Shown here: one piece after another, positions 1 through 64,000 of the stretch | Position numbering within the stretch: position 1 is the first letter of the stretch | How the letters are laid out: every line of letters starts with the position of its first letter | From: Hoeflea phototrophica DFL-43 | GTDB taxonomy: Bacteria > Pseudomonadota > Alphaproteobacteria > Rhizobiales > Rhizobiaceae | Direction: 5' to 3' | Length of the DNA stretch: 64,000 nt | Assembly (NCBI RefSeq): GCF_000154705.2 | Contig: NZ_CM002917.1 | Coordinates: forward strand, 434,001 to 498,000 | The notes under the pieces: model-generated | What the model was told of the DNA's origin: nothing | Database searches by the model: none | Seen by the model: the letters and a program-made list of their open reading frames with translations, nothing else | Position numbers and translations under genes: made by a program

Positions 1-281
1 TTCTTCGGCATGGTCAGCGCAATCGCGATCCCCAGCGGGATCTCAATCGACAGGATGATGAAGGAGAACAGCAGGTTTCGCGCCAGCGCATCCCAGAACC
101 GGTCCGATCTCAGGACATCCTGAAACCACTCGGTGCCGGCCCAGAAGAACTGGTTGTTGCCGAAGGTGTCCTGGAACGAATAGTTGATCACCGTCATGAT
201 CGGAATGATGGCGCTGAGCGCCACCAGCACGAACACCGGAATGACGAACAGCCAGGCCTTGTTGTTATAGGGCTTATCCAT
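1..281 (-). CDS. glpP: Glycerol ABC transporter permease GlpP (C-terminal part lost at window edge)
   Basis: Only the N-terminal 93 or so residues are inside the window. The protein starts MDKPYNNKAW, followed by a hydrophobic first membrane segment (about residues 9-30). A periplasmic loop with the sequence YSFQDTFGNNQFFW is typical of MalF/UgpA-like permeases, and a second membrane segment begins near residue 73. The start codon at 281 lies 2 bp after the glpT stop, so the two are translationally coupled. In rhizobia the glycerol importer order is glpD-glpS-glpT-glpP-glpQ-glpV, and this matches it. The identity as GlpP rests mainly on that gene order; the sequence alone supports only a binding-protein-dependent sugar/polyol permease. 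Confidence 0.8.
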   Translation of the reverse strand, partial: MDKPYNNKAWLFVIPVFVLVALSAIIPIMTVINYSFQDTFGNNQFFWAGTEWFQDVLRSDRFWDALARNLLFSFIILSIEIPLGIAIALTMPK

Positions 282-283
282 CC

Positions 284-1357
<1,074 letters not shown>

Positions 1358-1366
1358 GACCGGACC

Positions 1367-2449
1367 TCAATTCTGACGATCGGAACCTGGGGCGGAAACC
1401 AGGTTCTTGTTGTGATCGAAGACAAACAGATGGTCCTGGTCGAGATAGGCGGGAATGTCGTCCCCGATCTCGACACGATGAACGCCATGCATCAGCGCAA
1501 CCATGTGAATGCCCTTGCTTTGAAGATGAATGAAGCTCTCCGAGCCCGTTATCTCCGTGGTGGAAACTGTGCATTCAAGCTTCATTGATTTGCCTTGGGG
1601 CTGGTGCAACGACATGTGGTGCGGTCTTACGCCAATCGTGTAGTCACCATCCTGAAGACTTGCGACGGCGTCGGGAACGTCGATGCGGTTGGCGTTGAAG
1701 ACAAACTCCGAGCCCGACTTGCGAACCGGCAGAACATTCATAGGCGGATCCGAGAATGTCTGCGCTGTCAGCAGATCGGATGGCCGGTTGTAGACATCGA
1801 TCGTCTGATCGAACTGCGTGACCCGTCCCTCATGCAGGGTTGCGGTCTTGCCGCCCAGCAACAGGGCCTCCTGCGGTTCGGTTGTGGCATAGACAAAGAT
1901 CGCACCGGTCTCGGCAAAAATCTTCGGCAGCTCCACCCTGAGTTCTTCGCGCAACTTGTAGTCCAGATTGGCCAAAGGCTCATCGAGCAGCACAAGCTCG
2001 GCATCCTTGACCAGCGCCCGTGCCAAGGCTGTGCGCTGCTGCTGGCCGCCGGAAAGGTTCAGTGGGGTCCGGTCCAGATAGGGGGACAGTTTCATCAGGT
2101 CTGCGGCTTCACGCACGCGGCGGTCTATCGTGGCGCCATCAACTCCAGCGACCCGCATCGGGGAGGCGATGTTTTCATAAACCGTCATGGCCGGATAATT
2201 GATGAACTGCTGGTACACCATCGCGACATTGCGCTTTTGAACCGGCATGCCAACGACATTGGTTCCATTCATCAGGATCTGGCCCGATGTGGGACGATCA
2301 AGCCCTGCCATCAGGCGCATCAGCGAAGTCTTGCCGGACAAGGTCGGGCCGAGCAGAATGTTCACCGAGCCCCTCTCAAGCGTCATCGACACATCGCCGA
2401 TGTGCTGGCTTCTGCCGACCTTCTTGCTGACGTTTTTCATTTCCAGCAT
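1367..2449 (-). CDS. glpS: Glycerol ABC transporter ATP-binding protein GlpS
   Basis: 360-residue ATPase paired with GlpT. Walker A is GPTLSGKTS (34-42), the signature is a canonical LSGGQQQR (132-139) and Walker B is LVLLDEP (152-158), followed by a normal NLD D-loop. The switch-histidine position, VTHD in most family members, reads ATTEP (188-192), so the H-loop histidine is missing. The C-terminal third (from about 235) is the TOBE/MalK-like regulatory domain. The start at 2449 is 9 bp after the glpD stop. In the known rhizobial glycerol importer two different ATPases, GlpS and GlpT, serve one permease pair, and the two genes here fit that arrangement. Confidence 0.88.
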   Translation of the reverse strand: MLEMKNVSKKVGRSQHIGDVSMTLERGSVNILLGPTLSGKTSLMRLMAGLDRPTSGQILMNGTNVVGMPVQKRNVAMVYQQFINYPAMTVYENIASPMRVAGVDGATIDRRVREAADLMKLSPYLDRTPLNLSGGQQQRTALARALVKDAELVLLDEPLANLDYKLREELRVELPKIFAETGAIFVYATTEPQEALLLGGKTATLHEGRVTQFDQTIDVYNRPSDLLTAQTFSDPPMNVLPVRKSGSEFVFNANRIDVPDAVASLQDGDYTIGVRPHHMSLHQPQGKSMKLECTVSTTEITGSESFIHLQSKGIHMVALMHGVHRVEIGDDIPAYLDQDHLFVFDHNKNLVSAPGSDRQN

Positions 2450-2458
2450 TTACAATTC

Positions 2459-3976
2459 CTACTCCGCTGCAAAATTCTGCAGTTGCTTGTGCTCACGCAT
2501 GAAGGCGTCGAGACGGTCAGTCTGTTCCGGTGTGAAACGAATGCCAAGCTTGCTTCTGCGCCACACCACATCGGCAGCAGTTTGAGCCCATTCGTTCTTC
2601 ATCAGGTAACGCACTTCCGCCTCGGTCAATCCATGACCGAACTCTTCGCCCAGATCCACATGGGACTTTGCCTCGCCGAGAATTTCAAGGGCTTTCAAAC
2701 CATAGGAGCGTACAAGGCGCTCACTGTGGGATGTCTCAAGAAACGGATAGTGAGAGTGCACTTTTGAAAGAAGATCAGAAAATCCCGAGACACCGAACTC
2801 GCCGCCTGGCAGTACGCTTGCCTTCGTCCAGGGCACGCCCTTGCTGCCGATCGCCTCTTCCACCTTTGCCAGCATCGATTCCGCCAGCCGCCGGTATGTG
2901 GTGATCTTGCCGCCGAAGATGTTGATGACCTTCGGCCCTGCAGCGCCATCCGTGCGCAAGACATAATCTCGGGTTGCCTCCTGCGCCTTGGAGGCGCCGT
3001 CATCATAGAGCGGACGCACACCCGAATAGGTCCAGACGATATCGTCCCGGGTGACAGGTTCTTTGAAATACTGGCTGGCGCCAGCGCAAAGATAGGCGAT
3101 CTCCTGATCCGATATTTTCACATCGGACGGGTCACCCTTGTAATCCTGATCCGTCGTGCCGATCAGCGTGTAATCCTGCTCATAGGGGATCGCGAAAAAG
3201 ATCCGCTCATCCGAATTCTGGAAAAAATAGGCCTTCGGATGCGCGAACTTCTTGCGAACGACGATGTGGCTGCCCTGGACCAGGCGAACGTTGCGAGCCT
3301 GGTTCTCACCCATTGACGCCCTTAGAATGTCGTCAACCCATGGCCCGCCGGCATTGACAATCAGCCTTGCAGAAACCCGGCGCGTGACCCCGGTATCCGC
3401 GGCCTGGAGATCGATCTCCCACAGGTCGCTGGCCTTCTTCGCCGACACAACCTTGGTGCGTGTGAAAATCTCCGCGCCCTTTGCCTTTGCATCCATGGCA
3501 TTGAGCACAACCAGGCGCGCGTCATTGACCCAGCAATCCGAATACTCGAAGGCCTTGGTGAACTGGTCTTTCAGCGGTCCGCCGGCGGCGTCGCGTCTCA
3601 GATCAAGCACCTTGGTCGCAGGCAAAATCTTCCGCCCGCCCAGATGGTCGTACAAGAACAATCCAAGGCGCAGCAGCCATGCCGGCCTCATGCCCTTGTG
3701 GTGCGGCAGCACAAAGCGCAGTGGCCAGATGATGTGGGGCGCCATGTTCAGCAAAACTTCGCGCTCGATCAGCGCTTCGCGAACGAGGCGGAATTCATAG
3801 TGCTCGAGATAACGAAGTCCGCCATGAATAAGCTTGGTGGACCAGGAGGAGGTTCCGGAGCCCAGGTCGCTCATCTCGGCCAGGCAAACGGAATAGCCAC
3901 GGCCTGCCGCATCACGCGCAATGCCGCACCCATTAATCCCTCCGCCAACAACGAAGATATCGTAAATCTCAGACAA
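2459..3976 (-). CDS. glpD: Glycerol-3-phosphate dehydrogenase (FAD, quinone-linked) GlpD
   Basis: 505-residue flavoprotein that oxidises sn-glycerol 3-phosphate to dihydroxyacetone phosphate and passes electrons to quinone at the inner face of the membrane. The FAD-binding dinucleotide fold is obvious at the N-terminus (VVGGGINGCGIARDAAGRG, residues 9-27). The conserved SSWSTKLIHGGLRYLE stretch follows at about 43-58, with GTTDQDY near 275 and the YSGVRPL motif near 320. Length is normal for GlpD (500-510 residues). It is the first gene of the minus-strand glp operon (glpS 9 bp downstream). A glycerol kinase and a GlpR regulator are not in the window and are presumably further along the operon. 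Confidence 0.95.
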   Translation of the reverse strand: MSEIYDIFVVGGGINGCGIARDAAGRGYSVCLAEMSDLGSGTSSWSTKLIHGGLRYLEHYEFRLVREALIEREVLLNMAPHIIWPLRFVLPHHKGMRPAWLLRLGLFLYDHLGGRKILPATKVLDLRRDAAGGPLKDQFTKAFEYSDCWVNDARLVVLNAMDAKAKGAEIFTRTKVVSAKKASDLWEIDLQAADTGVTRRVSARLIVNAGGPWVDDILRASMGENQARNVRLVQGSHIVVRKKFAHPKAYFFQNSDERIFFAIPYEQDYTLIGTTDQDYKGDPSDVKISDQEIAYLCAGASQYFKEPVTRDDIVWTYSGVRPLYDDGASKAQEATRDYVLRTDGAAGPKVINIFGGKITTYRRLAESMLAKVEEAIGSKGVPWTKASVLPGGEFGVSGFSDLLSKVHSHYPFLETSHSERLVRSYGLKALEILGEAKSHVDLGEEFGHGLTEAEVRYLMKNEWAQTAADVVWRRSKLGIRFTPEQTDRLDAFMREHKQLQNFAAE

Positions 3977-4304
3977 GAAACCCTCCCGGAACCGGCGCCG
4001 CTTCCTCCAAAGCGAAACCTGAGCCCAATGAAAGCGAAGATTATTCGAATGTCAAACGAAATCGCTCGAAGATGATGGTTGCATCTCAAGATCAGAGGCA
4101 ACCGCTTGGTGATGCCCTTAAATTGGGCGCGCATTTTAATTGGGCAGGGAGTCGATGCTTCATACGGTGATCGCCTCGCACCATCTGCAAGTCGAATGCG
4201 AAAATTTCGTAGCTTTCGCGTTGCGTTCACTTGAACGATCACTACAAATGATCCTGATTGAGCCACTTTTCGGGCCGATTCCGTTCAAATTCTCCGAGGT
4301 CGCC
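3977..4304. promoter_or_regulatory. Divergent glpD / SDR intergenic region with DeoR-type half-sites
   Basis: This 328-bp gap separates glpD (minus) from the SDR gene (plus). Between 4008 and 4070 there is a run of short direct repeats containing GCGAAA, GCGAAG and AAACGAAA (4054-4061), flanked by TTCGAA- and TCGAAG-like elements. AAACGAAA repeats are the usual recognition units of DeoR-family regulators such as GlpR, so this is a plausible GlpR operator overlapping the glpD promoter. The assignment is inferred, because no glpR gene is visible here. The rest of the gap (4075-4290) shows no recognisable element. Confidence 0.4.
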
Positions 4305-5066
4305 ATGCATCAGACAGGTTTTTCCAGGGACCTTTTCAAGGACAAGACCGTCGTCATAACCGGCGCAGGCCGCGGCATCGGGTTTTGCGTGGCCAATGTC
4401 TTTGCGAAGCTCGGTGCCCGTGTCATCGTCCACAGCGGGCGGGCCGGAACCGCCACGAAGTTTTCAGATACTGCAATTGAAGCCATCGAGGCGGATTTTC
4501 TCAGCCGGTCTGAAATCGGCAGCTTCGTTGAAGAGGTGGCCGCAAGAACCGGGACCATCGATGTGTTGATCAACAATGCGGGGACGATGCATGGCAGGTT
4601 TCCTGCAGGCGACCTGACAGATCAACAATATGACGATCTGGTCATGCTCAATCAGACCGCAGTTGTCATGGTGTGCCGCGGCCTGCTGCCAAAGCTTCGC
4701 GAGGCGGAAGATGCGTCTATCATCAACACCGTTTCCATATCCGCTAAAACCGGCGGCAGCCCCGGTTCGTCCATATACAGCGCAACCAAGGCCTTTGTTT
4801 CAACCTACACCAAGGCGCTGGCCCGCGAACTTGCACCTGACGGCATTCGCGCCAATGCAATTTCGCCCGGCACGATCGATACCGAGTTTCACGAAAGATA
4901 TTCGTCCAAACAGAAGCTCGAAGGTACGAAGAGTGCAATTCCGCTCAAGAGGCTGGGCACTCCGGAAGACTGCGCACCGGCCTTCGTGTTTTTGGCAAGC
5001 AATCAGCTGTCAGGTTACATCACCGGGCAGGTTCTCGAGATCAATGGCGGACAACTGATCGCTTGA
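4305..5066 (+). CDS. Short-chain dehydrogenase/reductase (SDR), substrate unknown
   Basis: 253-residue classical SDR using the start at 4305, which has a CGAGG ribosome site just upstream and places the cofactor motif at the usual position. An in-frame upstream start at 4140 would add an unrelated 55-residue leader. TGAGRGIG (19-26) is the nucleotide-binding motif and NNAG is at 90-93. The catalytic residues are S144, Y158 and K162 (YSATK), and the C-terminal end GQVLEINGGQ is typical of the family. It is transcribed divergently from glpD. The shared promoter suggests a role in polyol or sugar-alcohol oxidation, but nothing in the sequence fixes the substrate. Confidence 0.85.
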   Translation: MHQTGFSRDLFKDKTVVITGAGRGIGFCVANVFAKLGARVIVHSGRAGTATKFSDTAIEAIEADFLSRSEIGSFVEEVAARTGTIDVLINNAGTMHGRFPAGDLTDQQYDDLVMLNQTAVVMVCRGLLPKLREAEDASIINTVSISAKTGGSPGSSIYSATKAFVSTYTKALARELAPDGIRANAISPGTIDTEFHERYSSKQKLEGTKSAIPLKRLGTPEDCAPAFVFLASNQLSGYITGQVLEINGGQLIA

Positions 5067-5137
5067 TGTGGCTTGGTTGGCCTTTGCACAGGATCTCCTG
5101 CGCCGCTTGTGCGTTCGAATTTTACGTACGTCACCAC

Positions 5138-6361
5138 TTACATAATGATTAGTTCGGGCACCGCGACGACGAACCTGGTGCCTTTTGCCGCCAGATGCGC
5201 GTTCTGGGAGCGCACCTCTTGGGCGATGTTCCACGGCAGGATGATCAGATAATCGGGCCGCCGGCTCTCAAGAACGGCGGGATCGAGTATCGGGATATGA
5301 CTGCCGGGCATGAACTTGCCGATTTTCGCCGCTGCCGCGTCGCAGATGAAAGGCAGCAGATCGGGCTTGATGCCGGCATAGTTGAGCAATGTGTTACCCT
5401 TGGCCGCTGCACCGTAGCCCGCCACGCTTCGACCCTCCCGTCTGGCCGTCAGCAGAAACTCGATGAGTCCGTTCCTGACCGCCTCGGTCTTGGCCTGAAA
5501 ACCTTCATAGTAGTCAGCAGTTGCCATTCCGCGCCTGGTTTCCTCGGCCAGAACGGCGTTCACGGCCGGCGCTTCGACATGGCTCGCCCCGGAATGGCAG
5601 CCATAGACCCGGAGGCTGCCGCCGTGAGTCGGCAATTCATCAACGTCGAAAATGCGCAAGCCGGCTTGTGCAAAGATCCGCGCCACCACCATCAGCGAGA
5701 GATAGGAAAAATGCTCGTGATAGATGGTGTCGAACTGGCTGAACTCCACAAGCCGCATCAGATGCGGAAACTCGAGCGTGACCACGCCGCCGGGCTTCAG
5801 AGCGCGCGCGAGCCCAGCTGTAAAATCATTGATGTCGGGCACATGGGCAAAGACATTGTTGCCGGCGATCAGGTCAGCCTGTCGGCCTTCCTGCACCAGC
5901 CTGGCGGCAAGCTCGGCGCCGAAAAACGCTTGCAGCGTGGGCACGCCGATGGCTTCGGCCGCCGCCGCCGTACTTGCGGTTGGCTCAATCCCCAGACAGG
6001 GAATGCCGTGTTCGACGAAGTTGCGCAACAGATAGCCGTCATTGGAGGCAACCTCGATCACAAAGCTGTCGGGGTTTAGTCCGAACCGCGCGGTTACTTT
6101 CTCGCAATAGGCCTGCGCGTGCGCCAGCCAGCTGCGTGACGTGGAGGAGAAATAGGCGTAATCGGCATCAAAAACGGTGTCTTCCGCCACATAGTCCTCG
6201 GTTTGCACCAGATGGCATTCGCCGCAGACCAGAACGCGCAACGGGTAACAGGTTTCCGGCTTTTGCAAATCCGGCTCGGACAGATAGGCATTGGAGGGTG
6301 GCGCGCTGCCAAGGTCGACAAAGCACTGTGTCAGTGGAGCATGGCAATGACGGCATTTCAT
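5138..6361 (-). CDS. NDP-hexose C-methyltransferase-like SAM methyltransferase with N-terminal zinc motif
   Basis: 407-residue three-part enzyme. An N-terminal zinc motif uses C3, C6, C46 and C49. The Rossmann SAM domain has EVASNDGYLL beginning at residue 103 and the acidic IEPTA after the second strand. The C-terminal domain contains the GYGAAAKGNTLLNY motif. This architecture is that of sugar C-methyltransferases (TylCIII/NovU group), which methylate a keto-sugar nucleotide. The start at 6361 overlaps the stop of the upstream epimerase gene as ATGA, so earlier in-frame starts are unlikely. As the last gene of rfbF-rfbG-epimerase-methyltransferase, it probably adds a C-methyl branch to a CDP-4-keto-6-deoxy sugar. 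The sugar product is not known. Confidence 0.85.
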   Translation of the reverse strand: MKCRHCHAPLTQCFVDLGSAPPSNAYLSEPDLQKPETCYPLRVLVCGECHLVQTEDYVAEDTVFDADYAYFSSTSRSWLAHAQAYCEKVTARFGLNPDSFVIEVASNDGYLLRNFVEHGIPCLGIEPTASTAAAAEAIGVPTLQAFFGAELAARLVQEGRQADLIAGNNVFAHVPDINDFTAGLARALKPGGVVTLEFPHLMRLVEFSQFDTIYHEHFSYLSLMVVARIFAQAGLRIFDVDELPTHGGSLRVYGCHSGASHVEAPAVNAVLAEETRRGMATADYYEGFQAKTEAVRNGLIEFLLTARREGRSVAGYGAAAKGNTLLNYAGIKPDLLPFICDAAAAKIGKFMPGSHIPILDPAVLESRRPDYLIILPWNIAQEVRSQNAHLAAKGTRFVVAVPELIIM

Positions 6362-6906
6362 GGCGTGACCGGATCCAGCGCAAGCAGCCCGGGATGTGCC
6401 TTGTCGCGTTCCGAGAGCGTCGAGACTGGCAGCGGCCATGCCACGCCCACGCTCTCGTCGTCAAAGCGCAATCCACCCTCATGCTCGCGCTGATAGGGCA
6501 CCGAATGGCAGTAGAGCACTTCGGTGTCCGGCAACAGCGTCTGGAAGCCATGCGCCACGCCCTCGGGAACATAGACCATCGCGCCGCTTTCGGGTGTCAG
6601 TTCGACCGAGGTCCATTGCCCGAAGCCCGGAGATCCAGATCTGAGGTCAACCAGGACATCGAACATTGCTCCCTTGAGGCAACGCACCAGCTTGGCCTCC
6701 GCAGCCGGCGGGCGTTGAAAATGCAGGCCACGCAACGTGCCGACACGTGCGCTGTGCGAGACATTCATCTGTGCCCAGCTCGTGGCCAGACCATGCGCGG
6801 AAAATTCACTGGTGCAGAACATCCGGGCGAATGAGCCGCGCTCGTCACCGATCCGTTCTGGATCAATGCGAAAAGCGCCTTCGATGGAAAGGGCGGAAAA
6901 GATCAT
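6358..6906 (-). CDS. dTDP-4-dehydrorhamnose 3,5-epimerase family protein (RmlC/RfbC-like cupin)
   Basis: 182-residue RmlC-type cupin. The GTLRGLHFQ motif with the catalytic histidine at 62 is present, followed by KLVRCLKGAMFDVLVDLR with the conserved lysine at 72 and arginine at 75. The middle VYVPEGVAHGFQTL segment is also characteristic. It sits between rfbG and the C-methyltransferase, with ATGA stop/start overlaps on both sides, so the four genes are one operon. Because the operon makes a CDP-linked sugar, the likely substrate is CDP-4-keto-6-deoxyglucose rather than the dTDP sugar of true RmlC. No dTDP-rhamnose genes are nearby. Confidence 0.9.
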   Translation of the reverse strand: MIFSALSIEGAFRIDPERIGDERGSFARMFCTSEFSAHGLATSWAQMNVSHSARVGTLRGLHFQRPPAAEAKLVRCLKGAMFDVLVDLRSGSPGFGQWTSVELTPESGAMVYVPEGVAHGFQTLLPDTEVLYCHSVPYQREHEGGLRFDDESVGVAWPLPVSTLSERDKAHPGLLALDPVTP

Positions 6907-7958
6907 CCTGCTTCGAAGTCCGCGATCTGTGCGAGGCTGATGTCGAGTGGTGAGGCTCCATTCCGGACGGCATGGTACCAGCCGATCGTTTGGTCAACGG
7001 CGATCTCGAAAGGCCATTGCGCGGACCAGCCCAGATGTTGTCGGGCAAGGTCACTGGCAACTGCCAGCAGACCGGCTTCATGCGGTGCCTTTGTGTCCGA
7101 AACATCGCGCCATTGATCTGCCGCGGCTCCAGGCCAAGCGTCCAGCGCCCGCTTTGCCAGATCCATCACCGTCCGCAAATTGTCCGCCGCCGGGCCGAAA
7201 TTATAGGCCCGGTCATGGGCGCTGTCGCCGTGGAGCATCTCGGCCAACCGGAGGTATCCCGACAGCGGCTCGAGCACATGCTGCCATGGCCGCACGGCGG
7301 ACGGGTTGCGTACGTCAATGGTCTTGCCGGCTTCAAGCGCCCTGATGATATCGGGCACAATCCGGTTTTCTGAATAGTCACCCCCGCCAATCACGTTTCC
7401 TGCACGCGCCGTCGCCAGCCGCAACTTGCCCTCCGCGGCATAGGAATCGCGCCAGCTCTGGACCAGGATTTCCGTTGCCGCCTTGGACGAACTGTAGAGA
7501 TCATGGCCACCAAGCGGGTCTGTCTCGCGGTAAGGATACTCCCACTCCCGGTTCTCGTAGACCTTGTCGGTGGTTATCACGATGACGGTTGCCGACCTGC
7601 CGCCCTGCCGCAGCGCATCAAGCAGATGCAAGGTGCCGCCCACATTGGTTTGCCAGGTCTCAACCGGTGCTTCATAGGAGCGCAACACCAGCGATTGGGC
7701 GGCAAGGTGAAAAACGACTTCGGGTCTGACCTGCTCGACCCGCCGCAAGACCGTTGGCCCGTCGCGGATGTCGCCAAGTCCGTGATCAAGCCGGGTTTCG
7801 AGGTTCATCAGGTCAAACAGGTTGGGATCAGTGTCCGGCGCCAGCGCCAATCCGTAGACATCTGCACCCATTTTTGTCAGCCAGAGTGACAGCCAGCTTC
7901 CCTTGAAGCCGGTGTGCCCGGTAACCAGCACCCGGCGGTCTTTCCAGAAGTCTGTCAT
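6903..7958 (-). CDS. rfbG: CDP-glucose 4,6-dehydratase RfbG
   Basis: 351-residue NAD-dependent extended SDR that converts CDP-glucose to CDP-4-keto-6-deoxyglucose. From the start at 7958 the N-terminus reads WKDRRVLVTGHTGFKGSW, with the NAD motif TGHTGFKG at 13-20. The catalytic TTDKVYEN segment is at 129-136 and YSSSK at 155-159. The phrase GHTGFKGSWL is diagnostic of the RfbG subgroup. The chosen ATG overlaps the rfbF stop as ATGA; an upstream in-frame ATG at 7994 would sit inside rfbF. It acts directly after RfbF in the pathway. Confidence 0.93.
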   Translation of the reverse strand: MTDFWKDRRVLVTGHTGFKGSWLSLWLTKMGADVYGLALAPDTDPNLFDLMNLETRLDHGLGDIRDGPTVLRRVEQVRPEVVFHLAAQSLVLRSYEAPVETWQTNVGGTLHLLDALRQGGRSATVIVITTDKVYENREWEYPYRETDPLGGHDLYSSSKAATEILVQSWRDSYAAEGKLRLATARAGNVIGGGDYSENRIVPDIIRALEAGKTIDVRNPSAVRPWQHVLEPLSGYLRLAEMLHGDSAHDRAYNFGPAADNLRTVMDLAKRALDAWPGAAADQWRDVSDTKAPHEAGLLAVASDLARQHLGWSAQWPFEIAVDQTIGWYHAVRNGASPLDISLAQIADFEAG

Positions 7959-8728
7959 GCCCAGATTTTCCAAGGCGGCCGTTCGCTCGCCCATTGCCGT
8001 TCCAGGCTTTCCTTATCGCGGAGCGTGTCCATGGAGGCCCAGAAGCCCCTGTGCTTCCAGACCGCCAATTGATTGTCTGCAGCAAGAGTTTCCATCGGTG
8101 CACCCTCCAGGACGACGTCGTCCCCGGAGATCCGGTCGATGATCGACGGTTCGCAGACAAAGAACCCGCCACTGACCCAACGCCCGTCGCCGCGCGGTTT
8201 CTCCAGAAACTCCGTTGCCCGGTCCTGCTCAATCTCCAATGCTCCGAAGCGCCCGGTCGGCTGTACAGCGGTGATCGTCGCCTGGACGTTCTGCTTGCGG
8301 TGAAAATCCACCACGTCGGAGATGTTGAGATCGGTTACGCCGTCGCCATAGGTCAGGCAGAAAGTGTCATCGAGGTGATCGCGTACACGGCGCAGACGGC
8401 CACCGGTCTGGGTTTCGGCCCCGGTGTCGACCAGTGTCACCTTCCAGGGATCGGCGTAGCGCTGGTGCACCTCCATCGAGTTCTGGGACAGGTCGATCGT
8501 CACATCCGACATATGCAGGAAGTAGTTGGCGAAATATTCCTTGATCAGATAGCCCTTGTAGCCACAGCAGATGACGAATTCAGTGATGTTGTGCGCACCA
8601 TAGATCTTCATGATGTGCCACAGGATGGGTTTGCCACCGATCTCGATCATCGGTTTCGGCCTGAGATGCGACTCTTCACTGATCCGCGTTCCAAGGCCTC
8701 CGGCCAGTATGACTGCTTTCAATGACAC
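7955..8728 (-). CDS. rfbF: Glucose-1-phosphate cytidylyltransferase RfbF
   Basis: 257-residue nucleotidyltransferase that makes CDP-glucose from CTP and glucose 1-phosphate. The signature AVILAGGLGTRISEES is at 5-20 and the substrate loop RPKPMIEIGGKPILWH is at 23-38, both typical of RfbF rather than RmlA. TYGDGVTDLNISDVV, the metal-binding aspartate segment, lies near 128-142. It is the first gene of a four-gene minus-strand operon (rfbF, rfbG, epimerase, C-methyltransferase) with start/stop overlaps throughout. A short ACACGTGT palindrome (8730-8737) lies directly before the start codon. Confidence 0.94.
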   Translation of the reverse strand: MSLKAVILAGGLGTRISEESHLRPKPMIEIGGKPILWHIMKIYGAHNITEFVICCGYKGYLIKEYFANYFLHMSDVTIDLSQNSMEVHQRYADPWKVTLVDTGAETQTGGRLRRVRDHLDDTFCLTYGDGVTDLNISDVVDFHRKQNVQATITAVQPTGRFGALEIEQDRATEFLEKPRGDGRWVSGGFFVCEPSIIDRISGDDVVLEGAPMETLAADNQLAVWKHRGFWASMDTLRDKESLERQWASERPPWKIWA

Positions 8729-9050
8729 GACACGTGTTCCCCCGATCCGAGCTGCCCTCGGGCTTTGATCCTCTCAAAATGGCAGTGCCAGGCTGACTGA
8801 GTCGCACCGATTTGGCTTGTTCGACTGGAAAATGCACCAGCCATCGTCCATCCGCAACGTCAAGCAGGCCGATGCGCGCGATGGAGGAGGGTTATCAACC
8901 GACAAACGGGCCTGATTGGCCCTTGCCGTGATCAAAGCCGGTCGTTTACAACAACGCTCGGCATTCCCATGGGGTCTTGCAGGCGCCACCGCTGGAGGGT
9001 CAGCGCAGGCTTTTGATGCGCGTGGGCCAGCAAGGGCGCTTAAGAACAGC
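8729..9050. other. Divergent intergenic region between the rfbF and GT25 genes
   Basis: This 322-bp stretch lies between two divergently transcribed glycan genes and should carry both promoters. Apart from the ACACGTGT palindrome at 8730-8737 and a small GGGCC/GGCCC hairpin at 8908-8922 there is no recognisable operator, terminator or small gene. In-frame upstream TTG/ATG starts for the GT25 gene exist, but the encoded leader has no domain similarity. Confidence 0.4.
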
Positions 9051-9809
9051 ATGAACATGAACGGTGACATTGAGGCATTTATCATTCACCTGGCCCGTGC
9101 CACGGCACGGCGGCCGCAGGTCGATCACTTGCTTAAGGCCTGCCCGGTGCCGGCACGGGTACTCGACGCAGTTGACGGGCGGGCGATGTCCGAGGCCGAA
9201 ATCGATGCTGTCTATTCACGCAAGAGCATGCATGCCCCGCATTATCCCTTCGAGATGACGGCCGGCGAGGTCGGTTGCTTCCTGAGCCACCGCAAGGCCT
9301 GGCAGGCAATTGTCGCTTGCGGACGTGACGCAGGGCTGGTGATCGAGGACGATGTTGAAATCGATGCGGATGTGTTTGCCACAGCACTGGAGTTCGCCCG
9401 GGAACACGTCTCCGCCCATGGCATCGTACAGTTTCAGGTGCGCAGGATTGCTGAGCCAGGCCCGCTTATTGCCTCCACTGACGCAGTGGTTCTCGCCCGC
9501 CCGATGATCATTCCTCTAAGAGCCTCCTGCACACTCTATTCGCGCTCTGCGGCTGAACGGCTGTTGGCGCAGACCGGACGGTTCGACCGGCCGATTGATG
9601 GCCATGTGCAACTGCACTGGGTGACCGGGCTGAGGCCGTTGATTGCGGTCCCGTCGGGCGTCCGCGACAAGGCGGCAGATATCGGCGGCACCACGATCCA
9701 GGCCCGCAATGTGCCGTGGCGCCAGCGGCTGCGGCGAGAGCTGTTGCGGCCGATTTACCGTGCCCGTGTTTCAGCGCTTTCGAGACGTCACGACCAGCCT
9801 CCGGAATGA
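9051..9809 (+). CDS. Glycosyltransferase family 25 protein (LPS glycosyltransferase-like)
   Basis: 252 residues starting MNMNGDIEAF. The family-25 pattern is clear: the opening AFIIHLARATARRP, the GEVGCFLSHRKAWQAIV block near 75-91 and a VIEDDVEID metal-binding DxD-like motif near 101-109. These enzymes transfer galactose or related sugars in lipooligosaccharide outer core, acting at the cytoplasmic face of the inner membrane. The start at 9051 has another ATG two codons later (9057), and neither has a strong ribosome site. It opens a plus-strand group with two FkbM methyltransferases and a fucosyltransferase. The donor and acceptor sugars cannot be read from the sequence. Confidence 0.85.
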   Translation: MNMNGDIEAFIIHLARATARRPQVDHLLKACPVPARVLDAVDGRAMSEAEIDAVYSRKSMHAPHYPFEMTAGEVGCFLSHRKAWQAIVACGRDAGLVIEDDVEIDADVFATALEFAREHVSAHGIVQFQVRRIAEPGPLIASTDAVVLARPMIIPLRASCTLYSRSAAERLLAQTGRFDRPIDGHVQLHWVTGLRPLIAVPSGVRDKAADIGGTTIQARNVPWRQRLRRELLRPIYRARVSALSRRHDQPPE

Positions 9810-9872
9810 ATAGCGACGACTGGTTCCTGCGGTGGCTGGACCGGCCAGGCGGAATGGGATATCCAGCCGCTC

Positions 9873-10664
9873 ATGTCCGCCATTGATAACGTCATTGCTG
9901 CCTTTATACCCTCCGGCCTCGCGCTTTCGCTGGCCCGGCGGCTGATGAAGTCTGCCGGTCTGGGCCATGGTGGGATTGTCGCCAAGTCTGGTGAAATGAA
10001 GGCCGTGGCCGCGGCCCTTTCCCAGGCGGGTGTAAACACCAGTGCCCCTTTGCTTTTCGATGTCGGCGCCAATATCGGCGAATGGACGCTGGCCGCTAAG
10101 CAGATGTGGCCTGATGCCGAAGTCCATGTGTTCGAGCCCTCAGCCAAACATCTGGAAAGGCTTGGACCGGCAATTGCCGGTCTCAAAAGCCTCAGCATCA
10201 ACCCGGTTGCGCTTGGTGCAGAAGCAGGTGAGGCGACGCTCTACAAGAATGCCGGCATTACCGGTCTTGCTTCAATGACCAAGCGGGACCTCACCTATAT
10301 CGGACTCACTATGGACCTGAGCGAAACAATACGGGTCGAAACGCTCGATCATTATTGCGTTGAGAAGGGTGTTTCCTCGATCGATCTGCTCAAAATTGAT
10401 GTCGAGGGCCATGAGCTCGATGTGCTCAGGGGCGGATTGTCGTTGCTTGATCAGCGAAAGATTGCTGTCGTCCAGTTCGAATTCGGCGGCTGCAACATCG
10501 ATACACGGACCTTCTTCAAGGATTTTTTCGATTTCTTTGATCATCGCGGCTATGCGCTCCACATTATCGGACCTGGAGGCAGGCTCAATCCGGTCACGCG
10601 TTATCGCGAGTTCAACGAGCAGTTCTCGACGACGAATTATGTTGCTATCCGGCGGAAGGGGTAG
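9873..10664 (+). CDS. FkbM-family SAM-dependent methyltransferase (first copy)
   Basis: 263-residue methyltransferase. The SAM-binding motif I reads LFDVGANIGEWTLAAK, followed by EVHVFEPSAKHLERL. The FkbM-specific block SIDLLKIDVEGHELDVLRGG lies around residues 168-187, after a variable linker. These enzymes O-methylate sugars or lipids; in glycan clusters they usually methylate hydroxyls of deoxy sugars. The gene is 63 bp after the GT25 gene and 6 bp before the GT11 fucosyltransferase, so it is cotranscribed with both. A methylated fucose on the exported glycan is a reasonable guess but not proven. Confidence 0.88.
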   Translation: MSAIDNVIAAFIPSGLALSLARRLMKSAGLGHGGIVAKSGEMKAVAAALSQAGVNTSAPLLFDVGANIGEWTLAAKQMWPDAEVHVFEPSAKHLERLGPAIAGLKSLSINPVALGAEAGEATLYKNAGITGLASMTKRDLTYIGLTMDLSETIRVETLDHYCVEKGVSSIDLLKIDVEGHELDVLRGGLSLLDQRKIAVVQFEFGGCNIDTRTFFKDFFDFFDHRGYALHIIGPGGRLNPVTRYREFNEQFSTTNYVAIRRKG

Positions 10665-10670
10665 GCTTTT

Positions 10671-11546
10671 ATGACAGTCCGGCGTGTGATCTCCCGTATG
10701 CATGGCGGGCTTGGCAATCAGCTTTTCCAGTATGCGGTCGGCCGTGCAGTTGCCTTGCGCACCGGCTCGGAACTGCTGCTCGACACCCGTGAGTTCACCA
10801 GTTCCAATCCGTTTCAGTACGATCTTGGGCATTTTTCGATCCAGGCGAAGGTCGCCAACAGCAGCGAGCTGCCGCCCGGCAAGAACCGGCCGCTGGCTTA
10901 CGCCTGGTGGCGCAAGTTTGGTCGGTCACCGCGCTTTGTGCGTGAGCAGGACCTTGGCTACAACGCTCGGATCGAGACGATTGAGGCCGACTGCTATCTG
11001 CACGGCTATTTCCAATCCCAGAAATATTTTGAGGACATCGCGTCAATCCTTTGGAAGGATTTGTCATTCAGGCAGGCTATCAGCGGCGAAAACGCCTCCA
11101 TGGCCGAGCGCATCCAGAGCGCTCCCTCGGTCTCGATGCATATCCGGCGCGGAGATTATCTGACATCTGCCAAGGCTCGCTCCACCCATGGTGCGCCGGA
11201 TCTCGGTTACTACGGGCGGGCCCTCGGTGAAATCCGCGCGCGTTCCGGTAGCGATCCCGTTGTCTATCTGTTTTCCGACGATCCAGACTGGGTCCGCAAC
11301 AACATGAGGATGGATGCAAACCTCGTCACCGTGGCCATCAATGATGGCAAGACGGCCTTTGAGGACCTGCGTCTGATGAGCCTTTGCGACCACAACATAA
11401 TCGTCAATTCTACCTTCTCCTGGTGGGGTGCCTGGCTTAATCCTTCGCTGGACAAGATTGTGGTGGCACCTAAAAGATGGTTTGCCGACCCCAAACTGTC
11501 CAATCCCGATATCACACCACCGGGCTGGTTGCGGCTGGGCGATTGA
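10671..11546 (+). CDS. Glycosyltransferase family 11, alpha-1,2-fucosyltransferase-like
   Basis: 291 residues with every hallmark of GT11. The opening RMHGGLGNQLFQYAVGRAVA covers residues 9-28. The peptide VSMHIRRGDYL, with the GDP-fucose-binding HxRRxD motif, lies near 152-162. FSDDPDW and the C-terminal NSTFSWWGAWLN near 245-256 complete the set. The enzyme transfers L-fucose from GDP-fucose to the 2-hydroxyl of an acceptor sugar. The donor is made by the gmd-fcl pair 3 kb away. The gene starts 6 bp after the first FkbM gene and is followed by a second FkbM gene 41 bp later. Confidence 0.93.
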   Translation: MTVRRVISRMHGGLGNQLFQYAVGRAVALRTGSELLLDTREFTSSNPFQYDLGHFSIQAKVANSSELPPGKNRPLAYAWWRKFGRSPRFVREQDLGYNARIETIEADCYLHGYFQSQKYFEDIASILWKDLSFRQAISGENASMAERIQSAPSVSMHIRRGDYLTSAKARSTHGAPDLGYYGRALGEIRARSGSDPVVYLFSDDPDWVRNNMRMDANLVTVAINDGKTAFEDLRLMSLCDHNIIVNSTFSWWGAWLNPSLDKIVVAPKRWFADPKLSNPDITPPGWLRLGD

Positions 11547-11587
11547 CCCGGGCGGATTGATGCGCCAAACGTGGGCCAACTAAGCCA

Positions 11588-12415
11588 ATGGGGTCCCGAA
11601 TCATGCAACTTGACTATGCCTTCAAGGCGTTTCTCAGCCGCTTACGGGGAGAGAAACGCCACGGCCCCTATTCTTCGAAGCATTTCAGACTTGTGCTTGA
11701 TCTGACCAAAGTCAGAAACAAGGCGCTTGCTGAACCGGATCCGCAAATCAAGGCGTTTCTTTTATACGCCATTTCCTTTGGTGCTCTTTCACACTCGCAA
11801 ATTTTTCAGGACGCGTTCGTGCATTGGGCACTCGGCGGGAAACGGGATGGATATTTCTGTGATTTTGGGGCAACCAATGGTGTTGCACTTTCCAACAGCT
11901 ATGCCCTTGAAAACAATTTCGGCTGGACCGGAATTTGCGCTGAACCGGCCACAAGCTGGCATGAAGACTTGCGCAAGAACCGGCCAGGCATAATAACTGA
12001 AACACGATGTGTCTGGGCTCGTAGCGGTGAGCGTCTAACATTTTCGGAGAGTGTCTCACGTGAATTGTCCACGCTGACCCAGTTCGAAAGTGCAGACAAT
12101 CACGCACGGCATCGTCGGGGGGCCAAGACCTACGAAGTCGAAACAATCTCGCTCAACGACATGTTGGAGCAGCACAACGCCCCGGAAAAGTTTGACTATC
12201 TGTCAATCGATACCGAAGGTAGCGAGCTCGACATACTCAGGGCCTTTGACATAAAGCGCTGGCGCCCGGCAGTCATTACCGTTGAGCACAATTATACCGC
12301 CAACCGGCAGCCCATCTGCGACCTTCTGGTCGCCGCTGGTTACCGCCGCGTTCTGCCGGAAGTGTCGTTGTATGATGATTGGTATGTGGAAGAGCGTGTT
12401 CAGCTGCCAGGCTGA
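11588..12415 (+). CDS. FkbM-family methyltransferase (second copy)
   Basis: 275 residues (an alternative ATG at 11603 would shorten it by five). A FCDFGATNGVALSNSYALE SAM-binding motif with the acidic ICAEPATSWHEDL follows a non-conserved N-terminal third. The FkbM block KFDYLSIDTEGSELDILRAF lies near 198-217. The coding DNA is visibly richer in A/T than the flanking housekeeping-type genes (for example 11750-11830), suggesting separate acquisition. It ends 3 bp before the stop of the next, convergent FkbM gene. The substrate is unknown; a sugar hydroxyl of the surface glycan is most likely. Confidence 0.85.
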   Translation: MGSRIMQLDYAFKAFLSRLRGEKRHGPYSSKHFRLVLDLTKVRNKALAEPDPQIKAFLLYAISFGALSHSQIFQDAFVHWALGGKRDGYFCDFGATNGVALSNSYALENNFGWTGICAEPATSWHEDLRKNRPGIITETRCVWARSGERLTFSESVSRELSTLTQFESADNHARHRRGAKTYEVETISLNDMLEQHNAPEKFDYLSIDTEGSELDILRAFDIKRWRPAVITVEHNYTANRQPICDLLVAAGYRRVLPEVSLYDDWYVEERVQLPG

Positions 12416-12418
12416 GTG

Positions 12419-13099
12419 TTATCCCATCTTCCTGTAGATCGCGTTCATGTGGTTCTTTCGCACCGCCGTCGCTCGCTTGAAACCATGCTCCTCAAGCCAC
12501 GGCTCAAGTTCGGACAACAGAACGCCGCCCTCATAAACGGGCTCTACAGAGACTTCGCTTTCGAGGTAGTCGATCGCGGCAAGCGTGCGCTTGGCGCCTT
12601 GAAGACACATGAGTTCTGCGCCCTGTACATCAAGCACCAGAACATCAATTGTTTCGGGAGGAATGCCCACATCATCAAGAGCTGCATCTAGCGTCCGCAT
12701 CGGCAGTTCCAGTACCTCACCGGTTTCGCGGACTTGCGGAAAGCGCTCGTTTTCGCCTCGCTTCATCTTGAAAATTGAATTGGAAGAGCCGTCATTGTCA
12801 AACAGGTGGAATTCGGCCGTGCCGCCGTCTACCCCGCCGACAAGCGCCCTGACCGCGATGTGCCGTGTGCGTTTTTGACCTGTCAGCCGGCAGAACAGGC
12901 TTCGAGGTTTTTGCTCCATGCTCGCGAGGTGGGTTTGCAGGGCAGCAAAGATATCGGGCGCCGCCTCAAACCAAACCACGGTAGCTGCGCCCCAGTTCTG
13001 ATAGTGTTCGGCTTCTTCGCCATAGTGGGCGCCGACATGGACAACTGTCTTGTTGCGCAATGTACGGCCGCGCATCAAAAGATACCGCAGAATGTTCAT
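12419..13099 (-). CDS. FkbM-family methyltransferase (third copy)
   Basis: 226 residues, a compact FkbM methyltransferase. [19 protein letters not shown] is the SAM motif (19-37), [12 protein letters not shown] the acidic post-motif, and [20 protein letters not shown] the family-specific block near 143-162. The start codon at 13099 overlaps the fcl stop as ATGA, so it is translated directly after GDP-fucose synthase. Coupling to fcl suggests it acts on fucose residues or on the fucose-containing glycan, although this is inferred from position only. Confidence 0.87.
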
Positions 13100-14040
13100 G
13101 CTGCAATGTTCCGAAATTCTGCCACTGTTCTGGCAATGCCGACCTCAAGTGCGATTGCCGGTTGCCAGCCCATGGCCCCAAGGCGGGTTGAATCCATGAG
13201 CTTGCGCGGCGTACCGTCGGGCTTTGAAGGATCAAGATCTATTGAACCTACGTAACCAGACGCCCGTGCGATCATCAGCGCAAGATCGCGGATCGTCACT
13301 TCTTGGCCGCTGCCGACATTGACGTGGTCATGGCCGGAGTAATGCTGCATGAGGAAAACAAGAGCATCGGCGCAATCATCGGCATGCATGAATTCGCGAA
13401 GCGGCGTGCCGCTGCCCCACAGCGTGATTGACGGCGCGGCTGCGGCTTTTGCCTCGTATACCTTGCGGATCAGCGCTGGCAGCACATGGCTGGTGGCCAG
13501 GTCGTAATTGTCACCGGTTCCATAGAGGTTGGTTGGCATGGCCGATATGAAATCCGCGCCATGTTGCTTGCGATAGGCCTGGCAGAGCTTGATACCGGCG
13601 ATCTTGGCCACGGCGTACCACTCATTGGTTGGCTCCAGCGGGCCAGTCAGCAATTGATCTTCAGCAATCGGCTGGTTGGCAAATTTGGGATAGATGCAGG
13701 AAGAGCCCAAAAACAGCAGTTTCTCGACCTTGTTGTGGTGTGCGGCCTGAATAATATTGGCCTCGATCATCAGGTTCTCATAGAGAAAATTGGCGGGCAG
13801 TGTGTCATTGGCCAGTATGCCACCGACCTTGGCTGCGGCAAGAAACACTGCATCGGGTTTGTTGTCTGCAAACCAGGCTTCGACCGCACTCTGATTGACA
13901 AGATCGAGTTCGGAACGCGTTGCCGTGAGAACTGCGCAGTTTTCGCGTGCAAGCCGACGGGCGATGGCGGATCCCACCATGCCGTTATGACCGGCGACAT
14001 AGATCCGCTTGCCTGACAGTGAATAGCGCCTGTCACCCAT
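13096..14040 (-). CDS. fcl: GDP-L-fucose synthase (GDP-4-keto-6-deoxymannose epimerase/reductase)
   Basis: 314 residues from the start at 14040, which overlaps the gmd stop by 8 bp; an upstream start at 14082 would lie deeper inside gmd. [19 protein letters not shown] (12-30) carries the NADP motif. The segment [20 protein letters not shown] and the catalytic [10 protein letters not shown] (YxxxK) are the GDP-fucose synthase signatures, and the C-terminus [19 protein letters not shown] is diagnostic. It performs the last two steps (3,5-epimerisation and 4-reduction) to GDP-L-fucose, the donor for the GT10 and GT11 enzymes of this island. Confidence 0.96.
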
Positions 14041-15091
14041 TCTTCTCAGCCTCCTTGAGATCGGCTTCCGCCATCTCGGCAACCAGATCTGGGAAGGACG
14101 TCAGCGGTGTCCAGCCGAGCTTCTGCTTGGCCTTGGAGGCGTCGCCCAACAGGGTCTCTACCTCTGTGGGGCGGAAATAGCGCGGATCGACTGACACAAT
14201 GACCTTGCCTGAGGGATCGCGGCCAACTTCGTCAACGCCTTGACCTTCGAAATTGATGGTCATGCCAAGGGCCTGGGCAGCGGCCAGTACAAAGTCGCGC
14301 ACCGAATATTGAACGCCGGTGGCGATGACGAAATCCTCCGGCTCGTCCTGCTGCAACATCAGCCATTGCATCTCGACGTAGTCGCGCGCGTGGCCCCAAT
14401 CGCGCAGCGCGTCTAGATTGCCCAGTTTGAGAACATCCTGCTGGCCCAGCTTGATGCGCGCCAAAGCCCGGGTGATCTTGCGGGTCACGAAGGTCTCTCC
14501 GCGCAGCGGGCTTTCATGGTTGAAGAGTATGCCGTTGCAGGCATAGAGCCCGTAGGCCTCACGGTAGTTCACCGTGATCCAATAGGCATAAAGCTTGGCC
14601 ACGCCATAAGGAGAGCGCGGATAGAACGGCGTGCGTTCAGTCTGTGGCGTTTCCTGCACAAGCCCGTAGAGCTCAGAGGTTGAAGCCTGGTAGAATTTGC
14701 TCTTGTCGGCAAGACCCAAAATGCGGATGGCCTCGAGCAGCCGCAACGTGCCCAGCGCATCGGAGTTTGCGGTATACTCCGGCTCCTCGAACGAAACAGC
14801 GACATGGCTCTGCGCGGCCAGATTATAGACCTCGTCCGGCTTGGTCTGCTGCAGGATATGGGTGAGCGAGGAGGAATCCGTCATGTCGCCGTGATGCAAT
14901 ACAAACTGGCCCGAGCGGCCGTATTCGCCATCAAAAAGATGATCGATCCGAGCGGTGTTGAACAGTGATGTCCGCCGCTTGATGCCATGCACCTGGTACC
15001 CCTTGGACAACAGGAATTCGGAGAGATAAGCACCATCCTGTCCTGTTACACCGGTAATAAGGGCGACCTTGGGTGAAGAATTCTGGGTCAT
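14033..15091 (-). CDS. gmd: GDP-mannose 4,6-dehydratase
   Basis: 352 residues. The N-terminus [20 protein letters not shown] (8-27) and the following [18 protein letters not shown] are diagnostic of [18 protein letters not shown], the catalytic SxS/E segment, and [15 protein letters not shown], containing YxxxK, lie near 135-175. The ending QKLGWTP belongs to the same family. It converts GDP-mannose to GDP-4-keto-6-deoxymannose, which Fcl then reduces. It overlaps the GT10 gene upstream by an ATGA junction and fcl downstream by 8 bp, so synthesis of the donor and its use are cotranscribed. Confidence 0.97.
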
Positions 15092-15996
15092 GATTGAGAC
15101 GTTTTCCTTCGGGCGGCGGTTTGCACTATGCGTGCCGCCGCTTCTTCATGATTGGCGTAGCTGGCAGCCTTTTCCTTGTTCTTGGCAACAAATTCAAGGC
15201 GCGCGCGGTAATCCGCTTCAGACGTAGTTCCAATAGCTGTCTTTATATCTTCAAGTGAATCGCAGATCAGCATGCCGCCCGGCTCGAAAATCTGATCGAT
15301 ATCCTGCGCACCCCAATAGATTGGAACGGTTTCGCATAGCAGGCAATCGATCAGTTTTTCGGTGAAATAGCCCGGCTCGCGCACATTCTCGATGATCACG
15401 GAATAGCGGTAGGGCGCAAGGCCGTCGGATTTTTGGTCAAACGGTGCATAGCCGCGCCCCAGGATCTCCGCATCTACCCCTTTCTCGCGGATCCAGGCGA
15501 CCACCTGATGGCGCAGCTTGTGGCCTGGATAATAGGTCTTGCCCGAGGCAATCAGCGAGATCATTGAGGTCTTTTCGATACTAAGATCACGGTATTCCGG
15601 CACCCATGTGGAGCCAAAAAGGTAGCGTTCTCCATTCGGGAGCCGTGCGAGCAGCCTGGGATTGCAGCTCAGAACCCTAAAGAACCTCCACCACAATACC
15701 TTCAGCCATGCCATATTGCGACCATGTACAGCCTCCGGTTCGACCACCATGACTGAGACCTGAGCGCGTACGCCGGGCCGAGGCATGTAGAGCAGCTGAG
15801 AGCTCACATAGCAAATGATGTGATCGTTCGGCCCCATGTTTGCGACGGTTCCGTGCTGAAGCCGCGCAGGTCGACCGATCGGCCACGAGAGATCATCAAG
15901 GCTCATGTTTGCCAGGCGCGGGCTTAGCTTGGTACCATAGGGGATGATCGCGACAACCGGGGCCTCGCTTTCGCGGCAGACCGTTTCAGTCATCAT
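15088..15996 (-). CDS. Glycosyltransferase family 10 (alpha-1,3/4-fucosyltransferase-like)
   Basis: 302 residues from the ATG at 15996 (a second ATG follows immediately at 15993). The GT10 donor-binding block is unmistakable in the C-terminal half: [20 protein letters not shown] followed by [19 protein letters not shown]. The N-terminal half contains [12 protein letters not shown]. The enzyme transfers fucose from GDP-fucose to a 3- or 4-hydroxyl. It sits directly upstream of gmd (ATGA overlap) and overlaps the fourth FkbM gene's stop by 11 bp. A GT10 and a GT11 in one island suggest a doubly fucosylated glycan resembling Lewis-type structures, but the acceptor is unknown. Confidence 0.92.
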
Positions 15997-16846
15997 CAAG
16001 CCTGTAGAGCGAATTGTTGCGCGTGCGGCCGGTGAGGTGATAGCCATGGCGCGCGAACGCCGCAGCGCACTGAGGATAATCAGACCCGGGCTCTGGATAC
16101 TCGATTACAATCCGGCGTGGCAGCATCGACCGATCAATGCTATCCAAGAACGGTGGTAGCGCCTTGTCCTCATGGCCTTCGATGTCGATCTTGAGCACAT
16201 CTACGCGCGTGATACTCGCCTCTTCGAGTAGCGATGCAAGCCGCCGGACCGGAATCGGCCCGTCACCGGTTTCCTCCAACGCGACAATGGCGTCGTCATT
16301 CTTGCGCACCGTCAATTGACCCGAACCATCCCGATCGCTGACAGCTGAAGCGAGGGCAGTCACATTGTTCAGCCCGCTGAGTGACGCGTTGCGCTTCAGC
16401 CTCTCGATCATCAACGGATTTGCATCGATGGCCACGCATCTCCCATTCGGACCGGTCGCGGCCGCCAATGGTAGGCTGTAAAGCCCAATGTTGCATCCGA
16501 TGTCGACAGCTACGCCGCCATCAGAAAGGCCGCCCAGCAGAAAATCAATATCTTCGGCATTGTATGTAGGATTAAGCAGGATGCCGTATTCGATCAGGTT
16601 TCGGCCACCTTCGAGCCGGAACACCACGTCACGGAACCCGACATCAAACGCCTTGTTTCCGCCCAGTAGGAACACCAGCCGGCTGATGGATGCGCGGAAA
16701 ACACCTCGGCGCAGCGGTGTGGCGCGGGTGAAAGCGATCATCCACCGCTGGAGCGGGTTCGCCCGACGGTTCTCAAGTTCGGGCGCTGCGGCACCTTTTG
16801 CGACCCATCTGCCCTGGTCTAGCGGCTTCCAGTCCGATCCGTTCAT
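15986..16846 (-). CDS. FkbM-family methyltransferase (fourth copy), first gene of the GDP-fucose operon
   Basis: 286 residues from the ATG at 16846, chosen because an AGGTG ribosome site lies about 5 bases upstream. In-frame ATGs at 16900 and 17020 would add a polar leader without family similarity, so the start is uncertain. GGVAVDIGCNIGLYSLPLAA is the SAM motif and RVDVLKIDIEGHEDKALPPF the FkbM block. It is followed by GT10, gmd, fcl and another FkbM gene, all overlapping, so it leads a five-gene operon for making and attaching a methylated fucose-containing unit. Confidence 0.85.
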   Translation of the reverse strand: MNGSDWKPLDQGRWVAKGAAAPELENRRANPLQRWMIAFTRATPLRRGVFRASISRLVFLLGGNKAFDVGFRDVVFRLEGGRNLIEYGILLNPTYNAEDIDFLLGGLSDGGVAVDIGCNIGLYSLPLAAATGPNGRCVAIDANPLMIERLKRNASLSGLNNVTALASAVSDRDGSGQLTVRKNDDAIVALEETGDGPIPVRRLASLLEEASITRVDVLKIDIEGHEDKALPPFLDSIDRSMLPRRIVIEYPEPGSDYPQCAAAFARHGYHLTGRTRNNSLYRLDDD

Positions 16847-17139
16847 GACCGCACCTGAAGGTTGTTCGGTACGCCTTTCTTTGCGCCACAGGCTGTCCAT
16901 GTCATGATCTGCCTGGCAGATGGGTTCGCTGACAAGGTCTTTTCTAAGTGTGTTCCAGCCAAAATCTGCGCCCCGGTTGCGATTGCCCCGTTCCACAAAA
17001 TGTTGTCGTCCCGGTGGCATCCTTCTATTGCGCGACCCTACCGCCGCTGTAAAGCCTGACGCCCGGCGAGAGTGGAAAAACTGTCTAACTGTCAGCGTTA
17101 TCGGTGTCGAAGTTGCCGGCGCCGGCCTAAGATTTGGCT

Positions 17140-18060
17140 TCAGGCCTTGGCGAGAAGCGCATCGATTTCCGCGGAGGACGGCATTGCCGGTGCGGTTCCG
17201 GCGCGGGTGACCGAGATCGAGGCGGTGGCGCAGCCGTAACGGACGGCCGAAACCGGATCGAGACCGCGGGCAAGAGCTGCGGCAAAGCCGCCATTGAACG
17301 CGTCGCCCGCGCCGGTTGTTTCCTTGACCGGCCCGGCGTTGAACGCAGGCACATGAACGCTCTGGCCGCCCGCATGATAGAGCGCGCCCTTCTCGCCGAG
17401 CGTGATCACCGCGGCCTTCGCGCCCATTGCAATCAGCTTCTGAGCCGCCAGAGAGGCTTCCTCGAGCGTTGTGACCGCAAGGCCGGTCAGCGCTTCTGCC
17501 TCGGTTTCATTAGGTGTCACGTAATCGCACAATCCCAGCATGCCGTTCGGCAGCTTAGCGGCGGGGGCCGGGTTGAGAATGGTCTGCACGCCGCTGGACC
17601 GGGCGATTTCCAGCGCTCTGTAGGCGGCATCCAACGGCTGTTCGAGCTGGGTGACGAACACCGAGGCGCTGCCGATGAGATCTGATCGTGCCTCGATATC
17701 GCCAGGCGAGATCTGCCCGGCCACGCCGGGGCAGACGATGATGGCGTTGTCTCCGGTCTGCGCCTCGACAAAGATGTAGGCCGCACCGGTATAGCTGTCG
17801 TCATGCTTGGTGATGGCAGCGGTCACGCCGGCCTGTTTCCAGGTTTGCAGCGCCATGTCTGCGAATGTGTCGCGCCCCAACCTGCTGATGAAATGGGTTT
17901 CCACTCCGGCCCTGGCCGCAGCCACAGCCTGGTTCGAGCCCTTGCCGCCCGGCCCGAGCGCAAAGTTCTCACCCATGATGGTTTCACCCATGCGCGGTGC
18001 GCGGGCGGCGCGGTAGGCGGTGTCGGCAACGAACACGCCGAGGACAACGACTTTCGACAT
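17140..18060 (-). CDS. rbsK: Ribokinase (PfkB family)
   Basis: 306 residues. The substrate-binding glycine-rich motif GPGGKGSNQAVAAARAG (36-52) and the catalytic anion-hole motif TTGAGDAFNGGF (about 246-257) with the base D252 place it in the ribokinase group. MGETIMGENF is at 24-33. It phosphorylates a free pentose or similar sugar with ATP in the cytoplasm. It follows the fucU-like gene by 19 bp and shares an operon with the ABC ATPase gene. A second PfkB kinase (29069-29974) lies in the same locus, so the real substrate of each may not be ribose. Confidence 0.85.
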   Translation of the reverse strand: MSKVVVLGVFVADTAYRAARAPRMGETIMGENFALGPGGKGSNQAVAAARAGVETHFISRLGRDTFADMALQTWKQAGVTAAITKHDDSYTGAAYIFVEAQTGDNAIIVCPGVAGQISPGDIEARSDLIGSASVFVTQLEQPLDAAYRALEIARSSGVQTILNPAPAAKLPNGMLGLCDYVTPNETEAEALTGLAVTTLEEASLAAQKLIAMGAKAAVITLGEKGALYHAGGQSVHVPAFNAGPVKETTGAGDAFNGGFAAALARGLDPVSAVRYGCATASISVTRAGTAPAMPSSAEIDALLAKA

Positions 18061-18079
18061 GGCAGTATGTTTCCTGTTC

Positions 18080-18532
18080 CTAGGCGTCCGGCGGGATCAC
18101 GCCCTTGCGGAACATGAAGCAGCCATAGAACCGCCGTTCCCCGGTCTGGATCACCGCATAGGCCTGCTTGGCCAGATCGTAGAAGGCAAAACGCTCGATG
18201 CTGACCATTGGCCGTGGGGTGCCTTCCGCCGCATTGATCGCCTGCTGCACTTCCATCTGCACTGGAGGCACCTCGTCCGGATTGCCGACAATCTCCATGC
18301 GTCCGGCGAAATCATCGACAAATGTATCGAGCGGCAGCACCGAAAGCACCGCTTCTGCGGCCTGCCCGGCGGTCAGATTGTCCATGCGCAACAGATCGCC
18401 GATCACCGTCTGGCGGGCGATCGAATCGGATGGGAAATTCGTGTCGGCGATAATCAGTGTGTCCCCGTGACCCATTGCACGAAGCGCATAAAGCACTTCC
18501 GCATTCAGTCGCGGATCAAGTCCCTTGAGCAT
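18080..18532 (-). CDS. fucU: RbsD/FucU family sugar mutarotase, closest to L-fucose mutarotase FucU
   Basis: 150 residues from the ATG at 18532. MLKGLDPRLNAEVLYALRAM and MGHGDTLIIADTNFP with the catalytic histidine of the GHGD motif are the FucU pattern, and the end RRFYGCFMFRKGVIPP matches FucU rather than RbsD. The protein interconverts the anomers of a sugar such as L-fucose, or pyranose/furanose forms for ribose. Its partner rbsK downstream would suggest ribose, but the motif pattern and the fucose-type dehydrogenase and lactonase genes in the locus favour L-fucose or a related 6-deoxy sugar. An in-frame start at 18568 gives a leader without similarity. Confidence 0.82.
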   Translation of the reverse strand: MLKGLDPRLNAEVLYALRAMGHGDTLIIADTNFPSDSIARQTVIGDLLRMDNLTAGQAAEAVLSVLPLDTFVDDFAGRMEIVGNPDEVPPVQMEVQQAINAAEGTPRPMVSIERFAFYDLAKQAYAVIQTGERRFYGCFMFRKGVIPPDA

Positions 18533-18612
18533 AGTGTCCTCCCTTGCGTGGCTGTTTCGGTCCGCCATCTCCTCACCGGATCATGCGATCCGGCCGGTCG
18601 TTGTTCAAGTCG

Positions 18613-19677
18613 TCATTCGAGCCGCAATCCCGTGCCCGTGTCAAACAGGTGCGCCATCTCGGCCTGGGGGCGCAGCCTGATCGTGTCGCCTGGCCTAATG
18701 GACCTGCGCTCCCTCAGAACCACGATGATTTCGCGGCCCGCCGCACGCAGAACCAGATGGGTTTCCGACCCGGTCGGCTCGACCACAGCCACCTTTGCCT
18801 CAAAGCCGGTATCATCGAGAAGCAGGTGCTCCGGACGGATTCCGAAGGTTATCCTGCGGCCTTCATCAAGCCCGTCCATGTTCGGCGCTTCAAGCGAAAC
18901 GCCTTCTGCCACGACGAACGGCTGCCCGTCCTTGTGTTCAACCACGCCCTCGATCAGGTTCATCGACGGAGAGCCGATGAAGCCAGCGACAAACATGTTG
19001 GCAGGCCGGTCATAAAGCTCCAGCGGCGCACCCTGCTGCGAGATATGCCCGTCGCGCATGACCACGATCTGGTCGGCCATGGTCATGGCTTCGATCTGGT
19101 CATGGGTGACATAGACAGTCGTTGTCGACAGCCGTTGATGCAACTCGCGGATTTCGGTGCGCATTTGCACTCTGAGCTTGGCGTCGAGATTGGACAGCGG
19201 CTCGTCGAACAGGAACACTTGTGGTTCGCGCACAATCGCCCGGCCCATGGCAACGCGCTGGCGCTGGCCGCCCGAGAGTTCGCGTGGATAGCGTTTGAGA
19301 TAGGGTTTGAGGCCGAGGATCTCGGCCGCAGTGGCGACCCGCTGATCGATTTCAGCTTTCTCCATGCGCTGCATCTTGAGCGCAAATCCCATATTTGCGG
19401 CCACCGTCTTATGCGGATACAGCGCGTAATTCTGAAACACCATGGCGATGTTGCGTTCGGCAGGCGGTAGATTGTTGACCACCCGTCCGCCGATGCTGAT
19501 CGTGCCGTCCGTCACGCCTTCGAGGCCGGCCAGCATCCGCAACAAGGTCGATTTGCCACAGCCAGAGGGCCCCACAAGCACAACAAACCGGCCATCCGGA
19601 ATATCGACATCAACACCGTGGATGACTTCCACCGACCCGTAGGCCTTGTAGAGTTTCTCGATCCTGACGTCTGCCAT
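18613..19677 (-). CDS. Sugar ABC transporter ATP-binding protein (UgpC/SmoK/MsmK type)
   Basis: 354 residues. Walker A GPSGCGKST is at 36-44, with Q-loop VFQNYALYPHKTV, signature LSGGQRQRVAMGRAIVR, Walker B VFLFDEPLSNLDAKLR and H-loop YVTHDQIEAMTMAD. These are followed by a MalK-like TOBE domain (about 235-354, with FGIRPEHL). All motifs are canonical, so a homodimer should work. It energises the importer whose binding protein and two permeases are encoded divergently at 19930-23673. The 252-bp region between them carries the proposed GntR operator at 19757-19768, so both sides are probably controlled together. Confidence 0.93.
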   Translation of the reverse strand: MADVRIEKLYKAYGSVEVIHGVDVDIPDGRFVVLVGPSGCGKSTLLRMLAGLEGVTDGTISIGGRVVNNLPPAERNIAMVFQNYALYPHKTVAANMGFALKMQRMEKAEIDQRVATAAEILGLKPYLKRYPRELSGGQRQRVAMGRAIVREPQVFLFDEPLSNLDAKLRVQMRTEIRELHQRLSTTTVYVTHDQIEAMTMADQIVVMRDGHISQQGAPLELYDRPANMFVAGFIGSPSMNLIEGVVEHKDGQPFVVAEGVSLEAPNMDGLDEGRRITFGIRPEHLLLDDTGFEAKVAVVEPTGSETHLVLRAAGREIIVVLRERRSIRPGDTIRLRPQAEMAHLFDTGTGLRLE

Positions 19678-19756
19678 GCCGCCCCCTCTGTTTACACTGA
19701 CACTGTTTGGCCAAGTGGTAACGCAGGTTCAGGGCTCTGTCCATCATCTAGTCATA

Positions 19757-19768
19757 CTAGCATGTTAG
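19757..19768. promoter_or_regulatory. Candidate GntR operator 1 (CTAGCATGTTAG)
   Basis: The near-palindrome CTAGCATGTTAG lies in the divergent gap between the ABC ATPase operon and the binding-protein operon. It is 5 bp upstream of a TTGACA-like -35 element (19773-19778). Identical or near-identical copies occur at 27171-27182 and 31729-31740, always in a divergent promoter of the same locus. The copy next to the locus's own GntR gene is a perfect palindrome. The repeated sequence is seen directly; binding by the GntR protein is inferred. Confidence 0.7.
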
Positions 19769-19929
19769 ATGCTTGACAGCTTGGTTGAAGGCTGAAATGT
19801 TTTCATTCTGTCCGGCACATCCGGACCCGGGTGTTGGGACAATCAAGGCGTTAAACGACCAAGATCGTGGTCGGGCAGCCTCCCTGGCCCGGACCGCTGG
19901 AGGAGCGGATAACGCTTGGGAGGTGTTTC

Positions 19930-21561
19930 ATGAAAGTTGATTTGTACGAACATGCAGTCCGGGTGGCGATGAGCCGCCGCCGACTGCTTCAGGGCACGGC
20001 TGCAGTTGGCAGCATGGCCGCATTGGGTGGACTTGGCGTGAAAACCGCCGCTGCGCAGGACAATATCCGCGCGGAAATCCTGAAGATACCCGGCGTGGGT
20101 GCGGGATCTCCGACCGATGCCGATTGGCAGAAGGTCGGTGAATTGTGCCTGGCCACAACCAAGGCAAATGTCGCAGAAGGTGAGTTCGAAGGTGTAGAGC
20201 TGACCTTCATGGGTCTCAACAACCAGAATCTTCACAACTTCCTGTTCCGCGGCTTCCTGAAGCCTTGGGAAGCCTACACGGGCGCCAAGATCAACTGGAT
20301 CGATCTTGCACAGGCCGATTACAACGCGCGTCTGCAGCAGTCGATCGCCACCGGCACGGTGGATTTCGACATCCTGGAAATGGGCGCACCGTTCGAGGGT
20401 GATACTGCCGGACGCGGCCTTCTCGACGAGATGCCGGACTGGGTGGCCGAACAGATTGAAGCCGACGATTTGGTGGGCTATCTCAAGGCGCCGGTGGGCA
20501 CCTGGGATGGCAAGACCTACCGGGTCACCATCGATGGCGACTGCCACACATTTGCCTACCGCACCGACTATTTCGGTGAAGGCGGCATCGGCGGTGCCGA
20601 AGTGCCGAAGACTTGGCAGCAGATCAATGCCGTCACCAAGGATCTTGCTGGCAAGACCGACCCGCTGACCGGTCTGCCTGCCCACGGCTATCTTGACCCG
20701 CTCAAGGGCTGGGGCGGTTTCGGCTTCTATTTCGTCGCCAACCGCGCAACGGCCTATGTGAAGCATCCTGATGAGGCAGCCTGGTTGTTTGAGCCGGACA
20801 CGATGAAGCCGCTGGTCAACAATCCCGGTTGGGTGCAGGCGTTCCAGGACGTCATGGACCTGATCGCAACGGAAGGCGCCTATCCGGCTGACCAGATCAA
20901 CGCCGACCCCGGCACCACGGCCTTCAGCCAGTTCCTCGCCGGAACCGGTTCGATGCTGATGTGGTGGGGCGATGTGGGCTCGTCGGCACGCACCTCCGAC
21001 ACTTCGGTGGTCGGCGATGTGGTTGGCTTCGGCATCAACCCTGCCTCTGAGCGCCGCTACAACTGGCGCTCCGGAGCATGGGAAGAGGAAATGAACGAGG
21101 CGCCAAGCATGGCTTACATCGGCTGGGGTGTTTATGTCACCAGCCGGGTCTCGGGAGACGAGAAGAAGCGCAAGGCAGCCTGGTCGGCTGCAGCCCATCT
21201 CGGCGGCAAGGATCTGTCGCTCTGGACGTCCGCCTATCCGTCCGGCTTCCAGCCCTACCGCAACAGCCACTTCAACTACGAGGAGTGGGAAGCGGCAGGT
21301 TACGACCGGGCCTTTGTTGAAGACTATCTCGGTTCAAACCGCGACAGCTACAACCACCCCAACGCTGCGATTGAGCCGCGAATCCCCGGCATCTTCCAGT
21401 ACTATTCCGTGGCCGAGGACGAACTGGCCAAGGGCTTTGCCGGACAGTATGGCTCGGCTCAGGAAACCGCGGATGCGATTGCTGCCGCCTGGGAGAAGAT
21501 CACCGACCAGATCGGCCGGGAAAGCCAGATCGCGCTCTACAAGGCCTCGTTGGGCATGTAG
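19930..21561 (+). CDS. Sugar ABC transporter substrate-binding protein with Tat signal
   Basis: 543-residue periplasmic binding protein, larger than the usual 400-450 of family-1 proteins. The start at 19930 is set by a strong GGGAGGTG ribosome site 5 bases upstream. The N-terminus SRRRLLQGTAAVGSMAALG followed by AAAAQ is a twin-arginine signal peptide, so the protein is exported folded. Family-1 features include GRGLLDEMPDW, YRVTIDGDCHTFAYRTDYFG and AGTGSMLMWWGDVG. It delivers the sugar to the permease pair directly downstream. A GC-rich hairpin (21580-21605) separates it from the first permease, as in many binding-protein operons. The ligand is unknown; locus context suggests a deoxy sugar or glycoside. 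Confidence 0.88.
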   Translation: MKVDLYEHAVRVAMSRRRLLQGTAAVGSMAALGGLGVKTAAAQDNIRAEILKIPGVGAGSPTDADWQKVGELCLATTKANVAEGEFEGVELTFMGLNNQNLHNFLFRGFLKPWEAYTGAKINWIDLAQADYNARLQQSIATGTVDFDILEMGAPFEGDTAGRGLLDEMPDWVAEQIEADDLVGYLKAPVGTWDGKTYRVTIDGDCHTFAYRTDYFGEGGIGGAEVPKTWQQINAVTKDLAGKTDPLTGLPAHGYLDPLKGWGGFGFYFVANRATAYVKHPDEAAWLFEPDTMKPLVNNPGWVQAFQDVMDLIATEGAYPADQINADPGTTAFSQFLAGTGSMLMWWGDVGSSARTSDTSVVGDVVGFGINPASERRYNWRSGAWEEEMNEAPSMAYIGWGVYVTSRVSGDEKKRKAAWSAAAHLGGKDLSLWTSAYPSGFQPYRNSHFNYEEWEAAGYDRAFVEDYLGSNRDSYNHPNAAIEPRIPGIFQYYSVAEDELAKGFAGQYGSAQETADAIAAAWEKITDQIGRESQIALYKASLGM

Positions 21562-21579
21562 TCCGCCAGTCTGAAAATG

Positions 21580-21605
21580 ACGCCGGCGGTGCGAGCCGCC
21601 GGCGT
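21580..21605 (+). terminator. Intercistronic hairpin after the binding-protein gene
   Basis: A 10-bp perfect stem ACGCCGGCGG (21580-21589) / CCGCCGGCGT (21596-21605) with a 6-base loop lies 18 bp after the binding-protein stop. There is only a short ATTTC afterwards, not a T-run. It is more likely a partial terminator or an mRNA-stabilising structure that keeps binding protein in excess over permease. Similar hairpins are at the equivalent places in two other operons of the window. Confidence 0.65.
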
Positions 21606-21632
21606 ATTTCATGAAATACGGGGCATGCGCAG

Positions 21633-22739
21633 TTGGCTGAGCAGGGCGATTTCCTTCACGTTGTCACAACCGACAATCTCACCGATCGCAGGATTGCGCT
21701 CGGCCGTGCCATGATTTGGGGGTCGGCGGGCTTCCTGGCCGTGGTCGCACTCGTGCAGACCCTTCAGGAAACCGGATATGCCGACTTCGGCTTCTCCACC
21801 TGGCGGCCGACGCTCTATGCCTATGTGCTCTGGGCGATCTGCCTGTGCTGGGGCCAGGTGCTGATCCGCGGCGAACGCGGAAAGCGCGTGCTTTTCGTTC
21901 TGCCCGCGGCACTGTTCGTGATCTCGATGGTGGTGTTTCCGCTGCTGTTCGGGCTGGTAATCGCCTTCTCAGACTGGAACCTGTCATCGCCGACGGGCCG
22001 GACGTTCAACGGTCTCGACAACATCCGCCAGATGTGGACCGATGATTTCTACTGGAATGCAATGGCCAACATGGTGCGCTACACGCTGGCGATCATCGTT
22101 GAATATGCCATCGCCTTCGGGCTTGCACTTCTGCTCAACTCGCAGATCCACGCCCGCAAATTCTTCCGTGTCGCCTTCCTGATGCCGCTGATGCTCTCGC
22201 CGGTGGCGGTGAGCTGGATGATCGGCAAATCGATGATGGAGATCCGCTTCGGCCCGATTGCCCGGCTTGCGCGCGAACTGGGTTGGGCCTCGCCCTCCTT
22301 CTTCGGCTCGCCGGAGATGGCGCGCTTCACCATCATGGTGATGGATGCCTGGACCTACATTCCCTTCATGATGATCATGATTCTGGCCGGACTTCAGGCG
22401 ATCCCCAGGGACATCCAGGAAGCGGCGAAGGTGGATGGGGCGAGATCCTGGCGTGGGTTCTGGGAAGTCACTTTCCCGCTGATGCTGCCGGTCTCGATAA
22501 CCGTGATCCTGATCCGCATCATCTTCAAACTCAAACTTGCCGACATCATTATCAATGTCACTGCAGGCGGTCCCGGCGGCGCCACCGACAGTGTCACCAG
22601 CTTCATTTTCCGGGAATACCGCGACCGCTCCAATGTCGGTTACGGAACGCTGTTGGCGATGGTCTATCTGGTGCTGATCGTGATTGCGATCACCATCGTG
22701 ATGAAACTCACTGACCGCTGGGCGCGGCCGCGCTATTGA
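21633..22739 (+). CDS. Sugar ABC transporter permease (MalF/UgpA type)
   Basis: 368 residues from a TTG at 21633; an ATG at 21711 is an alternative start that would drop 26 residues. There are eight likely membrane segments, including two in an N-terminal extension, as in MalF-type permeases. The conserved cytoplasmic EAA loop reads IQEAAKVDGARSWRGFWEVTFPLMLPV near residues 262-288. It forms the translocation pore with the downstream permease, and the MsmK-like ATPase encoded divergently supplies energy. It is separated by 16 bp from the next permease gene. The substrate is the same unknown sugar as that of the binding protein. Confidence 0.88.
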   Translation: MAEQGDFLHVVTTDNLTDRRIALGRAMIWGSAGFLAVVALVQTLQETGYADFGFSTWRPTLYAYVLWAICLCWGQVLIRGERGKRVLFVLPAALFVISMVVFPLLFGLVIAFSDWNLSSPTGRTFNGLDNIRQMWTDDFYWNAMANMVRYTLAIIVEYAIAFGLALLLNSQIHARKFFRVAFLMPLMLSPVAVSWMIGKSMMEIRFGPIARLARELGWASPSFFGSPEMARFTIMVMDAWTYIPFMMIMILAGLQAIPRDIQEAAKVDGARSWRGFWEVTFPLMLPVSITVILIRIIFKLKLADIIINVTAGGPGGATDSVTSFIFREYRDRSNVGYGTLLAMVYLVLIVIAITIVMKLTDRWARPRY

Positions 22740-22755
22740 CCGGGGAGGGAAAACA

Positions 22756-23673
22756 GTGAGCCAGCAGATATTCCACGACAGCCCGGCCGACCTTGGCCAC
22801 AAGGTCAAATGGTTCTCCGGCCGCTTTGCGGTTTACAGCGTGCTGATCCTCTGGGCGATCATCTGCCTGTTTCCGATCTACTGGACCATCACCACCTCGT
22901 TCAAGATGGCGCCTGACGTGATGCGCGGAAACCTGATCCCGTTCTGGGATTTCCAGCCCAAATGGCTGGGCTGGAAATCGCTCGGCCTGTCACCCGACAC
23001 GATCAATGCCGAATCCACGGTGCGTGAGGAGTTCCTCAAGCGCTTCTACAATTCGGTGATCACCTCGCTCTCGGCCTCCGCACTTGCAGTCTTTCTTGGC
23101 TCGCTTGCAGCCTACGGCCTGTCGAGGTTTTCCTACCGCTTCGGCTTCATGCGCAACTCCGACATCTCGTTCTTCTTTTTGAGCCAGCTGATCCTGCCGC
23201 CGGTGGTTCTGGCGCTGCCATTCCTTGTGCTCTACAAATCACTGGCGCTGCTCGACACCCGCATCGGGCTGATCCTGCTCTACACGCTCACCGTGCTGCC
23301 GATCGTGATCTGGATCATGCGTGATCAGTTCGCCGGCATTCCCAAGGAGCTTGAAGAGGCGGCCCTGGTTGATGGATTGTCAATCTGGGGCGCTTTCGCC
23401 ACCATCGTCATGCCGATTGCGCTTCCGGGAATGGTCGCGGCCTTCATCCTGTCGCTGGTGCTGACCTGGAACGAATATTTCTTCGCAGCCCTGCTGACCT
23501 CGACCCACGCCAACACCCTGCCGGTGATGGTGGCCAGTCAGACCGGCAGCCAGGGCATCAGCTGGTGGTCCATGGCAGCCCTGTCGTTTGCCGCGATCTT
23601 GCCGCTTATCGCCATCGGCATCCTGCTCGAGCGCTACATCATCAAGGGCATGGCCGCCGGTGCGGTGAAGTAG
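22756..23673 (+). CDS. Sugar ABC transporter permease (MalG/UgpE type)
   Basis: 305 residues with six membrane segments and a short cytoplasmic N-terminus. The MalG-type opening YSVLILWAIICLFPIYWTITTSFK and the EAA loop LEEAALVDGLSIWGAFATIVMPIALPG near 200-226 are typical. A GTG start at 22756 follows a GGGGAGGG ribosome site. The gene ends 31 bp before the convergent FGGY kinase stop, with a small shared hairpin between them. Confidence 0.9.
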   Translation: MSQQIFHDSPADLGHKVKWFSGRFAVYSVLILWAIICLFPIYWTITTSFKMAPDVMRGNLIPFWDFQPKWLGWKSLGLSPDTINAESTVREEFLKRFYNSVITSLSASALAVFLGSLAAYGLSRFSYRFGFMRNSDISFFFLSQLILPPVVLALPFLVLYKSLALLDTRIGLILLYTLTVLPIVIWIMRDQFAGIPKELEEAALVDGLSIWGAFATIVMPIALPGMVAAFILSLVLTWNEYFFAALLTSTHANTLPVMVASQTGSQGISWWSMAALSFAAILPLIAIGILLERYIIKGMAAGAVK

Positions 23674-23688
23674 GGAGTGGCCTCAGAC

Positions 23689-23705
23689 AGCCGGAGACTC
23701 CGGCT
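23689..23705. terminator. Small convergent hairpin between permease and FGGY kinase genes
   Basis: AGCCGG (23689-23694) pairs with CCGGCT (23700-23705) around a five-base loop. It sits between two converging genes and touches the kinase stop codon. There is no T-run on either side, so termination would be weak. Confidence 0.35.
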
Positions 23706-25198
23706 TACTCCACGCGCCCCAACTCGGCCATGATGACCTTTGTCTGTTCATAGAGCCTGAGGAACAATGGATATTGCCGCGCGTAGGCCGCGTGGTTCTC
23801 GGCCTTGACGATTTCTCCCACTGGGTTCCACGTCGCCATATCGTCCGGCTGTGCCTGCCCTATTGCGAGTGCTGCCAGAAAGGCGTCACCATAAGAAGCG
23901 CCGGTGGTTACGCTGCAGACGATCTGGTCGAGGCCGGAAAGATCCGAAGTGGCCTTGAGCCACGGACGGTTTCTGGTTCCACCGCCCACCGCCAGCACTC
24001 GCGCCGGCCGTTGCCCGGCCTCGGCATAGGTGTCGGCGATGTGCCTTGTGGCCGAGGCTATGCCCTCGAGCACGGCGCGGTACATGTCGCCCCGGTCATG
24101 GGTGAGATCGAGACCGAAAAATGTGCCCTTGGCATTCGTGTCATGGATGGGTGTTCGTTCGCCCGAAAAATAGGGCAGGCAGATCAATCCCTTCGCTCCG
24201 GGCGGCGAGGCCTCGGCCTCCTTTGCCAGCACCCCGAAGGCCTCATCGCGTGAAAGCTCGCGGGCGAACCGGTCACGGAACCAGTGAGTCAGAGTGCCCG
24301 ATGTGGCAAGCCCCGCCATTGCAGCGTGCTCACCGGGGAACAGCCAGGGCGCATGCCACAGCCGCGCGTCGGACAGGGGTTTGTCGGAAAGCAGAATGAT
24401 GAAGATGGTTGAGCCATACATCATCATCATGTCGCCCGGTTGCCGCACGCCGACACTGACGGCTTCCGCCGCTGCATCTATGGTGCCGCAGGTTACCGGC
24501 GTTCCCGGCGCCAGCCCGGTTTCAAGGGCGGCGGCTTCCGTGACATGGCCTGCAATTTCGGTCGACCACATCAGTTTCGGCAGCAGCTCCGGTGGGCAGA
24601 AATCGCAAAGATCGAAACACCAGTCCTGCCTTGCAATGTCATAGATCGGCGAGAAATTTGCGGCCGTGTAATGGTCGATCGCATAGGTCCCGGTGAGCCG
24701 GTAGGTCATATAGCTGGTGGAATTGAGAATCTTGGCGGTCTTCGCCCAAAGCTCTGGATGGTTGCGCTTGAACCACAGGATCTTGGGTCCGACCGATTGC
24801 GAGGTCAGTGCATTGCCGCAGCGCTCAAGAATTGCGTCGGCGCCAATTTCGGCATTGAGGTCCTCGATCTCGCGCGCCGCTCTGGTATCGACACCATAAA
24901 GCACGCCGTTGATCAGTGGCGCGCCATCCCGATCGACCGGCAGCATGCAGGGCCCGATCGCCGAAGTCGCGACCGCACGGATCTCCGACGCGTCAACGCC
25001 ACTGTCAGCGATCAGCTTTCTGGTGATGAAAACGAAGTCGCCCCACCAGTCTTCTTCCGCACGGTGTTCGGCCCAGCCTGGCCGCGGCACGATCATCTCG
25101 TGCGGCCGCGCGGCCTGCGCAACGATCCGCCCGCCATCCTCCACCAGCACGCCCTTGGATTCGAACGTGCCGATATCAACACCCAGCGTGTAGCCCAT
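23705..25198 (-). CDS. FGGY-family carbohydrate kinase
   Basis: 497 residues. The N-terminal ATPase motif YTLGVDIGTFESKGVLVEDG (3-22) with its key aspartate is present, as is the GWAEHRAEEDWWGD substrate segment. GTPVTCGTIDAAAEAVSVG lies in the hinge and CLPYFSGERTPIHDTNAKG near 315-333. ILAVGGGTRNRPWLKATSDLSG, the adenine-binding glycine-rich stretch, is in the C-terminal domain. The family phosphorylates free ketoses or polyols (xylulose, fuculose, ribulose, glycerol). It is the third gene of a minus-strand operon behind the BtpA-like and M42 genes, 1 bp after the M42 stop. The substrate cannot be told; L-fuculose or a derived ketose is possible given the fucU-like gene. Confidence 0.9.
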   Translation of the reverse strand: MGYTLGVDIGTFESKGVLVEDGGRIVAQAARPHEMIVPRPGWAEHRAEEDWWGDFVFITRKLIADSGVDASEIRAVATSAIGPCMLPVDRDGAPLINGVLYGVDTRAAREIEDLNAEIGADAILERCGNALTSQSVGPKILWFKRNHPELWAKTAKILNSTSYMTYRLTGTYAIDHYTAANFSPIYDIARQDWCFDLCDFCPPELLPKLMWSTEIAGHVTEAAALETGLAPGTPVTCGTIDAAAEAVSVGVRQPGDMMMMYGSTIFIILLSDKPLSDARLWHAPWLFPGEHAAMAGLATSGTLTHWFRDRFARELSRDEAFGVLAKEAEASPPGAKGLICLPYFSGERTPIHDTNAKGTFFGLDLTHDRGDMYRAVLEGIASATRHIADTYAEAGQRPARVLAVGGGTRNRPWLKATSDLSGLDQIVCSVTTGASYGDAFLAALAIGQAQPDDMATWNPVGEIVKAENHAAYARQYPLFLRLYEQTKVIMAELGRVE

Positions 25199-25199
25199 C

Positions 25200-26297
25200 T
25201 CAGATCTCCCGGGTCAGCTTGAAGTCGGGGCCTATACCGGCGATTGCGGCAAGCGCGAGCCGGGTCATGGCTTCGACATCGCCCAGGTCGCAGCATTCAA
25301 CCGCCGAATGCGAATGCCGCATTGGAAAGCCGATATCGATGGAGGCGACGCCTTCTCCCACCAGTTGGACATAGGACAGATCGGTCAATACGCCGACCTG
25401 CGCCGAGCGCTGCAACGGCATTGCCAGATCCTCGGCGGTCTGTTCGAAGAGCCTAACCATTGCCGGATGCGGGATCACCCCGTTAAGCGTGCCGCGGCCA
25501 TGAAATGAATAAAGGCTGATACCGGGGCCACCGCCAAGCCGCATCTCGCCGCGCTCAGCCATATCCGGCGTATCGGTGGCAAGCATCAGGTCGATCTGGA
25601 TCGCGATGTCGGGTTTGAGCGCCTGAGCCGCCACCAGCGCGCCGCGCAGATTGAACTCTTCCTGCACGCTGAAGACCACATGCACTGTCGGCCCTGTCCC
25701 TTCACGCTTGGCAAGGCCGCGCGCGATCTCGATAAGGGCCGCGCATCCGGCCCGGTCATCGACCGAGGTTCCTGCCACCCGGTCGCCTGCCAGCTCGAAG
25801 ATCCGCGGTTGATAGACCACCGGCGTCCCGATCTTCACCCCCGCCGCTTCCACTGCCTGCTTTGAACCATGACCGGTGTCGATCCGGATATCCGGCGTTG
25901 TCACCACCTTGTATTTCTCATCCGGTGAGGTCGCGTGATGCGCCTTGTTCATGATGATGCCCGGCACGTCCCGGCCTTCGCCCACGCAGAGTGTCACCGC
26001 CTGCGCAGCCATCGCGCGTTCCGACACGCCACCCATGCGCTCGACCCGGATCAACCCGTCATTCTCGATCTTGCGCACAAAGAAGCCGAGCTGGTCCATG
26101 TGAGTGAAGATCATCACCGAAGGGATCGCCAGATCGCCGTTAAAGCTGGCGATCACATTGCCCATCCGGTCCACCCGGCTTGCAACGCCAGCGTCCGAGA
26201 GCCTTGATCGGATCAACTTTGCCACCCGCTCCTCATGGCCGGAAAGGCCCGGCGTCATCATCAGATCGTAAAGATCTTCACGCAACTGTTGCCGCAT
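25200..26297 (-). CDS. M42-family metallopeptidase-like protein
   Basis: 365 residues. The di-zinc peptidase pattern is intact: FTHMDQLGFFVRK with H66 and D68, TSVDDRAGCAALIEIARGL with the bridging aspartate, FSVQEEFNLRGA with the catalytic glutamates, and a late MRHSHSAVE histidine. M42 enzymes are cytoplasmic aminopeptidases or deacylases, historically also annotated as endoglucanases. The ATG at 26297 overlaps the BtpA-like gene stop. Its place between a BtpA/SgcQ gene and a sugar kinase gene inside a GntR-controlled sugar operon is unusual for a peptidase. A role in cleaving an amide or ester on a modified sugar is conceivable but unproven. Confidence 0.88.
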   Translation of the reverse strand: MRQQLREDLYDLMMTPGLSGHEERVAKLIRSRLSDAGVASRVDRMGNVIASFNGDLAIPSVMIFTHMDQLGFFVRKIENDGLIRVERMGGVSERAMAAQAVTLCVGEGRDVPGIIMNKAHHATSPDEKYKVVTTPDIRIDTGHGSKQAVEAAGVKIGTPVVYQPRIFELAGDRVAGTSVDDRAGCAALIEIARGLAKREGTGPTVHVVFSVQEEFNLRGALVAAQALKPDIAIQIDLMLATDTPDMAERGEMRLGGGPGISLYSFHGRGTLNGVIPHPAMVRLFEQTAEDLAMPLQRSAQVGVLTDLSYVQLVGEGVASIDIGFPMRHSHSAVECCDLGDVEAMTRLALAAIAGIGPDFKLTREI

Positions 26298-27109
26298 CAC
26301 ACACCACCCCGTGCAGCTCGGGCCCGGTCCATCAGGTCCTGGGCGCGATTGGGATCAATCGCCTTCCAGGTGTCGCCGTCGATCTTCAGCGCCGAACCTA
26401 TGACACAGCCATCCGCGACCGCAAGCACATCGGCGATGGTGGCGTGCTTGACACCTGTATTGGCCAGCACCGGCGTGTCGGGCAACGCCTTCTTGACGGC
26501 TTCAAGATCGGACAGGGCCGCGGCTTCGCCGGTGATCTGGCCGGACACCAGCACCGCATCCGGGATAGAGGAGAACACGGCACTGCGGGCCCGGTCGGCA
26601 AGCGGCCGCCGGTCGAGGCTGTCGGCAAACTCTGCCGAGACATTGTAGAGCATGGCAAGGTCGCCCCGGCACAGACGATCCCGGTAGCGCATCGCCTTGC
26701 CGGCATCCGGCGTCCAGGGACCCATGTCGCTGGCATAGGTTCCGGTGAAGATTTCGCGCACGAACTGCGCACCGGTGGCGGCGGCAAGCGCGATCGAGCT
26801 CATCGGATCCCACAGCACATTGACGCCGAAGGGAGCCGTGATCTCGTTGCGCAATTGCCCGATGACATAGGCCATGGTGGCCGTCGATGCGGTATCGACG
26901 TCAAATTCGTAGGGCCGGTCGTTCTCATTGCCGAACATGACGGCGTCAAATCCGGCAGCCTGAAGCGCCACAAGATCGGCGCGAGCGGCGGCAACCAGCC
27001 CTTCAAGCCCGGCCTCGCGGTCGTGAAGCGGAGAGCCCGGCAAGGCGCCAAGGTGAACCATGCCAATGACCGGCTTGCCGGATCCGAAAACGCGCTTAAA
27101 GTTTTTCAA
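26297..27109 (-). CDS. BtpA/SgcQ family protein (TIM-barrel, function unclear)
   Basis: 270 residues from a TTG at 27109, chosen because GGGGAAG lies 4 bases upstream; a TTG at 27124 is the only longer option. The COG0434 pattern is clear: PVIGMVHLGALPGSP at the N-terminus, FDAVMFGNENDRPYEF, a middle LWDPMSSIALAAATGAQFVRE and the C-terminal NTGVKHATIADVLAVADGCVIGSALK resembling a phosphate-binding barrel end. The family is named after a cyanobacterial photosystem I biogenesis protein. In enteric bacteria SgcQ sits in a sugar PTS operon, where its reaction is unknown. It leads the minus-strand operon to M42 and FGGY genes, divergent from the aldo/keto reductase across operator 2. Confidence 0.88.
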   Translation of the reverse strand: MKNFKRVFGSGKPVIGMVHLGALPGSPLHDREAGLEGLVAAARADLVALQAAGFDAVMFGNENDRPYEFDVDTASTATMAYVIGQLRNEITAPFGVNVLWDPMSSIALAAATGAQFVREIFTGTYASDMGPWTPDAGKAMRYRDRLCRGDLAMLYNVSAEFADSLDRRPLADRARSAVFSSIPDAVLVSGQITGEAAALSDLEAVKKALPDTPVLANTGVKHATIADVLAVADGCVIGSALKIDGDTWKAIDPNRAQDLMDRARAARGGV

Positions 27110-27170
27110 TCCACTTCCCCCCAAAGCCGCATTTGATGAAACAGGACTATGCAGCCGATCAGCAAATATA

Positions 27171-27182
27171 CTAGCATGTTAG
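27171..27182. promoter_or_regulatory. Candidate GntR operator 2 (CTAGCATGTTAG)
   Basis: Same 12-bp sequence as operator 1, and the shared block extends three bases further on the left (ATACTAGCATGTTAG). It lies 18 bp before the aldo/keto reductase start (27200) and 62 bp before the BtpA-like start, so binding would block both directions. Its position also argues that translation of the reductase starts at 27200 and not at an upstream ATG (27149) that would place the operator inside the coding region. Confidence 0.7.
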
Positions 27183-27199
27183 CAGGCAGGGAGGCGCAG

Positions 27200-28234
27200 A
27201 TGCAATTGAAGACACGACATTGGGATCGGCTTGGTAACGGCGGGCTGACATTCACCGAACTGGGTTTCGGGACGGCACCTCTTGGCAATCTTTACAAGAC
27301 CATCAGTGATGATGAGGCACAGGCGGTTCTGAGCCGGGCCTGGGATCTGGGCGTACGCTATTTCGACACCGCGCCGCTTTATGGTCTTGGTCTGTCGGAG
27401 ACCCGGCTGAACCGCTTCCTGCGCGACAAACCCCGCGACGACTATGTGCTGTCGACCAAGATAGGGCGGTTGTTGCGAACCTGCCAACAGGGCGAAGAAC
27501 GCGATTGCATCGGCAAATTCTTCGATGTGCCGGCGCGCAAAGAAGTCTATGACTTCACCTATGACGGGGTGATGCGCTCGCTTGAATTCTCGCTGGAGCG
27601 TTTGGGTGTTGACCGGGTCGACATCCTGTTTGCCCACGATCTCGACATCTTCAACCATGGCAGCCAGGAAGCGCTCGACGTCAAGCTCAAGGAGCTGATG
27701 GACGGTGGATACAAGGCACTGATGTCATTGCGCGATCAGGGCGTGATCAAGGCCTTTGGCGCCGGCGTCAATGAATGGCAGCCCTGTCAGTGGATGACAG
27801 AGCGCGGCGATTTCGATCTGTTCCTGCTGGCCGGGCGCTACACATTGCTTGAGCAGGAAGCGCTTGAGAGCTTCCTGCCTCTGGCGCGCGAACGCGGCAT
27901 CGGCATCATCATCGGCGGGCCTTACAATTCAGGGGTGCTCGCCACAGGCCCCAAACCTGGTGCGTTTTACAATTATGATCCGGCACCGCAGCACATTCTT
28001 GATCAGGTCGCCCGCATCGAGGCCGTCTGCAACCGGCACAAGGTGCGCATGGTCGATGCAGCCTTTCAGTTCCCGCTCAGTCACCCGGCGGTGGTGTCGG
28101 TGATTCCTGGCGGGCAGGGGGTCTGGGAAGTCGAGGCCAATCTGGCCGCTGCCACCGCCAAAATTCCGCCGACGCTCTGGGCTGATCTGAAATCCGAAGG
28201 TCTGATGAGGGAAGATTCGCCGGTCATGGCATAG
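27200..28234 (+). CDS. Aldo/keto reductase, likely sugar 1-dehydrogenase (L-fucose / D-threo-aldose dehydrogenase-like)
   Basis: 344 residues from the ATG at 27200, which has GGGAGGCG just upstream. The AKR catalytic tetrad is visible: D56, Y61 (DTAPLYG), K87 (STKIGR) and H146 (LFAHDLD). The opening LTFTELGFGTAPLGNLYKTI and the unusual insert RTCQQGEERDCIGKFFDVPARK are typical of the D-threo-aldose 1-dehydrogenase/pyridoxal dehydrogenase group. That group oxidises L-fucose and similar sugars to the lactone with NAD(P). A lactonase gene follows 13 bp later, so the pair should turn an aldose into its aldonic acid. Confidence 0.88.
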   Translation: MQLKTRHWDRLGNGGLTFTELGFGTAPLGNLYKTISDDEAQAVLSRAWDLGVRYFDTAPLYGLGLSETRLNRFLRDKPRDDYVLSTKIGRLLRTCQQGEERDCIGKFFDVPARKEVYDFTYDGVMRSLEFSLERLGVDRVDILFAHDLDIFNHGSQEALDVKLKELMDGGYKALMSLRDQGVIKAFGAGVNEWQPCQWMTERGDFDLFLLAGRYTLLEQEALESFLPLARERGIGIIIGGPYNSGVLATGPKPGAFYNYDPAPQHILDQVARIEAVCNRHKVRMVDAAFQFPLSHPAVVSVIPGGQGVWEVEANLAAATAKIPPTLWADLKSEGLMREDSPVMA

Positions 28235-28247
28235 AGGGGGCGGAAGC

Positions 28248-29087
28248 ATGAAGATCGACGCGCATCAGCATTTCTGGAACCCTGCCCGCGGTGACTACGA
28301 CTGGATGCCGATGGACAATGAGATCCTGGCGCGTCCCTACGCGCCGGCTGACCTCATGCCGCATCTGGCGGACTACGGTATCGACGCCACCATCCTGGTG
28401 CAGGCTGCCGCCACCGTGCACGAGACCGAATACATGCTCGGCATAGCCGATGCCACGCCCTTCGTCGCCGGTGTCGTTGGCTGGGTGGACTTCGAAAACC
28501 CTGCTGATCTCGAAGTGCTCAAACGCTTGTCGAAACATCCGAAATTCAAGGGCGTGCGCCCGATGATCCAGGACATTCCGGATGTGAACTGGATGCTCAG
28601 GGACGATGTCCAATGGGCCTTCCGCGCGATTTGCGAACTCGATCTGACTTTCGACGCGCTCGGCTTTCCGCCACATCTCGACAATTTCCTGACCATCCTC
28701 AAACGCTATCCGGACATGAGAGCGGTCATCGATCATTGCATGAAGCCGCAGATCCGCGATCACTCCGCGGACAATTTTCGCTTCTGGGCCGACGGTATGG
28801 CACGCCTGGCTCAGGAAACCAGAACCTGCTGCAAGTTCTCGGCGTTGGTCACAGAGGCCAACCCGGGCTGGATCGTTGAGGATCTCAAACCCTATGCCGA
28901 TCATGTTGTTTCGGCCTTTGGTGCTGATCGGGTGATGTGGGGCTCGGACTGGCCGGTCTGCCGCCTGGCAGCAAGCTATGAGGCCTGGCACACCGCAGCC
29001 GAAGCTCTCACGATCGGGCTCACCGCGTCAGAAAAGACCGAAATCTATGGCGGCACGGCGGCACGCTTCTACCGGATCGATGGCTGA
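28248..29087 (+). CDS. Amidohydrolase-family lactonase (L-fuconolactonase / rhamnonolactonase-like)
   Basis: 279 residues. The N-terminus KIDAHQHFWNPARGDYDWM has the HxH motif (H6, H8) and DRVMWGSDWPVCRL near the C-terminus has the metal-binding aspartate. Between them lie VGWVDFEN, KFKGVRPMIQD and AVIDHCMKPQI. This COG3618 group hydrolyses sugar 1,4- or 1,5-lactones such as L-fucono- or L-rhamnono-lactone. It is cotranscribed with the aldo/keto reductase and is the second step of an oxidative aldose pathway. Its last 19 bp overlap the end of the convergent PfkB gene. Confidence 0.87.
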   Translation: MKIDAHQHFWNPARGDYDWMPMDNEILARPYAPADLMPHLADYGIDATILVQAAATVHETEYMLGIADATPFVAGVVGWVDFENPADLEVLKRLSKHPKFKGVRPMIQDIPDVNWMLRDDVQWAFRAICELDLTFDALGFPPHLDNFLTILKRYPDMRAVIDHCMKPQIRDHSADNFRFWADGMARLAQETRTCCKFSALVTEANPGWIVEDLKPYADHVVSAFGADRVMWGSDWPVCRLAASYEAWHTAAEALTIGLTASEKTEIYGGTAARFYRIDG

Positions 29088-29974
29088 GCCATCAGCGCGT
29101 CGGCCTTTTGGCGGGTGATGGCGTCGCGCTGAGCGATGGGCGTCGACACGTGCAACGCCGCTGCGGCCTGACCAAAGCGCGCCGCTTCCGCAAGGCCTTC
29201 ACCACGAGAATGGGCGGCCGCCAGAGCGCCCAGAAACGCATCTCCCGCCCCATGGGTCGACACCACAACGACCCGATGCCCCGGATGGTGCACCGCCGTG
29301 CCTCCGTCATGGAGAACGAGACCACCGCCCCCCAGGGTCACAATTACCGAGCGCGGTCCCAGCTTGGTCAGGGCCTGCGCCGCTGCAAGCGGATCAAGGT
29401 TGGCTTCCGTGATGGCCAGGAGATCCGCTGCTTCGACACGGTTGACCACCAGAATGTCGATCACGCCCAGCAGCTCCGGTCCCATCGGGCGGGCCGGCGC
29501 GGCATTCAGCACGACGCTTGCACCGATGCTTCGGCCCTTGAGCGCCACAGCAAGATTGACCGCTTCGGGCACTTCATTCTGCAGCAGCACGACGTTTGCA
29601 TCGGCGGGCATGTCGATCAGGCCAGGGTCTACGTTGAGGTTGGCCGCCGAAACGATCACCGCGCCATAGCCGCCATCCGGCTCGACGATGGCGACACTCA
29701 TTCCCGATGCGCCGCTGTCGCGTTGCACCTGGCCTGTCTCGACGCCCGCATCCATCAGGCCCTTGAGCAATGCTGCGCCGGACGGGTCATCGCCAATCCG
29801 TCCTGCGAACGCGGTCCTTGCCCCCATGCGCGCCGCCGCAACCGCCTGATTGCCGCCCTTGCCGCCCATGATGTAGTTGACTGCAGCTCCCGCGACCGTC
29901 TCATCGAGCCTTGGCAGATGGGGCGCGTCGACCACCACATCATAATGCAGCGATCCGCAGACAAAGACGCTCAC
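29069..29974 (-). CDS. PfkB-family carbohydrate kinase (ribokinase-like)
   Basis: 301 residues. The glycine motif MGGKGGNQAVAAARMGART (37-55) and the catalytic STHGAGDAFLGALAAA motif (about 240-255) with the GAGD aspartate are intact. VLLQNEVPEAVNLAVALKGR is a ribokinase-like core segment. It phosphorylates a sugar or keto-deoxy sugar with ATP. Its start overlaps the TIM-barrel gene stop as ATGA, giving an operon gntR, TIM-barrel gene, kinase gene on the minus strand. The oxidative branch encoded nearby would need a keto-deoxy sugar kinase or aldolase, so a 2-keto-3-deoxy-sugar kinase role is possible but not shown. Confidence 0.87.
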   Translation of the reverse strand: MSVFVCGSLHYDVVVDAPHLPRLDETVAGAAVNYIMGGKGGNQAVAAARMGARTAFAGRIGDDPSGAALLKGLMDAGVETGQVQRDSGASGMSVAIVEPDGGYGAVIVSAANLNVDPGLIDMPADANVVLLQNEVPEAVNLAVALKGRSIGASVVLNAAPARPMGPELLGVIDILVVNRVEAADLLAITEANLDPLAAAQALTKLGPRSVIVTLGGGGLVLHDGGTAVHHPGHRVVVVSTHGAGDAFLGALAAAHSRGEGLAEAARFGQAAAALHVSTPIAQRDAITRQKADALMAQPSIR

Positions 29975-30954
29975 TTCTGCGGTCCGTAAAGCGCGTTCGC
30001 GACAAAGCCGAGAGACGCAGTTGCGTCCTGCCGGGCGATGGCTTCCGCCAAATCGGCATTGTCCGTCAGGCTCGATGCGACGGCTCTCAGCCGCTCGGCC
30101 ATCATGATGTTGGCGCGGGCCTCGGCGCAGGGGTCAAGCCCGCCATGATCGGGGAAGGTGTCGAAATAGATCACCCCGTCATAGCCCATGCGATCAAGCT
30201 CGACGAACAGCTCCACAGTCTGCACCGGATGAACCGAGCCGACCATCAGCCCGTCATCACGCTTGCCGTAGCCGTCATTCAGGTGCACGCCCAGAAGCTT
30301 CGAGTGCCGCTCGATAAGCCGGGCTGAATGGGCCGGAATTTCGTCGGCATAAAGCACATGGGCGAAATCCAGCGTGACGCCAAGATTTGGCCGGTTGGCT
30401 TCACGGATTGCCAGCAGCGTGGTGCCGATGTCGGGCATCAGCGCGTAGGCACGCGGCTCGTTGGGTTTGTATTCGATGGCGACCTCGAGATCGCGATTGT
30501 GGTCTGCGACGGCCTGGACCGCCGAAATCGTATCGTCCCACATCCTGACGTAATCACCCTGGAACGAGTAATCGACACCGTCCTGTCCCATCCACAAGGT
30601 CATCACCTTGCCGCCCATTGCAGCAAGCGCATCCAGCCCGCGTTTGGTAATGTCGAGCGCCGCCTGACGTACCTTCGGATCCGGGTTGGTGAAGGCGCCG
30701 AGCCGGAAGCCCGGATCGGTGTAATAGCGCATCGCCAGCCCGTTGAGCGCCATGCCGTTTCCGGACAGGATTTCCGACAGCGCCTGTGGCGAGTGATCTG
30801 CGAAATGGTCGGGGTAATTGAGATCTGCGGCATCCAGCCCCTTCACCTGGGCGGCGCGGGCAATCATGTCCGCTGCGGTTGGCTTGCCATCCAGCCCGGT
30901 CTTGAAAGCATTGAGCCTGGCGGCGTAGCGCGGGCGATTGGGCAGGTCGGGCAT
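29971..30954 (-). CDS. Sugar isomerase/epimerase, xylose-isomerase-like TIM barrel
   Basis: 327 residues with an AP-endonuclease-2/xylose-isomerase-like fold. VMTLWMGQDGVDYSFQGDY, LEVAIEYKPNEPRAY with a metal-ligand glutamate, GVTLDFAHVLYADE with an aspartate and DGVIYFDTFPDH near the end supply the usual Glu/Asp/His metal site. Such proteins isomerise aldoses and ketoses or epimerise ketoses. It follows the gntR gene by 38 bp. With the FGGY kinase it could form an aldose-to-ketose-phosphate route parallel to the oxidative one, though this is inferred. Confidence 0.85.
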   Translation of the reverse strand: MPDLPNRPRYAARLNAFKTGLDGKPTAADMIARAAQVKGLDAADLNYPDHFADHSPQALSEILSGNGMALNGLAMRYYTDPGFRLGAFTNPDPKVRQAALDITKRGLDALAAMGGKVMTLWMGQDGVDYSFQGDYVRMWDDTISAVQAVADHNRDLEVAIEYKPNEPRAYALMPDIGTTLLAIREANRPNLGVTLDFAHVLYADEIPAHSARLIERHSKLLGVHLNDGYGKRDDGLMVGSVHPVQTVELFVELDRMGYDGVIYFDTFPDHGGLDPCAEARANIMMAERLRAVASSLTDNADLAEAIARQDATASLGFVANALYGPQK

Positions 30955-30992
30955 GATGGTCCTTTCAGGACGGCGGTGCAGTGGTCACGCCA

Positions 30993-31691
30993 TTAGCTGT
31001 TGTCGAACAATTCCGGATGCGAATGGACCAGCGGCTCAAGAAACGTGATCAGTTGGCTCAGATGATACTGTGTGGCCGCCCGTGCGGCTTCCGGATCATG
31101 GGCTTCAAGAGCGGCGACGATTGCCTTGTGTTCCTCGAGCGTGGCTTCGATACGTCCTGGCGCGGGCAGGTTAAGCTGCCGGGCGCGATTGACATGAACC
31201 CAGGCGGTGTCCGCCAGCACGGCCAGCCGCTTGTAGTTGGTGAACGACAGGATCAGCTCATGCATCTTGGCGTCCATCTGATAGAAGCCGGCGATGTCGC
31301 CATCCTCCATCAGGGCTTGCTGGATCCTGAGATTGCGCCTGAGCAACACCAGTTGCTCCTCGGCGATCGTCTTGGCGACAACCTCGATGGCCGCCAGTTC
31401 CAGCGCCTCGCGCAGGAAAGCGCCTTCCCGGATCTCGTTCATCGAGAACTTGGCGACGAATGTGCCAGCCTGTGGCACCACATTGACCAGGCCCTCGGCG
31501 GACAGCCGCGCCACGGCTTCGGCAACCGGTGACCGCGACACGCCGAGCTCGGCGCAGATCTCGGGTTTCTGCATGATTTCGCCCGGCCGGAAGGTCAGCG
31601 ACAGGATCGCCTGCTTGAGCGACATGTAGACCTTTTGGGCAAGCGACCCCGGAAACTCGTCAAGGCGCGGCAGGGCAGGTCGTGGATTCAT
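30993..31691 (-). CDS. GntR-family regulator, FadR/FCD subfamily
   Basis: 232 residues from the ATG at 31691 (an in-frame ATG at 31727 lies next to the operator and has no ribosome site). The winged helix is at about 15-75: LAQKVYMSLKQAILSLTFRPGE, followed by EICAELGVSRSPVAEAVARL and the wing GLVNVVPQAGTFVAKF. The all-helical FCD effector domain follows, with the metal/ligand histidines in the MDAKMHELIL and EEHKAIVAAL helices. It is divergent from the UxaA-type dehydratase across a perfect 12-bp palindrome, and the same palindrome recurs at the two other divergent promoters of the locus. It is probably the local repressor, released by a sugar acid. Confidence 0.92.
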   Translation of the reverse strand: MNPRPALPRLDEFPGSLAQKVYMSLKQAILSLTFRPGEIMQKPEICAELGVSRSPVAEAVARLSAEGLVNVVPQAGTFVAKFSMNEIREGAFLREALELAAIEVVAKTIAEEQLVLLRRNLRIQQALMEDGDIAGFYQMDAKMHELILSFTNYKRLAVLADTAWVHVNRARQLNLPAPGRIEATLEEHKAIVAALEAHDPEAARAATQYHLSQLITFLEPLVHSHPELFDNS

Positions 31692-31728
31692 GGATTCTCG
31701 CAGTGGATTATCCTTAGCGTGTAGCATT

Positions 31729-31740
31729 CTAACATGTTAG
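31729..31740. promoter_or_regulatory. Candidate GntR operator 3, perfect palindrome CTAACATGTTAG
   Basis: A perfect 12-bp palindrome between the gntR gene and the UxaA-type gene, 37 bp from the chosen gntR start and 70 bp from the dehydratase start. It differs from operators 1 and 2 by one base (A instead of G at position 4), which makes it fully symmetric. The location beside the regulator's own gene suggests autoregulation. Confidence 0.72.
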
Positions 31741-31810
31741 ATGGAAGGTTGAACGTGTCAAGCCGATGCACGGTTTGCCACTTTCGCCCCTTATACAGAC
31801 GGACCGGACT

Positions 31811-33337
31811 ATGACAACTCAACTCAACGCGGCGATTCGCCTAAACCCTGATGATAATATTGTCATTGCGCTCAAGGATCTCGAAACCGGCGTGCAGCTG
31901 CCGGATCTTGATCGGCCATTGTCACAGGCGGTGGCGCGCGGCCACAAGATCGCCATTCGCGACATCGCCCTCGGCGAGAAAATTGTTCGCTATGGCCAGA
32001 CCATCGGCGTTGCCACATCCGCCATTGCGCCCGGAGAGCATGTGCATGTCCACAATCTCGGCATGGGCGGCCATGGCGCGGACTACGCTTTTTCAACCCA
32101 GGTCCACCCCTTGTCCGTACCGGCGGAGCAACGCCATTTCATGGGTTATCACCGGGCGGACGGATCGGTCGGCACCCGCAATTATCTCGGCATTTTGACT
32201 TCGGTGAACTGTTCGGGCTCGGTGGCGCGCTTCATCGCTGAGGCGGTGGAAAAGCAGGGCTGGTTGTCGGAGTTTGAGAATGTCGATGGCGTGGTGCCGA
32301 TTGTGCACGGCACGGGGTGTGGCATGTCAGGCAACGACGAAGGCTATGACACCCTGTTCCGCACGCTTCAGGGCTATGCCCGCAATCCCAATTTCGCCGG
32401 CATCCTGCTCTTGGGGCTTGGCTGCGAGGTGATGCAGGTGCCCGATCTGGTGGGCCGCGGCCGGATGCGGACCGATAGCAATTTCCGCTACATGACGATC
32501 CAGCAATCAGGCGGCACCCGCAAGACCATCGAGCGCGCTTTGGAGCAACTCAAGGAGATGGCTGCGGCCGCCAACAAGAGCGCTCGTGCGCCCGCCGGCC
32601 TCGAACATCTGATGGTGGGCATGCAATGCGGCGGCTCCGACGGCTATTCCGGCATCACCGCCAATCCGGCACTGGGCGCGGCGTCGGACATGCTGGTTGC
32701 CCATGGCGGCACCACCATTCTGTCGGAAACCTCGGAGATCTATGGTGCCGAGCACCTGCTCACCCGCCGCGCGGTGACACCTCAGGTGGGCGCGAAGATC
32801 GTTGAGCGGATTCACTGGTGGGAGGAGTACACCGCCCGCAATGGCGGTCAGATGGACAACAATCCTTCGCCTGGCAACAAGAAGGGCGGTCTCACCACGA
32901 TCCTGGAGAAATCACTTGGCGCGGTGGCCAAGGGTGGCACGGCGCCTTTGACCCAGGTCTACAAATTCGCTGAGCCGGTGACAGAGCGCGGGTTCGTGTT
33001 CATGGACAGCCCAGGCTATGACCCCTGTTCGGTGACCGGACAGATTGCCTCGGGCGCCAATCTGGTGGTTTTTACCACCGGGCGCGGATCGGTCTCGGGC
33101 TACAAGCCGACACCCTGCATCAAGCTTGCCACCAATTCGGAAATGTACAGCCGGATGTCGGAAGACATGGACCTCAATTGCGGCGACATCGTCAGCGAGG
33201 GTGTCAGCCTGGAGGACAAGGGCCGCGAGATTTTCGAGCTGTTTCTCCGCGTGGCTTCCGGCGAGCAAACCAAAAGCGAGGAACTGGGCTTTGGCGGCGC
33301 GGAATTCGTCCCCTGGCAGATGGGCGCAGTGATGTAG
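31811..33337 (+). CDS. UxaA-family dehydratase (altronate/galactarate dehydratase-like, fused SAF + UxaA domains)
   Basis: 508 residues from the ATG at 31811 (an ATG at 31766 is in frame but lacks a ribosome site). An N-terminal SAF domain (about 10-95, ending in HVHVHNLGMGGHG) is fused to the large catalytic domain. That domain contains GYHRADGSVGTRNYLGILTSVNCSG, THGTGCGMSG-like VHGTGCGMSGNDEG, MQCGGSDGYSGITANPALGAASD, ETSEIYGAEHLLTRRAV and GKKGG-type NKKGGLTTI. Family members remove water from sugar acids such as altronate and galactarate using Fe/Mn. In this locus it would act on the aldonate from the reductase/lactonase pair, possibly L-fuconate. A split relative, SuyAB, is at 50068-51548. 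Confidence 0.9.
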   Translation: MTTQLNAAIRLNPDDNIVIALKDLETGVQLPDLDRPLSQAVARGHKIAIRDIALGEKIVRYGQTIGVATSAIAPGEHVHVHNLGMGGHGADYAFSTQVHPLSVPAEQRHFMGYHRADGSVGTRNYLGILTSVNCSGSVARFIAEAVEKQGWLSEFENVDGVVPIVHGTGCGMSGNDEGYDTLFRTLQGYARNPNFAGILLLGLGCEVMQVPDLVGRGRMRTDSNFRYMTIQQSGGTRKTIERALEQLKEMAAAANKSARAPAGLEHLMVGMQCGGSDGYSGITANPALGAASDMLVAHGGTTILSETSEIYGAEHLLTRRAVTPQVGAKIVERIHWWEEYTARNGGQMDNNPSPGNKKGGLTTILEKSLGAVAKGGTAPLTQVYKFAEPVTERGFVFMDSPGYDPCSVTGQIASGANLVVFTTGRGSVSGYKPTPCIKLATNSEMYSRMSEDMDLNCGDIVSEGVSLEDKGREIFELFLRVASGEQTKSEELGFGGAEFVPWQMGAVM

Positions 33338-33381
33338 CGCCGGGCGACACTTATTTTCACATTTGACAGCTCAATTGAAAA

Positions 33382-33401
33382 CGGCGCTCCGAAGGGCGCC
33401 G
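33382..33401. terminator. Bidirectional hairpin terminator between UxaA-type and GMC genes
   Basis: An 8-bp stem CGGCGCTC (33382-33389) / GGGCGCCG (33394-33401), with one G-T pair, is closed by a CGAA tetraloop and followed by CTTTG. An A-rich flank lies on the other side (TTGAAAA). It sits between converging genes and should end transcription from both. Confidence 0.6.
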
Positions 33402-33425
33402 CTTTGCAGGTGTGCAATGGAGGCG

Positions 33426-34997
33426 TCAGAGAATTCCGGCGCTCATTTCCTTTGCGATATGGTCGGCCTGGCGGATCGCCAGCGCAACAATTGTCAGCGT
33501 CGGATTTTCCGCGGCACCGGTGGTGAACTGCGATCCGTCCGAGATGAACAGATTGGCGATGTCATGGGTCTGGCCCCATTTGTTGACGACGCCGTCACGC
33601 GCGTTTTCCGACATCCGGTTGGTTCCCAGATTGTGGGTCGACGGGTAGGGCGGGGTTGGAAACGTTCGGGTGGCGCCAACCGCATCATAGATTGCCATGC
33701 CTTGCTTGTAGGCATGGGCGCGCATCGCCTTGTCGTTAGGATGATCATCGAAATGAACATTTGGCGCCGGCAGGCCATATTGGTCCTTCAGATCATGGTT
33801 GAGCGTGATCCGGTTGGTTTCCTGCGGCATGTCTTCACCGACAATCCACAACCCGGCCATGTTCTCGTAGGAGTCAAGCGCGGTGGTGAATTCACGACCC
33901 CATCCGCCTGGATCTAGGAATGCCGCCATAAAGGGCAGGCCGAGTGCCAGGGTTTCAAGTTCATAGCCGCCGACAAAGCCCCGTGACGGATCATGACGGG
34001 ATTCATCCTGCACGATTCCGGCCATGGTGGTTCCGCGCCACATCTTCACCGGTTTGTCAAAGACGGCATAGACCGATCCGGTCATGTGGCGCATGTAGTT
34101 GCGTCCAACCTGTCCCGAAGAGTTGGCAAGTCCGTCCGGGAACATCGCGGAGGCGGAATTGAGAAGCAGCCTCGGGCTTTCGATCGAGTTGCCCGCAACG
34201 CAGACGATTCTCGCCTTTTGCAGTTGCTGGTTTCCGTCCCTGTCGGCATACAGCACGCCTGTCACCTTGCCGCTGTCGTCATGCTCGATTTTCAGCACAT
34301 GCGCCCGCTCGCGGACCTCGAGATTGCCGGTGGCTTCGCCGCGTGGAATGTCGGTGTAGGCCGCCGACCATTTGGCGCCCCATTTACATCCCTGGAAGCA
34401 GAAACCGGTTTGCTGACAGGCCAGGCGGTCATCATAATCAGCGGAGTTGATCGCCATCCGGCCGGTATGGACTTCCTTGTATCCCAAAGCCTTCGCGCCG
34501 GCTTCAAACACTTTGAAATTGTTGTTGCCGGGAAGACCGGCACGATCGCCGGTGCGGGTCACGCCGAGCTTGGTCTCGGCCTTTTCGTACCAGGGTTCCA
34601 TTTCCGCCAGGTCGATCGGCCAGTCGAGCAGATTGGCACCCTGAACATCGCCATAGGTTGTCTTGGTCTTGAATTCATGGGCCTGAAAGCGCAACGAGGC
34701 GCCGGCCCAGTGGGTCGTGGTCCCGCCAACCGCCTTGACGATCCAGGCGGGTAATCCGGAGAAATCCTTGGCAACACGCCAGTCGCCGGAGGTCGAGCGG
34801 GCATCGAGCCAGGCCAACTGCCCAAAACTCTCCCACTCGTCATTGATGTAGTCTTCCGGCAGATAGCGCCCGCCGGCTTCGAGAGCGACGACCTTGACGC
34901 CCTTCTGGGCCAGTTCATTGGCGACCACGCCTCCGCCGGCGCCGGTGCCGATGACAACGACGACCGAATCGTCATTCAGTTCAAACTTTGCAACCAT
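33426..34997 (-). CDS. GMC-family FAD oxidoreductase (gluconate/sugar dehydrogenase large subunit-like)
   Basis: 523 residues from the ATG at 34997, which has a GGGAGGGG ribosome site. The dinucleotide fold VVVVIGTGAGGGVVANELAQKG is at 12-33, GGTTTHWAGASLRF near 90-103, GNSIESPRLLLNSASAMFPDG in the middle and STHNLGTNRMSENARDGVVNK with the catalytic His/Asn region near the end. It is paired with a Tat-exported subunit-3-like protein upstream, as in membrane-bound gluconate/2-keto-sugar dehydrogenases that oxidise sugars in the periplasm. A cytochrome c subunit, usual for such complexes, is not seen here. Confidence 0.9.
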   Translation of the reverse strand: MVAKFELNDDSVVVVIGTGAGGGVVANELAQKGVKVVALEAGGRYLPEDYINDEWESFGQLAWLDARSTSGDWRVAKDFSGLPAWIVKAVGGTTTHWAGASLRFQAHEFKTKTTYGDVQGANLLDWPIDLAEMEPWYEKAETKLGVTRTGDRAGLPGNNNFKVFEAGAKALGYKEVHTGRMAINSADYDDRLACQQTGFCFQGCKWGAKWSAAYTDIPRGEATGNLEVRERAHVLKIEHDDSGKVTGVLYADRDGNQQLQKARIVCVAGNSIESPRLLLNSASAMFPDGLANSSGQVGRNYMRHMTGSVYAVFDKPVKMWRGTTMAGIVQDESRHDPSRGFVGGYELETLALGLPFMAAFLDPGGWGREFTTALDSYENMAGLWIVGEDMPQETNRITLNHDLKDQYGLPAPNVHFDDHPNDKAMRAHAYKQGMAIYDAVGATRTFPTPPYPSTHNLGTNRMSENARDGVVNKWGQTHDIANLFISDGSQFTTGAAENPTLTIVALAIRQADHIAKEMSAGIL

Positions 34998-35011
34998 GTC
35001 CTGCCCCTCCC

Positions 35012-35536
35012 TCAAATCCAGTTGATGTCGTCAAAGCCGCGGTCGATGTAACCGCCCTGGCTGTAACTCTCACCCTCATAGCCAAACAGCGGCCAGACGG
35101 CTTTCTGGTTGTAGAGGCCGGTGACAAGACCGCCGCGAATGCGCTGGAAGAAGGCGCTGCCTTCTATATTGCGAAGAATGTCGACGCGATCGCGCTCCCA
35201 GCCGGTGTCGATGTAGGAGGCGTGCCCCTTGCCGCGTGCTGCGGCATCCAGTGCCGCAATGCCGGCTTCGATATCCGGCGCAGCATCCACAGTGTCGTAG
35301 CCCTTGACCGCAAGGGCGTAGAACTCATCGGCCACCTGGTCATGCGGGTAGATGTCGCGCGCCATCTGGATCAGCGTTGCCATCGAGGCTGGCTTGAGTG
35401 CCGTGGTTTCCATCGCCCAGGCCGCATTGATCCCGGCGATAAAGTTGGGGCCAACGACAAATGTCGCCCCCGCCGCGATTGATCGCGACAAGAGCTGACG
35501 GCGGGTCATCCCTTGCTGCTTGGATTGAGTAGTCAT
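35012..35536 (-). CDS. Gluconate 2-dehydrogenase subunit 3-like Tat protein
   Basis: 174 residues. The N-terminus MTRRQLLSRSIAAGATFVVG (10-29), ending in INAAWA, is a twin-arginine signal. The mature part DIYPHDQVADEFYALAVKGYDTV and RGGLVTGLYNQKAVWPLFGYEGESYSQGGYIDRGF matches subunit 3 of gluconate-type dehydrogenases. Such subunits escort the flavoprotein through the Tat pathway. It is 14 bp upstream of the GMC gene, so the pair is one complex. Confidence 0.87.
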   Translation of the reverse strand: MTTQSKQQGMTRRQLLSRSIAAGATFVVGPNFIAGINAAWAMETTALKPASMATLIQMARDIYPHDQVADEFYALAVKGYDTVDAAPDIEAGIAALDAAARGKGHASYIDTGWERDRVDILRNIEGSAFFQRIRGGLVTGLYNQKAVWPLFGYEGESYSQGGYIDRGFDDINWI

Positions 35537-35628
35537 GGTTTTCCTCCCTTGGTGGCGTCTGTGCTGCCTTGGTTGCCGGAACCTCCTCCCGGCAAGTCTT
35601 CAACCTCCGATTCAGCGCGGCATTCCGG

Positions 35629-36024
35629 CTAGAGATAGCGTCCGGCGCGTTGAAGCACTTCGATCTGGTACCCGTCCGGGTCGGCGATGAAGAAGAAACG
35701 CGCAATCACCTCGCCGGCTGGGGCAAAGTCAACAAGTTTGCGCGGGTTCAAGTTGAGCTTGGTCAGACGTGCATGCTCGCTGTTGACGTCGTCGACCGAA
35801 AACGCCAGATGCCCATAGCCGTCGCCCAGATCATAGGGTTCGGTCCTGCCTTTGTTGACAGTCAACTCAAGCTCGAAACCTGTCTCAGAATTGCTGAGAT
35901 AGATGAGGGTGAAATTGTCGAAATCCAGCCGGTCGGCGATGTCCAGACCGAACGCGGTTTTGTAAAATTCGACAGAGCGCGCTTCATCGAGCACGCGGAT
36001 CATGCTGTGAATGGCCTTGGCCAT
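35629..36024 (-). CDS. VOC-family protein, glyoxalase I (lactoylglutathione lyase)-like
   Basis: 131 residues forming two beta-alpha-beta-beta-beta halves. SMIRVLDEARSVEFYKTAFGLDIADR is the first half, ELELTVNKG contributes a ligand glutamate, GYGHLAFSVDDV a histidine and GYQIEVLQRAG the terminal glutamate. Those are glyoxalase I metal ligands. The role is detoxification of methylglyoxal as the glutathione adduct, or a related VOC reaction. It is 92 bp upstream of the GMC/subunit-3 pair and may share their transcript. A GGGAG ribosome site precedes the start. Confidence 0.82.
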   Translation of the reverse strand: MAKAIHSMIRVLDEARSVEFYKTAFGLDIADRLDFDNFTLIYLSNSETGFELELTVNKGRTEPYDLGDGYGHLAFSVDDVNSEHARLTKLNLNPRKLVDFAPAGEVIARFFFIADPDGYQIEVLQRAGRYL

Positions 36025-36110
36025 GGTCGCTCCCGTGTGGTTTCAGACTTTATGACAGTCTGCAACCGTTTGAGGCGATGTGGGTAGTAGTTGTATACTA
36101 CGGCTGTGGG

Positions 36111-36404
36111 TTACTCCGCAGCGATCAGCTGATCGCTGTTCATGCTGTTGTTCTCTAGGTAAACGAGACAGCAGCAGCGCAGCAGCGATGCGAAATTTTT
36201 CGGTTCGCCATGCAGTTCCAGCACTTCAGAATGCAGTTTGGACATGAACACCGGGGTCGTCATGCCCTGGGAATCTGCCAGTTCGTCCAGAATGCCCCAG
36301 AAGGTTCGTTCAAGACGAATTGACGTGCTTTGACCATTGAGTCGGAGTCGCCGAGTGACCTGCTCATACCGTGTCGGGTCCTGACCTGCGAACATCTTGC
36401 ACAT
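36111..36404 (-). CDS. Ribbon-helix-helix domain protein (RHH_4-like)
   Basis: 97 residues from the ATG at 36404, fixed by a strong AAGGAGGAG ribosome site. The core RLRLNGQSTSIRLERTFWGILDELADSQGMTTPVFMSKLHSEV is a beta-strand followed by two helices, as in RHH_4 proteins found in Rhizobiales. It starts MCKMFAGQDPTRYE, a conserved opening in that family. A late CCC run (about 77-79) is odd. Probable function is as a DNA-binding protein of unknown target. It is divergent from the SOS cassette and shares its 200-bp upstream region. Confidence 0.75.
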   Translation of the reverse strand: MCKMFAGQDPTRYEQVTRRLRLNGQSTSIRLERTFWGILDELADSQGMTTPVFMSKLHSEVLELHGEPKNFASLLRCCCLVYLENNSMNSDQLIAAE

Positions 36405-36482
36405 GTTTTTCTCCTCCTTGGCGGCTTGATCATTGAAGCGTTCCTCCCGCCAGTTGTTGATTGTGAAACAGTCGGGGTGCAT

Positions 36483-36508
36483 TTGCCAAGTGCTGTTGCC
36501 AAGTGCTG
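36483..36508. repeat. Tandem 13-bp duplication in the RHH / imuA divergent gap
   Basis: The 13-bp unit TTGCCAAGTGCTG occurs twice head to tail (36483-36495 and 36496-36508). It lies in the intergenic region between the ribbon-helix-helix gene and imuA, outside both coding regions. Confidence 0.85.
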
Positions 36509-36577
36509 TTGGCGGAAAGTGATCTGGCCTGACTTCAAACAGCCGATTGACTCTCACCCTGGATTCGTCGTTTATTA

Positions 36578-36592
36578 GAACATAACAAGAAC
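36578..36592. promoter_or_regulatory. LexA box (GAAC-N7-GAAC) upstream of imuA
   Basis: GAAC at 36578-36581 and GAAC at 36589-36592 are exactly 7 bp apart. This is the reverse reading of the alphaproteobacterial SOS box GTTC-N7-GTTC. It ends 13 bp before the imuA start codon, so LexA would block transcription initiation of the mutagenesis cassette until DNA damage. Confidence 0.88.
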
Positions 36593-36605
36593 ATTAAGGT
36601 GTGAC

Positions 36606-37484
36606 ATGGACCTTGCACGGCTGCGGGCCGCGACAGATATTTTGCAGGCGCACAACAGCGCGCAGTCCGCACACGGCCACTCTCAAGCCGTGTTTCAGGC
36701 CTCGCAGCTGGCTCTGGGGGCTGCCGGTGCCGACCGCTGCCTGGAGGGCGGGCTCGCCTGTGGCGGGCTGCATGAGCTGCGCTGTGCTCTTGCCCGCGAC
36801 ATTGGCGCTGGAGCGGGATTTGCGCTCGGGCTTGCGGCGCGCGCATCCGCGAACACGCACAGCGGCGCGGGCAGGATCGTCTGGGTCAATGATCCCGCAG
36901 CCCGTGGCGATGGCGGCGGACTGTTTCCCGCGGGCCTCGCCCAGTACGGGCTTGATCCTTCGGCGCTGACGCTTGTCGAACCGCGCGATCTGCAGGGCGC
37001 AATGTGGGCGGCTGACGAGGCGGCGGGCTGTGCCGGTCTTGCGGCAATGGTGTTTCACATAAGGGGCAACCCGGCGCGGTTCGACATCACGGCAACGCGG
37101 CGGCTGATGCTGCGGGCGCGCGAAAAAGGGGTGCTGGCGCTGGTCCTGCGACAGAGCGGGGAGGAGGAGGCAACGGCGGCAGTGACGCGTTGGCGGGTGC
37201 AGTCGCATGTTTCAGGGGTGGATGAACTTGATCACAAGCGCGTGGGGGCAATGCGGCTGTCCCTCACGCTGGAACGAAACCGCGCCGGACGCACCGGCCA
37301 CTGGCTTTTAGCCTGGAACCCCAAGACCCGAGTGTTTGACCATGCCGCAGACCATCCCGACATCCAAAACGCACCGCCAGCGGTTTCTCTCCATCGCCTT
37401 CACCCATCTGCCAACCGACAGGATCCAGCGGCTGCGATGGGGCAAGTCCTGGATCACCGACAGGATTTCGGACGCGCATCCTGA
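36606..37484 (+). CDS. imuA: SOS mutagenesis protein ImuA
   Basis: 292 residues, a RecA-like fold without full ATPase motifs. LEGGLACGGLHELRCA (about 43-58) and AGFALGLAARASANTHSGAGRIVWVNDPAA are typical of ImuA N-terminal parts, and RLMLRAREKGVLALVLRQSG of the core. It acts with ImuB and DnaE2 in damage-induced translesion synthesis. The conserved domain ends near GHWLLAWNPKTRVFDH, and the last 48 or so residues overlap imuB by 143 bp in another frame, unusually long for this pair. A ribosome site AAGGTG precedes the start, and the LexA box is at 36578-36592. Confidence 0.9.
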   Translation: MDLARLRAATDILQAHNSAQSAHGHSQAVFQASQLALGAAGADRCLEGGLACGGLHELRCALARDIGAGAGFALGLAARASANTHSGAGRIVWVNDPAARGDGGGLFPAGLAQYGLDPSALTLVEPRDLQGAMWAADEAAGCAGLAAMVFHIRGNPARFDITATRRLMLRAREKGVLALVLRQSGEEEATAAVTRWRVQSHVSGVDELDHKRVGAMRLSLTLERNRAGRTGHWLLAWNPKTRVFDHAADHPDIQNAPPAVSLHRLHPSANRQDPAAAMGQVLDHRQDFGRAS

Positions 37485-39030
37485 GACGCAGCCTCTCGTC
37501 GTTACCGGCACGGTCAAGAACGCCATTCGCATTCTTGCGCTCGACAGCCGTGCTCGCGCACATGGCATCCGCAAGGGGCAGTCGCTCAGCGATGCCCGCG
37601 CACTGGTCCACGATCTCGATTGCCATCAGGCCGATGCTGACGCCGATCATGCCGCGTTGCTTCGGATTGCAAGCTGGTGCGAACGTTACACACCACTGGT
37701 CGGGCTCGGGGCCAATCCGGATGCGGAGAGGGAGACGGGCGTTGGAGGTGACCATGGCCTGTTCATGGACATCACCGGATGCGCCCATCTCATGGGCGGT
37801 GAGGCAGCCCTCGTCGCTGACCTCGAAGCCCGGCTTCTGGCCCAGGGCTTTCACGCAAGGCTGTGCCTGGCCGACACGCCGGGCGCGGCCTGGGCGATGG
37901 CGCGCCATGGTGCAGCCAGGATCATTTCCGAGGACAGCCATGGCGAGGCGATCCTGCCTTTGAGCCTGAGTGGCCTGCGGCTTCAACCCGCGCTGGTCGC
38001 CTCGCTCGGGCGCGTCGGGCTCAAGACCATCGGCTGCATCACCAGCCTGCCGCGCGCACCGCTCGCCGCCCGCTTCGGCGCCGGGCTGATGCAGCGGCTC
38101 GATCAGGCGCTGGGCCGGGAGACGGAAGCCATCTCGCCTCTTATGCCGGTGGCAGAGCTTTCCACCGAGCGCCGTTTCGCCGATCCCGTGACCCATCATG
38201 ATGCGGTCACTCATGTCATCAGTGCGCTTGCCGCCGCCATGATCGAGCCGCTCGAGCGCCGTGGTCTCGGCATCCGCCGCTGCCGGCTTCGGCTGTTCCG
38301 AGTTGATGGCCATGTCGCAGCCCTTGAGGTGCAGACGGCACGGCCTCTGCGCGACGCCCGCATGATCGAGCGATTGTTTGCCGAACGCCTCGCCGGGCTG
38401 CATGAGGATCTCGATGCTGGCTTTGGCTTCGACCTGATCCGGCTCGATATCCTGCACGCCGATCCGTTCGAGGCGGCGCAGGGCGATATGGTCGCGGGCG
38501 GCAGGGCGAGCGAGGGCCATGACGCACTGGTCGACCGGCTCGGCGCAAGGCTTGGCCTCGACCGGGTGCAACGCTTCGTCATGGCCGACACCCATATCCC
38601 CGAGCGCAGCTTCGCCCGCATACAGGTTGCCCGTCTCAACGGCGGTCCGGGAAACGGCTCCGGCCGCTGGTCAGGTGCCCATGCCACCGCGCTGGCCATG
38701 GAGCTGCTGCCCGATCAGGTGGAGCCCGATCCGCTCATCACCCGGCCGCTGATCCTGTTTGACCGGCCCGAACTGCTCAGCACCATCGCCGAGGTCCCCG
38801 ATGGCCCGCCGCTCAGGTTCCGCTGGCGTGGCGTGGCCTATGAGGTGGCGCGCGCCCAAGGGCCCGAGCGTATCGCCTGCGAATGGTGGCGCGACGGGCG
38901 CGGTGCGCGCACCCGCGATTACTTCCGTGTCGAGGACCGTCAGGGCTACCGGTTCTGGATGTTCCGGCACGGGCTTTACGGGCGCGAAACCAATGAACCA
39001 GCCTGGTACATGCACGGGCTGTTTGCATGA
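37342..39030 (+). CDS. imuB: Y-family polymerase-like protein ImuB
   Basis: 562 residues from the ATG at 37342 (a TTG two codons earlier is possible). RFLSIAFTHLPTDRIQRLRW corresponds to the start of the Y-family palm, but the metal-binding acidic residues of active Y polymerases are not in their normal motif, as is usual for ImuB. HLMGGEAALVADLEARLLAQGF and RVGLKTIGCITSLPRAPLAARFG (HhH/thumb) and the little-finger region follow. The C-terminal part FRWRGVAYEVARAQGPERI is the ImuB tail. ImuB bridges the beta-clamp and DnaE2. The stop overlaps the dnaE2 start as ATGA. Confidence 0.92.
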   Translation: MPQTIPTSKTHRQRFLSIAFTHLPTDRIQRLRWGKSWITDRISDAHPETQPLVVTGTVKNAIRILALDSRARAHGIRKGQSLSDARALVHDLDCHQADADADHAALLRIASWCERYTPLVGLGANPDAERETGVGGDHGLFMDITGCAHLMGGEAALVADLEARLLAQGFHARLCLADTPGAAWAMARHGAARIISEDSHGEAILPLSLSGLRLQPALVASLGRVGLKTIGCITSLPRAPLAARFGAGLMQRLDQALGRETEAISPLMPVAELSTERRFADPVTHHDAVTHVISALAAAMIEPLERRGLGIRRCRLRLFRVDGHVAALEVQTARPLRDARMIERLFAERLAGLHEDLDAGFGFDLIRLDILHADPFEAAQGDMVAGGRASEGHDALVDRLGARLGLDRVQRFVMADTHIPERSFARIQVARLNGGPGNGSGRWSGAHATALAMELLPDQVEPDPLITRPLILFDRPELLSTIAEVPDGPPLRFRWRGVAYEVARAQGPERIACEWWRDGRGARTRDYFRVEDRQGYRFWMFRHGLYGRETNEPAWYMHGLFA

Positions 39031-42000
39031 GGAACAGCCCGCCAACCCGGAATGCCCCGATGCCGGACCCGGCCTATGTCGAGCTCGCCGCCGCCAGCAA
39101 TTTCTCCTTTCTGCGCGGCGCGTCGCACACCGAGGAGCTGGTGGTGCAGGCCGCGCGGCTGGGACTTGGCGGGATAGCGCTCACCGACCGCAATTCGCTG
39201 GCTGGCGTGGTGCGCGGTCATATGGCGGCGAAGGAAGCGGGGCTTGCCTTCGCGGTCGGGTGCCGGCTCGTCTTCATGGATGGAACGCCCGACATTCTGG
39301 TCTGGCCCGAGGATCGTGCGGCTTACGGAAATCTGTGTGAGCTGCTGACCCTGGGCAAACGCCGCGCGCCCAAGGGCGAATGTCATCTCACGCTTGAGGA
39401 TTGCCTCGCCCATGGCCGCGGGCTGCTGATGGCCCTGGTGCCGCCCGCTGCCGGGAGTGACCGGATGAAGGCCTTGCCCCCGGTGCTGGAGCGGTTGCGC
39501 ACAGCCTTCCCTGATCATCTCCATCTCGCGCTGACCCGTCATCACGGGCCGGATGATCAGCGCCACATGGCTGCCATTGCCCGATTGGCACAGACCCATG
39601 ATGTGCCGTTGGTGGCGATTGGCGACGTGCTGTATCACGCGCCTGAGCGTCGGCCGTTGCAGGATGTGCTGACCTGCATCCGCGAGCGCGAGACCCTGGC
39701 CACGATTGGCACCCGTCTCAAGCCCAATGCCGAGCGGCATCTGCGCTCCCATGCCGAGATGCTGCATCTGTTCAAGGGCTATGAGCAGGCTGTGGCGCAA
39801 GCAGCAAAACTGTTCGCCCGCATCTGCTTCTCGCTGGATGAATTGCGCTATCAATATCCCGACGCGCCCTTGTTCGAGGCACTTAGCTCCGAGCCGCTGC
39901 CAGCGCAGGAGGCACTCGAGAGACTCACCGCCATCGGGCTGAAGAAACGCTATCCCGACGGCACCCCTGAGAAAGTGCTCAAGGCCATCGCCCATGAGCT
40001 GCGGCTGATCCGCAAACTCGATTATGCGCCCTATTTTCTCACCGTCTATGACATTGTCCGCTTTGCCCGCTCGCAAGATATCCTCTGCCAGGGGCGCGGC
40101 TCGGCCGCCAATTCAGCCGTCTGTTATTGTCTCGAAATCACCGAGGTGAACCCCGGCAAGGTTGATCTGCTGTTCGAACGTTTCATCTCTGAGGAGCGCA
40201 ACGAGCCGCCCGACATCGATGTCGATTTCGAGCATGAGCGGCGCGAGGAGGTGATCCAGTACATCTACGAAAAATACGGTCGCGACCGGGCCGGGCTGGC
40301 GGCCACTGTGATCACCTACCGGGCGCGCTCGGCAATCCGTGAGGTGGGAAAGGTGTTTGGCCTGTCCAACGATGCCATCGCCGCCATCTCCGGCACCAAA
40401 TGGGGCGGCTGGTCACGCGAGGTTGATCCCGAAGATGCGCGCCGCGCGGGGCTAGATCCCGCCGACAAGCATCTGGCGCAGATGCTGGATCTGGCAAGCC
40501 AGATCACCGGCTTCCCGCGCCACCTCTCCCAGCATGTCGGCGGCTTTGTCATCACCCGCGACAAGCTCTCCTCACTGATCCCGATCGAGAATGCGGCGAT
40601 GGAGGACCGCACCATTGTCGAGTGGGACAAGGATGATCTCGAAAGCCTCGGCATGCTCAAGATCGATGTCCTGGCGCTCGGCATGCTGACCTGCATCCGC
40701 AAGGCCTTCGATTTTCTCGACACCCATTATGGCCGCCGTGAAACGCTCGCCTCATTGCCTGATGGCGACCGTGCCACCTATGACATGATCTGCCGCGCTG
40801 ACACGATTGGCGTCTTCCAGATCGAAAGCCGGGCGCAGATGTCGATGCTGCCGCGGCTCAGGCCGCGCTGCTATTATGATCTTGTGATCGAGGTGGCGAT
40901 CGTCCGTCCCGGGCCGATCCAGGGCGATATGGTGCATCCTTACTTGCGCCGGAGACAGGGCAGGGAGCCGGTCTCCTTTCCCAAGCCGGAACTTGAGGCA
41001 GTGCTTGGCAAGACGCTCGGCGTGCCACTGTTTCAGGAGCAGGCGATGAACATTGCCATCGTCGCCGGTGGTTTTTCGCCGGGCGAGGCCGACAAGCTGC
41101 GCCGCGCCATGGCCACGTTTCGCCGGGTCGGTACCATCGGCTCATTCCAGAAGAAGATGGTCGAGGGCATGCTCAGAAATGGCTATGAGCGCGAGTTCGC
41201 CGAGCATTGCTTCCGCCAGATCGAGGGGTTTGGCGAATATGGCTTTCCAGAAAGCCATGCCGCAAGCTTCGCCCTGCTGGTCTATGTTTCCTGCTGGCTC
41301 AAGTGCCATTATCCGGATGTGTTTTGCGCCGCCATTCTCAACTCCCAGCCGATGGGGTTCTATGCCCCGGCGCAACTGATCCGCGACGCCCGCGAGCATG
41401 GTGTCGAAATCAGGCCCGTCGACATCAATTTTTCAAGCTGGGACGCTCTACTAGAGCCGGATGCGAACCCGCAGCCGGTCTCACAGCGCCATCACGACAT
41501 GGCAGATGTCATGAAGCACAGCCATGCGGTGCGGCTGGGGTTGAGGCAGGTCAAGGGATTCGGCAAGGCGGATGCGGCAATGCTGGTCGACAAGCGCGGG
41601 CGTGGCTATGACAGCGTGCGCGATCTGTGGATGCGCTCGGGCCTGTCGCGGCGCGCCATCGAGCAATTGGCCGAGGCTGATTGTTTCCGCTCCATCGGGC
41701 TTGAGCGCCGTGATGCCATTTGGGCGGTCAAGGCGCTCGATCCGCTTTCGAGCGCCGAGCGGCTGCCTTTGTTCGCCATCGCTGACACAAGCAACCTGCA
41801 ACGCGAACCTGACATTGATCTGCCGCCGATGCCGCTGGGCGAGCAGGTGATCAATGATTACCAGTCGCTGTCCTTTTCACTGAAGGCCCATCCGATTTCG
41901 TTCCTGCGTGCCAACCTCGCCCGCTCGGGCTTCAGGCACAATATGGATCTGGCCGGGATCCGCAGCGGCGTCAGGGTCAAGGTTGCGGGCCTGGTGCTGG

Positions 42001-42431
42001 TCAGGCAGCGACCGGGCTCGGCCAAGGGTGTGGTGTTTGAAACCATCGAAGACGAGACCGGTGTCGCCAACATCATCGTCTGGCCCAAGGTGTTCGAGAA
42101 ATTTCGCGCCATCGTACTTGGAAGCCGCTGCGTCGGCGTGCGCGGCAAGCTGCAGAATGAGGAGGGCGTCATTCATGTGGTGGCCGATGAACTTGAAGAC
42201 CTGACCCCGGCAATGGCGCAGATTTCCGACATGGCCGACCAGATGGGCGGCCTCGCCAATGCCGATGAGGTCCGCCGCCCGATTGAGGACACAAGGGCGC
42301 AGGAGCGAAAGCCTGCCGCCAAGATCGTCCGGTTGATCCGCGATGCGCCGGAACTGCGCCGCGACTACGAGCAACTGGCAACGTCTCGCACCGCAATTCA
42401 GGCACTGCCCAAGGGCCGCAATTTCCATTGA
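39027..42431 (+). CDS. dnaE2: Error-prone DNA polymerase III alpha subunit DnaE2
   Basis: 1134 residues. The N-terminal PHP domain begins YVELAAASNFSFLRGASHTEEL. The palm contains GRGSAANSAVCYCLEITEVNP and the catalytic PDIDVDFEHERREEVIQYIY (about 391-410). TIGVFQIESRAQMSMLPRLRP and the HhH-containing FGEYGFPESHAASFALLVYVS segment follow, with the OB-fold near the end (GLVLVRQRPGSAKGVVFETIED). Length and motifs match the DnaE2 clade, which does damage-induced translesion synthesis with ImuA and ImuB. The ATG at 39027 overlaps the imuB stop; a second ATG at 39060 is less likely. Confidence 0.96.
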   Translation: MRNSPPTRNAPMPDPAYVELAAASNFSFLRGASHTEELVVQAARLGLGGIALTDRNSLAGVVRGHMAAKEAGLAFAVGCRLVFMDGTPDILVWPEDRAAYGNLCELLTLGKRRAPKGECHLTLEDCLAHGRGLLMALVPPAAGSDRMKALPPVLERLRTAFPDHLHLALTRHHGPDDQRHMAAIARLAQTHDVPLVAIGDVLYHAPERRPLQDVLTCIRERETLATIGTRLKPNAERHLRSHAEMLHLFKGYEQAVAQAAKLFARICFSLDELRYQYPDAPLFEALSSEPLPAQEALERLTAIGLKKRYPDGTPEKVLKAIAHELRLIRKLDYAPYFLTVYDIVRFARSQDILCQGRGSAANSAVCYCLEITEVNPGKVDLLFERFISEERNEPPDIDVDFEHERREEVIQYIYEKYGRDRAGLAATVITYRARSAIREVGKVFGLSNDAIAAISGTKWGGWSREVDPEDARRAGLDPADKHLAQMLDLASQITGFPRHLSQHVGGFVITRDKLSSLIPIENAAMEDRTIVEWDKDDLESLGMLKIDVLALGMLTCIRKAFDFLDTHYGRRETLASLPDGDRATYDMICRADTIGVFQIESRAQMSMLPRLRPRCYYDLVIEVAIVRPGPIQGDMVHPYLRRRQGREPVSFPKPELEAVLGKTLGVPLFQEQAMNIAIVAGGFSPGEADKLRRAMATFRRVGTIGSFQKKMVEGMLRNGYEREFAEHCFRQIEGFGEYGFPESHAASFALLVYVSCWLKCHYPDVFCAAILNSQPMGFYAPAQLIRDAREHGVEIRPVDINFSSWDALLEPDANPQPVSQRHHDMADVMKHSHAVRLGLRQVKGFGKADAAMLVDKRGRGYDSVRDLWMRSGLSRRAIEQLAEADCFRSIGLERRDAIWAVKALDPLSSAERLPLFAIADTSNLQREPDIDLPPMPLGEQVINDYQSLSFSLKAHPISFLRANLARSGFRHNMDLAGIRSGVRVKVAGLVLVRQRPGSAKGVVFETIEDETGVANIIVWPKVFEKFRAIVLGSRCVGVRGKLQNEEGVIHVVADELEDLTPAMAQISDMADQMGGLANADEVRRPIEDTRAQERKPAAKIVRLIRDAPELRRDYEQLATSRTAIQALPKGRNFH

Positions 42432-42473
42432 GAGGCATCTACGGCGTAACTGGACGTTCAGCTTGCCGGTTTC

Positions 42474-43493
42474 TTACGCGGCAGGTGGCGGCCCCAAAGT
42501 TCCGCGTTCGATAATCGCAGTTGGAATTTCCACTTGCCGCTCGACTGTCTCCTTGTTGATCAGCCGGAGCAGCATCTCCGCCGCCGCTTCACCCATGCGC
42601 CTGTGCGGCACCCGCACAGTGGTCAGCCCCGGATCGACGACGGCGGAAATGTCGATGTCGTCAAACCCGGTGATCGACACATCCTGCGGAACACGCAGCC
42701 CCATCTCGCGTGCCTTCTGCAAGGCGCCAACGGCAAGCACATCATTGCCGCACATCACGACCGTCGGGCGCGGGCTTGTTTCCATCAGCGCACCAAAGGC
42801 GTCAGCCCCGTTCTGAAACGCATATGGCGCCTCAATCACCCGAAGCGAACCATCGCCGATCCCTGCTGCTGCTATGGTTTGCCGCACACCAAGGATACGG
42901 GCGGCAGCACGGTCATTCATGTCGGAGATGCCACCGATCATGGCAATGCGCTGGTGGCCCTTCGCAATCACCATTTCGGTCAGTTTCGCGGCTGCAGCAG
43001 CATTGTCGAAACCCACGAAATATCCATCCGGTCCACCAAGGTTCCAGGCCCCGATATAGGGTACGCCGCGGCGGCGCAGATACTCGATGCTTGCCTCCGG
43101 CCGGGCGGAGCCGATCAGCAGAAGTCCGTCGGCGCCACGGCTGATCAGCGCTTCCATCTGCTCGCGCTCGCGCGCCGGATCGTATCCGGATGAGGCCACC
43201 AGCAAGGTCTTGCCTGCTTTGGTCAGCGCTTCCTGGAAAGATTGCAGACCGCGCGCAAAGATGGCGTTTTCCATAGTCGGGATGATGGCGCCAACCGTGT
43301 TGGTGCGCCGTGAGGCGAGCGCACGTCCGCCAAAGTCGGGCGTGTAGCCCAAGGATTGAACCGCCTCCATGACGCGTTGCCGCGTGGCTGGGATCACCTG
43401 GTTCGGGGAATTGAGACAACGCGAAACCGTTGCCGTCGACACCCCAGCCGCCCTGGCCACATCATCAAGTGTTGGTCTGGCAAATTCGCTCAT
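42474..43493 (-). CDS. LacI-family transcriptional regulator of the DHPS operon
   Basis: 339 residues from the ATG at 43493. The helix-turn-helix PTLDDVARAAGVSTATVSRCLN (7-28) and hinge helix are followed by a periplasmic-binding-protein-like sensor domain (GAIIPTMENAIFARGLQSFQEAL onward, LLIGSARP, AMIGGISDMNDRAAARILG, ITGFDDIDISAVVDPGLTTVRVPHRRMGEAA). It is divergent from the sulfonate-uptake and degradation operon, and two TGTAAGCGCTT palindromes lie in the gap. It is thus the probable repressor of that operon, with the sulfonate or an intermediate as inducer. An in-frame ATG at 43538 would place the operator next to the start. Confidence 0.93.
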   Translation of the reverse strand: MSEFARPTLDDVARAAGVSTATVSRCLNSPNQVIPATRQRVMEAVQSLGYTPDFGGRALASRRTNTVGAIIPTMENAIFARGLQSFQEALTKAGKTLLVASSGYDPAREREQMEALISRGADGLLLIGSARPEASIEYLRRRGVPYIGAWNLGGPDGYFVGFDNAAAAAKLTEMVIAKGHQRIAMIGGISDMNDRAAARILGVRQTIAAAGIGDGSLRVIEAPYAFQNGADAFGALMETSPRPTVVMCGNDVLAVGALQKAREMGLRVPQDVSITGFDDIDISAVVDPGLTTVRVPHRRMGEAAAEMLLRLINKETVERQVEIPTAIIERGTLGPPPAA

Positions 43494-43538
43494 CAATGCT
43501 CCTGGCGGCACTATACGAAGAAAATGCGCAATGGACAC

Positions 43539-43574
43539 TGTAAGCGCTTGCGCATCACCATGTAAGCGCTTACA
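43539..43574. promoter_or_regulatory. Two tandem LacI-type operators
   Basis: TGTAAGCGCTTGCG (43539-43552) and the perfect palindrome TGTAAGCGCTTACA (43561-43574) are spaced 22 bp apart, two helical turns, so two dimers would sit on the same face. The central AAGCGCTT is the classic LacI/GalR-family core. They lie between the LacI gene (minus) and the small membrane protein gene (plus). Confidence 0.85.
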
Positions 43575-43603
43575 CTGATCTTGTTGGAGCCTTGGGAGGG
43601 GTC

Positions 43604-43834
43604 ATGACACGATCAGGAAAATTGGCATTCTGGGTATCCGGGCTGTGTGCGACCGTCTTTTCGGTCGACGTGGTTGCTGGCGCATTTTTCCGCGCCGAAT
43701 TCCTGTCCGATGTTGCGCAGGCGGCGACGCTTGCGCTCTCCTGCAGTTTCTTTGTCGCCGGTCTGCTCTTCATAGAAGCGCACAACAAGGCCGGTGAGAA
43801 TTCAATCACGAATGGGGAGGAGGAAACCCGATGA
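43604..43834 (+). CDS. Small membrane protein at the head of the TRAP/DHPS operon
   Basis: 76 residues from the ATG at 43604, which has a GGGAGGGG ribosome site. Two hydrophobic segments are predicted, about 7-29 (LAFWVSGLCATVFSVDVVAGAFF) and 35-58 (DVAQAATLALSCSFFVAGLLFIEA), with a polar C-terminal tail NGEEETR. The stop overlaps the TRAP binding-protein start as ATGA, so it is translationally coupled. It is not a normal TRAP subunit and I do not recognise it. Its position suggests an accessory of the transporter or an independent inner-membrane protein. Confidence 0.7.
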   Translation: MTRSGKLAFWVSGLCATVFSVDVVAGAFFRAEFLSDVAQAATLALSCSFFVAGLLFIEAHNKAGENSITNGEEETR

Positions 43835-44982
43835 ATGACAAGACAATTCAGAATGAAGTGGCTTCGATCGAGAGGCGCAATTTTCTCAAGCTGACCGGGG
43901 CCGGTGCATTCACCGTCGCAATGGTGGCTGGTGCCGCGGGCACGCTGTGGTCGGATCAGGCCGTGGCGCAGACCGCCAAGGAAGAGAGTGAGCGCGAGGC
44001 TGCGGCCGAGCACGTCATGACCATTGCCACCGCCTATATTCTCGGTGCATCCCGCAGCTATCCCATCATGCAGCTGGACCTGAAGGAAAACATCCAGAAC
44101 GCCACAAACGGCAAGGTCTATGTCCGGCTTGCACCTGGCGGCCAGCTCGGCGCCGGTGGCGCTCTCGTGCAGAAGGTTCAGGGCGGTACTATTCAGGCGG
44201 CACAGCATTCGCTGTCCAACTTCGCGCCTTTCGCGCCTGCTGCCGACCTGATCAACCTGCCGTATTTCTGCGGCGCCAACCAGAAATTCGTCAATCTGGT
44301 AACGTCCGACACCTGGAAGTCGGAAGTCCATCCGAAGATTGAGGCGGCTGGTTTCAAGCCCCTTTTCTACATTGTGATCGACCCCCGTGTCGTCGCCGTG
44401 CGCAAGGGTGGCAATGTGGTCATGTCGCCGGCTGACATGGCAGGCGTCAAGTTCCGCGTACCCGGCTCGGCGATGTTGCAGCAATACTACCGTATGGTCG
44501 GCGCGAACCCGACGCCGGTGGCTTGGGGCGAAACCCCCTCTGCCATCAAGCAGGGTGTTGCCGATGCGCTGGATCCGTCCGTCGGGGCGCTCTATGTCTT
44601 CGGCTTCAAGGATATCCTCAGCCATGTGACCTTTACCCAGGCCGTGCCTGACAGCCAGGTCTTCTCGATGAACCTGGAATGGTTCAACGGTCTGCCCGCG
44701 GACGTGCAGGAAGGCATCGAGTTCGCCGGTGAGATTACCGCGCAGCAGAACCTCGCCAAGGTTCCCGCGGCCCGCAACTACGCCATGTCTGAGTTGCGCA
44801 AGTCCGGTGTCGAGTTCCATTCGCTGACCGATGATCAGCTTGCGGAATGGGAAGATGTTGGCGGCTATCAGAAGCCTGATTGGGACTCCTTCAAGGTGGA
44901 ACTTGCCGGGTCGATGGATGTCTTCAACAAGCTTGACGAAGCCGCAAGCACCATGGGCCGTTACTACGTCCACGACGCGTAA
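43831..44982 (+). CDS. TRAP transporter substrate-binding protein (DctP family)
   Basis: 383 residues. An N-terminal twin-arginine-like signal reads ERRNFLKLTGAGAFTVAMVAG. In the mature region, SYPIMQLDLKENIQNATNGKVYVRLAPGGQLG is followed by VRKGGNVVMSPADMAGVKFRVPGSAMLQQYYRMVGANP with the DctP substrate-arginine region, and AIKQGVADALDPS. It binds the sulfonate in the periplasm and hands it to the DctQM membrane subunits. A stem-loop just after the stop (44995-45018) separates it from dctQ. The ligand is inferred to be DHPS from the catabolic genes downstream. Confidence 0.92.
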   Translation: MNDKTIQNEVASIERRNFLKLTGAGAFTVAMVAGAAGTLWSDQAVAQTAKEESEREAAAEHVMTIATAYILGASRSYPIMQLDLKENIQNATNGKVYVRLAPGGQLGAGGALVQKVQGGTIQAAQHSLSNFAPFAPAADLINLPYFCGANQKFVNLVTSDTWKSEVHPKIEAAGFKPLFYIVIDPRVVAVRKGGNVVMSPADMAGVKFRVPGSAMLQQYYRMVGANPTPVAWGETPSAIKQGVADALDPSVGALYVFGFKDILSHVTFTQAVPDSQVFSMNLEWFNGLPADVQEGIEFAGEITAQQNLAKVPAARNYAMSELRKSGVEFHSLTDDQLAEWEDVGGYQKPDWDSFKVELAGSMDVFNKLDEAASTMGRYYVHDA

Positions 44983-44994
44983 CGCTTGATCTTG

Positions 44995-45018
44995 GCCGGC
45001 GCCTTAAGGGGCGCCGGC
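44995..45018 (+). terminator. Intercistronic hairpin after the TRAP binding-protein gene
   Basis: A 9-bp stem GCCGGCGCC (44995-45003) / GGCGCCGGC (45010-45018) with a TTAAGG loop, starting 12 bp after the stop, has no T-run. It likely tunes binding protein against permease levels, like the structures at 21580-21605 and 60912-60943. Confidence 0.65.
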
Positions 45019-45091
45019 TCCACTCGAAAGTCTTTCATGTCAGCTTGCACCACGGGGAGCCGCCCCGGCGGTCGCGCAGGAGGGGATAGAC

Positions 45092-45607
45092 GTGCCAGGA
45101 TTTCTAAGAGCATTGGACAGGAATGCGGAACGGTGGGCCTTGCTGGTCTTCTACGTTCTGCTTGTGGTGACGATGGCCGTTGAAGTTCTACGGCGGGAAG
45201 CCTTTTCCTACTCATCGATATGGGGCGAGGAAGTGGTGCGCTATTCCTTCATCTACCTTGCCTGGATCGGGGCGGCATCTGCGGTGCGCGAGCGCGCGCA
45301 TATCCGCATTGATGTCATCATGCATTACCTCGGGCCGCGACTGAAGGCGTTGCTCTACATGCTGGGCGATCTTGTGATGTTGTCGGTGGCTCTGGTTGCA
45401 CTCTACTGGTCTTTTGAAACCGTCACGGTCTCCTGGAAATTCGGCTCTGTCAGCCACGGCCTGCGCATTTCCATGGTCTGGTTCCTGCTGGCGGTGCCGA
45501 TTGGTTTCACACTTCTCATCGCGCGGCTGATTCAGTCCTTCATCCATGATCTCAACTCGCTTCGAACCGGCAAGCCGGTGTTCGAAGGCAACCAGCTTTT
45601 TGATTGA
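45092..45607 (+). CDS. TRAP transporter small permease (DctQ family)
   Basis: 171 residues from a GTG at 45092 with a GGAGGGGA ribosome site. Four membrane segments include WALLVFYVLLVVTMAVEVLRRE, VRYSFIYLAWIGAASAVRERAHIRID (the conserved DctQ core) and the GLRISMVWFLLAVPIGFTLLIAR region. It forms the small integral subunit with the DctM-type protein downstream (9-bp gap). Confidence 0.92.
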   Translation: MPGFLRALDRNAERWALLVFYVLLVVTMAVEVLRREAFSYSSIWGEEVVRYSFIYLAWIGAASAVRERAHIRIDVIMHYLGPRLKALLYMLGDLVMLSVALVALYWSFETVTVSWKFGSVSHGLRISMVWFLLAVPIGFTLLIARLIQSFIHDLNSLRTGKPVFEGNQLFD

Positions 45608-45616
45608 GGACCAGCC

Positions 45617-46945
45617 ATGTTGTGGAATCAGCAATTAAATACGGTTGAACTGGGTTGGGACTTCTATGCGCCGGTGATCCTGTTTGTGATCCTGTGCGCG
45701 CTGGCCATCCCGGTGTGGGCCGCAATCGGCTCGGCCGCGATCGTCATGTTGATCATGTCCGGCGCGCTGCCGCTCTCTCTGGTCGGCGAATCCCTGTTTG
45801 ACGGGATTGACCATTTTGCGCTCACCGCGATCCCGCTCTTTATCCTGACCGGCGATGTGCTGGTCCGCACCGGTCTCAGCCGCAAGTTTCTCGATGTGGC
45901 CGAGGCGCTGACCTGCTGGACCAAGGGCGGATTTGGCTCCGCCACGGTTCTGGTGTGCGGCATGTTTGCTGCGATCTCGGGTTCCGATGCCGCCGGTGCG
46001 GCTGCCGTGGGCCGGATGACCATCGGCCGCCTGGTGGAAAGCGGCTATCCGCGGCCCTATGCCTGTGCCCTGGTTGCAGCAGGTGCCTGTACCGGCATCC
46101 TGATCCCGCCATCGATCGCCTACATCATCATCGGTCTGGTGCTCGGCATCTCGGCCTCCACGCTGTTCCTGGCGGCGCTCATTCCCGGGATCTGTATCCT
46201 GGTCTCGATCCTGATCACCAACATCGTGGTCAACCGCATCTACAAATATGAAGGCGGCGAACCAATGACGTTTGCCGAGTGGGCCAGCAATCTGGGGACG
46301 ACACTGAAGTCAGGCTGGTACGCGTTCCTGGTCCCCGGAATCATTTTCTACGGCATCTTCTCCGGGCGTTTGACACCCACCGAGGCTGGCGCCACCGCCG
46401 TCATCGTCACCATCATCATGGGCTTCTTCCTCAAAACGCTGAAACTGTCCGATTTTCCGGCGATGTTGCTCGGGTCTGCCAAGGTGGTCGGCGTTATCCT
46501 GCCAATCATCGCCTTCTCGCTGCCGCTGGCTCAGGCGCTCGCCATCATGGGTGTGCCGCAGGGTTTTGTCGCTGCCGTCACATCGATCAGCGAGGATCCC
46601 TACATTCTGATCCTGCTGATGATCTTCATCCTGATCGCTGCCGGCTGCGTGATGGAAACGACGCCCAACATCGTGATCCTGGCTCCGATCCTCAAACCAC
46701 TGGCCGACAACATCGGCATGAACGAGATCCAGTTCTGCATCATGATGATCACATCGCTCGGAGTTGGCTTCATCACTCCACCGCTCGGTCTCAACCTGTT
46801 TGTCGTGTCTGGCATCACCGGTGAGTCGATTCTGAAAATAGCCTGGCAAGCGATCCCGTTCGTATTCTTCATGCTGCTCGTAGTGCTGATCATTGCCTAT
46901 GTGCCTGCACTCTCAACAACCCTGTTGCCCGAAATCTACCAGTAG
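45617..46945 (+). CDS. TRAP transporter large permease (DctM family)
   Basis: 442 residues with about 12 membrane segments. The DctM features SLVGESLFDGIDHFALTAIPLFILTGDVL, GMFAAISGSDAAGAAAVGRM, ACTGILIPPSIAYIIIGLV and the C-terminal GVGFITPPLGLNLFVVSGI are all present. It carries out sodium- or proton-coupled import of the substrate bound by the DctP protein. It is followed 13 bp later by the HpsN-like gene, linking transport to sulfonate oxidation. Confidence 0.94.
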   Translation: MLWNQQLNTVELGWDFYAPVILFVILCALAIPVWAAIGSAAIVMLIMSGALPLSLVGESLFDGIDHFALTAIPLFILTGDVLVRTGLSRKFLDVAEALTCWTKGGFGSATVLVCGMFAAISGSDAAGAAAVGRMTIGRLVESGYPRPYACALVAAGACTGILIPPSIAYIIIGLVLGISASTLFLAALIPGICILVSILITNIVVNRIYKYEGGEPMTFAEWASNLGTTLKSGWYAFLVPGIIFYGIFSGRLTPTEAGATAVIVTIIMGFFLKTLKLSDFPAMLLGSAKVVGVILPIIAFSLPLAQALAIMGVPQGFVAAVTSISEDPYILILLMIFILIAAGCVMETTPNIVILAPILKPLADNIGMNEIQFCIMMITSLGVGFITPPLGLNLFVVSGITGESILKIAWQAIPFVFFMLLVVLIIAYVPALSTTLLPEIYQ

Positions 46946-46958
46946 GAGTTCCGCGGCC

Positions 46959-48275
46959 ATGTCCCGCATCTATCTCAAGAAAGCAGAAAAAACCGCAAGC
47001 ACAGATTCCGGTTCGGTCCGTGACACAGTGCAGTCGATCCTTGATGCCATCGAAGCCGGTGGCGAGGCATCAGCACGCGAGTATGCGGAGAAATTCGACC
47101 GCTACACCGGCAACATCATCGTCACCCGGGAAGAAATCGAGCGTGCAGCGGCAAGCCTGCCGCAGAAACTCAAGGATGACATCCGCTTTGCGCATGACAA
47201 TGTGCGCAGGTTTGCCGAAGCACAGAAGGGGACACTCGGCGATGTCGAGCTCGAGATTGTGCCGGGTCTCGTCGCCGGGCAGAAAACCATCCCCATCGAA
47301 TCGGCCGGCTGCTATGTCCCCGGTGGCCGTTACAGCCATGTCGCCTCCGCGATCATGACCGTGACCACGGCGAAGGTCGCCGGCTGCAAGCACATCACCG
47401 TTTGCTCGCCGCCACGTCCTGATGTCGGCGTCCATCCAGCCATTCTCTACACCGCCGATATCTGTGGCGCCGACACCATTCTCGCCATGGGCGGAGTGCA
47501 GGGCGTGGCCTCGATGGCCTTCGGTCTGTTCGATGTGCCGCCAGCCGGTATTCTCGTCGGTCCCGGAAACCAGTTTGTTGCCGAAGCCAAGCGGATTCTG
47601 TTCGGCCGCGTCGGCATCGACATGTTCGCTGGCCCCACCGACAGCCTGATCCTTGCCGACAAGGATGCCGACCCGGAAATCGTCGCTGCCGATCTCGTCG
47701 GCCAGGCCGAGCACGGCTACAATTCTCCGGTCTGGCTGGTCACCGACGACAAGTCTTTGGCGGAAACCGTGATGGCGCTGGTGCCGCGGCTTATTGCCGA
47801 TCTGCCGCAGGTCAACCGTGACAATGCGGAGGCCGCCTGGCGCGACTTCGCCGAAGTCATCCTCTGCGACAGCCGTGAGGAGATGGCTCGGACCTCCGAT
47901 GATTATGCGCCCGAACACCTGACGGTTCAGGCCGCTGATCTGGATTGGTGGCTTGATCGACTGAGCTGCTACGGCTCACTTTTCCTCGGCGAGGAAACGA
48001 CGGTGGCATTTGGCGACAAGGCATCTGGCACAAACCACGTGCTGCCGACCTCGGGCGCCGCGCGCTACACCGGCGGCCTGTCTGTTCACAAGTTCATGAA
48101 GATCGTCACCTGGCAGCGCGCCACGAGGGACGGATCCCGGCCGATCGCCGAAGCGACGGCGCGGATTTCCCGGCTTGAAGGCATGGAGGGCCATGCCCGC
48201 ACCGCCGACATACGGTTGCGCAAATACTTTCCGCTCGACAATTTCGATCTTTCGGGCGTGGATCAGGACATCTGA
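46959..48275 (+). CDS. hpsN: HisD-family dehydrogenase, sulfopropanediol 3-dehydrogenase HpsN-like
   Basis: 438 residues from the ATG at 46959, with AGGAG upstream. The histidinol-dehydrogenase fold is clear: IPIESAGCYVPGGRYSHVASAIMTV, GVQGVASMAFGLFDVPPAGILVGPGNQFVAEAKRILFG, DMFAGPTDSLILADKDADPEIVAADLVGQAEHG (zinc ligands) and the TSDDYAPEHLTVQ segment near 316-328. It is not with histidine genes. It sits in a TRAP/SuyAB operon, which is the known setting of HpsN, the NAD-dependent four-electron oxidation of (R)-DHPS to (R)-sulfolactate. The paralogue assignment rests on context. Confidence 0.85.
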   Translation: MSRIYLKKAEKTASTDSGSVRDTVQSILDAIEAGGEASAREYAEKFDRYTGNIIVTREEIERAAASLPQKLKDDIRFAHDNVRRFAEAQKGTLGDVELEIVPGLVAGQKTIPIESAGCYVPGGRYSHVASAIMTVTTAKVAGCKHITVCSPPRPDVGVHPAILYTADICGADTILAMGGVQGVASMAFGLFDVPPAGILVGPGNQFVAEAKRILFGRVGIDMFAGPTDSLILADKDADPEIVAADLVGQAEHGYNSPVWLVTDDKSLAETVMALVPRLIADLPQVNRDNAEAAWRDFAEVILCDSREEMARTSDDYAPEHLTVQAADLDWWLDRLSCYGSLFLGEETTVAFGDKASGTNHVLPTSGAARYTGGLSVHKFMKIVTWQRATRDGSRPIAEATARISRLEGMEGHARTADIRLRKYFPLDNFDLSGVDQDI

Positions 48276-48276
48276 G

Positions 48277-49035
48277 ATGACAACCGGATCTGTGTTTGGC
48301 GTAGAGGGCAGGGTCGCGCTCGTAACTGGTGCGAGCTCCGGTCTCGGGCGTGCTTCGGCCAATTTCCTGGCAAAAGCCGGCGCAAGGGTCATCGGCCTGG
48401 CGCGCCGTGCCGACGCGCTGGAAGCCTGGCGCGCCGAGGCCGGCGGAGAAACGGCAGCAATTGCGGCCGATCTTGGAACCATGCAGGATTTCGAAGCTCT
48501 TGTCGCTGACGTGTCGGATCCATTTGGCGCGCCGGATATACTGGTCAATGCTGCAGGCCTCAATCTGCGCCAGCAGGCGGATAAGGTAACCGCTGAGGGG
48601 TGGCGCGATACCATCCACCTCAATCTCACGGTTCCGTTCTTTCTGGCCCAGGCACTGGTGCCCGGTATGCGTGAGAAACGCTGGGGGCGGATCATCAATT
48701 TCGCTTCTCTTCAGTCGCGCCGGGCCTTTGCCAATGGCATTGCCTATGGTGCTTCCAAGGGCGGTGTCGAGCAATTGACGCGAGCCATGGCGGAAGCCTG
48801 GTCGCGCGACGGCATCATTGCCAATGCGCTGGCGCCGGGGTTCTTCCCCACCGAGCTGACAGGGCCGGTCTTTGCCGACAAGGACGTCTCCTCACATCAT
48901 GCCCGCGCCACCTGCATCGGCCGCAATGGTGAAATGGCTGATCTTGAGGGGCCGCTGATGTTCCTCGCCTCTGACGCCTCGGCCTATGTCACCGGGCAGG
49001 TGCTGTTTGTCGACGGAGGCTATACAGCCAAATGA
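48277..49035 (+). CDS. SDR dehydrogenase of the DHPS pathway (HpsO/HpsP role)
   Basis: 252 residues starting MTTGSVFGVEGRVALVTGASSGLG, with TGASSGLG as the nucleotide motif (near 17-24). NAAGLNLRQQADK follows, and the catalytic residues are in IINFASLQSRRAFANGIAYGASKGG (S, Y, K). The start is 2 bp after the hpsN stop. In sulfonate degraders two DHPS-2-dehydrogenases, HpsO and HpsP, interconvert the S and R isomers by oxidation and re-reduction. This gene and the next one fit those two roles, but which is which cannot be told from the sequence. Confidence 0.85.
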   Translation: MTTGSVFGVEGRVALVTGASSGLGRASANFLAKAGARVIGLARRADALEAWRAEAGGETAAIAADLGTMQDFEALVADVSDPFGAPDILVNAAGLNLRQQADKVTAEGWRDTIHLNLTVPFFLAQALVPGMREKRWGRIINFASLQSRRAFANGIAYGASKGGVEQLTRAMAEAWSRDGIIANALAPGFFPTELTGPVFADKDVSSHHARATCIGRNGEMADLEGPLMFLASDASAYVTGQVLFVDGGYTAK

Positions 49036-50027
49036 AAGCGCTGGTTTACACATCCCCCCGGGAGTTGGTTTTCCGCCAAGAGCCGGACCCGGTCGTGCCG
49101 GTCGGTGAATGCCTGGTTCGGGTGGAGGCCGTCGGCATCTGCGGATCCGACATGCATGCCTATCTCGGCCATGATGAGCGCCGTCCCGCGCCGCTGATTT
49201 TGGGACACGAGGCCGCGGGTGTCGTTGTTGAAGGCCAGCTTCAGGGCAAGCGTGTGACGGTCAATCCGCTGGCCACCTGCGGCAAGTGCCGCGCCTGTCT
49301 CTCCGAGCGCAACAATCTCTGCCCCAATCGTCAGATCCTGTCGATGGACCCGCGGCAGGGTGCCTTTGCTGAACTGATTGCCATTCCGACTGAAAACCTG
49401 GTCGAGATGCCGGACGATGTTTCCTTTGAAAAGGCCTGTCTGGCCGAGCCGCTTGCCTGCGGCTGGCATGGCGTCCGCTTGGGTGCGGCTGCTCTCGATC
49501 TGCCACTGGCCGAGGCCCGCTGTCTGGTGATCGGCGGCGGCGCCATCGGGCTCGGAGCGGCTCTGGCACTCACGGCGCAGGGCGCACGTGATGTCACCAT
49601 ATCCGAGGCCAATCCGCGTCGCTTGCCGGCGTTGAAATCGGCCGGGGCGTTCACCATCGCCTCTCCTGATGCCATTACCGCGGAGGCACCCGGCGGCTAC
49701 GATCTGGTGATTGACGGCGTGGGCTTTGCTGCGACCCGGGCAAGCGCAAGCCGGGCTGCGCGGCCCGGCGGTGTCATTGTTCACATCGGTCTGGGCGACG
49801 CCGATGGCGGCCTCGATATCCGCCGCATGACGCTGCAGGAAATCACCTTCATAGGTGCCTACACCTACACACCTCAAGATTTTCGCGAGACCGCAGCGGC
49901 CATTTTCGATGGCCGGTTGGGCCGGCTCGACTGGCCTGAAATCCGCGATCTCGAAAGTGGTGCGGAAGCCTTTGCAGACATTCTGAACGGACGGGCATCA
50001 GCCCCGAAGATCATCCTCAAACCCTGA
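49032..50027 (+). CDS. Zinc-dependent alcohol dehydrogenase of the DHPS pathway (HpsO/HpsP role)
   Basis: 331-residue medium-chain dehydrogenase. EAVGICGSDMHAYLGHDERRPAPLILGHEAAG carries the catalytic-zinc Cys/His pattern. The four-cysteine structural zinc loop is near TCGKCRACLSERNNLC, and GGGAIGLGAALALTAQGA is the NAD motif. The ATG overlaps the SDR stop as ATGA. Together with the SDR it probably epimerises DHPS through a keto intermediate. Confidence 0.87.
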   Translation: MKALVYTSPRELVFRQEPDPVVPVGECLVRVEAVGICGSDMHAYLGHDERRPAPLILGHEAAGVVVEGQLQGKRVTVNPLATCGKCRACLSERNNLCPNRQILSMDPRQGAFAELIAIPTENLVEMPDDVSFEKACLAEPLACGWHGVRLGAAALDLPLAEARCLVIGGGAIGLGAALALTAQGARDVTISEANPRRLPALKSAGAFTIASPDAITAEAPGGYDLVIDGVGFAATRASASRAARPGGVIVHIGLGDADGGLDIRRMTLQEITFIGAYTYTPQDFRETAAAIFDGRLGRLDWPEIRDLESGAEAFADILNGRASAPKIILKP

Positions 50028-50067
50028 TTTCAATCAGGCCATTCCAAAGCTCAGAAGGAGACACGAT

Positions 50068-50355
50068 ATGGGTGCCCCCCATTTATTGGTACATGAAGAC
50101 AAGGACAATGTCGGCGTTGTTGTGGTTGAGGGACTGACGGCCGGGACGAAGATGCTTTGCGTTGTCACGCATGACAATTCGAGCTTCGAGCTTGTCTCGA
50201 AGGCTGATGTTCCGATCGGCCACAAGATCGCGCTGTCTGACATCAAGTCGGGCGACACGGCGATCAAATATGGCGAGGACATCGGCAAGTTTGTCGCCGA
50301 CGTCGAGAAGGGCGGTCACGTCCACACCCACAATCTCAAGACCAAGCGCTGGTAG
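50068..50355 (+). CDS. suyA: (2R)-sulfolactate sulfo-lyase small subunit SuyA
   Basis: 95 residues, a free-standing SAF domain with [39 protein letters not shown] and the ending [15 protein letters not shown], equivalent to the N-terminal part of UxaA enzymes. The separate large subunit SuyB starts 11 bp after its stop. SuyAB splits sulfolactate into pyruvate and sulfite, the desulfonation step of DHPS degradation. An AGAAGGAG ribosome site precedes the ATG. Confidence 0.9.
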
Positions 50356-50366
50356 GAGCTCTCATC

Positions 50367-51548
50367 ATGGCATCGAAATATTCCAACATGACATTCATGG
50401 GCTACCGGCGCGAGAACGGGCGTGTGGGCGTGCGCAACCACGTGATCATCCTGCCGGTCGACGACATCTCGAATGCGGCCTGCGAGGCGGTTGCCAACAA
50501 CGTCAAGGGCACGATGGCGATCCCGCACGCCTATGGGCGGCTGCAGTTCGGCGAGGATCTCGAGGTTCACTTCCGCACCATCATCGGCACGGGTGCCAAC
50601 CCCAATGTTGCGGCCGTGGTGGTGATCGGCATCGAGCCGGGCTGGACCAAGCGGATCGCCGACGGCATTCGCGCGACGGGCAAGCCGGTCGCCGAATTCT
50701 CGATCGAGCAGAAGGGCGATTTCGAGACCATCCGTGCGGCGGGCTGGAAGGCCAAGGAATTCGTGCACCATGCCACCGAGATGCAGCGCGAGGAATGCTC
50801 GATCTCCGAACTCTGGGTCTCGACCAAGTGCGGCGAGAGCGACACGACGACGGGTTTGAGCTCCTGCCCGACGGTGGGCAACATGTATGACAAGCTGTTG
50901 CCCGAGGGCATCACCGGGTTTTTCGGCGAGACCTCGGAGATCACCGGCGCCGAGCATATCTGCCAGAAGCGGGCGGTCAACGAGGAGGTCGGCGCGCGCT
51001 GGTACAAGATGTGGAAGGCCTATCAGGACGACGTCATCTTCGCGCATCAGACCGATGATTTGTCCGACAGCCAGCCGACCAAGGGCAATATCGAGGGCGG
51101 CCTGACGACGATCGAGGAGAAGGCGCTGGGCAATCTCGAGAAGATCGGCCGGACGTCGCAATTCATCGATATCCTTGATCCGGCCGAAGAGCCCAAATCG
51201 GGCAAGGGGCTCTACTTCATGGATTCGTCCTCGGCGGCTGCCGAGTGCGTGACGCTGATGGCGGCGGGCGGTGCGGTGATCCACACGTTCCCGACCGGTC
51301 AGGGCAACGTGGTGGGCAATCCGATCGTGCCGGTGGTCAAGATCTCGGGCAACCCGCGCACGCTCAGGACCATGAGCGAGCATATCGATGTTGACGTGAC
51401 TGGCGTGCTGACCCGCGAAATGACCATCGACGAGGCCGGCGACGCCCTCATCGAGATGATCGTGCGCACCTCCAACGGCCGCGCAACCGCAGCCGAAGCA
51501 CTCGGTCACAGAGAGTTCTCAATGACAAAGCTCTATCGCTCGGCGTAA
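50367..51548 (+). CDS. suyB: (2R)-sulfolactate sulfo-lyase large subunit SuyB
   Basis: 393 residues. The UxaA-type core starts [32 protein letters not shown], followed by [63 protein letters not shown] and [31 protein letters not shown]. These match the altronate-dehydratase-like fold, with the metal cysteine region intact. It forms the catalytic subunit with SuyA. The product sulfite must be exported or oxidised, for which the next gene is suited. The coding region is more uniformly G/C-ending than its neighbours. Confidence 0.9.
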
Positions 51549-51570
51549 GAGAGACTCGACGCACAACAGG

Positions 51571-51605
51571 CCGCCCGGACCATCAGCGTCCGGGCGGTTT
51601 CATTT
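51571..51605 (+). terminator. Rho-independent terminator after suyB
   Basis: A 10-bp perfect stem CCGCCCGGAC (51571-51580) / GTCCGGGCGG (51588-51597) with a seven-base loop is followed by TTTCATTT. It ends the suyAB transcript, although partial read-through could serve the exporter gene 24 bp further on. Confidence 0.8.
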
Positions 51606-51628
51606 CCGACGATTGGACCACCAAGCCC

Positions 51629-52636
51629 ATGGCATCCCTGTCTCACCTGCAACTGCGCGCGAAAACACTGTTCCCCGGACTGCTTCTTGCGCTGACCATC
51701 GCGGCGGCTGCGAAGTTTCTCTCCGAGCACTATGCGGCACCGGTGATGTTGTTCGCGCTGCTGATCGGCATGGCCTTCAACTTTATGGCAGAACAGGAAA
51801 ACACCGGCGAAGGTGTTGTCTTCGCCTCCAAATCATTGTTGCGGTTGGGCATCGTGCTGCTGGGCGCGCGCATCACGCTTGGCGACATTGCCGGCATTGG
51901 CACCTCCGGACTTCTGACCGTTGCCAGCCTGATGGCGCTGACCATCGGTTTTGGATTTGTCTGCGCAAAACTGTTCTCGCGCGGCTGGCGTTTCGCCATT
52001 CTGACCGGTGGTGCTGTAGCGATCTGCGGCGCCTCGGCGGCACTGGCGCTCGCTGCCGTCATCCCCGCCAACGACAAGACCGAGCGCAATGTGCTGTTTA
52101 CGGTGGTCGCGGTCACCACATTGTCGACCATCGCGATGATCATCTATCCGGTTCTGTTTGGTCTGGCGGGCTTGAGTGATGCCCAGAGTGGCTTCCTGAT
52201 CGGCGCGACCGTTCACGATGTGGCGCAGGTTGTTGGCGCCGGCTACTCGATCTCGACCGAAGCAGGTGACACCGCAACCATTGTCAAATTGCTGCGGGTC
52301 ACGCTGCTGCCGGTGGTGCTGATCATCGTGGCGCTGTCTGTAGCGGGCCGCGAAAGTGGCGGTTTCTCCCATGTCCGTCTGCCGCTGTTCGTCATCGGCT
52401 TCGGCCTTGTCACCATTGCCAACAGCACCGGCCTTATCCCGGCCGCACTGGCTGCATTGCTGGTGGATGCATCGTCCTGGTTGCTAGTGATCGCCATCGC
52501 GGCACTCGGCGTGCGCACCAACATGAAGGCGATGCTCAACCTTGGTTGGCGGCATGTCGCCGTGATCGTGGCTGAAACGCTGTTCCTGCTCGGACTGGCC
52601 TGGGCTGCGGTCTCGATAGGAATTGTTGGTATCTAG
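51629..52636 (+). CDS. YeiH/UPF0324-family putative sulfate/sulfite exporter
   Basis: 335 residues with about ten membrane segments. PAVMLFALLIGMAFNF-like PVMLFALLIGMAFN, KSLLRLGIVLLGARITLGD, LTGGAVAICGASAALALAAVIPAND, IGATVHDVAQVVGAGYSIS and IAALGVRTNMKAMLNLGWRHVAV are the family landmarks. Related genes accompany taurine and sulfolactate degradation, where they are proposed to expel sulfate or sulfite. This matches its place after suyAB. An 841-bp IS5-family element begins with the last base of the stop codon (TAG), leaving the protein intact. Confidence 0.85.
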   Translation: MASLSHLQLRAKTLFPGLLLALTIAAAAKFLSEHYAAPVMLFALLIGMAFNFMAEQENTGEGVVFASKSLLRLGIVLLGARITLGDIAGIGTSGLLTVASLMALTIGFGFVCAKLFSRGWRFAILTGGAVAICGASAALALAAVIPANDKTERNVLFTVVAVTTLSTIAMIIYPVLFGLAGLSDAQSGFLIGATVHDVAQVVGAGYSISTEAGDTATIVKLLRVTLLPVVLIIVALSVAGRESGGFSHVRLPLFVIGFGLVTIANSTGLIPAALAALLVDASSWLLVIAIAALGVRTNMKAMLNLGWRHVAVIVAETLFLLGLAWAAVSIGIVGI

Positions 52637-53476
52637 GGCCTGTGGACATTCAGGATTCCCATCGGGTTTGATTTCTGATTCAAACTTTCCAAACGGAGGT
52701 TTGAATGAACGAGCAGCGCTTTGTGGTGACGGATGATGTATGGCAGCGACTTGAGCCGCATTTGCGTGGAAAGGCCAGCGATGCGGGAGCCACGGCAAGA
52801 GACAATCGGCTGTTTCTTGAATCAGTTTTTTGGCGCGTTCGGACCGGCTCACCATGGCGCGACCTGCCGCCAGCTTTCGGGAATTGGAACAGTCAGTTTC
52901 GGCGGTTTCGCCGCTGGGCGAAGGCGGGAGTATTCGAGGGTCTTTTCAAAGCCATGAGCGGTGACCCCGACCTCGAATATGCGCTCATCGACGGCACCAT
53001 TGTTCAGGTTCACCAGAAGGCAGCTGGCGCAAAAGGGGGACTCAGGCTCAGGCCATCGGGCGCTCACGCGGCGGCCTGACGACCAAAATCGTTGCACTCG
53101 TCGATGCTCTTGGCAACTTGGTCCGCTTTCTGCTGCTGCCGGGTCATGCGCACGACATGAAAGGCGTTGCGCCGCTGATCCGGGATGTCTCCTTCGGCGC
53201 GCTAATGGCGGATAAAGCATTCGACGCGAACTGGCTTCTAGAGGAGTTGGATGAGCGTGGCGCAAGCGCCGTGATCCCACCGAAATCAAACCGAAAGCAA
53301 CAGCGTGACTACGATGTCGAAGCCTACAAGTGGCGGCATCTGGTTGAAAACTACTTCGCGAAGATCAAGGAATTCAGAGGCATAGCAACACGCTATGACA
53401 AAACGGACTGTAGCTACACAGCCAGTTGGAACCTTGCCGCGACCCTGATTGCGTCAAGATGATTGTCCACAGGCCC
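52636..53476. mobile_element. IS5-family insertion sequence, 841 bp, 13-bp terminal inverted repeats
   Basis: The ends GGGCCTGTGGACA (52636-52648) and TGTCCACAGGCCC (53464-53476) are perfect inverted repeats. Both flanks carry TA directly outside (52634-52635 and 53477-53478), a 2-bp target duplication typical of the IS427/IS1031-type IS5 group. The target was CTAG, at the exporter's stop codon. The element contains one transposase read through a frameshift and nothing else. Confidence 0.92.
52705..53462 (+). CDS. IS5-family transposase, two frames joined by probable -1 frameshift
   Basis: Frame A (52705-53079) encodes VVTDDVWQRLEPHLRG and NWNSQFRRFRRWAKAGVFEGL, then DGTIVQVHQKAAGAKGG. Frame B, reaching 53462, continues in the -1 frame with TQAQAIGRSRGGLTTKIVALVDALG and the DDE core HDMKGVAPLIRDVSF ... 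ADKAFDANWLLEELDERGA. Its end YKWRHLVENYFAKIKEFRGIATRYDKTD contains the catalytic glutamate. The switch occurs in a run A AAA GGG GG at 53031-53039, a plausible slippery site. Programmed frameshifting is common in this IS group, so I treat it as one functional transposase rather than a broken gene. Confidence 0.85.
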
Positions 53477-53482
53477 TAGACT

Positions 53483-53524
53483 CGAGATGTTTTATTGGTA
53501 AGTAAAAACTTACCCAACGTCTCG
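53483..53524. terminator. Long imperfect hairpin between the IS and the aminotransferase gene
   Basis: Outer arms CGAGATGTT (53483-53491) and AACGTCTCG (53516-53524), with one G-T pair, enclose an inner perfect stem GGTAAGT (53497-53503) / ACTTACC (53508-53514) around an AAAA loop. It lies between converging genes and probably was the terminator of the exporter gene before the IS inserted. Confidence 0.6.
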
Positions 53525-53532
53525 CAATCCGC

Positions 53533-54666
53533 TCAAGCCGTGTCGAGAGTGTCCAGCACGGTTTCGAGCTTGGCGACAGTACCATCGACATCGCCAAGCT
53601 TGTCCAGCCCGAACAATCCTATCCGGAAGGTGCGGAAATCGGCCGGCTCGTCACACATCAGCGGAACCCCGGCAGCGATCTGCATGCCTTCGGCCACGAA
53701 TTTCTTGCCGTTCTGGAATTCGGGATCCGCAGTGTAGCTGACCACCACGCCCGGTGCCTCAAAGTCGGGTGCTGCGACAGACTTGAACCCGCGTCCGGCG
53801 AGCAAAGCGCGCACTCTGGTTCCAAGCTCCCACTGGCGCTCTCGGGCAAGCTCAAACCCGAAGTCGCGGGTCTCGACCATCCGGTCCCTGAACACGGTGA
53901 GGGCGTCGGTCGGCATGGTCGAATGATAGGCATGCCCGCCATCCACATAGGCCTGCATGATGTCATACCATTTGCGCAGATCGACTGCGAAGCTGTTGCT
54001 CTCGGTTTCCAGGAGCCGCGCAACACCGCGTTCACTCAGCATCACCAGCCCGGCCGATGGCGACGCGCTCCAGCCCTTCTGCGGGGCAGAGATCAGCACA
54101 TCGACGCCGGTTGCCACCATGTCGACCCAGATGCAGCCCGAGGCGATGCAATCGAGCACGAACAGCGCCCCCACATCATGGGCCGCATCAGCGATGGCCT
54201 TGAGATAGTCATCGGGAAGGATGACGCCGGCGGAGGTTTCCACATGCGGCGCAAAAACCACCTGCGGACGCTCTTCGCGGATCTTGGCGGTGATTGTCTC
54301 GATAGGCTGCGGTGCAAAGGCGGAGGTGCTTTCATTGCCGACCTGGCTCGCCTTGATGACGGTTGTCTCCGATGGAATGTCACCCTTTTCGAAGATCTGT
54401 GTCCAGCGATAGGAGAACCAGCCATTGCGGATCACCATGACTTTCGCATCGCCGGCAAACTGCCGCGCGACGGCTTCCATGCCGAAGGTGCCGCCGCCAG
54501 GAACGATAACCGCGGCATCGGCCTGGTAGACCTCGCGCAAGAGCGCATTCAGGTCGTTCATGACCCCCTGAAACGCTTTCGACATGTGGTTGAGGGAGCG
54601 ATCCGTAAAGACCACCGAAAATTCCATAAGACCGTCGGGATCGACCGGCGATGCTATCTTGTTCAT
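53533..54666 (-). CDS. Class V aminotransferase (alanine/serine-glyoxylate aminotransferase-like)
   Basis: 377 residues from the ATG at 54666. VPGGGTFGMEAVARQF is the PLP phosphate region (55-70), FVLDCIASGCIWVDMVATGVDV the PLP-aspartate region and SAPQKGWSASPSAGLV the Schiff-base lysine K197. SVVFTDRSLNHMSKAFQGVM precedes them. Such enzymes exchange amino groups between alanine, serine or similar donors and a 2-oxo acid (glyoxylate, pyruvate, phosphonopyruvate). It is downstream of but convergent with the DHPS operon, and upstream of the aromatic operon in the opposite sense of function. A TTGATCAA palindrome (54701-54708) lies in its promoter. Confidence 0.85.
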   Translation of the reverse strand: MNKIASPVDPDGLMEFSVVFTDRSLNHMSKAFQGVMNDLNALLREVYQADAAVIVPGGGTFGMEAVARQFAGDAKVMVIRNGWFSYRWTQIFEKGDIPSETTVIKASQVGNESTSAFAPQPIETITAKIREERPQVVFAPHVETSAGVILPDDYLKAIADAAHDVGALFVLDCIASGCIWVDMVATGVDVLISAPQKGWSASPSAGLVMLSERGVARLLETESNSFAVDLRKWYDIMQAYVDGGHAYHSTMPTDALTVFRDRMVETRDFGFELARERQWELGTRVRALLAGRGFKSVAAPDFEAPGVVVSYTADPEFQNGKKFVAEGMQIAAGVPLMCDEPADFRTFRIGLFGLDKLGDVDGTVAKLETVLDTLDTA

Positions 54667-54818
54667 GCCTCGGATCCTTCTCCCTGAGTTGCTCTTAGGT
54701 TTGATCAACCCTGCATAGCGGAGTCAAGAATGAACGAGGCGAAACCGGGCCGCCAATATGGACATGGCGGCCCTCGATCTGCCTTCGAAGCGAGCGCTTT
54801 GCTGTCCCGCGGCTTCAA

Positions 54819-55709
54819 TCAATCAGCGGAAACAGTCGGAACCAGCACGAAGTCATGGACAACCTCGTAATAGGGGCCTTCCATCCCGGCGGCCTGAATC
54901 CGGTCATTGTCTTCGATCCAGTCGAATTTGGCGAGCAGGCTTTCCTTCACGCCAAACACCGCATCGGAATTGATGTAGGGATCATCGGGATCAAAGATAT
55001 GGGTGACCAGGGTTTCAAAGCCCTTGGCCTCGAGAATGTAATGCAGGTGTGCCGGGCGATAGGGATGCCGTCCCAGTTTCTTGAGCATTTGTCCCACTGG
55101 CCCGTCATCAGGAATCGGGTAGTATTTCGGCTTCACGCCCCTGAAGTGGTAGGTCCCGTCAGCTCCGGTGCGAAATACCCCGCGCAGATTGAAGTCCGGC
55201 TGAATACCCTTTTGCTGGACATCGTAGAAGCCCTCATCATTGGCCTGCCAGACATCGATCTTCGCATGGTCGATCGGTGTCCCGTCGGTTGCCGTGATCC
55301 GGCCCTTGACCAGCATTGGATCGCCTTTCTGGTCAAGGCAGATATCCGCGCCCATCGGCAGTTCCGGAGCATCTTCAACGTGAAACGGACCCAGCACGGT
55401 CGATTCGGACGCACCTGTAGGTTTGCGGTTGTTGACCGCATCGACCAGCATCGACACCCCGAGCACGTCCGACAGCAGGATGAATTCCTGCCTCCAGTCA
55501 TTGCACATCTGCCCGGTTCGGGTGAGGAACATGATCGCTTCGAACCACTCCTCCTGGGTCGGCCCAATTTCTTTGACCGCAGCGTGAAGATGTTTGGTGA
55601 TCACCGCCATGACCTCCGCCAGGCGCGCATTCTCAGCCTTGGCGTTGCGGCTGATCACCACGTCGGCGGAGTTCTCTTCTGTAAAGAAGCCCTGTTCATG
55701 CGTATCCAT
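54819..55709 (-). CDS. Intradiol dioxygenase, hydroxyquinol 1,2-dioxygenase-like
   Basis: 296 residues from the ATG at 55709. The non-heme iron ligands are all present: Y162 (EGFYD), Y197 (KYYPIP), H221 and H223 (RPAHLHYIL). Their spacing matches hydroxyquinol 1,2-dioxygenases closely. The N-terminal helical domain (about 20-100) is the dimerisation part of this family. It cleaves hydroxyquinol (1,2,4-benzenetriol) to maleylacetate, which the maleylacetate reductase encoded at the other end of the operon (62266-63339) reduces to 3-oxoadipate. It is the last gene of the minus-strand operon, 10 bp after the monooxygenase gene. Confidence 0.93.
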   Translation of the reverse strand: MDTHEQGFFTEENSADVVISRNAKAENARLAEVMAVITKHLHAAVKEIGPTQEEWFEAIMFLTRTGQMCNDWRQEFILLSDVLGVSMLVDAVNNRKPTGASESTVLGPFHVEDAPELPMGADICLDQKGDPMLVKGRITATDGTPIDHAKIDVWQANDEGFYDVQQKGIQPDFNLRGVFRTGADGTYHFRGVKPKYYPIPDDGPVGQMLKKLGRHPYRPAHLHYILEAKGFETLVTHIFDPDDPYINSDAVFGVKESLLAKFDWIEDNDRIQAAGMEGPYYEVVHDFVLVPTVSAD

Positions 55710-55719
55710 GCCATGCTCC

Positions 55720-57504
55720 TTACTGTGCTGCCTGCCGTGCGGCTTCGCTGTCGCGGTGCAGGATCGTTGAAAGCACCCGGGTGAGTTCCGCTTCCGGGTT
55801 CTGAGCGAGATCTTCGGCGCGCCAGGCGACATGCTGGTCCGGACGCACCAGCACACAGCCGCCTTCTCCGACTTCCCGGGCGCGGGCCCAGTCGCCATGA
55901 TGGTCGACAATATCGCGGCGCGGCCCGATGACATGGACGGCAAGTTCGATGCTCATCGCCTTTGCCACCTTTTCGGCGGCCGCAGCCCAGGCTTCACCGC
56001 TCAAGCCGGTCAGCAAGGTGAACCGGCCCTGGCCAACGAGATCGAGGGTCGAGTGCTTATCGCCATTGCGGCCATAGAGCCAGGCATGGGGCAGCCGGGC
56101 CCCCGGCCATGTGGTCGGCTGATAGTGCAGCTCCGCATCAAGCTCGTAGGCAGGCTCCATCTGGCCGTCGGTCACCACCGCTCCGGATTTGTAGCGCTGG
56201 TTCATCTCCACGCCGTGGGCATCGAACTCGTACTTCTTAAAGGCGATTGCCTCACGGATGGCCGCACGCTGCTGCTCGGCTTCCATGGTCGCATCACAAC
56301 GCTTGTCCATATTGGCCTGCATCACCTCGGGGTCGGTTGATTCCGTCAGCCCAAGAGCCTCGAAGATCGGGCCGAATTCGCCGATCGACTGGTTGGCGCG
56401 GGTCACGATCTGCTTGGCCACCGGTGCGCGTTCCTGGCTGTAGGTATCCAGGAGGCTTGCCCCGGCATGGCCCTTGAGAACCGCGGCCAGTTTCCAGGCG
56501 ATGTTGAAAGCGTCCTGGATCGAAGTGTTGGAACCAAGGCCGTTGGAGGGCGGGTGGCGGTGCGCGGCGTCACCCATGATGAAGACCCGGCCCGCCTGCA
56601 TGTGGGTCGCGTACATGTTGTTGACCGTCCAGGTCGACACCGAGGTGATCTCGGGTTCCAGCGACTGGTCGCCAACCAGATCGCGCACCACCTTGGTGGC
56701 AAAGGCATTGTTCACCTCCGGCGCGGGGCCGTTGATGTCATAGCCCCAGACGATCAGCCATTCGTTCCAGGGCCGGACCATCCGCACCAGGCCCATGCCG
56801 ATGCCGCCGACATCTGCACCAGGCTGAACCACCCAGTAGAGCACTGAGGGGCGGTGGGCGACATATTTGCTCAGGTCGGCCTTGAAGATGATGTTCATCG
56901 AACCGCTGACACCCATCTGCCCTTCGAATGGCAGCTTCTCCAGTTCCGCCACCTTGGAATTGCCGCCATCTCCGCCAAGCAGATATTTTGAGCGGATTGT
57001 GATTTCCTTGCCGGTCAGCCGGTCGAGACAGGTGGTGGTGACGCCTTCCGCGTCCTGCGTGTGGCTCAGATATTCGGTCGACATCCGCGCCTGGGTGCCG
57101 CGTGAACAGGCGGTCTTGAACAGGAGCGGCTCCATGTAGGTCTGCGGCAGGTCGTTCATCATCGTCGGCGAGGACAGCTGATGCTCGGCCTTGGACAGCG
57201 GATGGTTGCCCCAGCTCTTCATTCTGCCGATTTCCTCGCCGACCAGGCTTTCGCAGAACACGTTCTCGCCCATCAGGTCCTGGTGGGAGCAAAACATGTA
57301 GGCCTCGCCCTCGACATCCTTTCCCAGATCCCGCAGCACTTCCATGGTGCGCTGGTTTGTGATGTGCGCCCGCGGTGTGTTGGCCAGCCAGCGGTAGCGG
57401 TTGATCGCCATGTTTTCGACCCCGTAGGTCGACAGCAACGCCGCCGCAGCCGATCCGGCCGGGCCGGTGCCAATGATCAGGACGTCGGTTTCGATATCAG
57501 CCAT
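55720..57504 (-). CDS. FAD-dependent phenol-type monooxygenase (aromatic hydroxylase)
   Basis: 594 residues. The FAD fold DVLIIGTGPAGSAAAALLSTYG starts at residue 7. The second motif GDAAHRHPPSNGLGSNTSIQDAFNIAWKLA near 310-340 and a C-terminal thioredoxin-like region identify the TfdB/PHHY hydroxylase group. These use NAD(P)H and oxygen to hydroxylate phenols. Its partner dioxygenase implies the product is hydroxyquinol, so the substrate is probably resorcinol or a substituted 1,3-diol or phenol. The transporter upstream suggests that substrate is imported in anionic form. It starts 3 bp after the livM stop. Confidence 0.92.
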   Translation of the reverse strand: MADIETDVLIIGTGPAGSAAAALLSTYGVENMAINRYRWLANTPRAHITNQRTMEVLRDLGKDVEGEAYMFCSHQDLMGENVFCESLVGEEIGRMKSWGNHPLSKAEHQLSSPTMMNDLPQTYMEPLLFKTACSRGTQARMSTEYLSHTQDAEGVTTTCLDRLTGKEITIRSKYLLGGDGGNSKVAELEKLPFEGQMGVSGSMNIIFKADLSKYVAHRPSVLYWVVQPGADVGGIGMGLVRMVRPWNEWLIVWGYDINGPAPEVNNAFATKVVRDLVGDQSLEPEITSVSTWTVNNMYATHMQAGRVFIMGDAAHRHPPSNGLGSNTSIQDAFNIAWKLAAVLKGHAGASLLDTYSQERAPVAKQIVTRANQSIGEFGPIFEALGLTESTDPEVMQANMDKRCDATMEAEQQRAAIREAIAFKKYEFDAHGVEMNQRYKSGAVVTDGQMEPAYELDAELHYQPTTWPGARLPHAWLYGRNGDKHSTLDLVGQGRFTLLTGLSGEAWAAAAEKVAKAMSIELAVHVIGPRRDIVDHHGDWARAREVGEGGCVLVRPDQHVAWRAEDLAQNPEAELTRVLSTILHRDSEAARQAAQ

Positions 57505-57507
57505 GAT

Positions 57508-58593
57508 CTATTCCTCCTTCGATGATGGTGGTGTGTTGGATAGGGGGCCGCCAGTCAGGCGACGGCGCACCGGAAACAGTTCGATGCCTGTGCGATCGGA
57601 AAACAGGCCCCAAAGCCCGCGCGGCGCAAACAGCATGATTGTGATGCCGATGACACCAAGTGCCATCAGGTACCAGCTGCCGTAATCGGCCAGCAACGAT
57701 TGCAGAATGAAGAACACCAGCACGCCGAGGATCGGTCCTTCGATGGTGCCCATGCCGCCGATCACGACGATGAAGATCACATAGGCGGTCCAGTCCTGCA
57801 GCGAGAATGCCGCATCCGGCGAAATCCGCGCCTTCTGCATATAGATGAGCCCGCCGGCGATCCCGGTGCCGAAAGCCGAGACCAGAAACACGGTCCATTT
57901 CATCCTAACGGCATCGACGCCGACAGATTTTGCCGCCTCGATGTTGTCGCGCACCGCGGCCAGTCCCAGGCCCCGCTTGGTCCTGAGCAGCCAGTAGATC
58001 CCGGCGATGGTGGCGACAGCCAGGACCACGGCCAGCCAGTAGGCGAGAATGTCGCGTGCGGCGGCACTGCGAACACCAAACAGGGTTTCGATTGTCTCCG
58101 TGAACCACATCTCGCGGGTGGCTGTGCGCGGCAATGAGGTGCCTGTGCCGCCACCAACGGCTTTCCATTGGGCCACCAGCAGTCGCACCACTTCGGCAAT
58201 CACCCAGGTGCCGATGGCGAAATAGGCACCCTGCAGGCGGAAGGCGAAAAACGCGGTTGGTATGGCCAGCAGCAGGGCTGCCACGCCGGCAATCAGGATC
58301 GAGGGAACCGGATCAAATCCCATCAGGATGACCACGGAGAACATCGCATAGGCACCGATCCCGACGAAAGCCTGCTGACCGACCGAAACCAGTCCGCCAT
58401 AGCCGGCAAGCAGGTTCCAGAACTGCGCCAGCACCAGCATCGTGAGGATGAAGAACATGTCCTGGATCAGGCTGCGCGAGGCAAAGGCGGGCAGGGCGAT
58501 TGCCAGCACGATGAGGAGAACCGCCACAACCGACGAGATGGAGGAAGCCTTTGTTCGCGTCTGAACCGAATAGTCTGAATGTGCGTTGGTCAT
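57508..58593 (-). CDS. livM: Branched-chain-type ABC transporter permease LivM
   Basis: 361 residues from the ATG at 58593, 2 bp after the livH stop. The LivM core reads FNLLAGYGGLVSVGQQAFVGIGAYAM-like FWNLLAGYGGLVSVGQQAFVG near 58-78, with ALRDNIEAAKSVGVDAVRMKWTVFLVSAFGTGIAGGLIYMQ and GGMGTIEGPILGVLVFFIL near the end. About ten membrane segments are likely. It belongs to a Liv-type importer in an aromatic operon, so its cargo is probably the aromatic compound or its precursor, not leucine. Confidence 0.9.
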   Translation of the reverse strand: MTNAHSDYSVQTRTKASSISSVVAVLLIVLAIALPAFASRSLIQDMFFILTMLVLAQFWNLLAGYGGLVSVGQQAFVGIGAYAMFSVVILMGFDPVPSILIAGVAALLLAIPTAFFAFRLQGAYFAIGTWVIAEVVRLLVAQWKAVGGGTGTSLPRTATREMWFTETIETLFGVRSAAARDILAYWLAVVLAVATIAGIYWLLRTKRGLGLAAVRDNIEAAKSVGVDAVRMKWTVFLVSAFGTGIAGGLIYMQKARISPDAAFSLQDWTAYVIFIVVIGGMGTIEGPILGVLVFFILQSLLADYGSWYLMALGVIGITIMLFAPRGLWGLFSDRTGIELFPVRRRLTGGPLSNTPPSSKEE

Positions 58594-58595
58594 GA

Positions 58596-59459
58596 TCAAT
58601 CCACCGCTCTTGGAAACAGGCCACGCGGACGCACCAGCAACACGATCAGGAAAGCCATGTGCCCGGCCAGGATCTGCCATTCGGGATTGATCGCGGCCCC
58701 CACAGTCTGAGCCACACCGATGATCACGCCGCCCGCAAGCGTTCCCCAAAGCGAGCCCAGGCCACCGATGATGACGGCCTCGAAGGCATAGATCAGACGT
58801 GCCGGGCCGATGCTCGGATCGAAGTTCGAGCGCATGCCGAGATAGAGTGCTGCAATGGTGACGATGATCATGGCGATACCAGTGGCCTTGGCAAAGATGC
58901 CGGCGGGTTTGATGCCCATCAGGCTCGCGGTTGTCGGGTCATCGGACGTGGCGCGGAACGCCCGGCCGAGCGAAGTCCGGTAGAACAGCTGGTTGAGCCC
59001 GATGATCACCGCGAGTGCGGAAGCGAATGTCAGCAGCGGCATGACGCCGAGGTTCAGTCCGGCGACTTCGATTGATGCAGTGGAAAGCGGACCGGACTGG
59101 ATGCGCTGGCTGTCGGCTGAAAACCCCTCCAGCAGCGCATTCTGCAACACCACTGAGAGGCCGAATGTGACAAGCAACGGCGGCAGGATGTCGTCGCCTA
59201 GGACCCGGTTGAGCATGAATTTCTGCAATCCGTAACCGAGCGCGAACATGAACGGCATGGCGACGGCAGCGGCAACAAAGGGTGACAATCCGGTCAGCGT
59301 GACCAGGAGCAGGATCAGATAGGCGCCCAGCACGATCAGGTCGCCATGGGCGAGATTGACCAGCCGCATGATGCCGAACACAAGCGACAATCCAGCGGCG
59401 AACAGAGCATAAAGCCCGCCAAGCAGGATCCCCTGGATGATGGTCTCGACCCAGATCAT
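58596..59459 (-). CDS. livH: Branched-chain-type ABC transporter permease LivH
   Basis: 287 residues with eight likely membrane segments. IIQGILLGGLYALFAAGLSLVFGIMRLVNLAHGDLIVLGAY is the LivH opening, and GRAFRATSDDPTTASLMGIKPAGIFAKATGIA near 165-197 the EAA-like loop. VIIGGLGSLWGTLAGGVIIGVAQT precedes the last segments. It pairs with LivM as the channel. Its start overlaps the livF stop as ATGA. Confidence 0.92.
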   Translation of the reverse strand: MIWVETIIQGILLGGLYALFAAGLSLVFGIMRLVNLAHGDLIVLGAYLILLLVTLTGLSPFVAAAVAMPFMFALGYGLQKFMLNRVLGDDILPPLLVTFGLSVVLQNALLEGFSADSQRIQSGPLSTASIEVAGLNLGVMPLLTFASALAVIIGLNQLFYRTSLGRAFRATSDDPTTASLMGIKPAGIFAKATGIAMIIVTIAALYLGMRSNFDPSIGPARLIYAFEAVIIGGLGSLWGTLAGGVIIGVAQTVGAAINPEWQILAGHMAFLIVLLVRPRGLFPRAVD

Positions 59460-60166
59460 GCTGCAGCTCCGAAATAGGCGTTGTGAATGGCTTCGCGCTC
59501 CAGTTCGCCGGGGCGGCCCGAAAGTGTGATCCGTCCCTCCATCATGCAGTAGACCCGGTCGGCCACCGCCATGGCCTGACCGATGTCCTGCTCGACCACG
59601 ATCATCGAAGCTCCGGATGCACGGATCTTGGGAACCGCCTTGTAGATATCCTTGATGATCACCGGCGCGAGCCCGAGCGAGATTTCATCGCATAGCAACA
59701 CCCGTGGGTTGCTCATCAGTGCCCGCCCGATCGCGACCATCTGTTGCTGTCCGCCCGAAAGCGCTGTGCCGGGATTGCGGCGGCGTTCCTTGAGCACGGG
59801 AAACAGTTCGTAGACGGTTTCCAGCGACCAGTACCCACCGGTTTGGCGGCCATAGGCCCCGATCTGGAGGTTTTCCTCGACACTGAGCGATGGAAACAGT
59901 TTTCGCCCTTCCGGCACCATTGCAATGCCCATTGCCATGATTTCGTCTGCAGGCCGGTCACCAATGGCGCGGTCCTCGAAGCGGATGCTGTCGGGCGCAT
60001 TCTTCAAGACTCCGCAGAGCGAGCGCATCAGCGTCGTCTTGCCTGCGCCGTTGGCGCCGATGATTGCCACGGTCTCGCCCTCGCCAAGCGTCAGATCCAC
60101 GCCGAACAAGGCCTGGAAATCGCCATAGCGGGCTGTCAGGTCCCGAGTTTCAATGAGCACTGTCAT
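59456..60166 (-). CDS. livF: Branched-chain-type ABC transporter ATPase LivF
   Basis: 236 residues. Walker A is GANGAGKT (37-44), the signature LSGGQQQMVAIGRAL (136-150), and Walker B LLCDEISLGLAP near 157-168. As usual for LivF the switch residue is glutamine (Q193 in VVEQD), not histidine. The partner LivG has the histidine but a weak signature, so only one ATP site is fully canonical. The start overlaps the livG stop as ATGA. Confidence 0.93.
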   Translation of the reverse strand: MTVLIETRDLTARYGDFQALFGVDLTLGEGETVAIIGANGAGKTTLMRSLCGVLKNAPDSIRFEDRAIGDRPADEIMAMGIAMVPEGRKLFPSLSVEENLQIGAYGRQTGGYWSLETVYELFPVLKERRRNPGTALSGGQQQMVAIGRALMSNPRVLLCDEISLGLAPVIIKDIYKAVPKIRASGASMIVVEQDIGQAMAVADRVYCMMEGRITLSGRPGELEREAIHNAYFGAAA

Positions 60167-60882
60167 ATCTCGATCCCCAGGTAGATTTCCTTGACCTCTT
60201 TGGACTCCATGATCGCGGCGGGATCGCCAACGCCGATCACCTTGCCGAAATCAAGAACAAGCAGCCGCTCGACAACCGAATTGAGGGCGTGCAGGACATG
60301 TTCGATCCAGATGATGGTGACACCCTCCGCGTGGATCGCCTTGATGGTCTCGATCAGCGACTGGCACTCGGCGTCAGTAAGACCGCCCGCGATTTCGTCC
60401 AGCAGCAACAGTCTCGGATGGGTTGCCATGGCACGGGCCAGTTCAAGCCGTTTGCGCTCGAGCAGCGACAGCCCGCCCGCTGGGGCGTTGGCTTTTGAAA
60501 TAAGTTCGGTCCGCTCAAGAATAATGGCGCATGTGTGAGCGACCTCGGCCTCGCTTTTGTCGCGCCCGAATGTGCCCGCCACAAGCAGGTTTTCGTAAAC
60601 CGTCAGCTTGGAAAACGGTTGCGGGATCTGGAACGAGCGGCCCACGCCAGACACGCAGCGCTGCCGTGCAGGCGTACGGGTGACATCACGGCCGAGAAAC
60701 TCGATTGATCCGCTGTCGGCACCAATGTTGCCGGTGATCAGGTTGAACAGCGTGGACTTGCCCGCGCCGTTGGGTCCGATAATGCCGAGCGCCATGCCTT
60801 CGGGAACCTCGAAGCTGACATTGTCTGTCACCTTCAGGGCACCAAAGCTCTTGGAAACGTTTTTAAGGGCGAGAATGGTCAT
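60163..60882 (-). CDS. livG: Branched-chain-type ABC transporter ATPase LivG
   Basis: 239 residues from the ATG at 60882 (longer in-frame starts would cross the intercistronic hairpin). Walker A is GPNGAGKS (36-43), Walker B LLLLDEIAGGLTD (158-170) and the switch histidine H195 (WIEHV). The signature reads LSLLERKRLELARAM instead of LSGGQ. Its C-terminal VKEIYLGIEI is typical of LivG. It is the first ATPase gene after the binding-protein gene. Confidence 0.92.
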   Translation of the reverse strand: MTILALKNVSKSFGALKVTDNVSFEVPEGMALGIIGPNGAGKSTLFNLITGNIGADSGSIEFLGRDVTRTPARQRCVSGVGRSFQIPQPFSKLTVYENLLVAGTFGRDKSEAEVAHTCAIILERTELISKANAPAGGLSLLERKRLELARAMATHPRLLLLDEIAGGLTDAECQSLIETIKAIHAEGVTIIWIEHVLHALNSVVERLLVLDFGKVIGVGDPAAIMESKEVKEIYLGIEI

Positions 60883-60911
60883 TTGAACGGCGGCTCTGGG
60901 GGAAGAAGGGA

Positions 60912-60943
60912 GCTGGCCCGGGCAAGACATCGCCCAGGCCAGC
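60912..60943 (-). terminator. Intercistronic hairpin between the binding-protein gene and livG
   Basis: GCTGGCCCGGGC (60912-60923) and GCCCAGGCCAGC (60932-60943) form a 12-bp stem in the minus-strand RNA with one G-U pair and an 8-base loop. It lies 10 bp after the binding-protein stop, with no T-run, and so resembles the structures in two other transporter operons here. Confidence 0.65.
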
Positions 60944-60953
60944 CGTCTTGGGA

Positions 60954-62228
60954 TCAGCCGATCGGCTGCATGGTGCCAGCCGTCGGGATCGACGGTTGGT
61001 CGGAATTGTCGACGATGACGAGGTCGTAGCCGCCGCCGTCTTTCAAGCGCCACTGACCTCCGACCAGCGGTGTCTTGCAGATGTTCTTGGCGGCAAATGG
61101 CGGCAGACCTTTGCCGTCAAAGGCGACCGGGCCGACAACGGTTTGAAGGTTCGAGGCTGCGATCGCCTCGGCCACTGCGTCGCCATCGCCCGCATCGCTG
61201 ACGCGGCCCATGACGTCGGTTGCCAGCTCGAACAGGGCATGGACAAAGCCGATTGGCTGGGTCCACTGCTTGCCGGTGGACTCTGTGTAGGCAGCAGCCA
61301 CCTCGCCCGAGCTCAGCCCGTTGAGCGAGGACTTGAACGGATGGCTCGGAGACCACCACACTTCCGAGGAAAGGTTATTGCCTGCATCACCCAGCGCCTC
61401 GACGGCCTGCGGGAACAGGATCGCCTTGCCAATGGACGCCGCTTTTGGTGTGAAGCCCTGCTGCTTGGCCTGGTTCCAGAAGGTGGTGAAATCAGGTGGG
61501 ATCGGAACGCCTGTGACGATTTCAACATTGCCCTGCTTGAACGCGTTGATCTGCGCCGAGAAATCGTCGGTCAGGTTCTGGTAGCGGCCGGGATCAACCA
61601 GACCGTAACCGAGCTTTTCCAAAACCGGCGGGAAGCCCACATTCGCATCGCCCCAGGCATTGCCGTCACCGTCATTGGGGAACAGGCCGCCGACCTGCTT
61701 GTTGGTGTCGAGCTGAGCCCACATGGCGGTGAACACCGAGATCACGTCTTCGAGACCCCAGAAGAAGTGATAGGCGTAGTCAAACGGCTGCCAGCTGTCC
61801 GGTGCGCCGGGATTTCCCTGCTGGCCGATGAACCATGGCTGCCAGGGCGCGATGGTCGAGATCACCGGCACGCCTTCGGCTTCTGCGGTCGTGGCGACCG
61901 GATTGGTGGTCTCCGGCGTCGATGCGACAAGGATCATATCGACTTCGTCATCGATGATGAGTTCCTTGGCGACTTCGGCCGCGCGGTTCGGATTGGACTG
62001 GCTGTCCTTGACGATGACCTCGAAATTCTTGGCCACTTCGGTGGCGCCAAAATTGGACAGGATGAAGTTGTCGGCTTCGGCAAACGCTGCCAGCGGTCCG
62101 GATTGCGGGCTGACATATCCAAGCTTGATCTTGGCGCCCTGTGCAATGGCCGGTGCGGCCAGACCGCCTGCAGCGATCGTCAGGCCGGTGGCGGCGGATG
62201 TCTTCAAAAGTGTACGACGAGTAATCAT
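60954..62228 (-). CDS. ABC transporter substrate-binding protein (LivK/urea-amide type) with Tat signal
   Basis: 424 residues from the ATG at 62228. The N-terminus TRRTLLKTSAATGLTIAAGG followed by APAIAQG is a twin-arginine signal. The mature protein starts AKIKLGYVSPQSGPLAAFAEAD, the type-I periplasmic fold of amino-acid/aromatic binding proteins. VDMILVASTPETTNPVATTAEAEGVPVISTIAPW and a later GIGxPxxSxS-like region complete it. It delivers the substrate to LivHMFG. The ligand is unknown, but the operon suggests an aromatic or phenolic acid. Confidence 0.9.
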   Translation of the reverse strand: MITRRTLLKTSAATGLTIAAGGLAAPAIAQGAKIKLGYVSPQSGPLAAFAEADNFILSNFGATEVAKNFEVIVKDSQSNPNRAAEVAKELIIDDEVDMILVASTPETTNPVATTAEAEGVPVISTIAPWQPWFIGQQGNPGAPDSWQPFDYAYHFFWGLEDVISVFTAMWAQLDTNKQVGGLFPNDGDGNAWGDANVGFPPVLEKLGYGLVDPGRYQNLTDDFSAQINAFKQGNVEIVTGVPIPPDFTTFWNQAKQQGFTPKAASIGKAILFPQAVEALGDAGNNLSSEVWWSPSHPFKSSLNGLSSGEVAAAYTESTGKQWTQPIGFVHALFELATDVMGRVSDAGDGDAVAEAIAASNLQTVVGPVAFDGKGLPPFAAKNICKTPLVGGQWRLKDGGGYDLVIVDNSDQPSIPTAGTMQPIG

Positions 62229-62265
62229 GGCTTCCTCCCAGTGATTGATGGCAAAGAGTTCTTTC

Positions 62266-63339
62266 CTATGCTGCCGGCGGGCCTCCAGCCCATGCGGCGA
62301 GCAAAAGCTCATTGATTGCCGGTCGGGTGACCGGTTGCGGATTCCAGTAGGGTTTGCGCGTGGCCAGTTCGGCGGCCGTGGACAGGTCATCCTGTTTCAG
62401 CCCAAGTTCGCGAAGTGCCAATGGTGAGCCGATGGATTTGGCGAAATCGAAAAGCGCCCGCCCGGGATTGGAACCACCAAAGATCTCAGTGACCGGTGCC
62501 AGCAGATCCGGAACCGCGCGGGCATTGAATGCGATTGCATGCGGCAGCACCACGGCATGGGTTTCGGCATGCGGCAGATCGAAGGAACCGCCAAGGGTGT
62601 GGCAAAGCTTGTGATGCAACGCCATGCCGACCTGTCCCAGCACGGTTCCGCAGAGCCAGGCCCCGTAGAGCGTTTCGCCCCGCGCAGTGAGATCATCCGG
62701 ATTGTCGAGAACCCGGGGCAGGGCGGCTGCAAACGCCTTCAGCCCTTCAATGGCGATCATCGTCGACATCGGATTGCGGTTTTGCGCATAGAGCGCCTCC
62801 GCGGCATGGGCCATCGCATTGAGTGCGCTGGTCACGGTCATCGCCACCGGCAGGGTGCGCACCAGCTCGGCATCATAGAGAATGACTTCGGGCTGGATTC
62901 TCGGATCGGTGACGGTGGTCTTCACACCGTTCTGTGTCTGGCCCAGAATTGCCGTTGCCTCGCTGCCGGCATAGGTGGTGGGGACCACGATCTGCGGCAG
63001 ATCGGTCTGATAGGCGATGGCCTTGCCCAGCCCGACCGTCGATCCGCCGCCGAGTGCGACCAGGCAATCGGCTTCAACGGCGCCGGCATGCTCGAGCGCT
63101 TCCGCGGTCACGTCCACCGGTGTGTGCATTGTCGCCTTTGTGAAGATGCCTGCGGCCAGCCCGTTGAGATCTGCTGCCACCTCCATCGCGGCATCGGCTT
63201 GCGGAGGGGTCGAAAGCACCAATGCGCGTTTGCGACCCAGGCGCTCGACCTCAGAGCTGATCTGGCGCCGGATGCCCTCGCCGAAGCGCACGCGGACTGC
63301 GGCACTCTGAACCTCGAAGCTGGCCTGAAAAAGCGACAT
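62266..63339 (-). CDS. Maleylacetate reductase
   Basis: 357-residue iron-containing alcohol dehydrogenase-like enzyme. The NAD(P) motif LVALGGGSTVGLGKAIAY (93-110) is followed by QIVVPTTYAGSEATAILGQTQNGVKTTV, a segment typical of maleylacetate reductases. SALNAMAHAAEALYA and GMALHHKLCHTLGGSFDLPHAETHAVVLPHAI hold the metal-site histidines. It reduces maleylacetate from hydroxyquinol ring cleavage to 3-oxoadipate. It is the first gene of the aromatic operon, divergent from a LysR regulator gene. Confidence 0.95.
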   Translation of the reverse strand: MSLFQASFEVQSAAVRVRFGEGIRRQISSEVERLGRKRALVLSTPPQADAAMEVAADLNGLAAGIFTKATMHTPVDVTAEALEHAGAVEADCLVALGGGSTVGLGKAIAYQTDLPQIVVPTTYAGSEATAILGQTQNGVKTTVTDPRIQPEVILYDAELVRTLPVAMTVTSALNAMAHAAEALYAQNRNPMSTMIAIEGLKAFAAALPRVLDNPDDLTARGETLYGAWLCGTVLGQVGMALHHKLCHTLGGSFDLPHAETHAVVLPHAIAFNARAVPDLLAPVTEIFGGSNPGRALFDFAKSIGSPLALRELGLKQDDLSTAAELATRKPYWNPQPVTRPAINELLLAAWAGGPPAA

Positions 63340-63454
63340 TGTTCCTCCCCCGCCGTGCAGCTCACCTCCTCAGGCGTGCAGGACCAGACAGGAAGATAAC
63401 ACTGTATAGGAGATATCTTGATCCAATTGCTGCAAGACTATATAGCTTTCCGTT
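63340..63454. promoter_or_regulatory. Divergent maleylacetate reductase / LysR promoter with CTTG-N12-CAAG dyad
   Basis: CTTG (63417-63420) and CAAG (63433-63436) form a dyad flanked by ATAT/TATAT, including a T-N11-A core. That is the usual LysR binding pattern, placed between the two divergent genes. It is a plausible operator for the adjacent LysR protein responding to an aromatic inducer. Confidence 0.55.
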
Positions 63455-64000
63455 ATGAAATTGGATGCGCGTCATCTCGAAATCATCGCGGCGATTGTCG
63501 ATCATGGTGGTCTGACGGAGGGCGCGGAAGCGCTTGGCAAGTCTCAGCCCAGTGTGTCGCGAACAGTCGCAATGCTGGAGTCGCGGGTCGGTGGGCGGTT
63601 GTTCGAGAAAAACCGCCGGCCGCTGCAACCCACCGATCTGTGTCTTGCGCTGGCGGTGGAAGGCCGCAAGGTTCTTGCCGCCAACAATGCGGCCTCGGCG
63701 CTGGTCAGACGCTACATCGATGGTAAATCCGGCGTGGTCCGGGTTGGTGGCAGCCCGTATTTCATGGACGGCGTCATTTCAGGCATGATTGCCGAATTCC
63801 AACGCGCCTTTCCCGACATTCGTATTGAGCAATCCTATGCCTACGCGGCGGAGCTTTCTCGTCAGCTTGAAAGCAATGCCCTTGATGTCGCGATCTGTCC
63901 CATGGATGTGAGTGCCCTGCCTGAACATCTGAGTTTTTCGCCGCTGCTTGATGGCCGCAACGTGATTGCCTGCGCGCCGACCCATCCTCTGGCTGGAAAG
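63455..64000 (+). CDS. LysR-family transcriptional regulator (truncated by window edge)
   Basis: At least 182 residues are visible before the window ends. The winged helix is typical: KLDARHLEIIAAIVDHGGLTEGAEALGKSQPSVSRTVAMLESRVGGRLFEK (2-52). It is followed by the start of the co-inducer domain, RVGGSPYFMDGVISGMIAEFQRAFPDIRIEQS. Divergent orientation to the maleylacetate reductase operon makes it the likely activator of that pathway. The ATG at 63455 is the only good start and leaves 18 bp to the CTTG-N12-CAAG dyad. Confidence 0.9.
   Translation, partial: MKLDARHLEIIAAIVDHGGLTEGAEALGKSQPSVSRTVAMLESRVGGRLFEKNRRPLQPTDLCLALAVEGRKVLAANNAASALVRRYIDGKSGVVRVGGSPYFMDGVISGMIAEFQRAFPDIRIEQSYAYAAELSRQLESNALDVAICPMDVSALPEHLSFSPLLDGRNVIACAPTHPLAGK

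Follow-up and report, generated by a model that had tools for sequence, protein, structure and literature searches.

Genes and palindromic sites of the sugar locus

The window, a stretch of 64,000 nucleotides of the Hoeflea phototrophica DFL-43 chromosome, includes a sugar locus whose genes are arranged around three divergent gaps (Table 1). The product of gntR has the N-terminal GntR winged helix-turn-helix (64.4 bits for PF00392, cut-off 27) and the C-terminal FCD domain (88.1 bits for PF07729, cut-off 24.3) that define the FadR/FCD subfamily. The best solved relatives of the akr product, judged by sequence, are L-galactose dehydrogenases, and the BtpA/SgcQ protein belongs to its family as it scores above the TIGR00259 cut-off. 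The mutarotase and the lactonase-like amidohydrolase fall below the cut-offs of the L-fucose equivalog models and are relatives only. L-fucose was considered as the substrate and not accepted, with both proteins below the curated cut-offs; H. phototrophica DFL-43 is described as L-fucose negative (PMC3764936).

Table 1. Genes and predicted regulatory features of the sugar locus (window coordinates).
Feature	Coordinates	Strand	Remarks
Ribokinase-type PfkB kinase	17140..18060	-	TIGR02152 308 bits, cut-off 299.65
RbsD/FucU mutarotase	18080..18535	-	PF05025; L-fucose mutarotase model 83 of 141 bits
ugpC, UgpC/MalK-type ABC ATPase	18613..19677	-	NF008653 501 bits, cut-off 432
Operator 1 (predicted), CTAGCATGTTAG	19757..19768	.	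ugpC-sbp gap 19678-19929
sbp, ABC solute-binding protein, 543 aa	19930..21561	+	PF13416, PF01547
ABC sugar permease 1	21633..22739	+	PF00528
ABC sugar permease 2	22756..23673	+	PF00528
FGGY-family carbohydrate kinase	23705..25198	-	PF00370, PF02782
M42-family peptidase-like protein	25200..26300	-	PF05343
btpA, BtpA/SgcQ family protein	26297..27124	-	TIGR00259 246 bits, cut-off 153
Operator 2 (predicted), CTAGCATGTTAG	27171..27182	.	btpA-akr gap 27125-27199
akr, aldo/keto reductase	27200..28234	+	PF00248 (scanned with start 27149)
Amidohydrolase, lactonase-like	28248..29087	+	PF04909; NF052480 L-fucono-1,5-lactonase 212 of 400 bits
PfkB-family sugar kinase	29069..29974	-	PF00294
Xylose-isomerase-like TIM barrel	29971..30954	-	PF01261; PDB 3ktc
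gntR, GntR/FCD regulator, 232 aa	30993..31691	-	PF00392, PF07729; longer start 31727 possible
Third half-site TAGCAT	31722..31727	+	8 bp from left half of operator 3, gntR side
Operator 3 (predicted), CTAACATGTTAG	31729..31740	.	gntR-uxaA gap 31692-31765
Promoter-like TTGACA-16-TAACAT for gntR	31734..31761	-	Consensus match; second hexamer within operator 3
uxaA-like galactarate/altronate-type dehydratase	31766..33337	+	PF20629, PF04295, PF08666; TIGR03248 381 of 731 bits

A pattern search of the window bore out the earlier observation of three 12-mers, one in each divergent gap: CTAGCATGTTAG occurs twice, and the copy beside the GntR gene, CTAACATGTTAG, is indeed a perfect palindrome. The gaps depend on the start codons chosen for akr (27200) and gntR (31691). 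With the starts in the program's list of open reading frames (27149 and 31727, respectively) the second site would lie inside akr and the third directly beside gntR. By eye, the sequence GGGAGG precedes the chosen akr start, which is 17 bp from the end of operator 2.

Rarity and conservation of the site

At up to two mismatches the window holds 10 matches on both strands (2.4 expected). In the whole genome (4.47 Mb) the search at up to one mismatch returned four places, all of them exact to CTARCATGTTAG: the three copies of the window and one beyond them. A reversed control pattern gave 3 forward and 5 reverse matches at the same threshold, being therefore as frequent as the site, and the excess is confined to exact matches (four of CTARCATGYTAG versus none of the reversed control). 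A 16-mer core allowing three mismatches added two weak places, with 6 forward matches in total versus 24 for the control. The 12-mer is thus not frequent at unrelated places of the genome, where exact copies are rare.

The site is kept in the corresponding gaps of Hoeflea, of Rhodobacterales contigs, and of one Microvirga contig. The counts refer to loci whose gap sequence is present, with duplicate locus entries counted once, and they are not independent because the genomes are related, some of them being nearly the same species. Exact CTARCATGYTAG was found in all ten ugpC-sbp gaps examined, and a site within one mismatch in all 30 gntR upstream regions (23 exact), in 26 of which uxaA is the divergent neighbor. 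Upstream of akr the figure is 16 of 21 gaps, made up of a first set of 15/15 (11 exact) and six further gaps, of which only that of L067 qualifies, at one mismatch. Shuffled sequences would be expected to yield 0.003 (ugpC-sbp), 0.023 (gntR upstream), and 0.007 (15-gap akr set) sites within one mismatch. The five exceptions are the akr-rbsD gaps of short Hoeflea loci (G001, G009, G011, G013, and G014), where the best match has 4-5 mismatches while the site upstream of gntR is present; therefore akr is not always under the predicted operator. Three akr rows were kept outside the count: in G030 and G031 akr is co-directional with gntR and downstream of it, while in L066 it follows the permease gene; the best upstream match in each has 5 mismatches. 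In the alignment of 28 gntR gaps the information content of the core is 1.1-1.9 bits per base, and that of the flanks outside a CAT extension at most 0.7 except at two bases (base statistics without L066akr, G057, and L065). With the exception of the five akr gaps, conservation upstream of orthologous operons holds in both Hoeflea and Rhodobacterales.

In two genomes uxaA is located apart from gntR, and the exact site is found 66 bp (G005, locus L114) and 52 bp (G003, locus L117) before the tblastn match; the site has stayed with the relocated gene in both. No site was found at L024, L027, and L077, where an FCD gene has a nearby uxaA, and consequently this gene pair alone does not predict the site.

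The predicted operator and its regulator

The sites track the presence of the window GntR across genomes. In every genome whose GntR relative reaches at least 49% identity the exact site is present (17 of 17), versus 4 of 44 other genomes, these four having the exact 12-mer without a close GntR (Fisher p about 1e-11, kinship of the genomes ignored). The four Hoeflea without a window-type GntR, one of them a genome that is 77% complete, have no exact site. A comparison of 32 FCD loci indicates that one variant of the predicted recognition helix is associated with the site: the three loci with helix PV[ST]EA have an exact copy, and at the other 29 an upstream stretch of at most 400 bp shows none within one mismatch. 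The three are made up of L074 and two loci that also belong to the gntR-gap set under other names. For L080 hardly any upstream DNA was available, and the helix comparison does not cover L091. Locus L023, with the similar helix PLAEA, has no site. Window-type helices read PV[AST][ED]A, whereas most of the other FCD proteins compared have Arg there, as in VREA. The idea that the unusual box is explained by a missing counterpart of FadR Arg35 was dropped, since nearly all the FCD proteins compared lack this residue as well and it does not discriminate among them.

A third half-site with at least 5 of 6 matches is found in 22 of the 30 gntR upstream regions versus only 2/10 ugpC-sbp and 2/15 akr gaps, so that we limit it to gntR promoters; the CAT extension, frequent at these promoters only, was rejected as a general third half-site. 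Among 55 sites, 26 have an extra half-site at an offset of exactly -8, versus 0-7 at the other offsets tested. The promoter-like sequence for gntR has 10 of 12 consensus matches (0.2 expected; consensus match only), and neither the ugpC-sbp nor the btpA-akr gap yielded a complete consensus promoter.

It is very likely that the GntR/FCD regulator encoded by gntR (30993-31691) uses the palindrome as its operator, as the first-pass annotation had proposed; the prediction now draws on the rarity and conservation of the site, its co-occurrence with the regulator, and its association with a variant of the recognition helix. A GntR dimer would bind CTARCATGYTAG in the three divergent promoters and, at its own promoter, a longer tripartite version that includes the third half-site. 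Binding would cover promoter elements, such as the -10-like hexamer within operator 3 and the region just upstream of the akr start codon at operator 2, which makes repression the most likely action. All six divergent units, gntR included, would be repressed, and repression would be released on binding of a sugar, or of an aldonate or keto-acid derived from a sugar, to the FCD domain. One aldose would be imported and processed by the mutarotase, an aldose dehydrogenase, a lactonase, and the dehydratase, with a kinase branch in addition. Binding, repression, effector, and substrate are the parts of this model that we infer. The notion of a self-contained regulon fared less well: among the Pfam-scanned proteins of the locus we found no candidate for a 2-keto-3-deoxy-fuconate dehydrogenase (SDR or other) or for a hydrolase acting on its product, nor the enzymes that would carry the route beyond the UxaA-like dehydratase. 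An SDR gene lies downstream of the exact site of G030 (locus L124); its 55% relative in the H. phototrophica genome (C1:3926810) is apart from the locus and without a site in the genome-wide search at one mismatch, and was set aside.

A chance recurrence, or a small repeat on a mobile element, could be entertained because the window holds only three copies of 12 bases each and because the reversed control is equally frequent in the genome when one mismatch is allowed. However, the four genomic places are all exact, the site recurs in the equivalent gaps of relatives, and shuffles give nearly zero; these readings were rejected on those grounds and have a negligible probability. It is also very improbable that the conserved block represents mainly the -10 elements of back-to-back promoters and no operator. 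The gntR promoter-like sequence does overlap operator 3, and -10-like boxes can be seen by eye beside operator 2 (TATACT) and on the opposite strand (TAGTAT/TAGAAT), but preservation of a 12-base palindrome (23/30 exact), near absence elsewhere in the genome, and co-occurrence with a single GntR gene are not what one expects of a -10 box.

The alternative that deserves more weight concerns a second regulator. The fourth copy in the genome lies upstream of a further FCD regulator gene, here called T-type, located at C1:1240356 beside a TRAP transporter. An identical CTAACATGTTAG is found 33 bp before its start, and its product is about 26% identical to the window GntR. The relatives of this TRAP locus pair with DapA-like aldolase genes. 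Of these dapA-gntR loci (U-type; 24 loci from 23 genomes in which a search at E 1e-45 gave no window GntR), 8 keep a site with at most one mismatch, 3 of them exact. Since the window GntR was not detected in these genomes, recognition of the core by the U-type group on its own is probable, and a second, distantly related FCD regulator may use the same site. It is conceivable, if on balance unlikely, that the T-type regulator reads the sugar-locus sites, alone or together with the window GntR, the sugar and TRAP loci being cross-regulated. Against it, 16 of the 24 U-type loci show no match with at most one mismatch across the 3.6 kb examined, and the T-type site has neither the CAT extension nor, in the corresponding register, a third half-site. 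Moreover, Hoeflea genomes that gave no T/U-type match at E 1e-30 (e.g. G005, G014, G015, and G017) still have the sugar-locus sites, so these do not depend on a T/U-type regulator. That two FCD regulators with different helices share a 12-base operator, and that their loci are cross-wired into one sugar-acid circuit, is a tentative proposal to which we give a minor share of the probability; if true, the third half-site at the gntR promoter would supply what discrimination exists. Operation by the window GntR remains our preferred reading. The self-contained regulon proposed earlier is only partly right, and the identical fourth site before another FCD regulator means that it may not be closed.

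For a sugar locus of marine Alphaproteobacteria that includes BtpA/SgcQ and M42 proteins, the analysis provides a testable predicted operator together with a conserved regulon. Prediction of FCD operators would be aided by the link between one helix position and the site, and by what looks like its reuse in a second regulator group.

Comparison with known systems

The regulon is a new instance of a known regulon type. As in the FadR (FCD) subfamily, a GntR winged helix-turn-helix is joined to an FCD domain and a palindromic site is found beside the regulator gene, commonly, as here, in a divergent gap. GntR operators are described as having an additional weaker half-site 7-12 nt from the center (PMC4494728), a published feature that the extra half-site at -8 matches. 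On the other hand, the boxes given there for FadR-subfamily operators are TKGT/ACMA, with other exceptions named (PMC4494728), and the core TARC-AT-GYTA does not conform to them, a difference that bears on the operator and not on the protein family. Literature searches found no paper with the 12-mer, nor with CTAACATG and GntR; the 10-base core gave nothing relevant by title and start of abstract, and none among the matches listed names the locus in its title or start of abstract. FucR sites have been predicted in fucose loci of saline-lake consortia, one in a Rhodobacteraceae bin (PMC5507952); these are likewise regulons from comparative genomics, and the FucR motif, which is in the supplement of that paper, may equal the window motif.

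The locus shares with oxidative L-fucose/L-galactose catabolism an RbsD/FucU protein, an L-galactose-dehydrogenase-like aldo/keto reductase, a fuconolactonase-like amidohydrolase, and a sugar-acid dehydratase. It differs in that the dehydratase is of the UxaA/GarD type and in the additional presence of two PfkB kinases, an FGGY kinase, and the BtpA and M42 proteins. The E. coli sgc operon, a PTS system, also encodes a BtpA/SgcQ protein (SgcQ) and an M42-family protein (SgcX) together, and shared regulation would tie the two proteins to one pathway in the window. Unlike sgc, the locus described here has an ABC importer instead of a PTS, an FGGY kinase, an oxidative branch, and a GntR/FCD regulator.

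The predicted operator in the sugar locus and its conservation

Each of three divergent gaps in the sugar locus includes one copy of a 12-bp sequence. Two of the copies read CTAGCATGTTAG, and the one adjoining gntR, the gene for the GntR/FCD regulator of the locus, is the perfect palindrome CTAACATGTTAG. The first-pass annotation had described these 12-mers, one per gap, as probably a shared GntR operator that would control every transcription unit between 17.1 and 33.3 kb. Direct reading of the sequence confirmed the three 12-mers, and the layout leftward and rightward of each gap shows that all gene runs in this interval start at one of the three gaps.

Divergent gaps with one site each, and other features (window coordinates unless contig C1 of the same genome is indicated)
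Feature	Position	Leftward	Rightward	Remarks
Gap 1 (ugpC/sbp)	19678-19929	UgpC-type ATPase, RbsD/FucU mutarotase, ribokinase-type kinase	543-aa binding protein, two permeases	operator 1
Gap 2 (btpA/akr)	27125-27199	BtpA/SgcQ, M42, FGGY kinase	aldo/keto reductase, lactonase-like amidohydrolase	operator 2
Gap 3 (gntR/uxaA)	31692-31765	gntR, xylose-isomerase-like protein, PfkB kinase	UxaA-like dehydratase	operator 3
gntR	30993..31691 (-)			GntR/FCD regulator
BtpA/SgcQ and M42 genes	25200-27124			adjoin FGGY kinase gene
GMC oxidoreductase gene	33426-35015			adjoins uxaA; without its own site
GDP-mannose 4,6-dehydratase, GT10 fucosyltransferase-like protein, FkbM methyltransferase	14033-17020			beside sugar locus
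Fourth genomic copy of the palindrome (L004, L005)	C1:1240311-1240322			33 bp before T-type FCD gene
T-type FCD gene	C1:1240356			divergent from TRAP transporter gene

Frequent occurrence of the 12-mer in its own genome was tested as a possible refutation, and the sequence proved to be rare. A whole-genome pattern scan of the single 4,468,465-base contig found four places with no more than one mismatch, all four exact, while a reversed control pattern had three forward and five reverse matches at this threshold and zero exact ones. With a 16-base version and three mismatches there were six forward places versus 24 for the control; two of the six were new, both weak.

Orthologous loci were drawn from the compared genomes and from named contigs, the closest of which belong to Hoeflea, and each gap was scored by its best match to CTARCATGYTAG. 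The site was exact in 10/10 instances of gap 1. Gap 3, scored over the DNA preceding gntR, had it with at most one mismatch in 30/30 (exact in 23), in a set including Hoeflea, two other genera of the family, two genomes from other families of the order, Rhodobacterales, other alphaproteobacterial contigs and one Microvirga contig. In the first rows for gap 2 it was found at the same threshold in 15/15, 11 of them exact. Dinucleotide shuffles of the same gaps gave 0.003 (gap 1), 0.023 (gap 3) and 0.007 (gap 2) matches per set. Among six additional gaps upstream of akr, one (L067) had the site with one mismatch, and the akr/rbsD gaps of five short Hoeflea loci (G001, G009, G011, G013 and G014; L099, L103, L104, L105 and L106) had none, for a total of 16/21. 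In these five loci the site is confined to the gntR upstream region. The expected conservation before orthologous operons held for gaps 1 and 3 and for most akr gaps, and failed at akr in the short loci, where this gene is predicted to be outside the control of the operator.

Association with GntR and a second regulator group

Seventeen of 61 genomes encode a GntR relative with 49% identity or more (matches at E 1e-65 or stronger), and every one of them has an exact site. Four of the other 44 do as well (G018, G021, G029 and G041; Fisher p about 1e-11, kinship ignored), and in G041 the site accompanies a 33% GntR relative adjoining uxaA. The four Hoeflea genomes lacking the window's GntR had no exact site. 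Over the 61 genomes the forward pattern occurred at 49 places versus 13 for the reversed control. In G005 (L114) and G003 (L117) uxaA is apart from gntR, and an exact site is located just upstream of it; gntR retains an exact site in G003 and a one-mismatch site in G005. Near uxaA in L114 are proteins resembling, by eye, GDP-mannose dehydratase and a partner. Genome G004 encodes this GntR twice (L102 and L094; 75% and 84% identity with the window's protein): one gene adjoins uxaA and has an exact site, and the other, in the main locus, has a site with one mismatch. On the strength of the gap conservation and the link to GntR, the first-pass reading of the predicted operator and regulon appears correct, and we regard both as real and conserved.

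The site is possibly shared with a second regulator. In seven other Hoeflea, a dapA-like gene lies beside the gene for a U-type FCD regulator (34-36% identity with the T-type protein) and has the site upstream (exact in five, one mismatch in two); the arrangement recurs with an exact site in G018, which belongs to another genus. In loci L111, L113, L118, L119, L125, L148, L149 and L157 the exact palindrome precedes a dapA-like gene adjoining the regulator gene; in the genomes of the last four, a search for the window's GntR at E 1e-45 gave no match. Among 249 genomes drawn across the order, 23 had a U-type relative (E 1e-45). Of their 24 loci, eight had a site within one mismatch (three exact) and 16 had none; the window's GntR was found at E 1e-45 in none of these 23 genomes, nor in G018, G021 or G029. 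Because sites of the U-type regulators occur in genomes without that GntR, this group probably recognizes the core too over part of its range; in the window's genome, cross-talk between the two FCD regulators is possible.

In the aligned window-type regulators the recognition helix reads PV[AST][ED]A, a stretch in which E. coli FadR and most other FCD proteins have Arg. Among 32 FCD loci, the three with PV[ST]EA all have an exact upstream site; the other 29 had none within one mismatch, although upstream DNA is nearly absent for L080 and L091 is not covered at the helix. L023, with the similar helix PLAEA, lacked the site. A simple helix-to-site code is nevertheless disfavored, because the T/U-type regulators keep Arg and have the site nonetheless.

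Gene content and candidate substrate

The enzymes encoded in the locus (mutarotase, aldo/keto reductase, fuconolactonase-related lactonase and dehydratase) are consistent with oxidative catabolism of an aldose with the L-galacto or D-arabino configuration. All four are under the curated equivalog cut-offs; the solved structures nearest in sequence to the reductase are L-galactose dehydrogenases. In the strain description, the DFL-43 phenotype array is negative for L-fucose and L-galactonic acid gamma-lactone and positive for L-lyxose, and pufL and pufM are reported (PMC3764936). The genome encodes two photosynthetic reaction-centre proteins. Loci of the H. alexandrii type (L099, L103) have only rbsD, akr, gntR and uxaA of the locus genes within 20 kb. 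Several Rhodobacterales loci that have this regulator (L063, L069, L070, L072) retain the BtpA/SgcQ, M42 and FGGY kinase trio, and the GMC oxidoreductase gene is also beside uxaA in some relatives (L058, L061, L117). The genes at the left of the locus suggest a fucosylated surface polysaccharide, neighboring a possible fucose-type catabolic locus.

Half-site arrangement and predicted mode of action

Operator 3 overlaps TTGACA-16-TAACAT, a promoter-like sequence for gntR, and operator 2 is located 17 bp before akr; across relatives the distance from the end of the gap 2 site to the start of the akr match is 15-17 bp in 11/15 rows and 21-39 bp in 4/15. The simplest reading is that bound GntR would repress sterically, a reading that rests mainly on position because the search of gaps 1 and 2 for a promoter gave no match.

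An extra TARCAT-like half-site (at least 5 of 6 matches) is found 8 bp toward gntR in 22/30 gntR promoters, compared with 2/10 and 2/15 at the other gaps and 2/30 at the mirror position. For all 55 sites, offset -8 gave 26 matches and every other offset tested seven or fewer, with seven at +7. The predicted operator is best described as tripartite at gntR promoters, and its box is noncanonical. A published account of GntR operators describes additional half-sites at 7-12 nt (PMC4494728).
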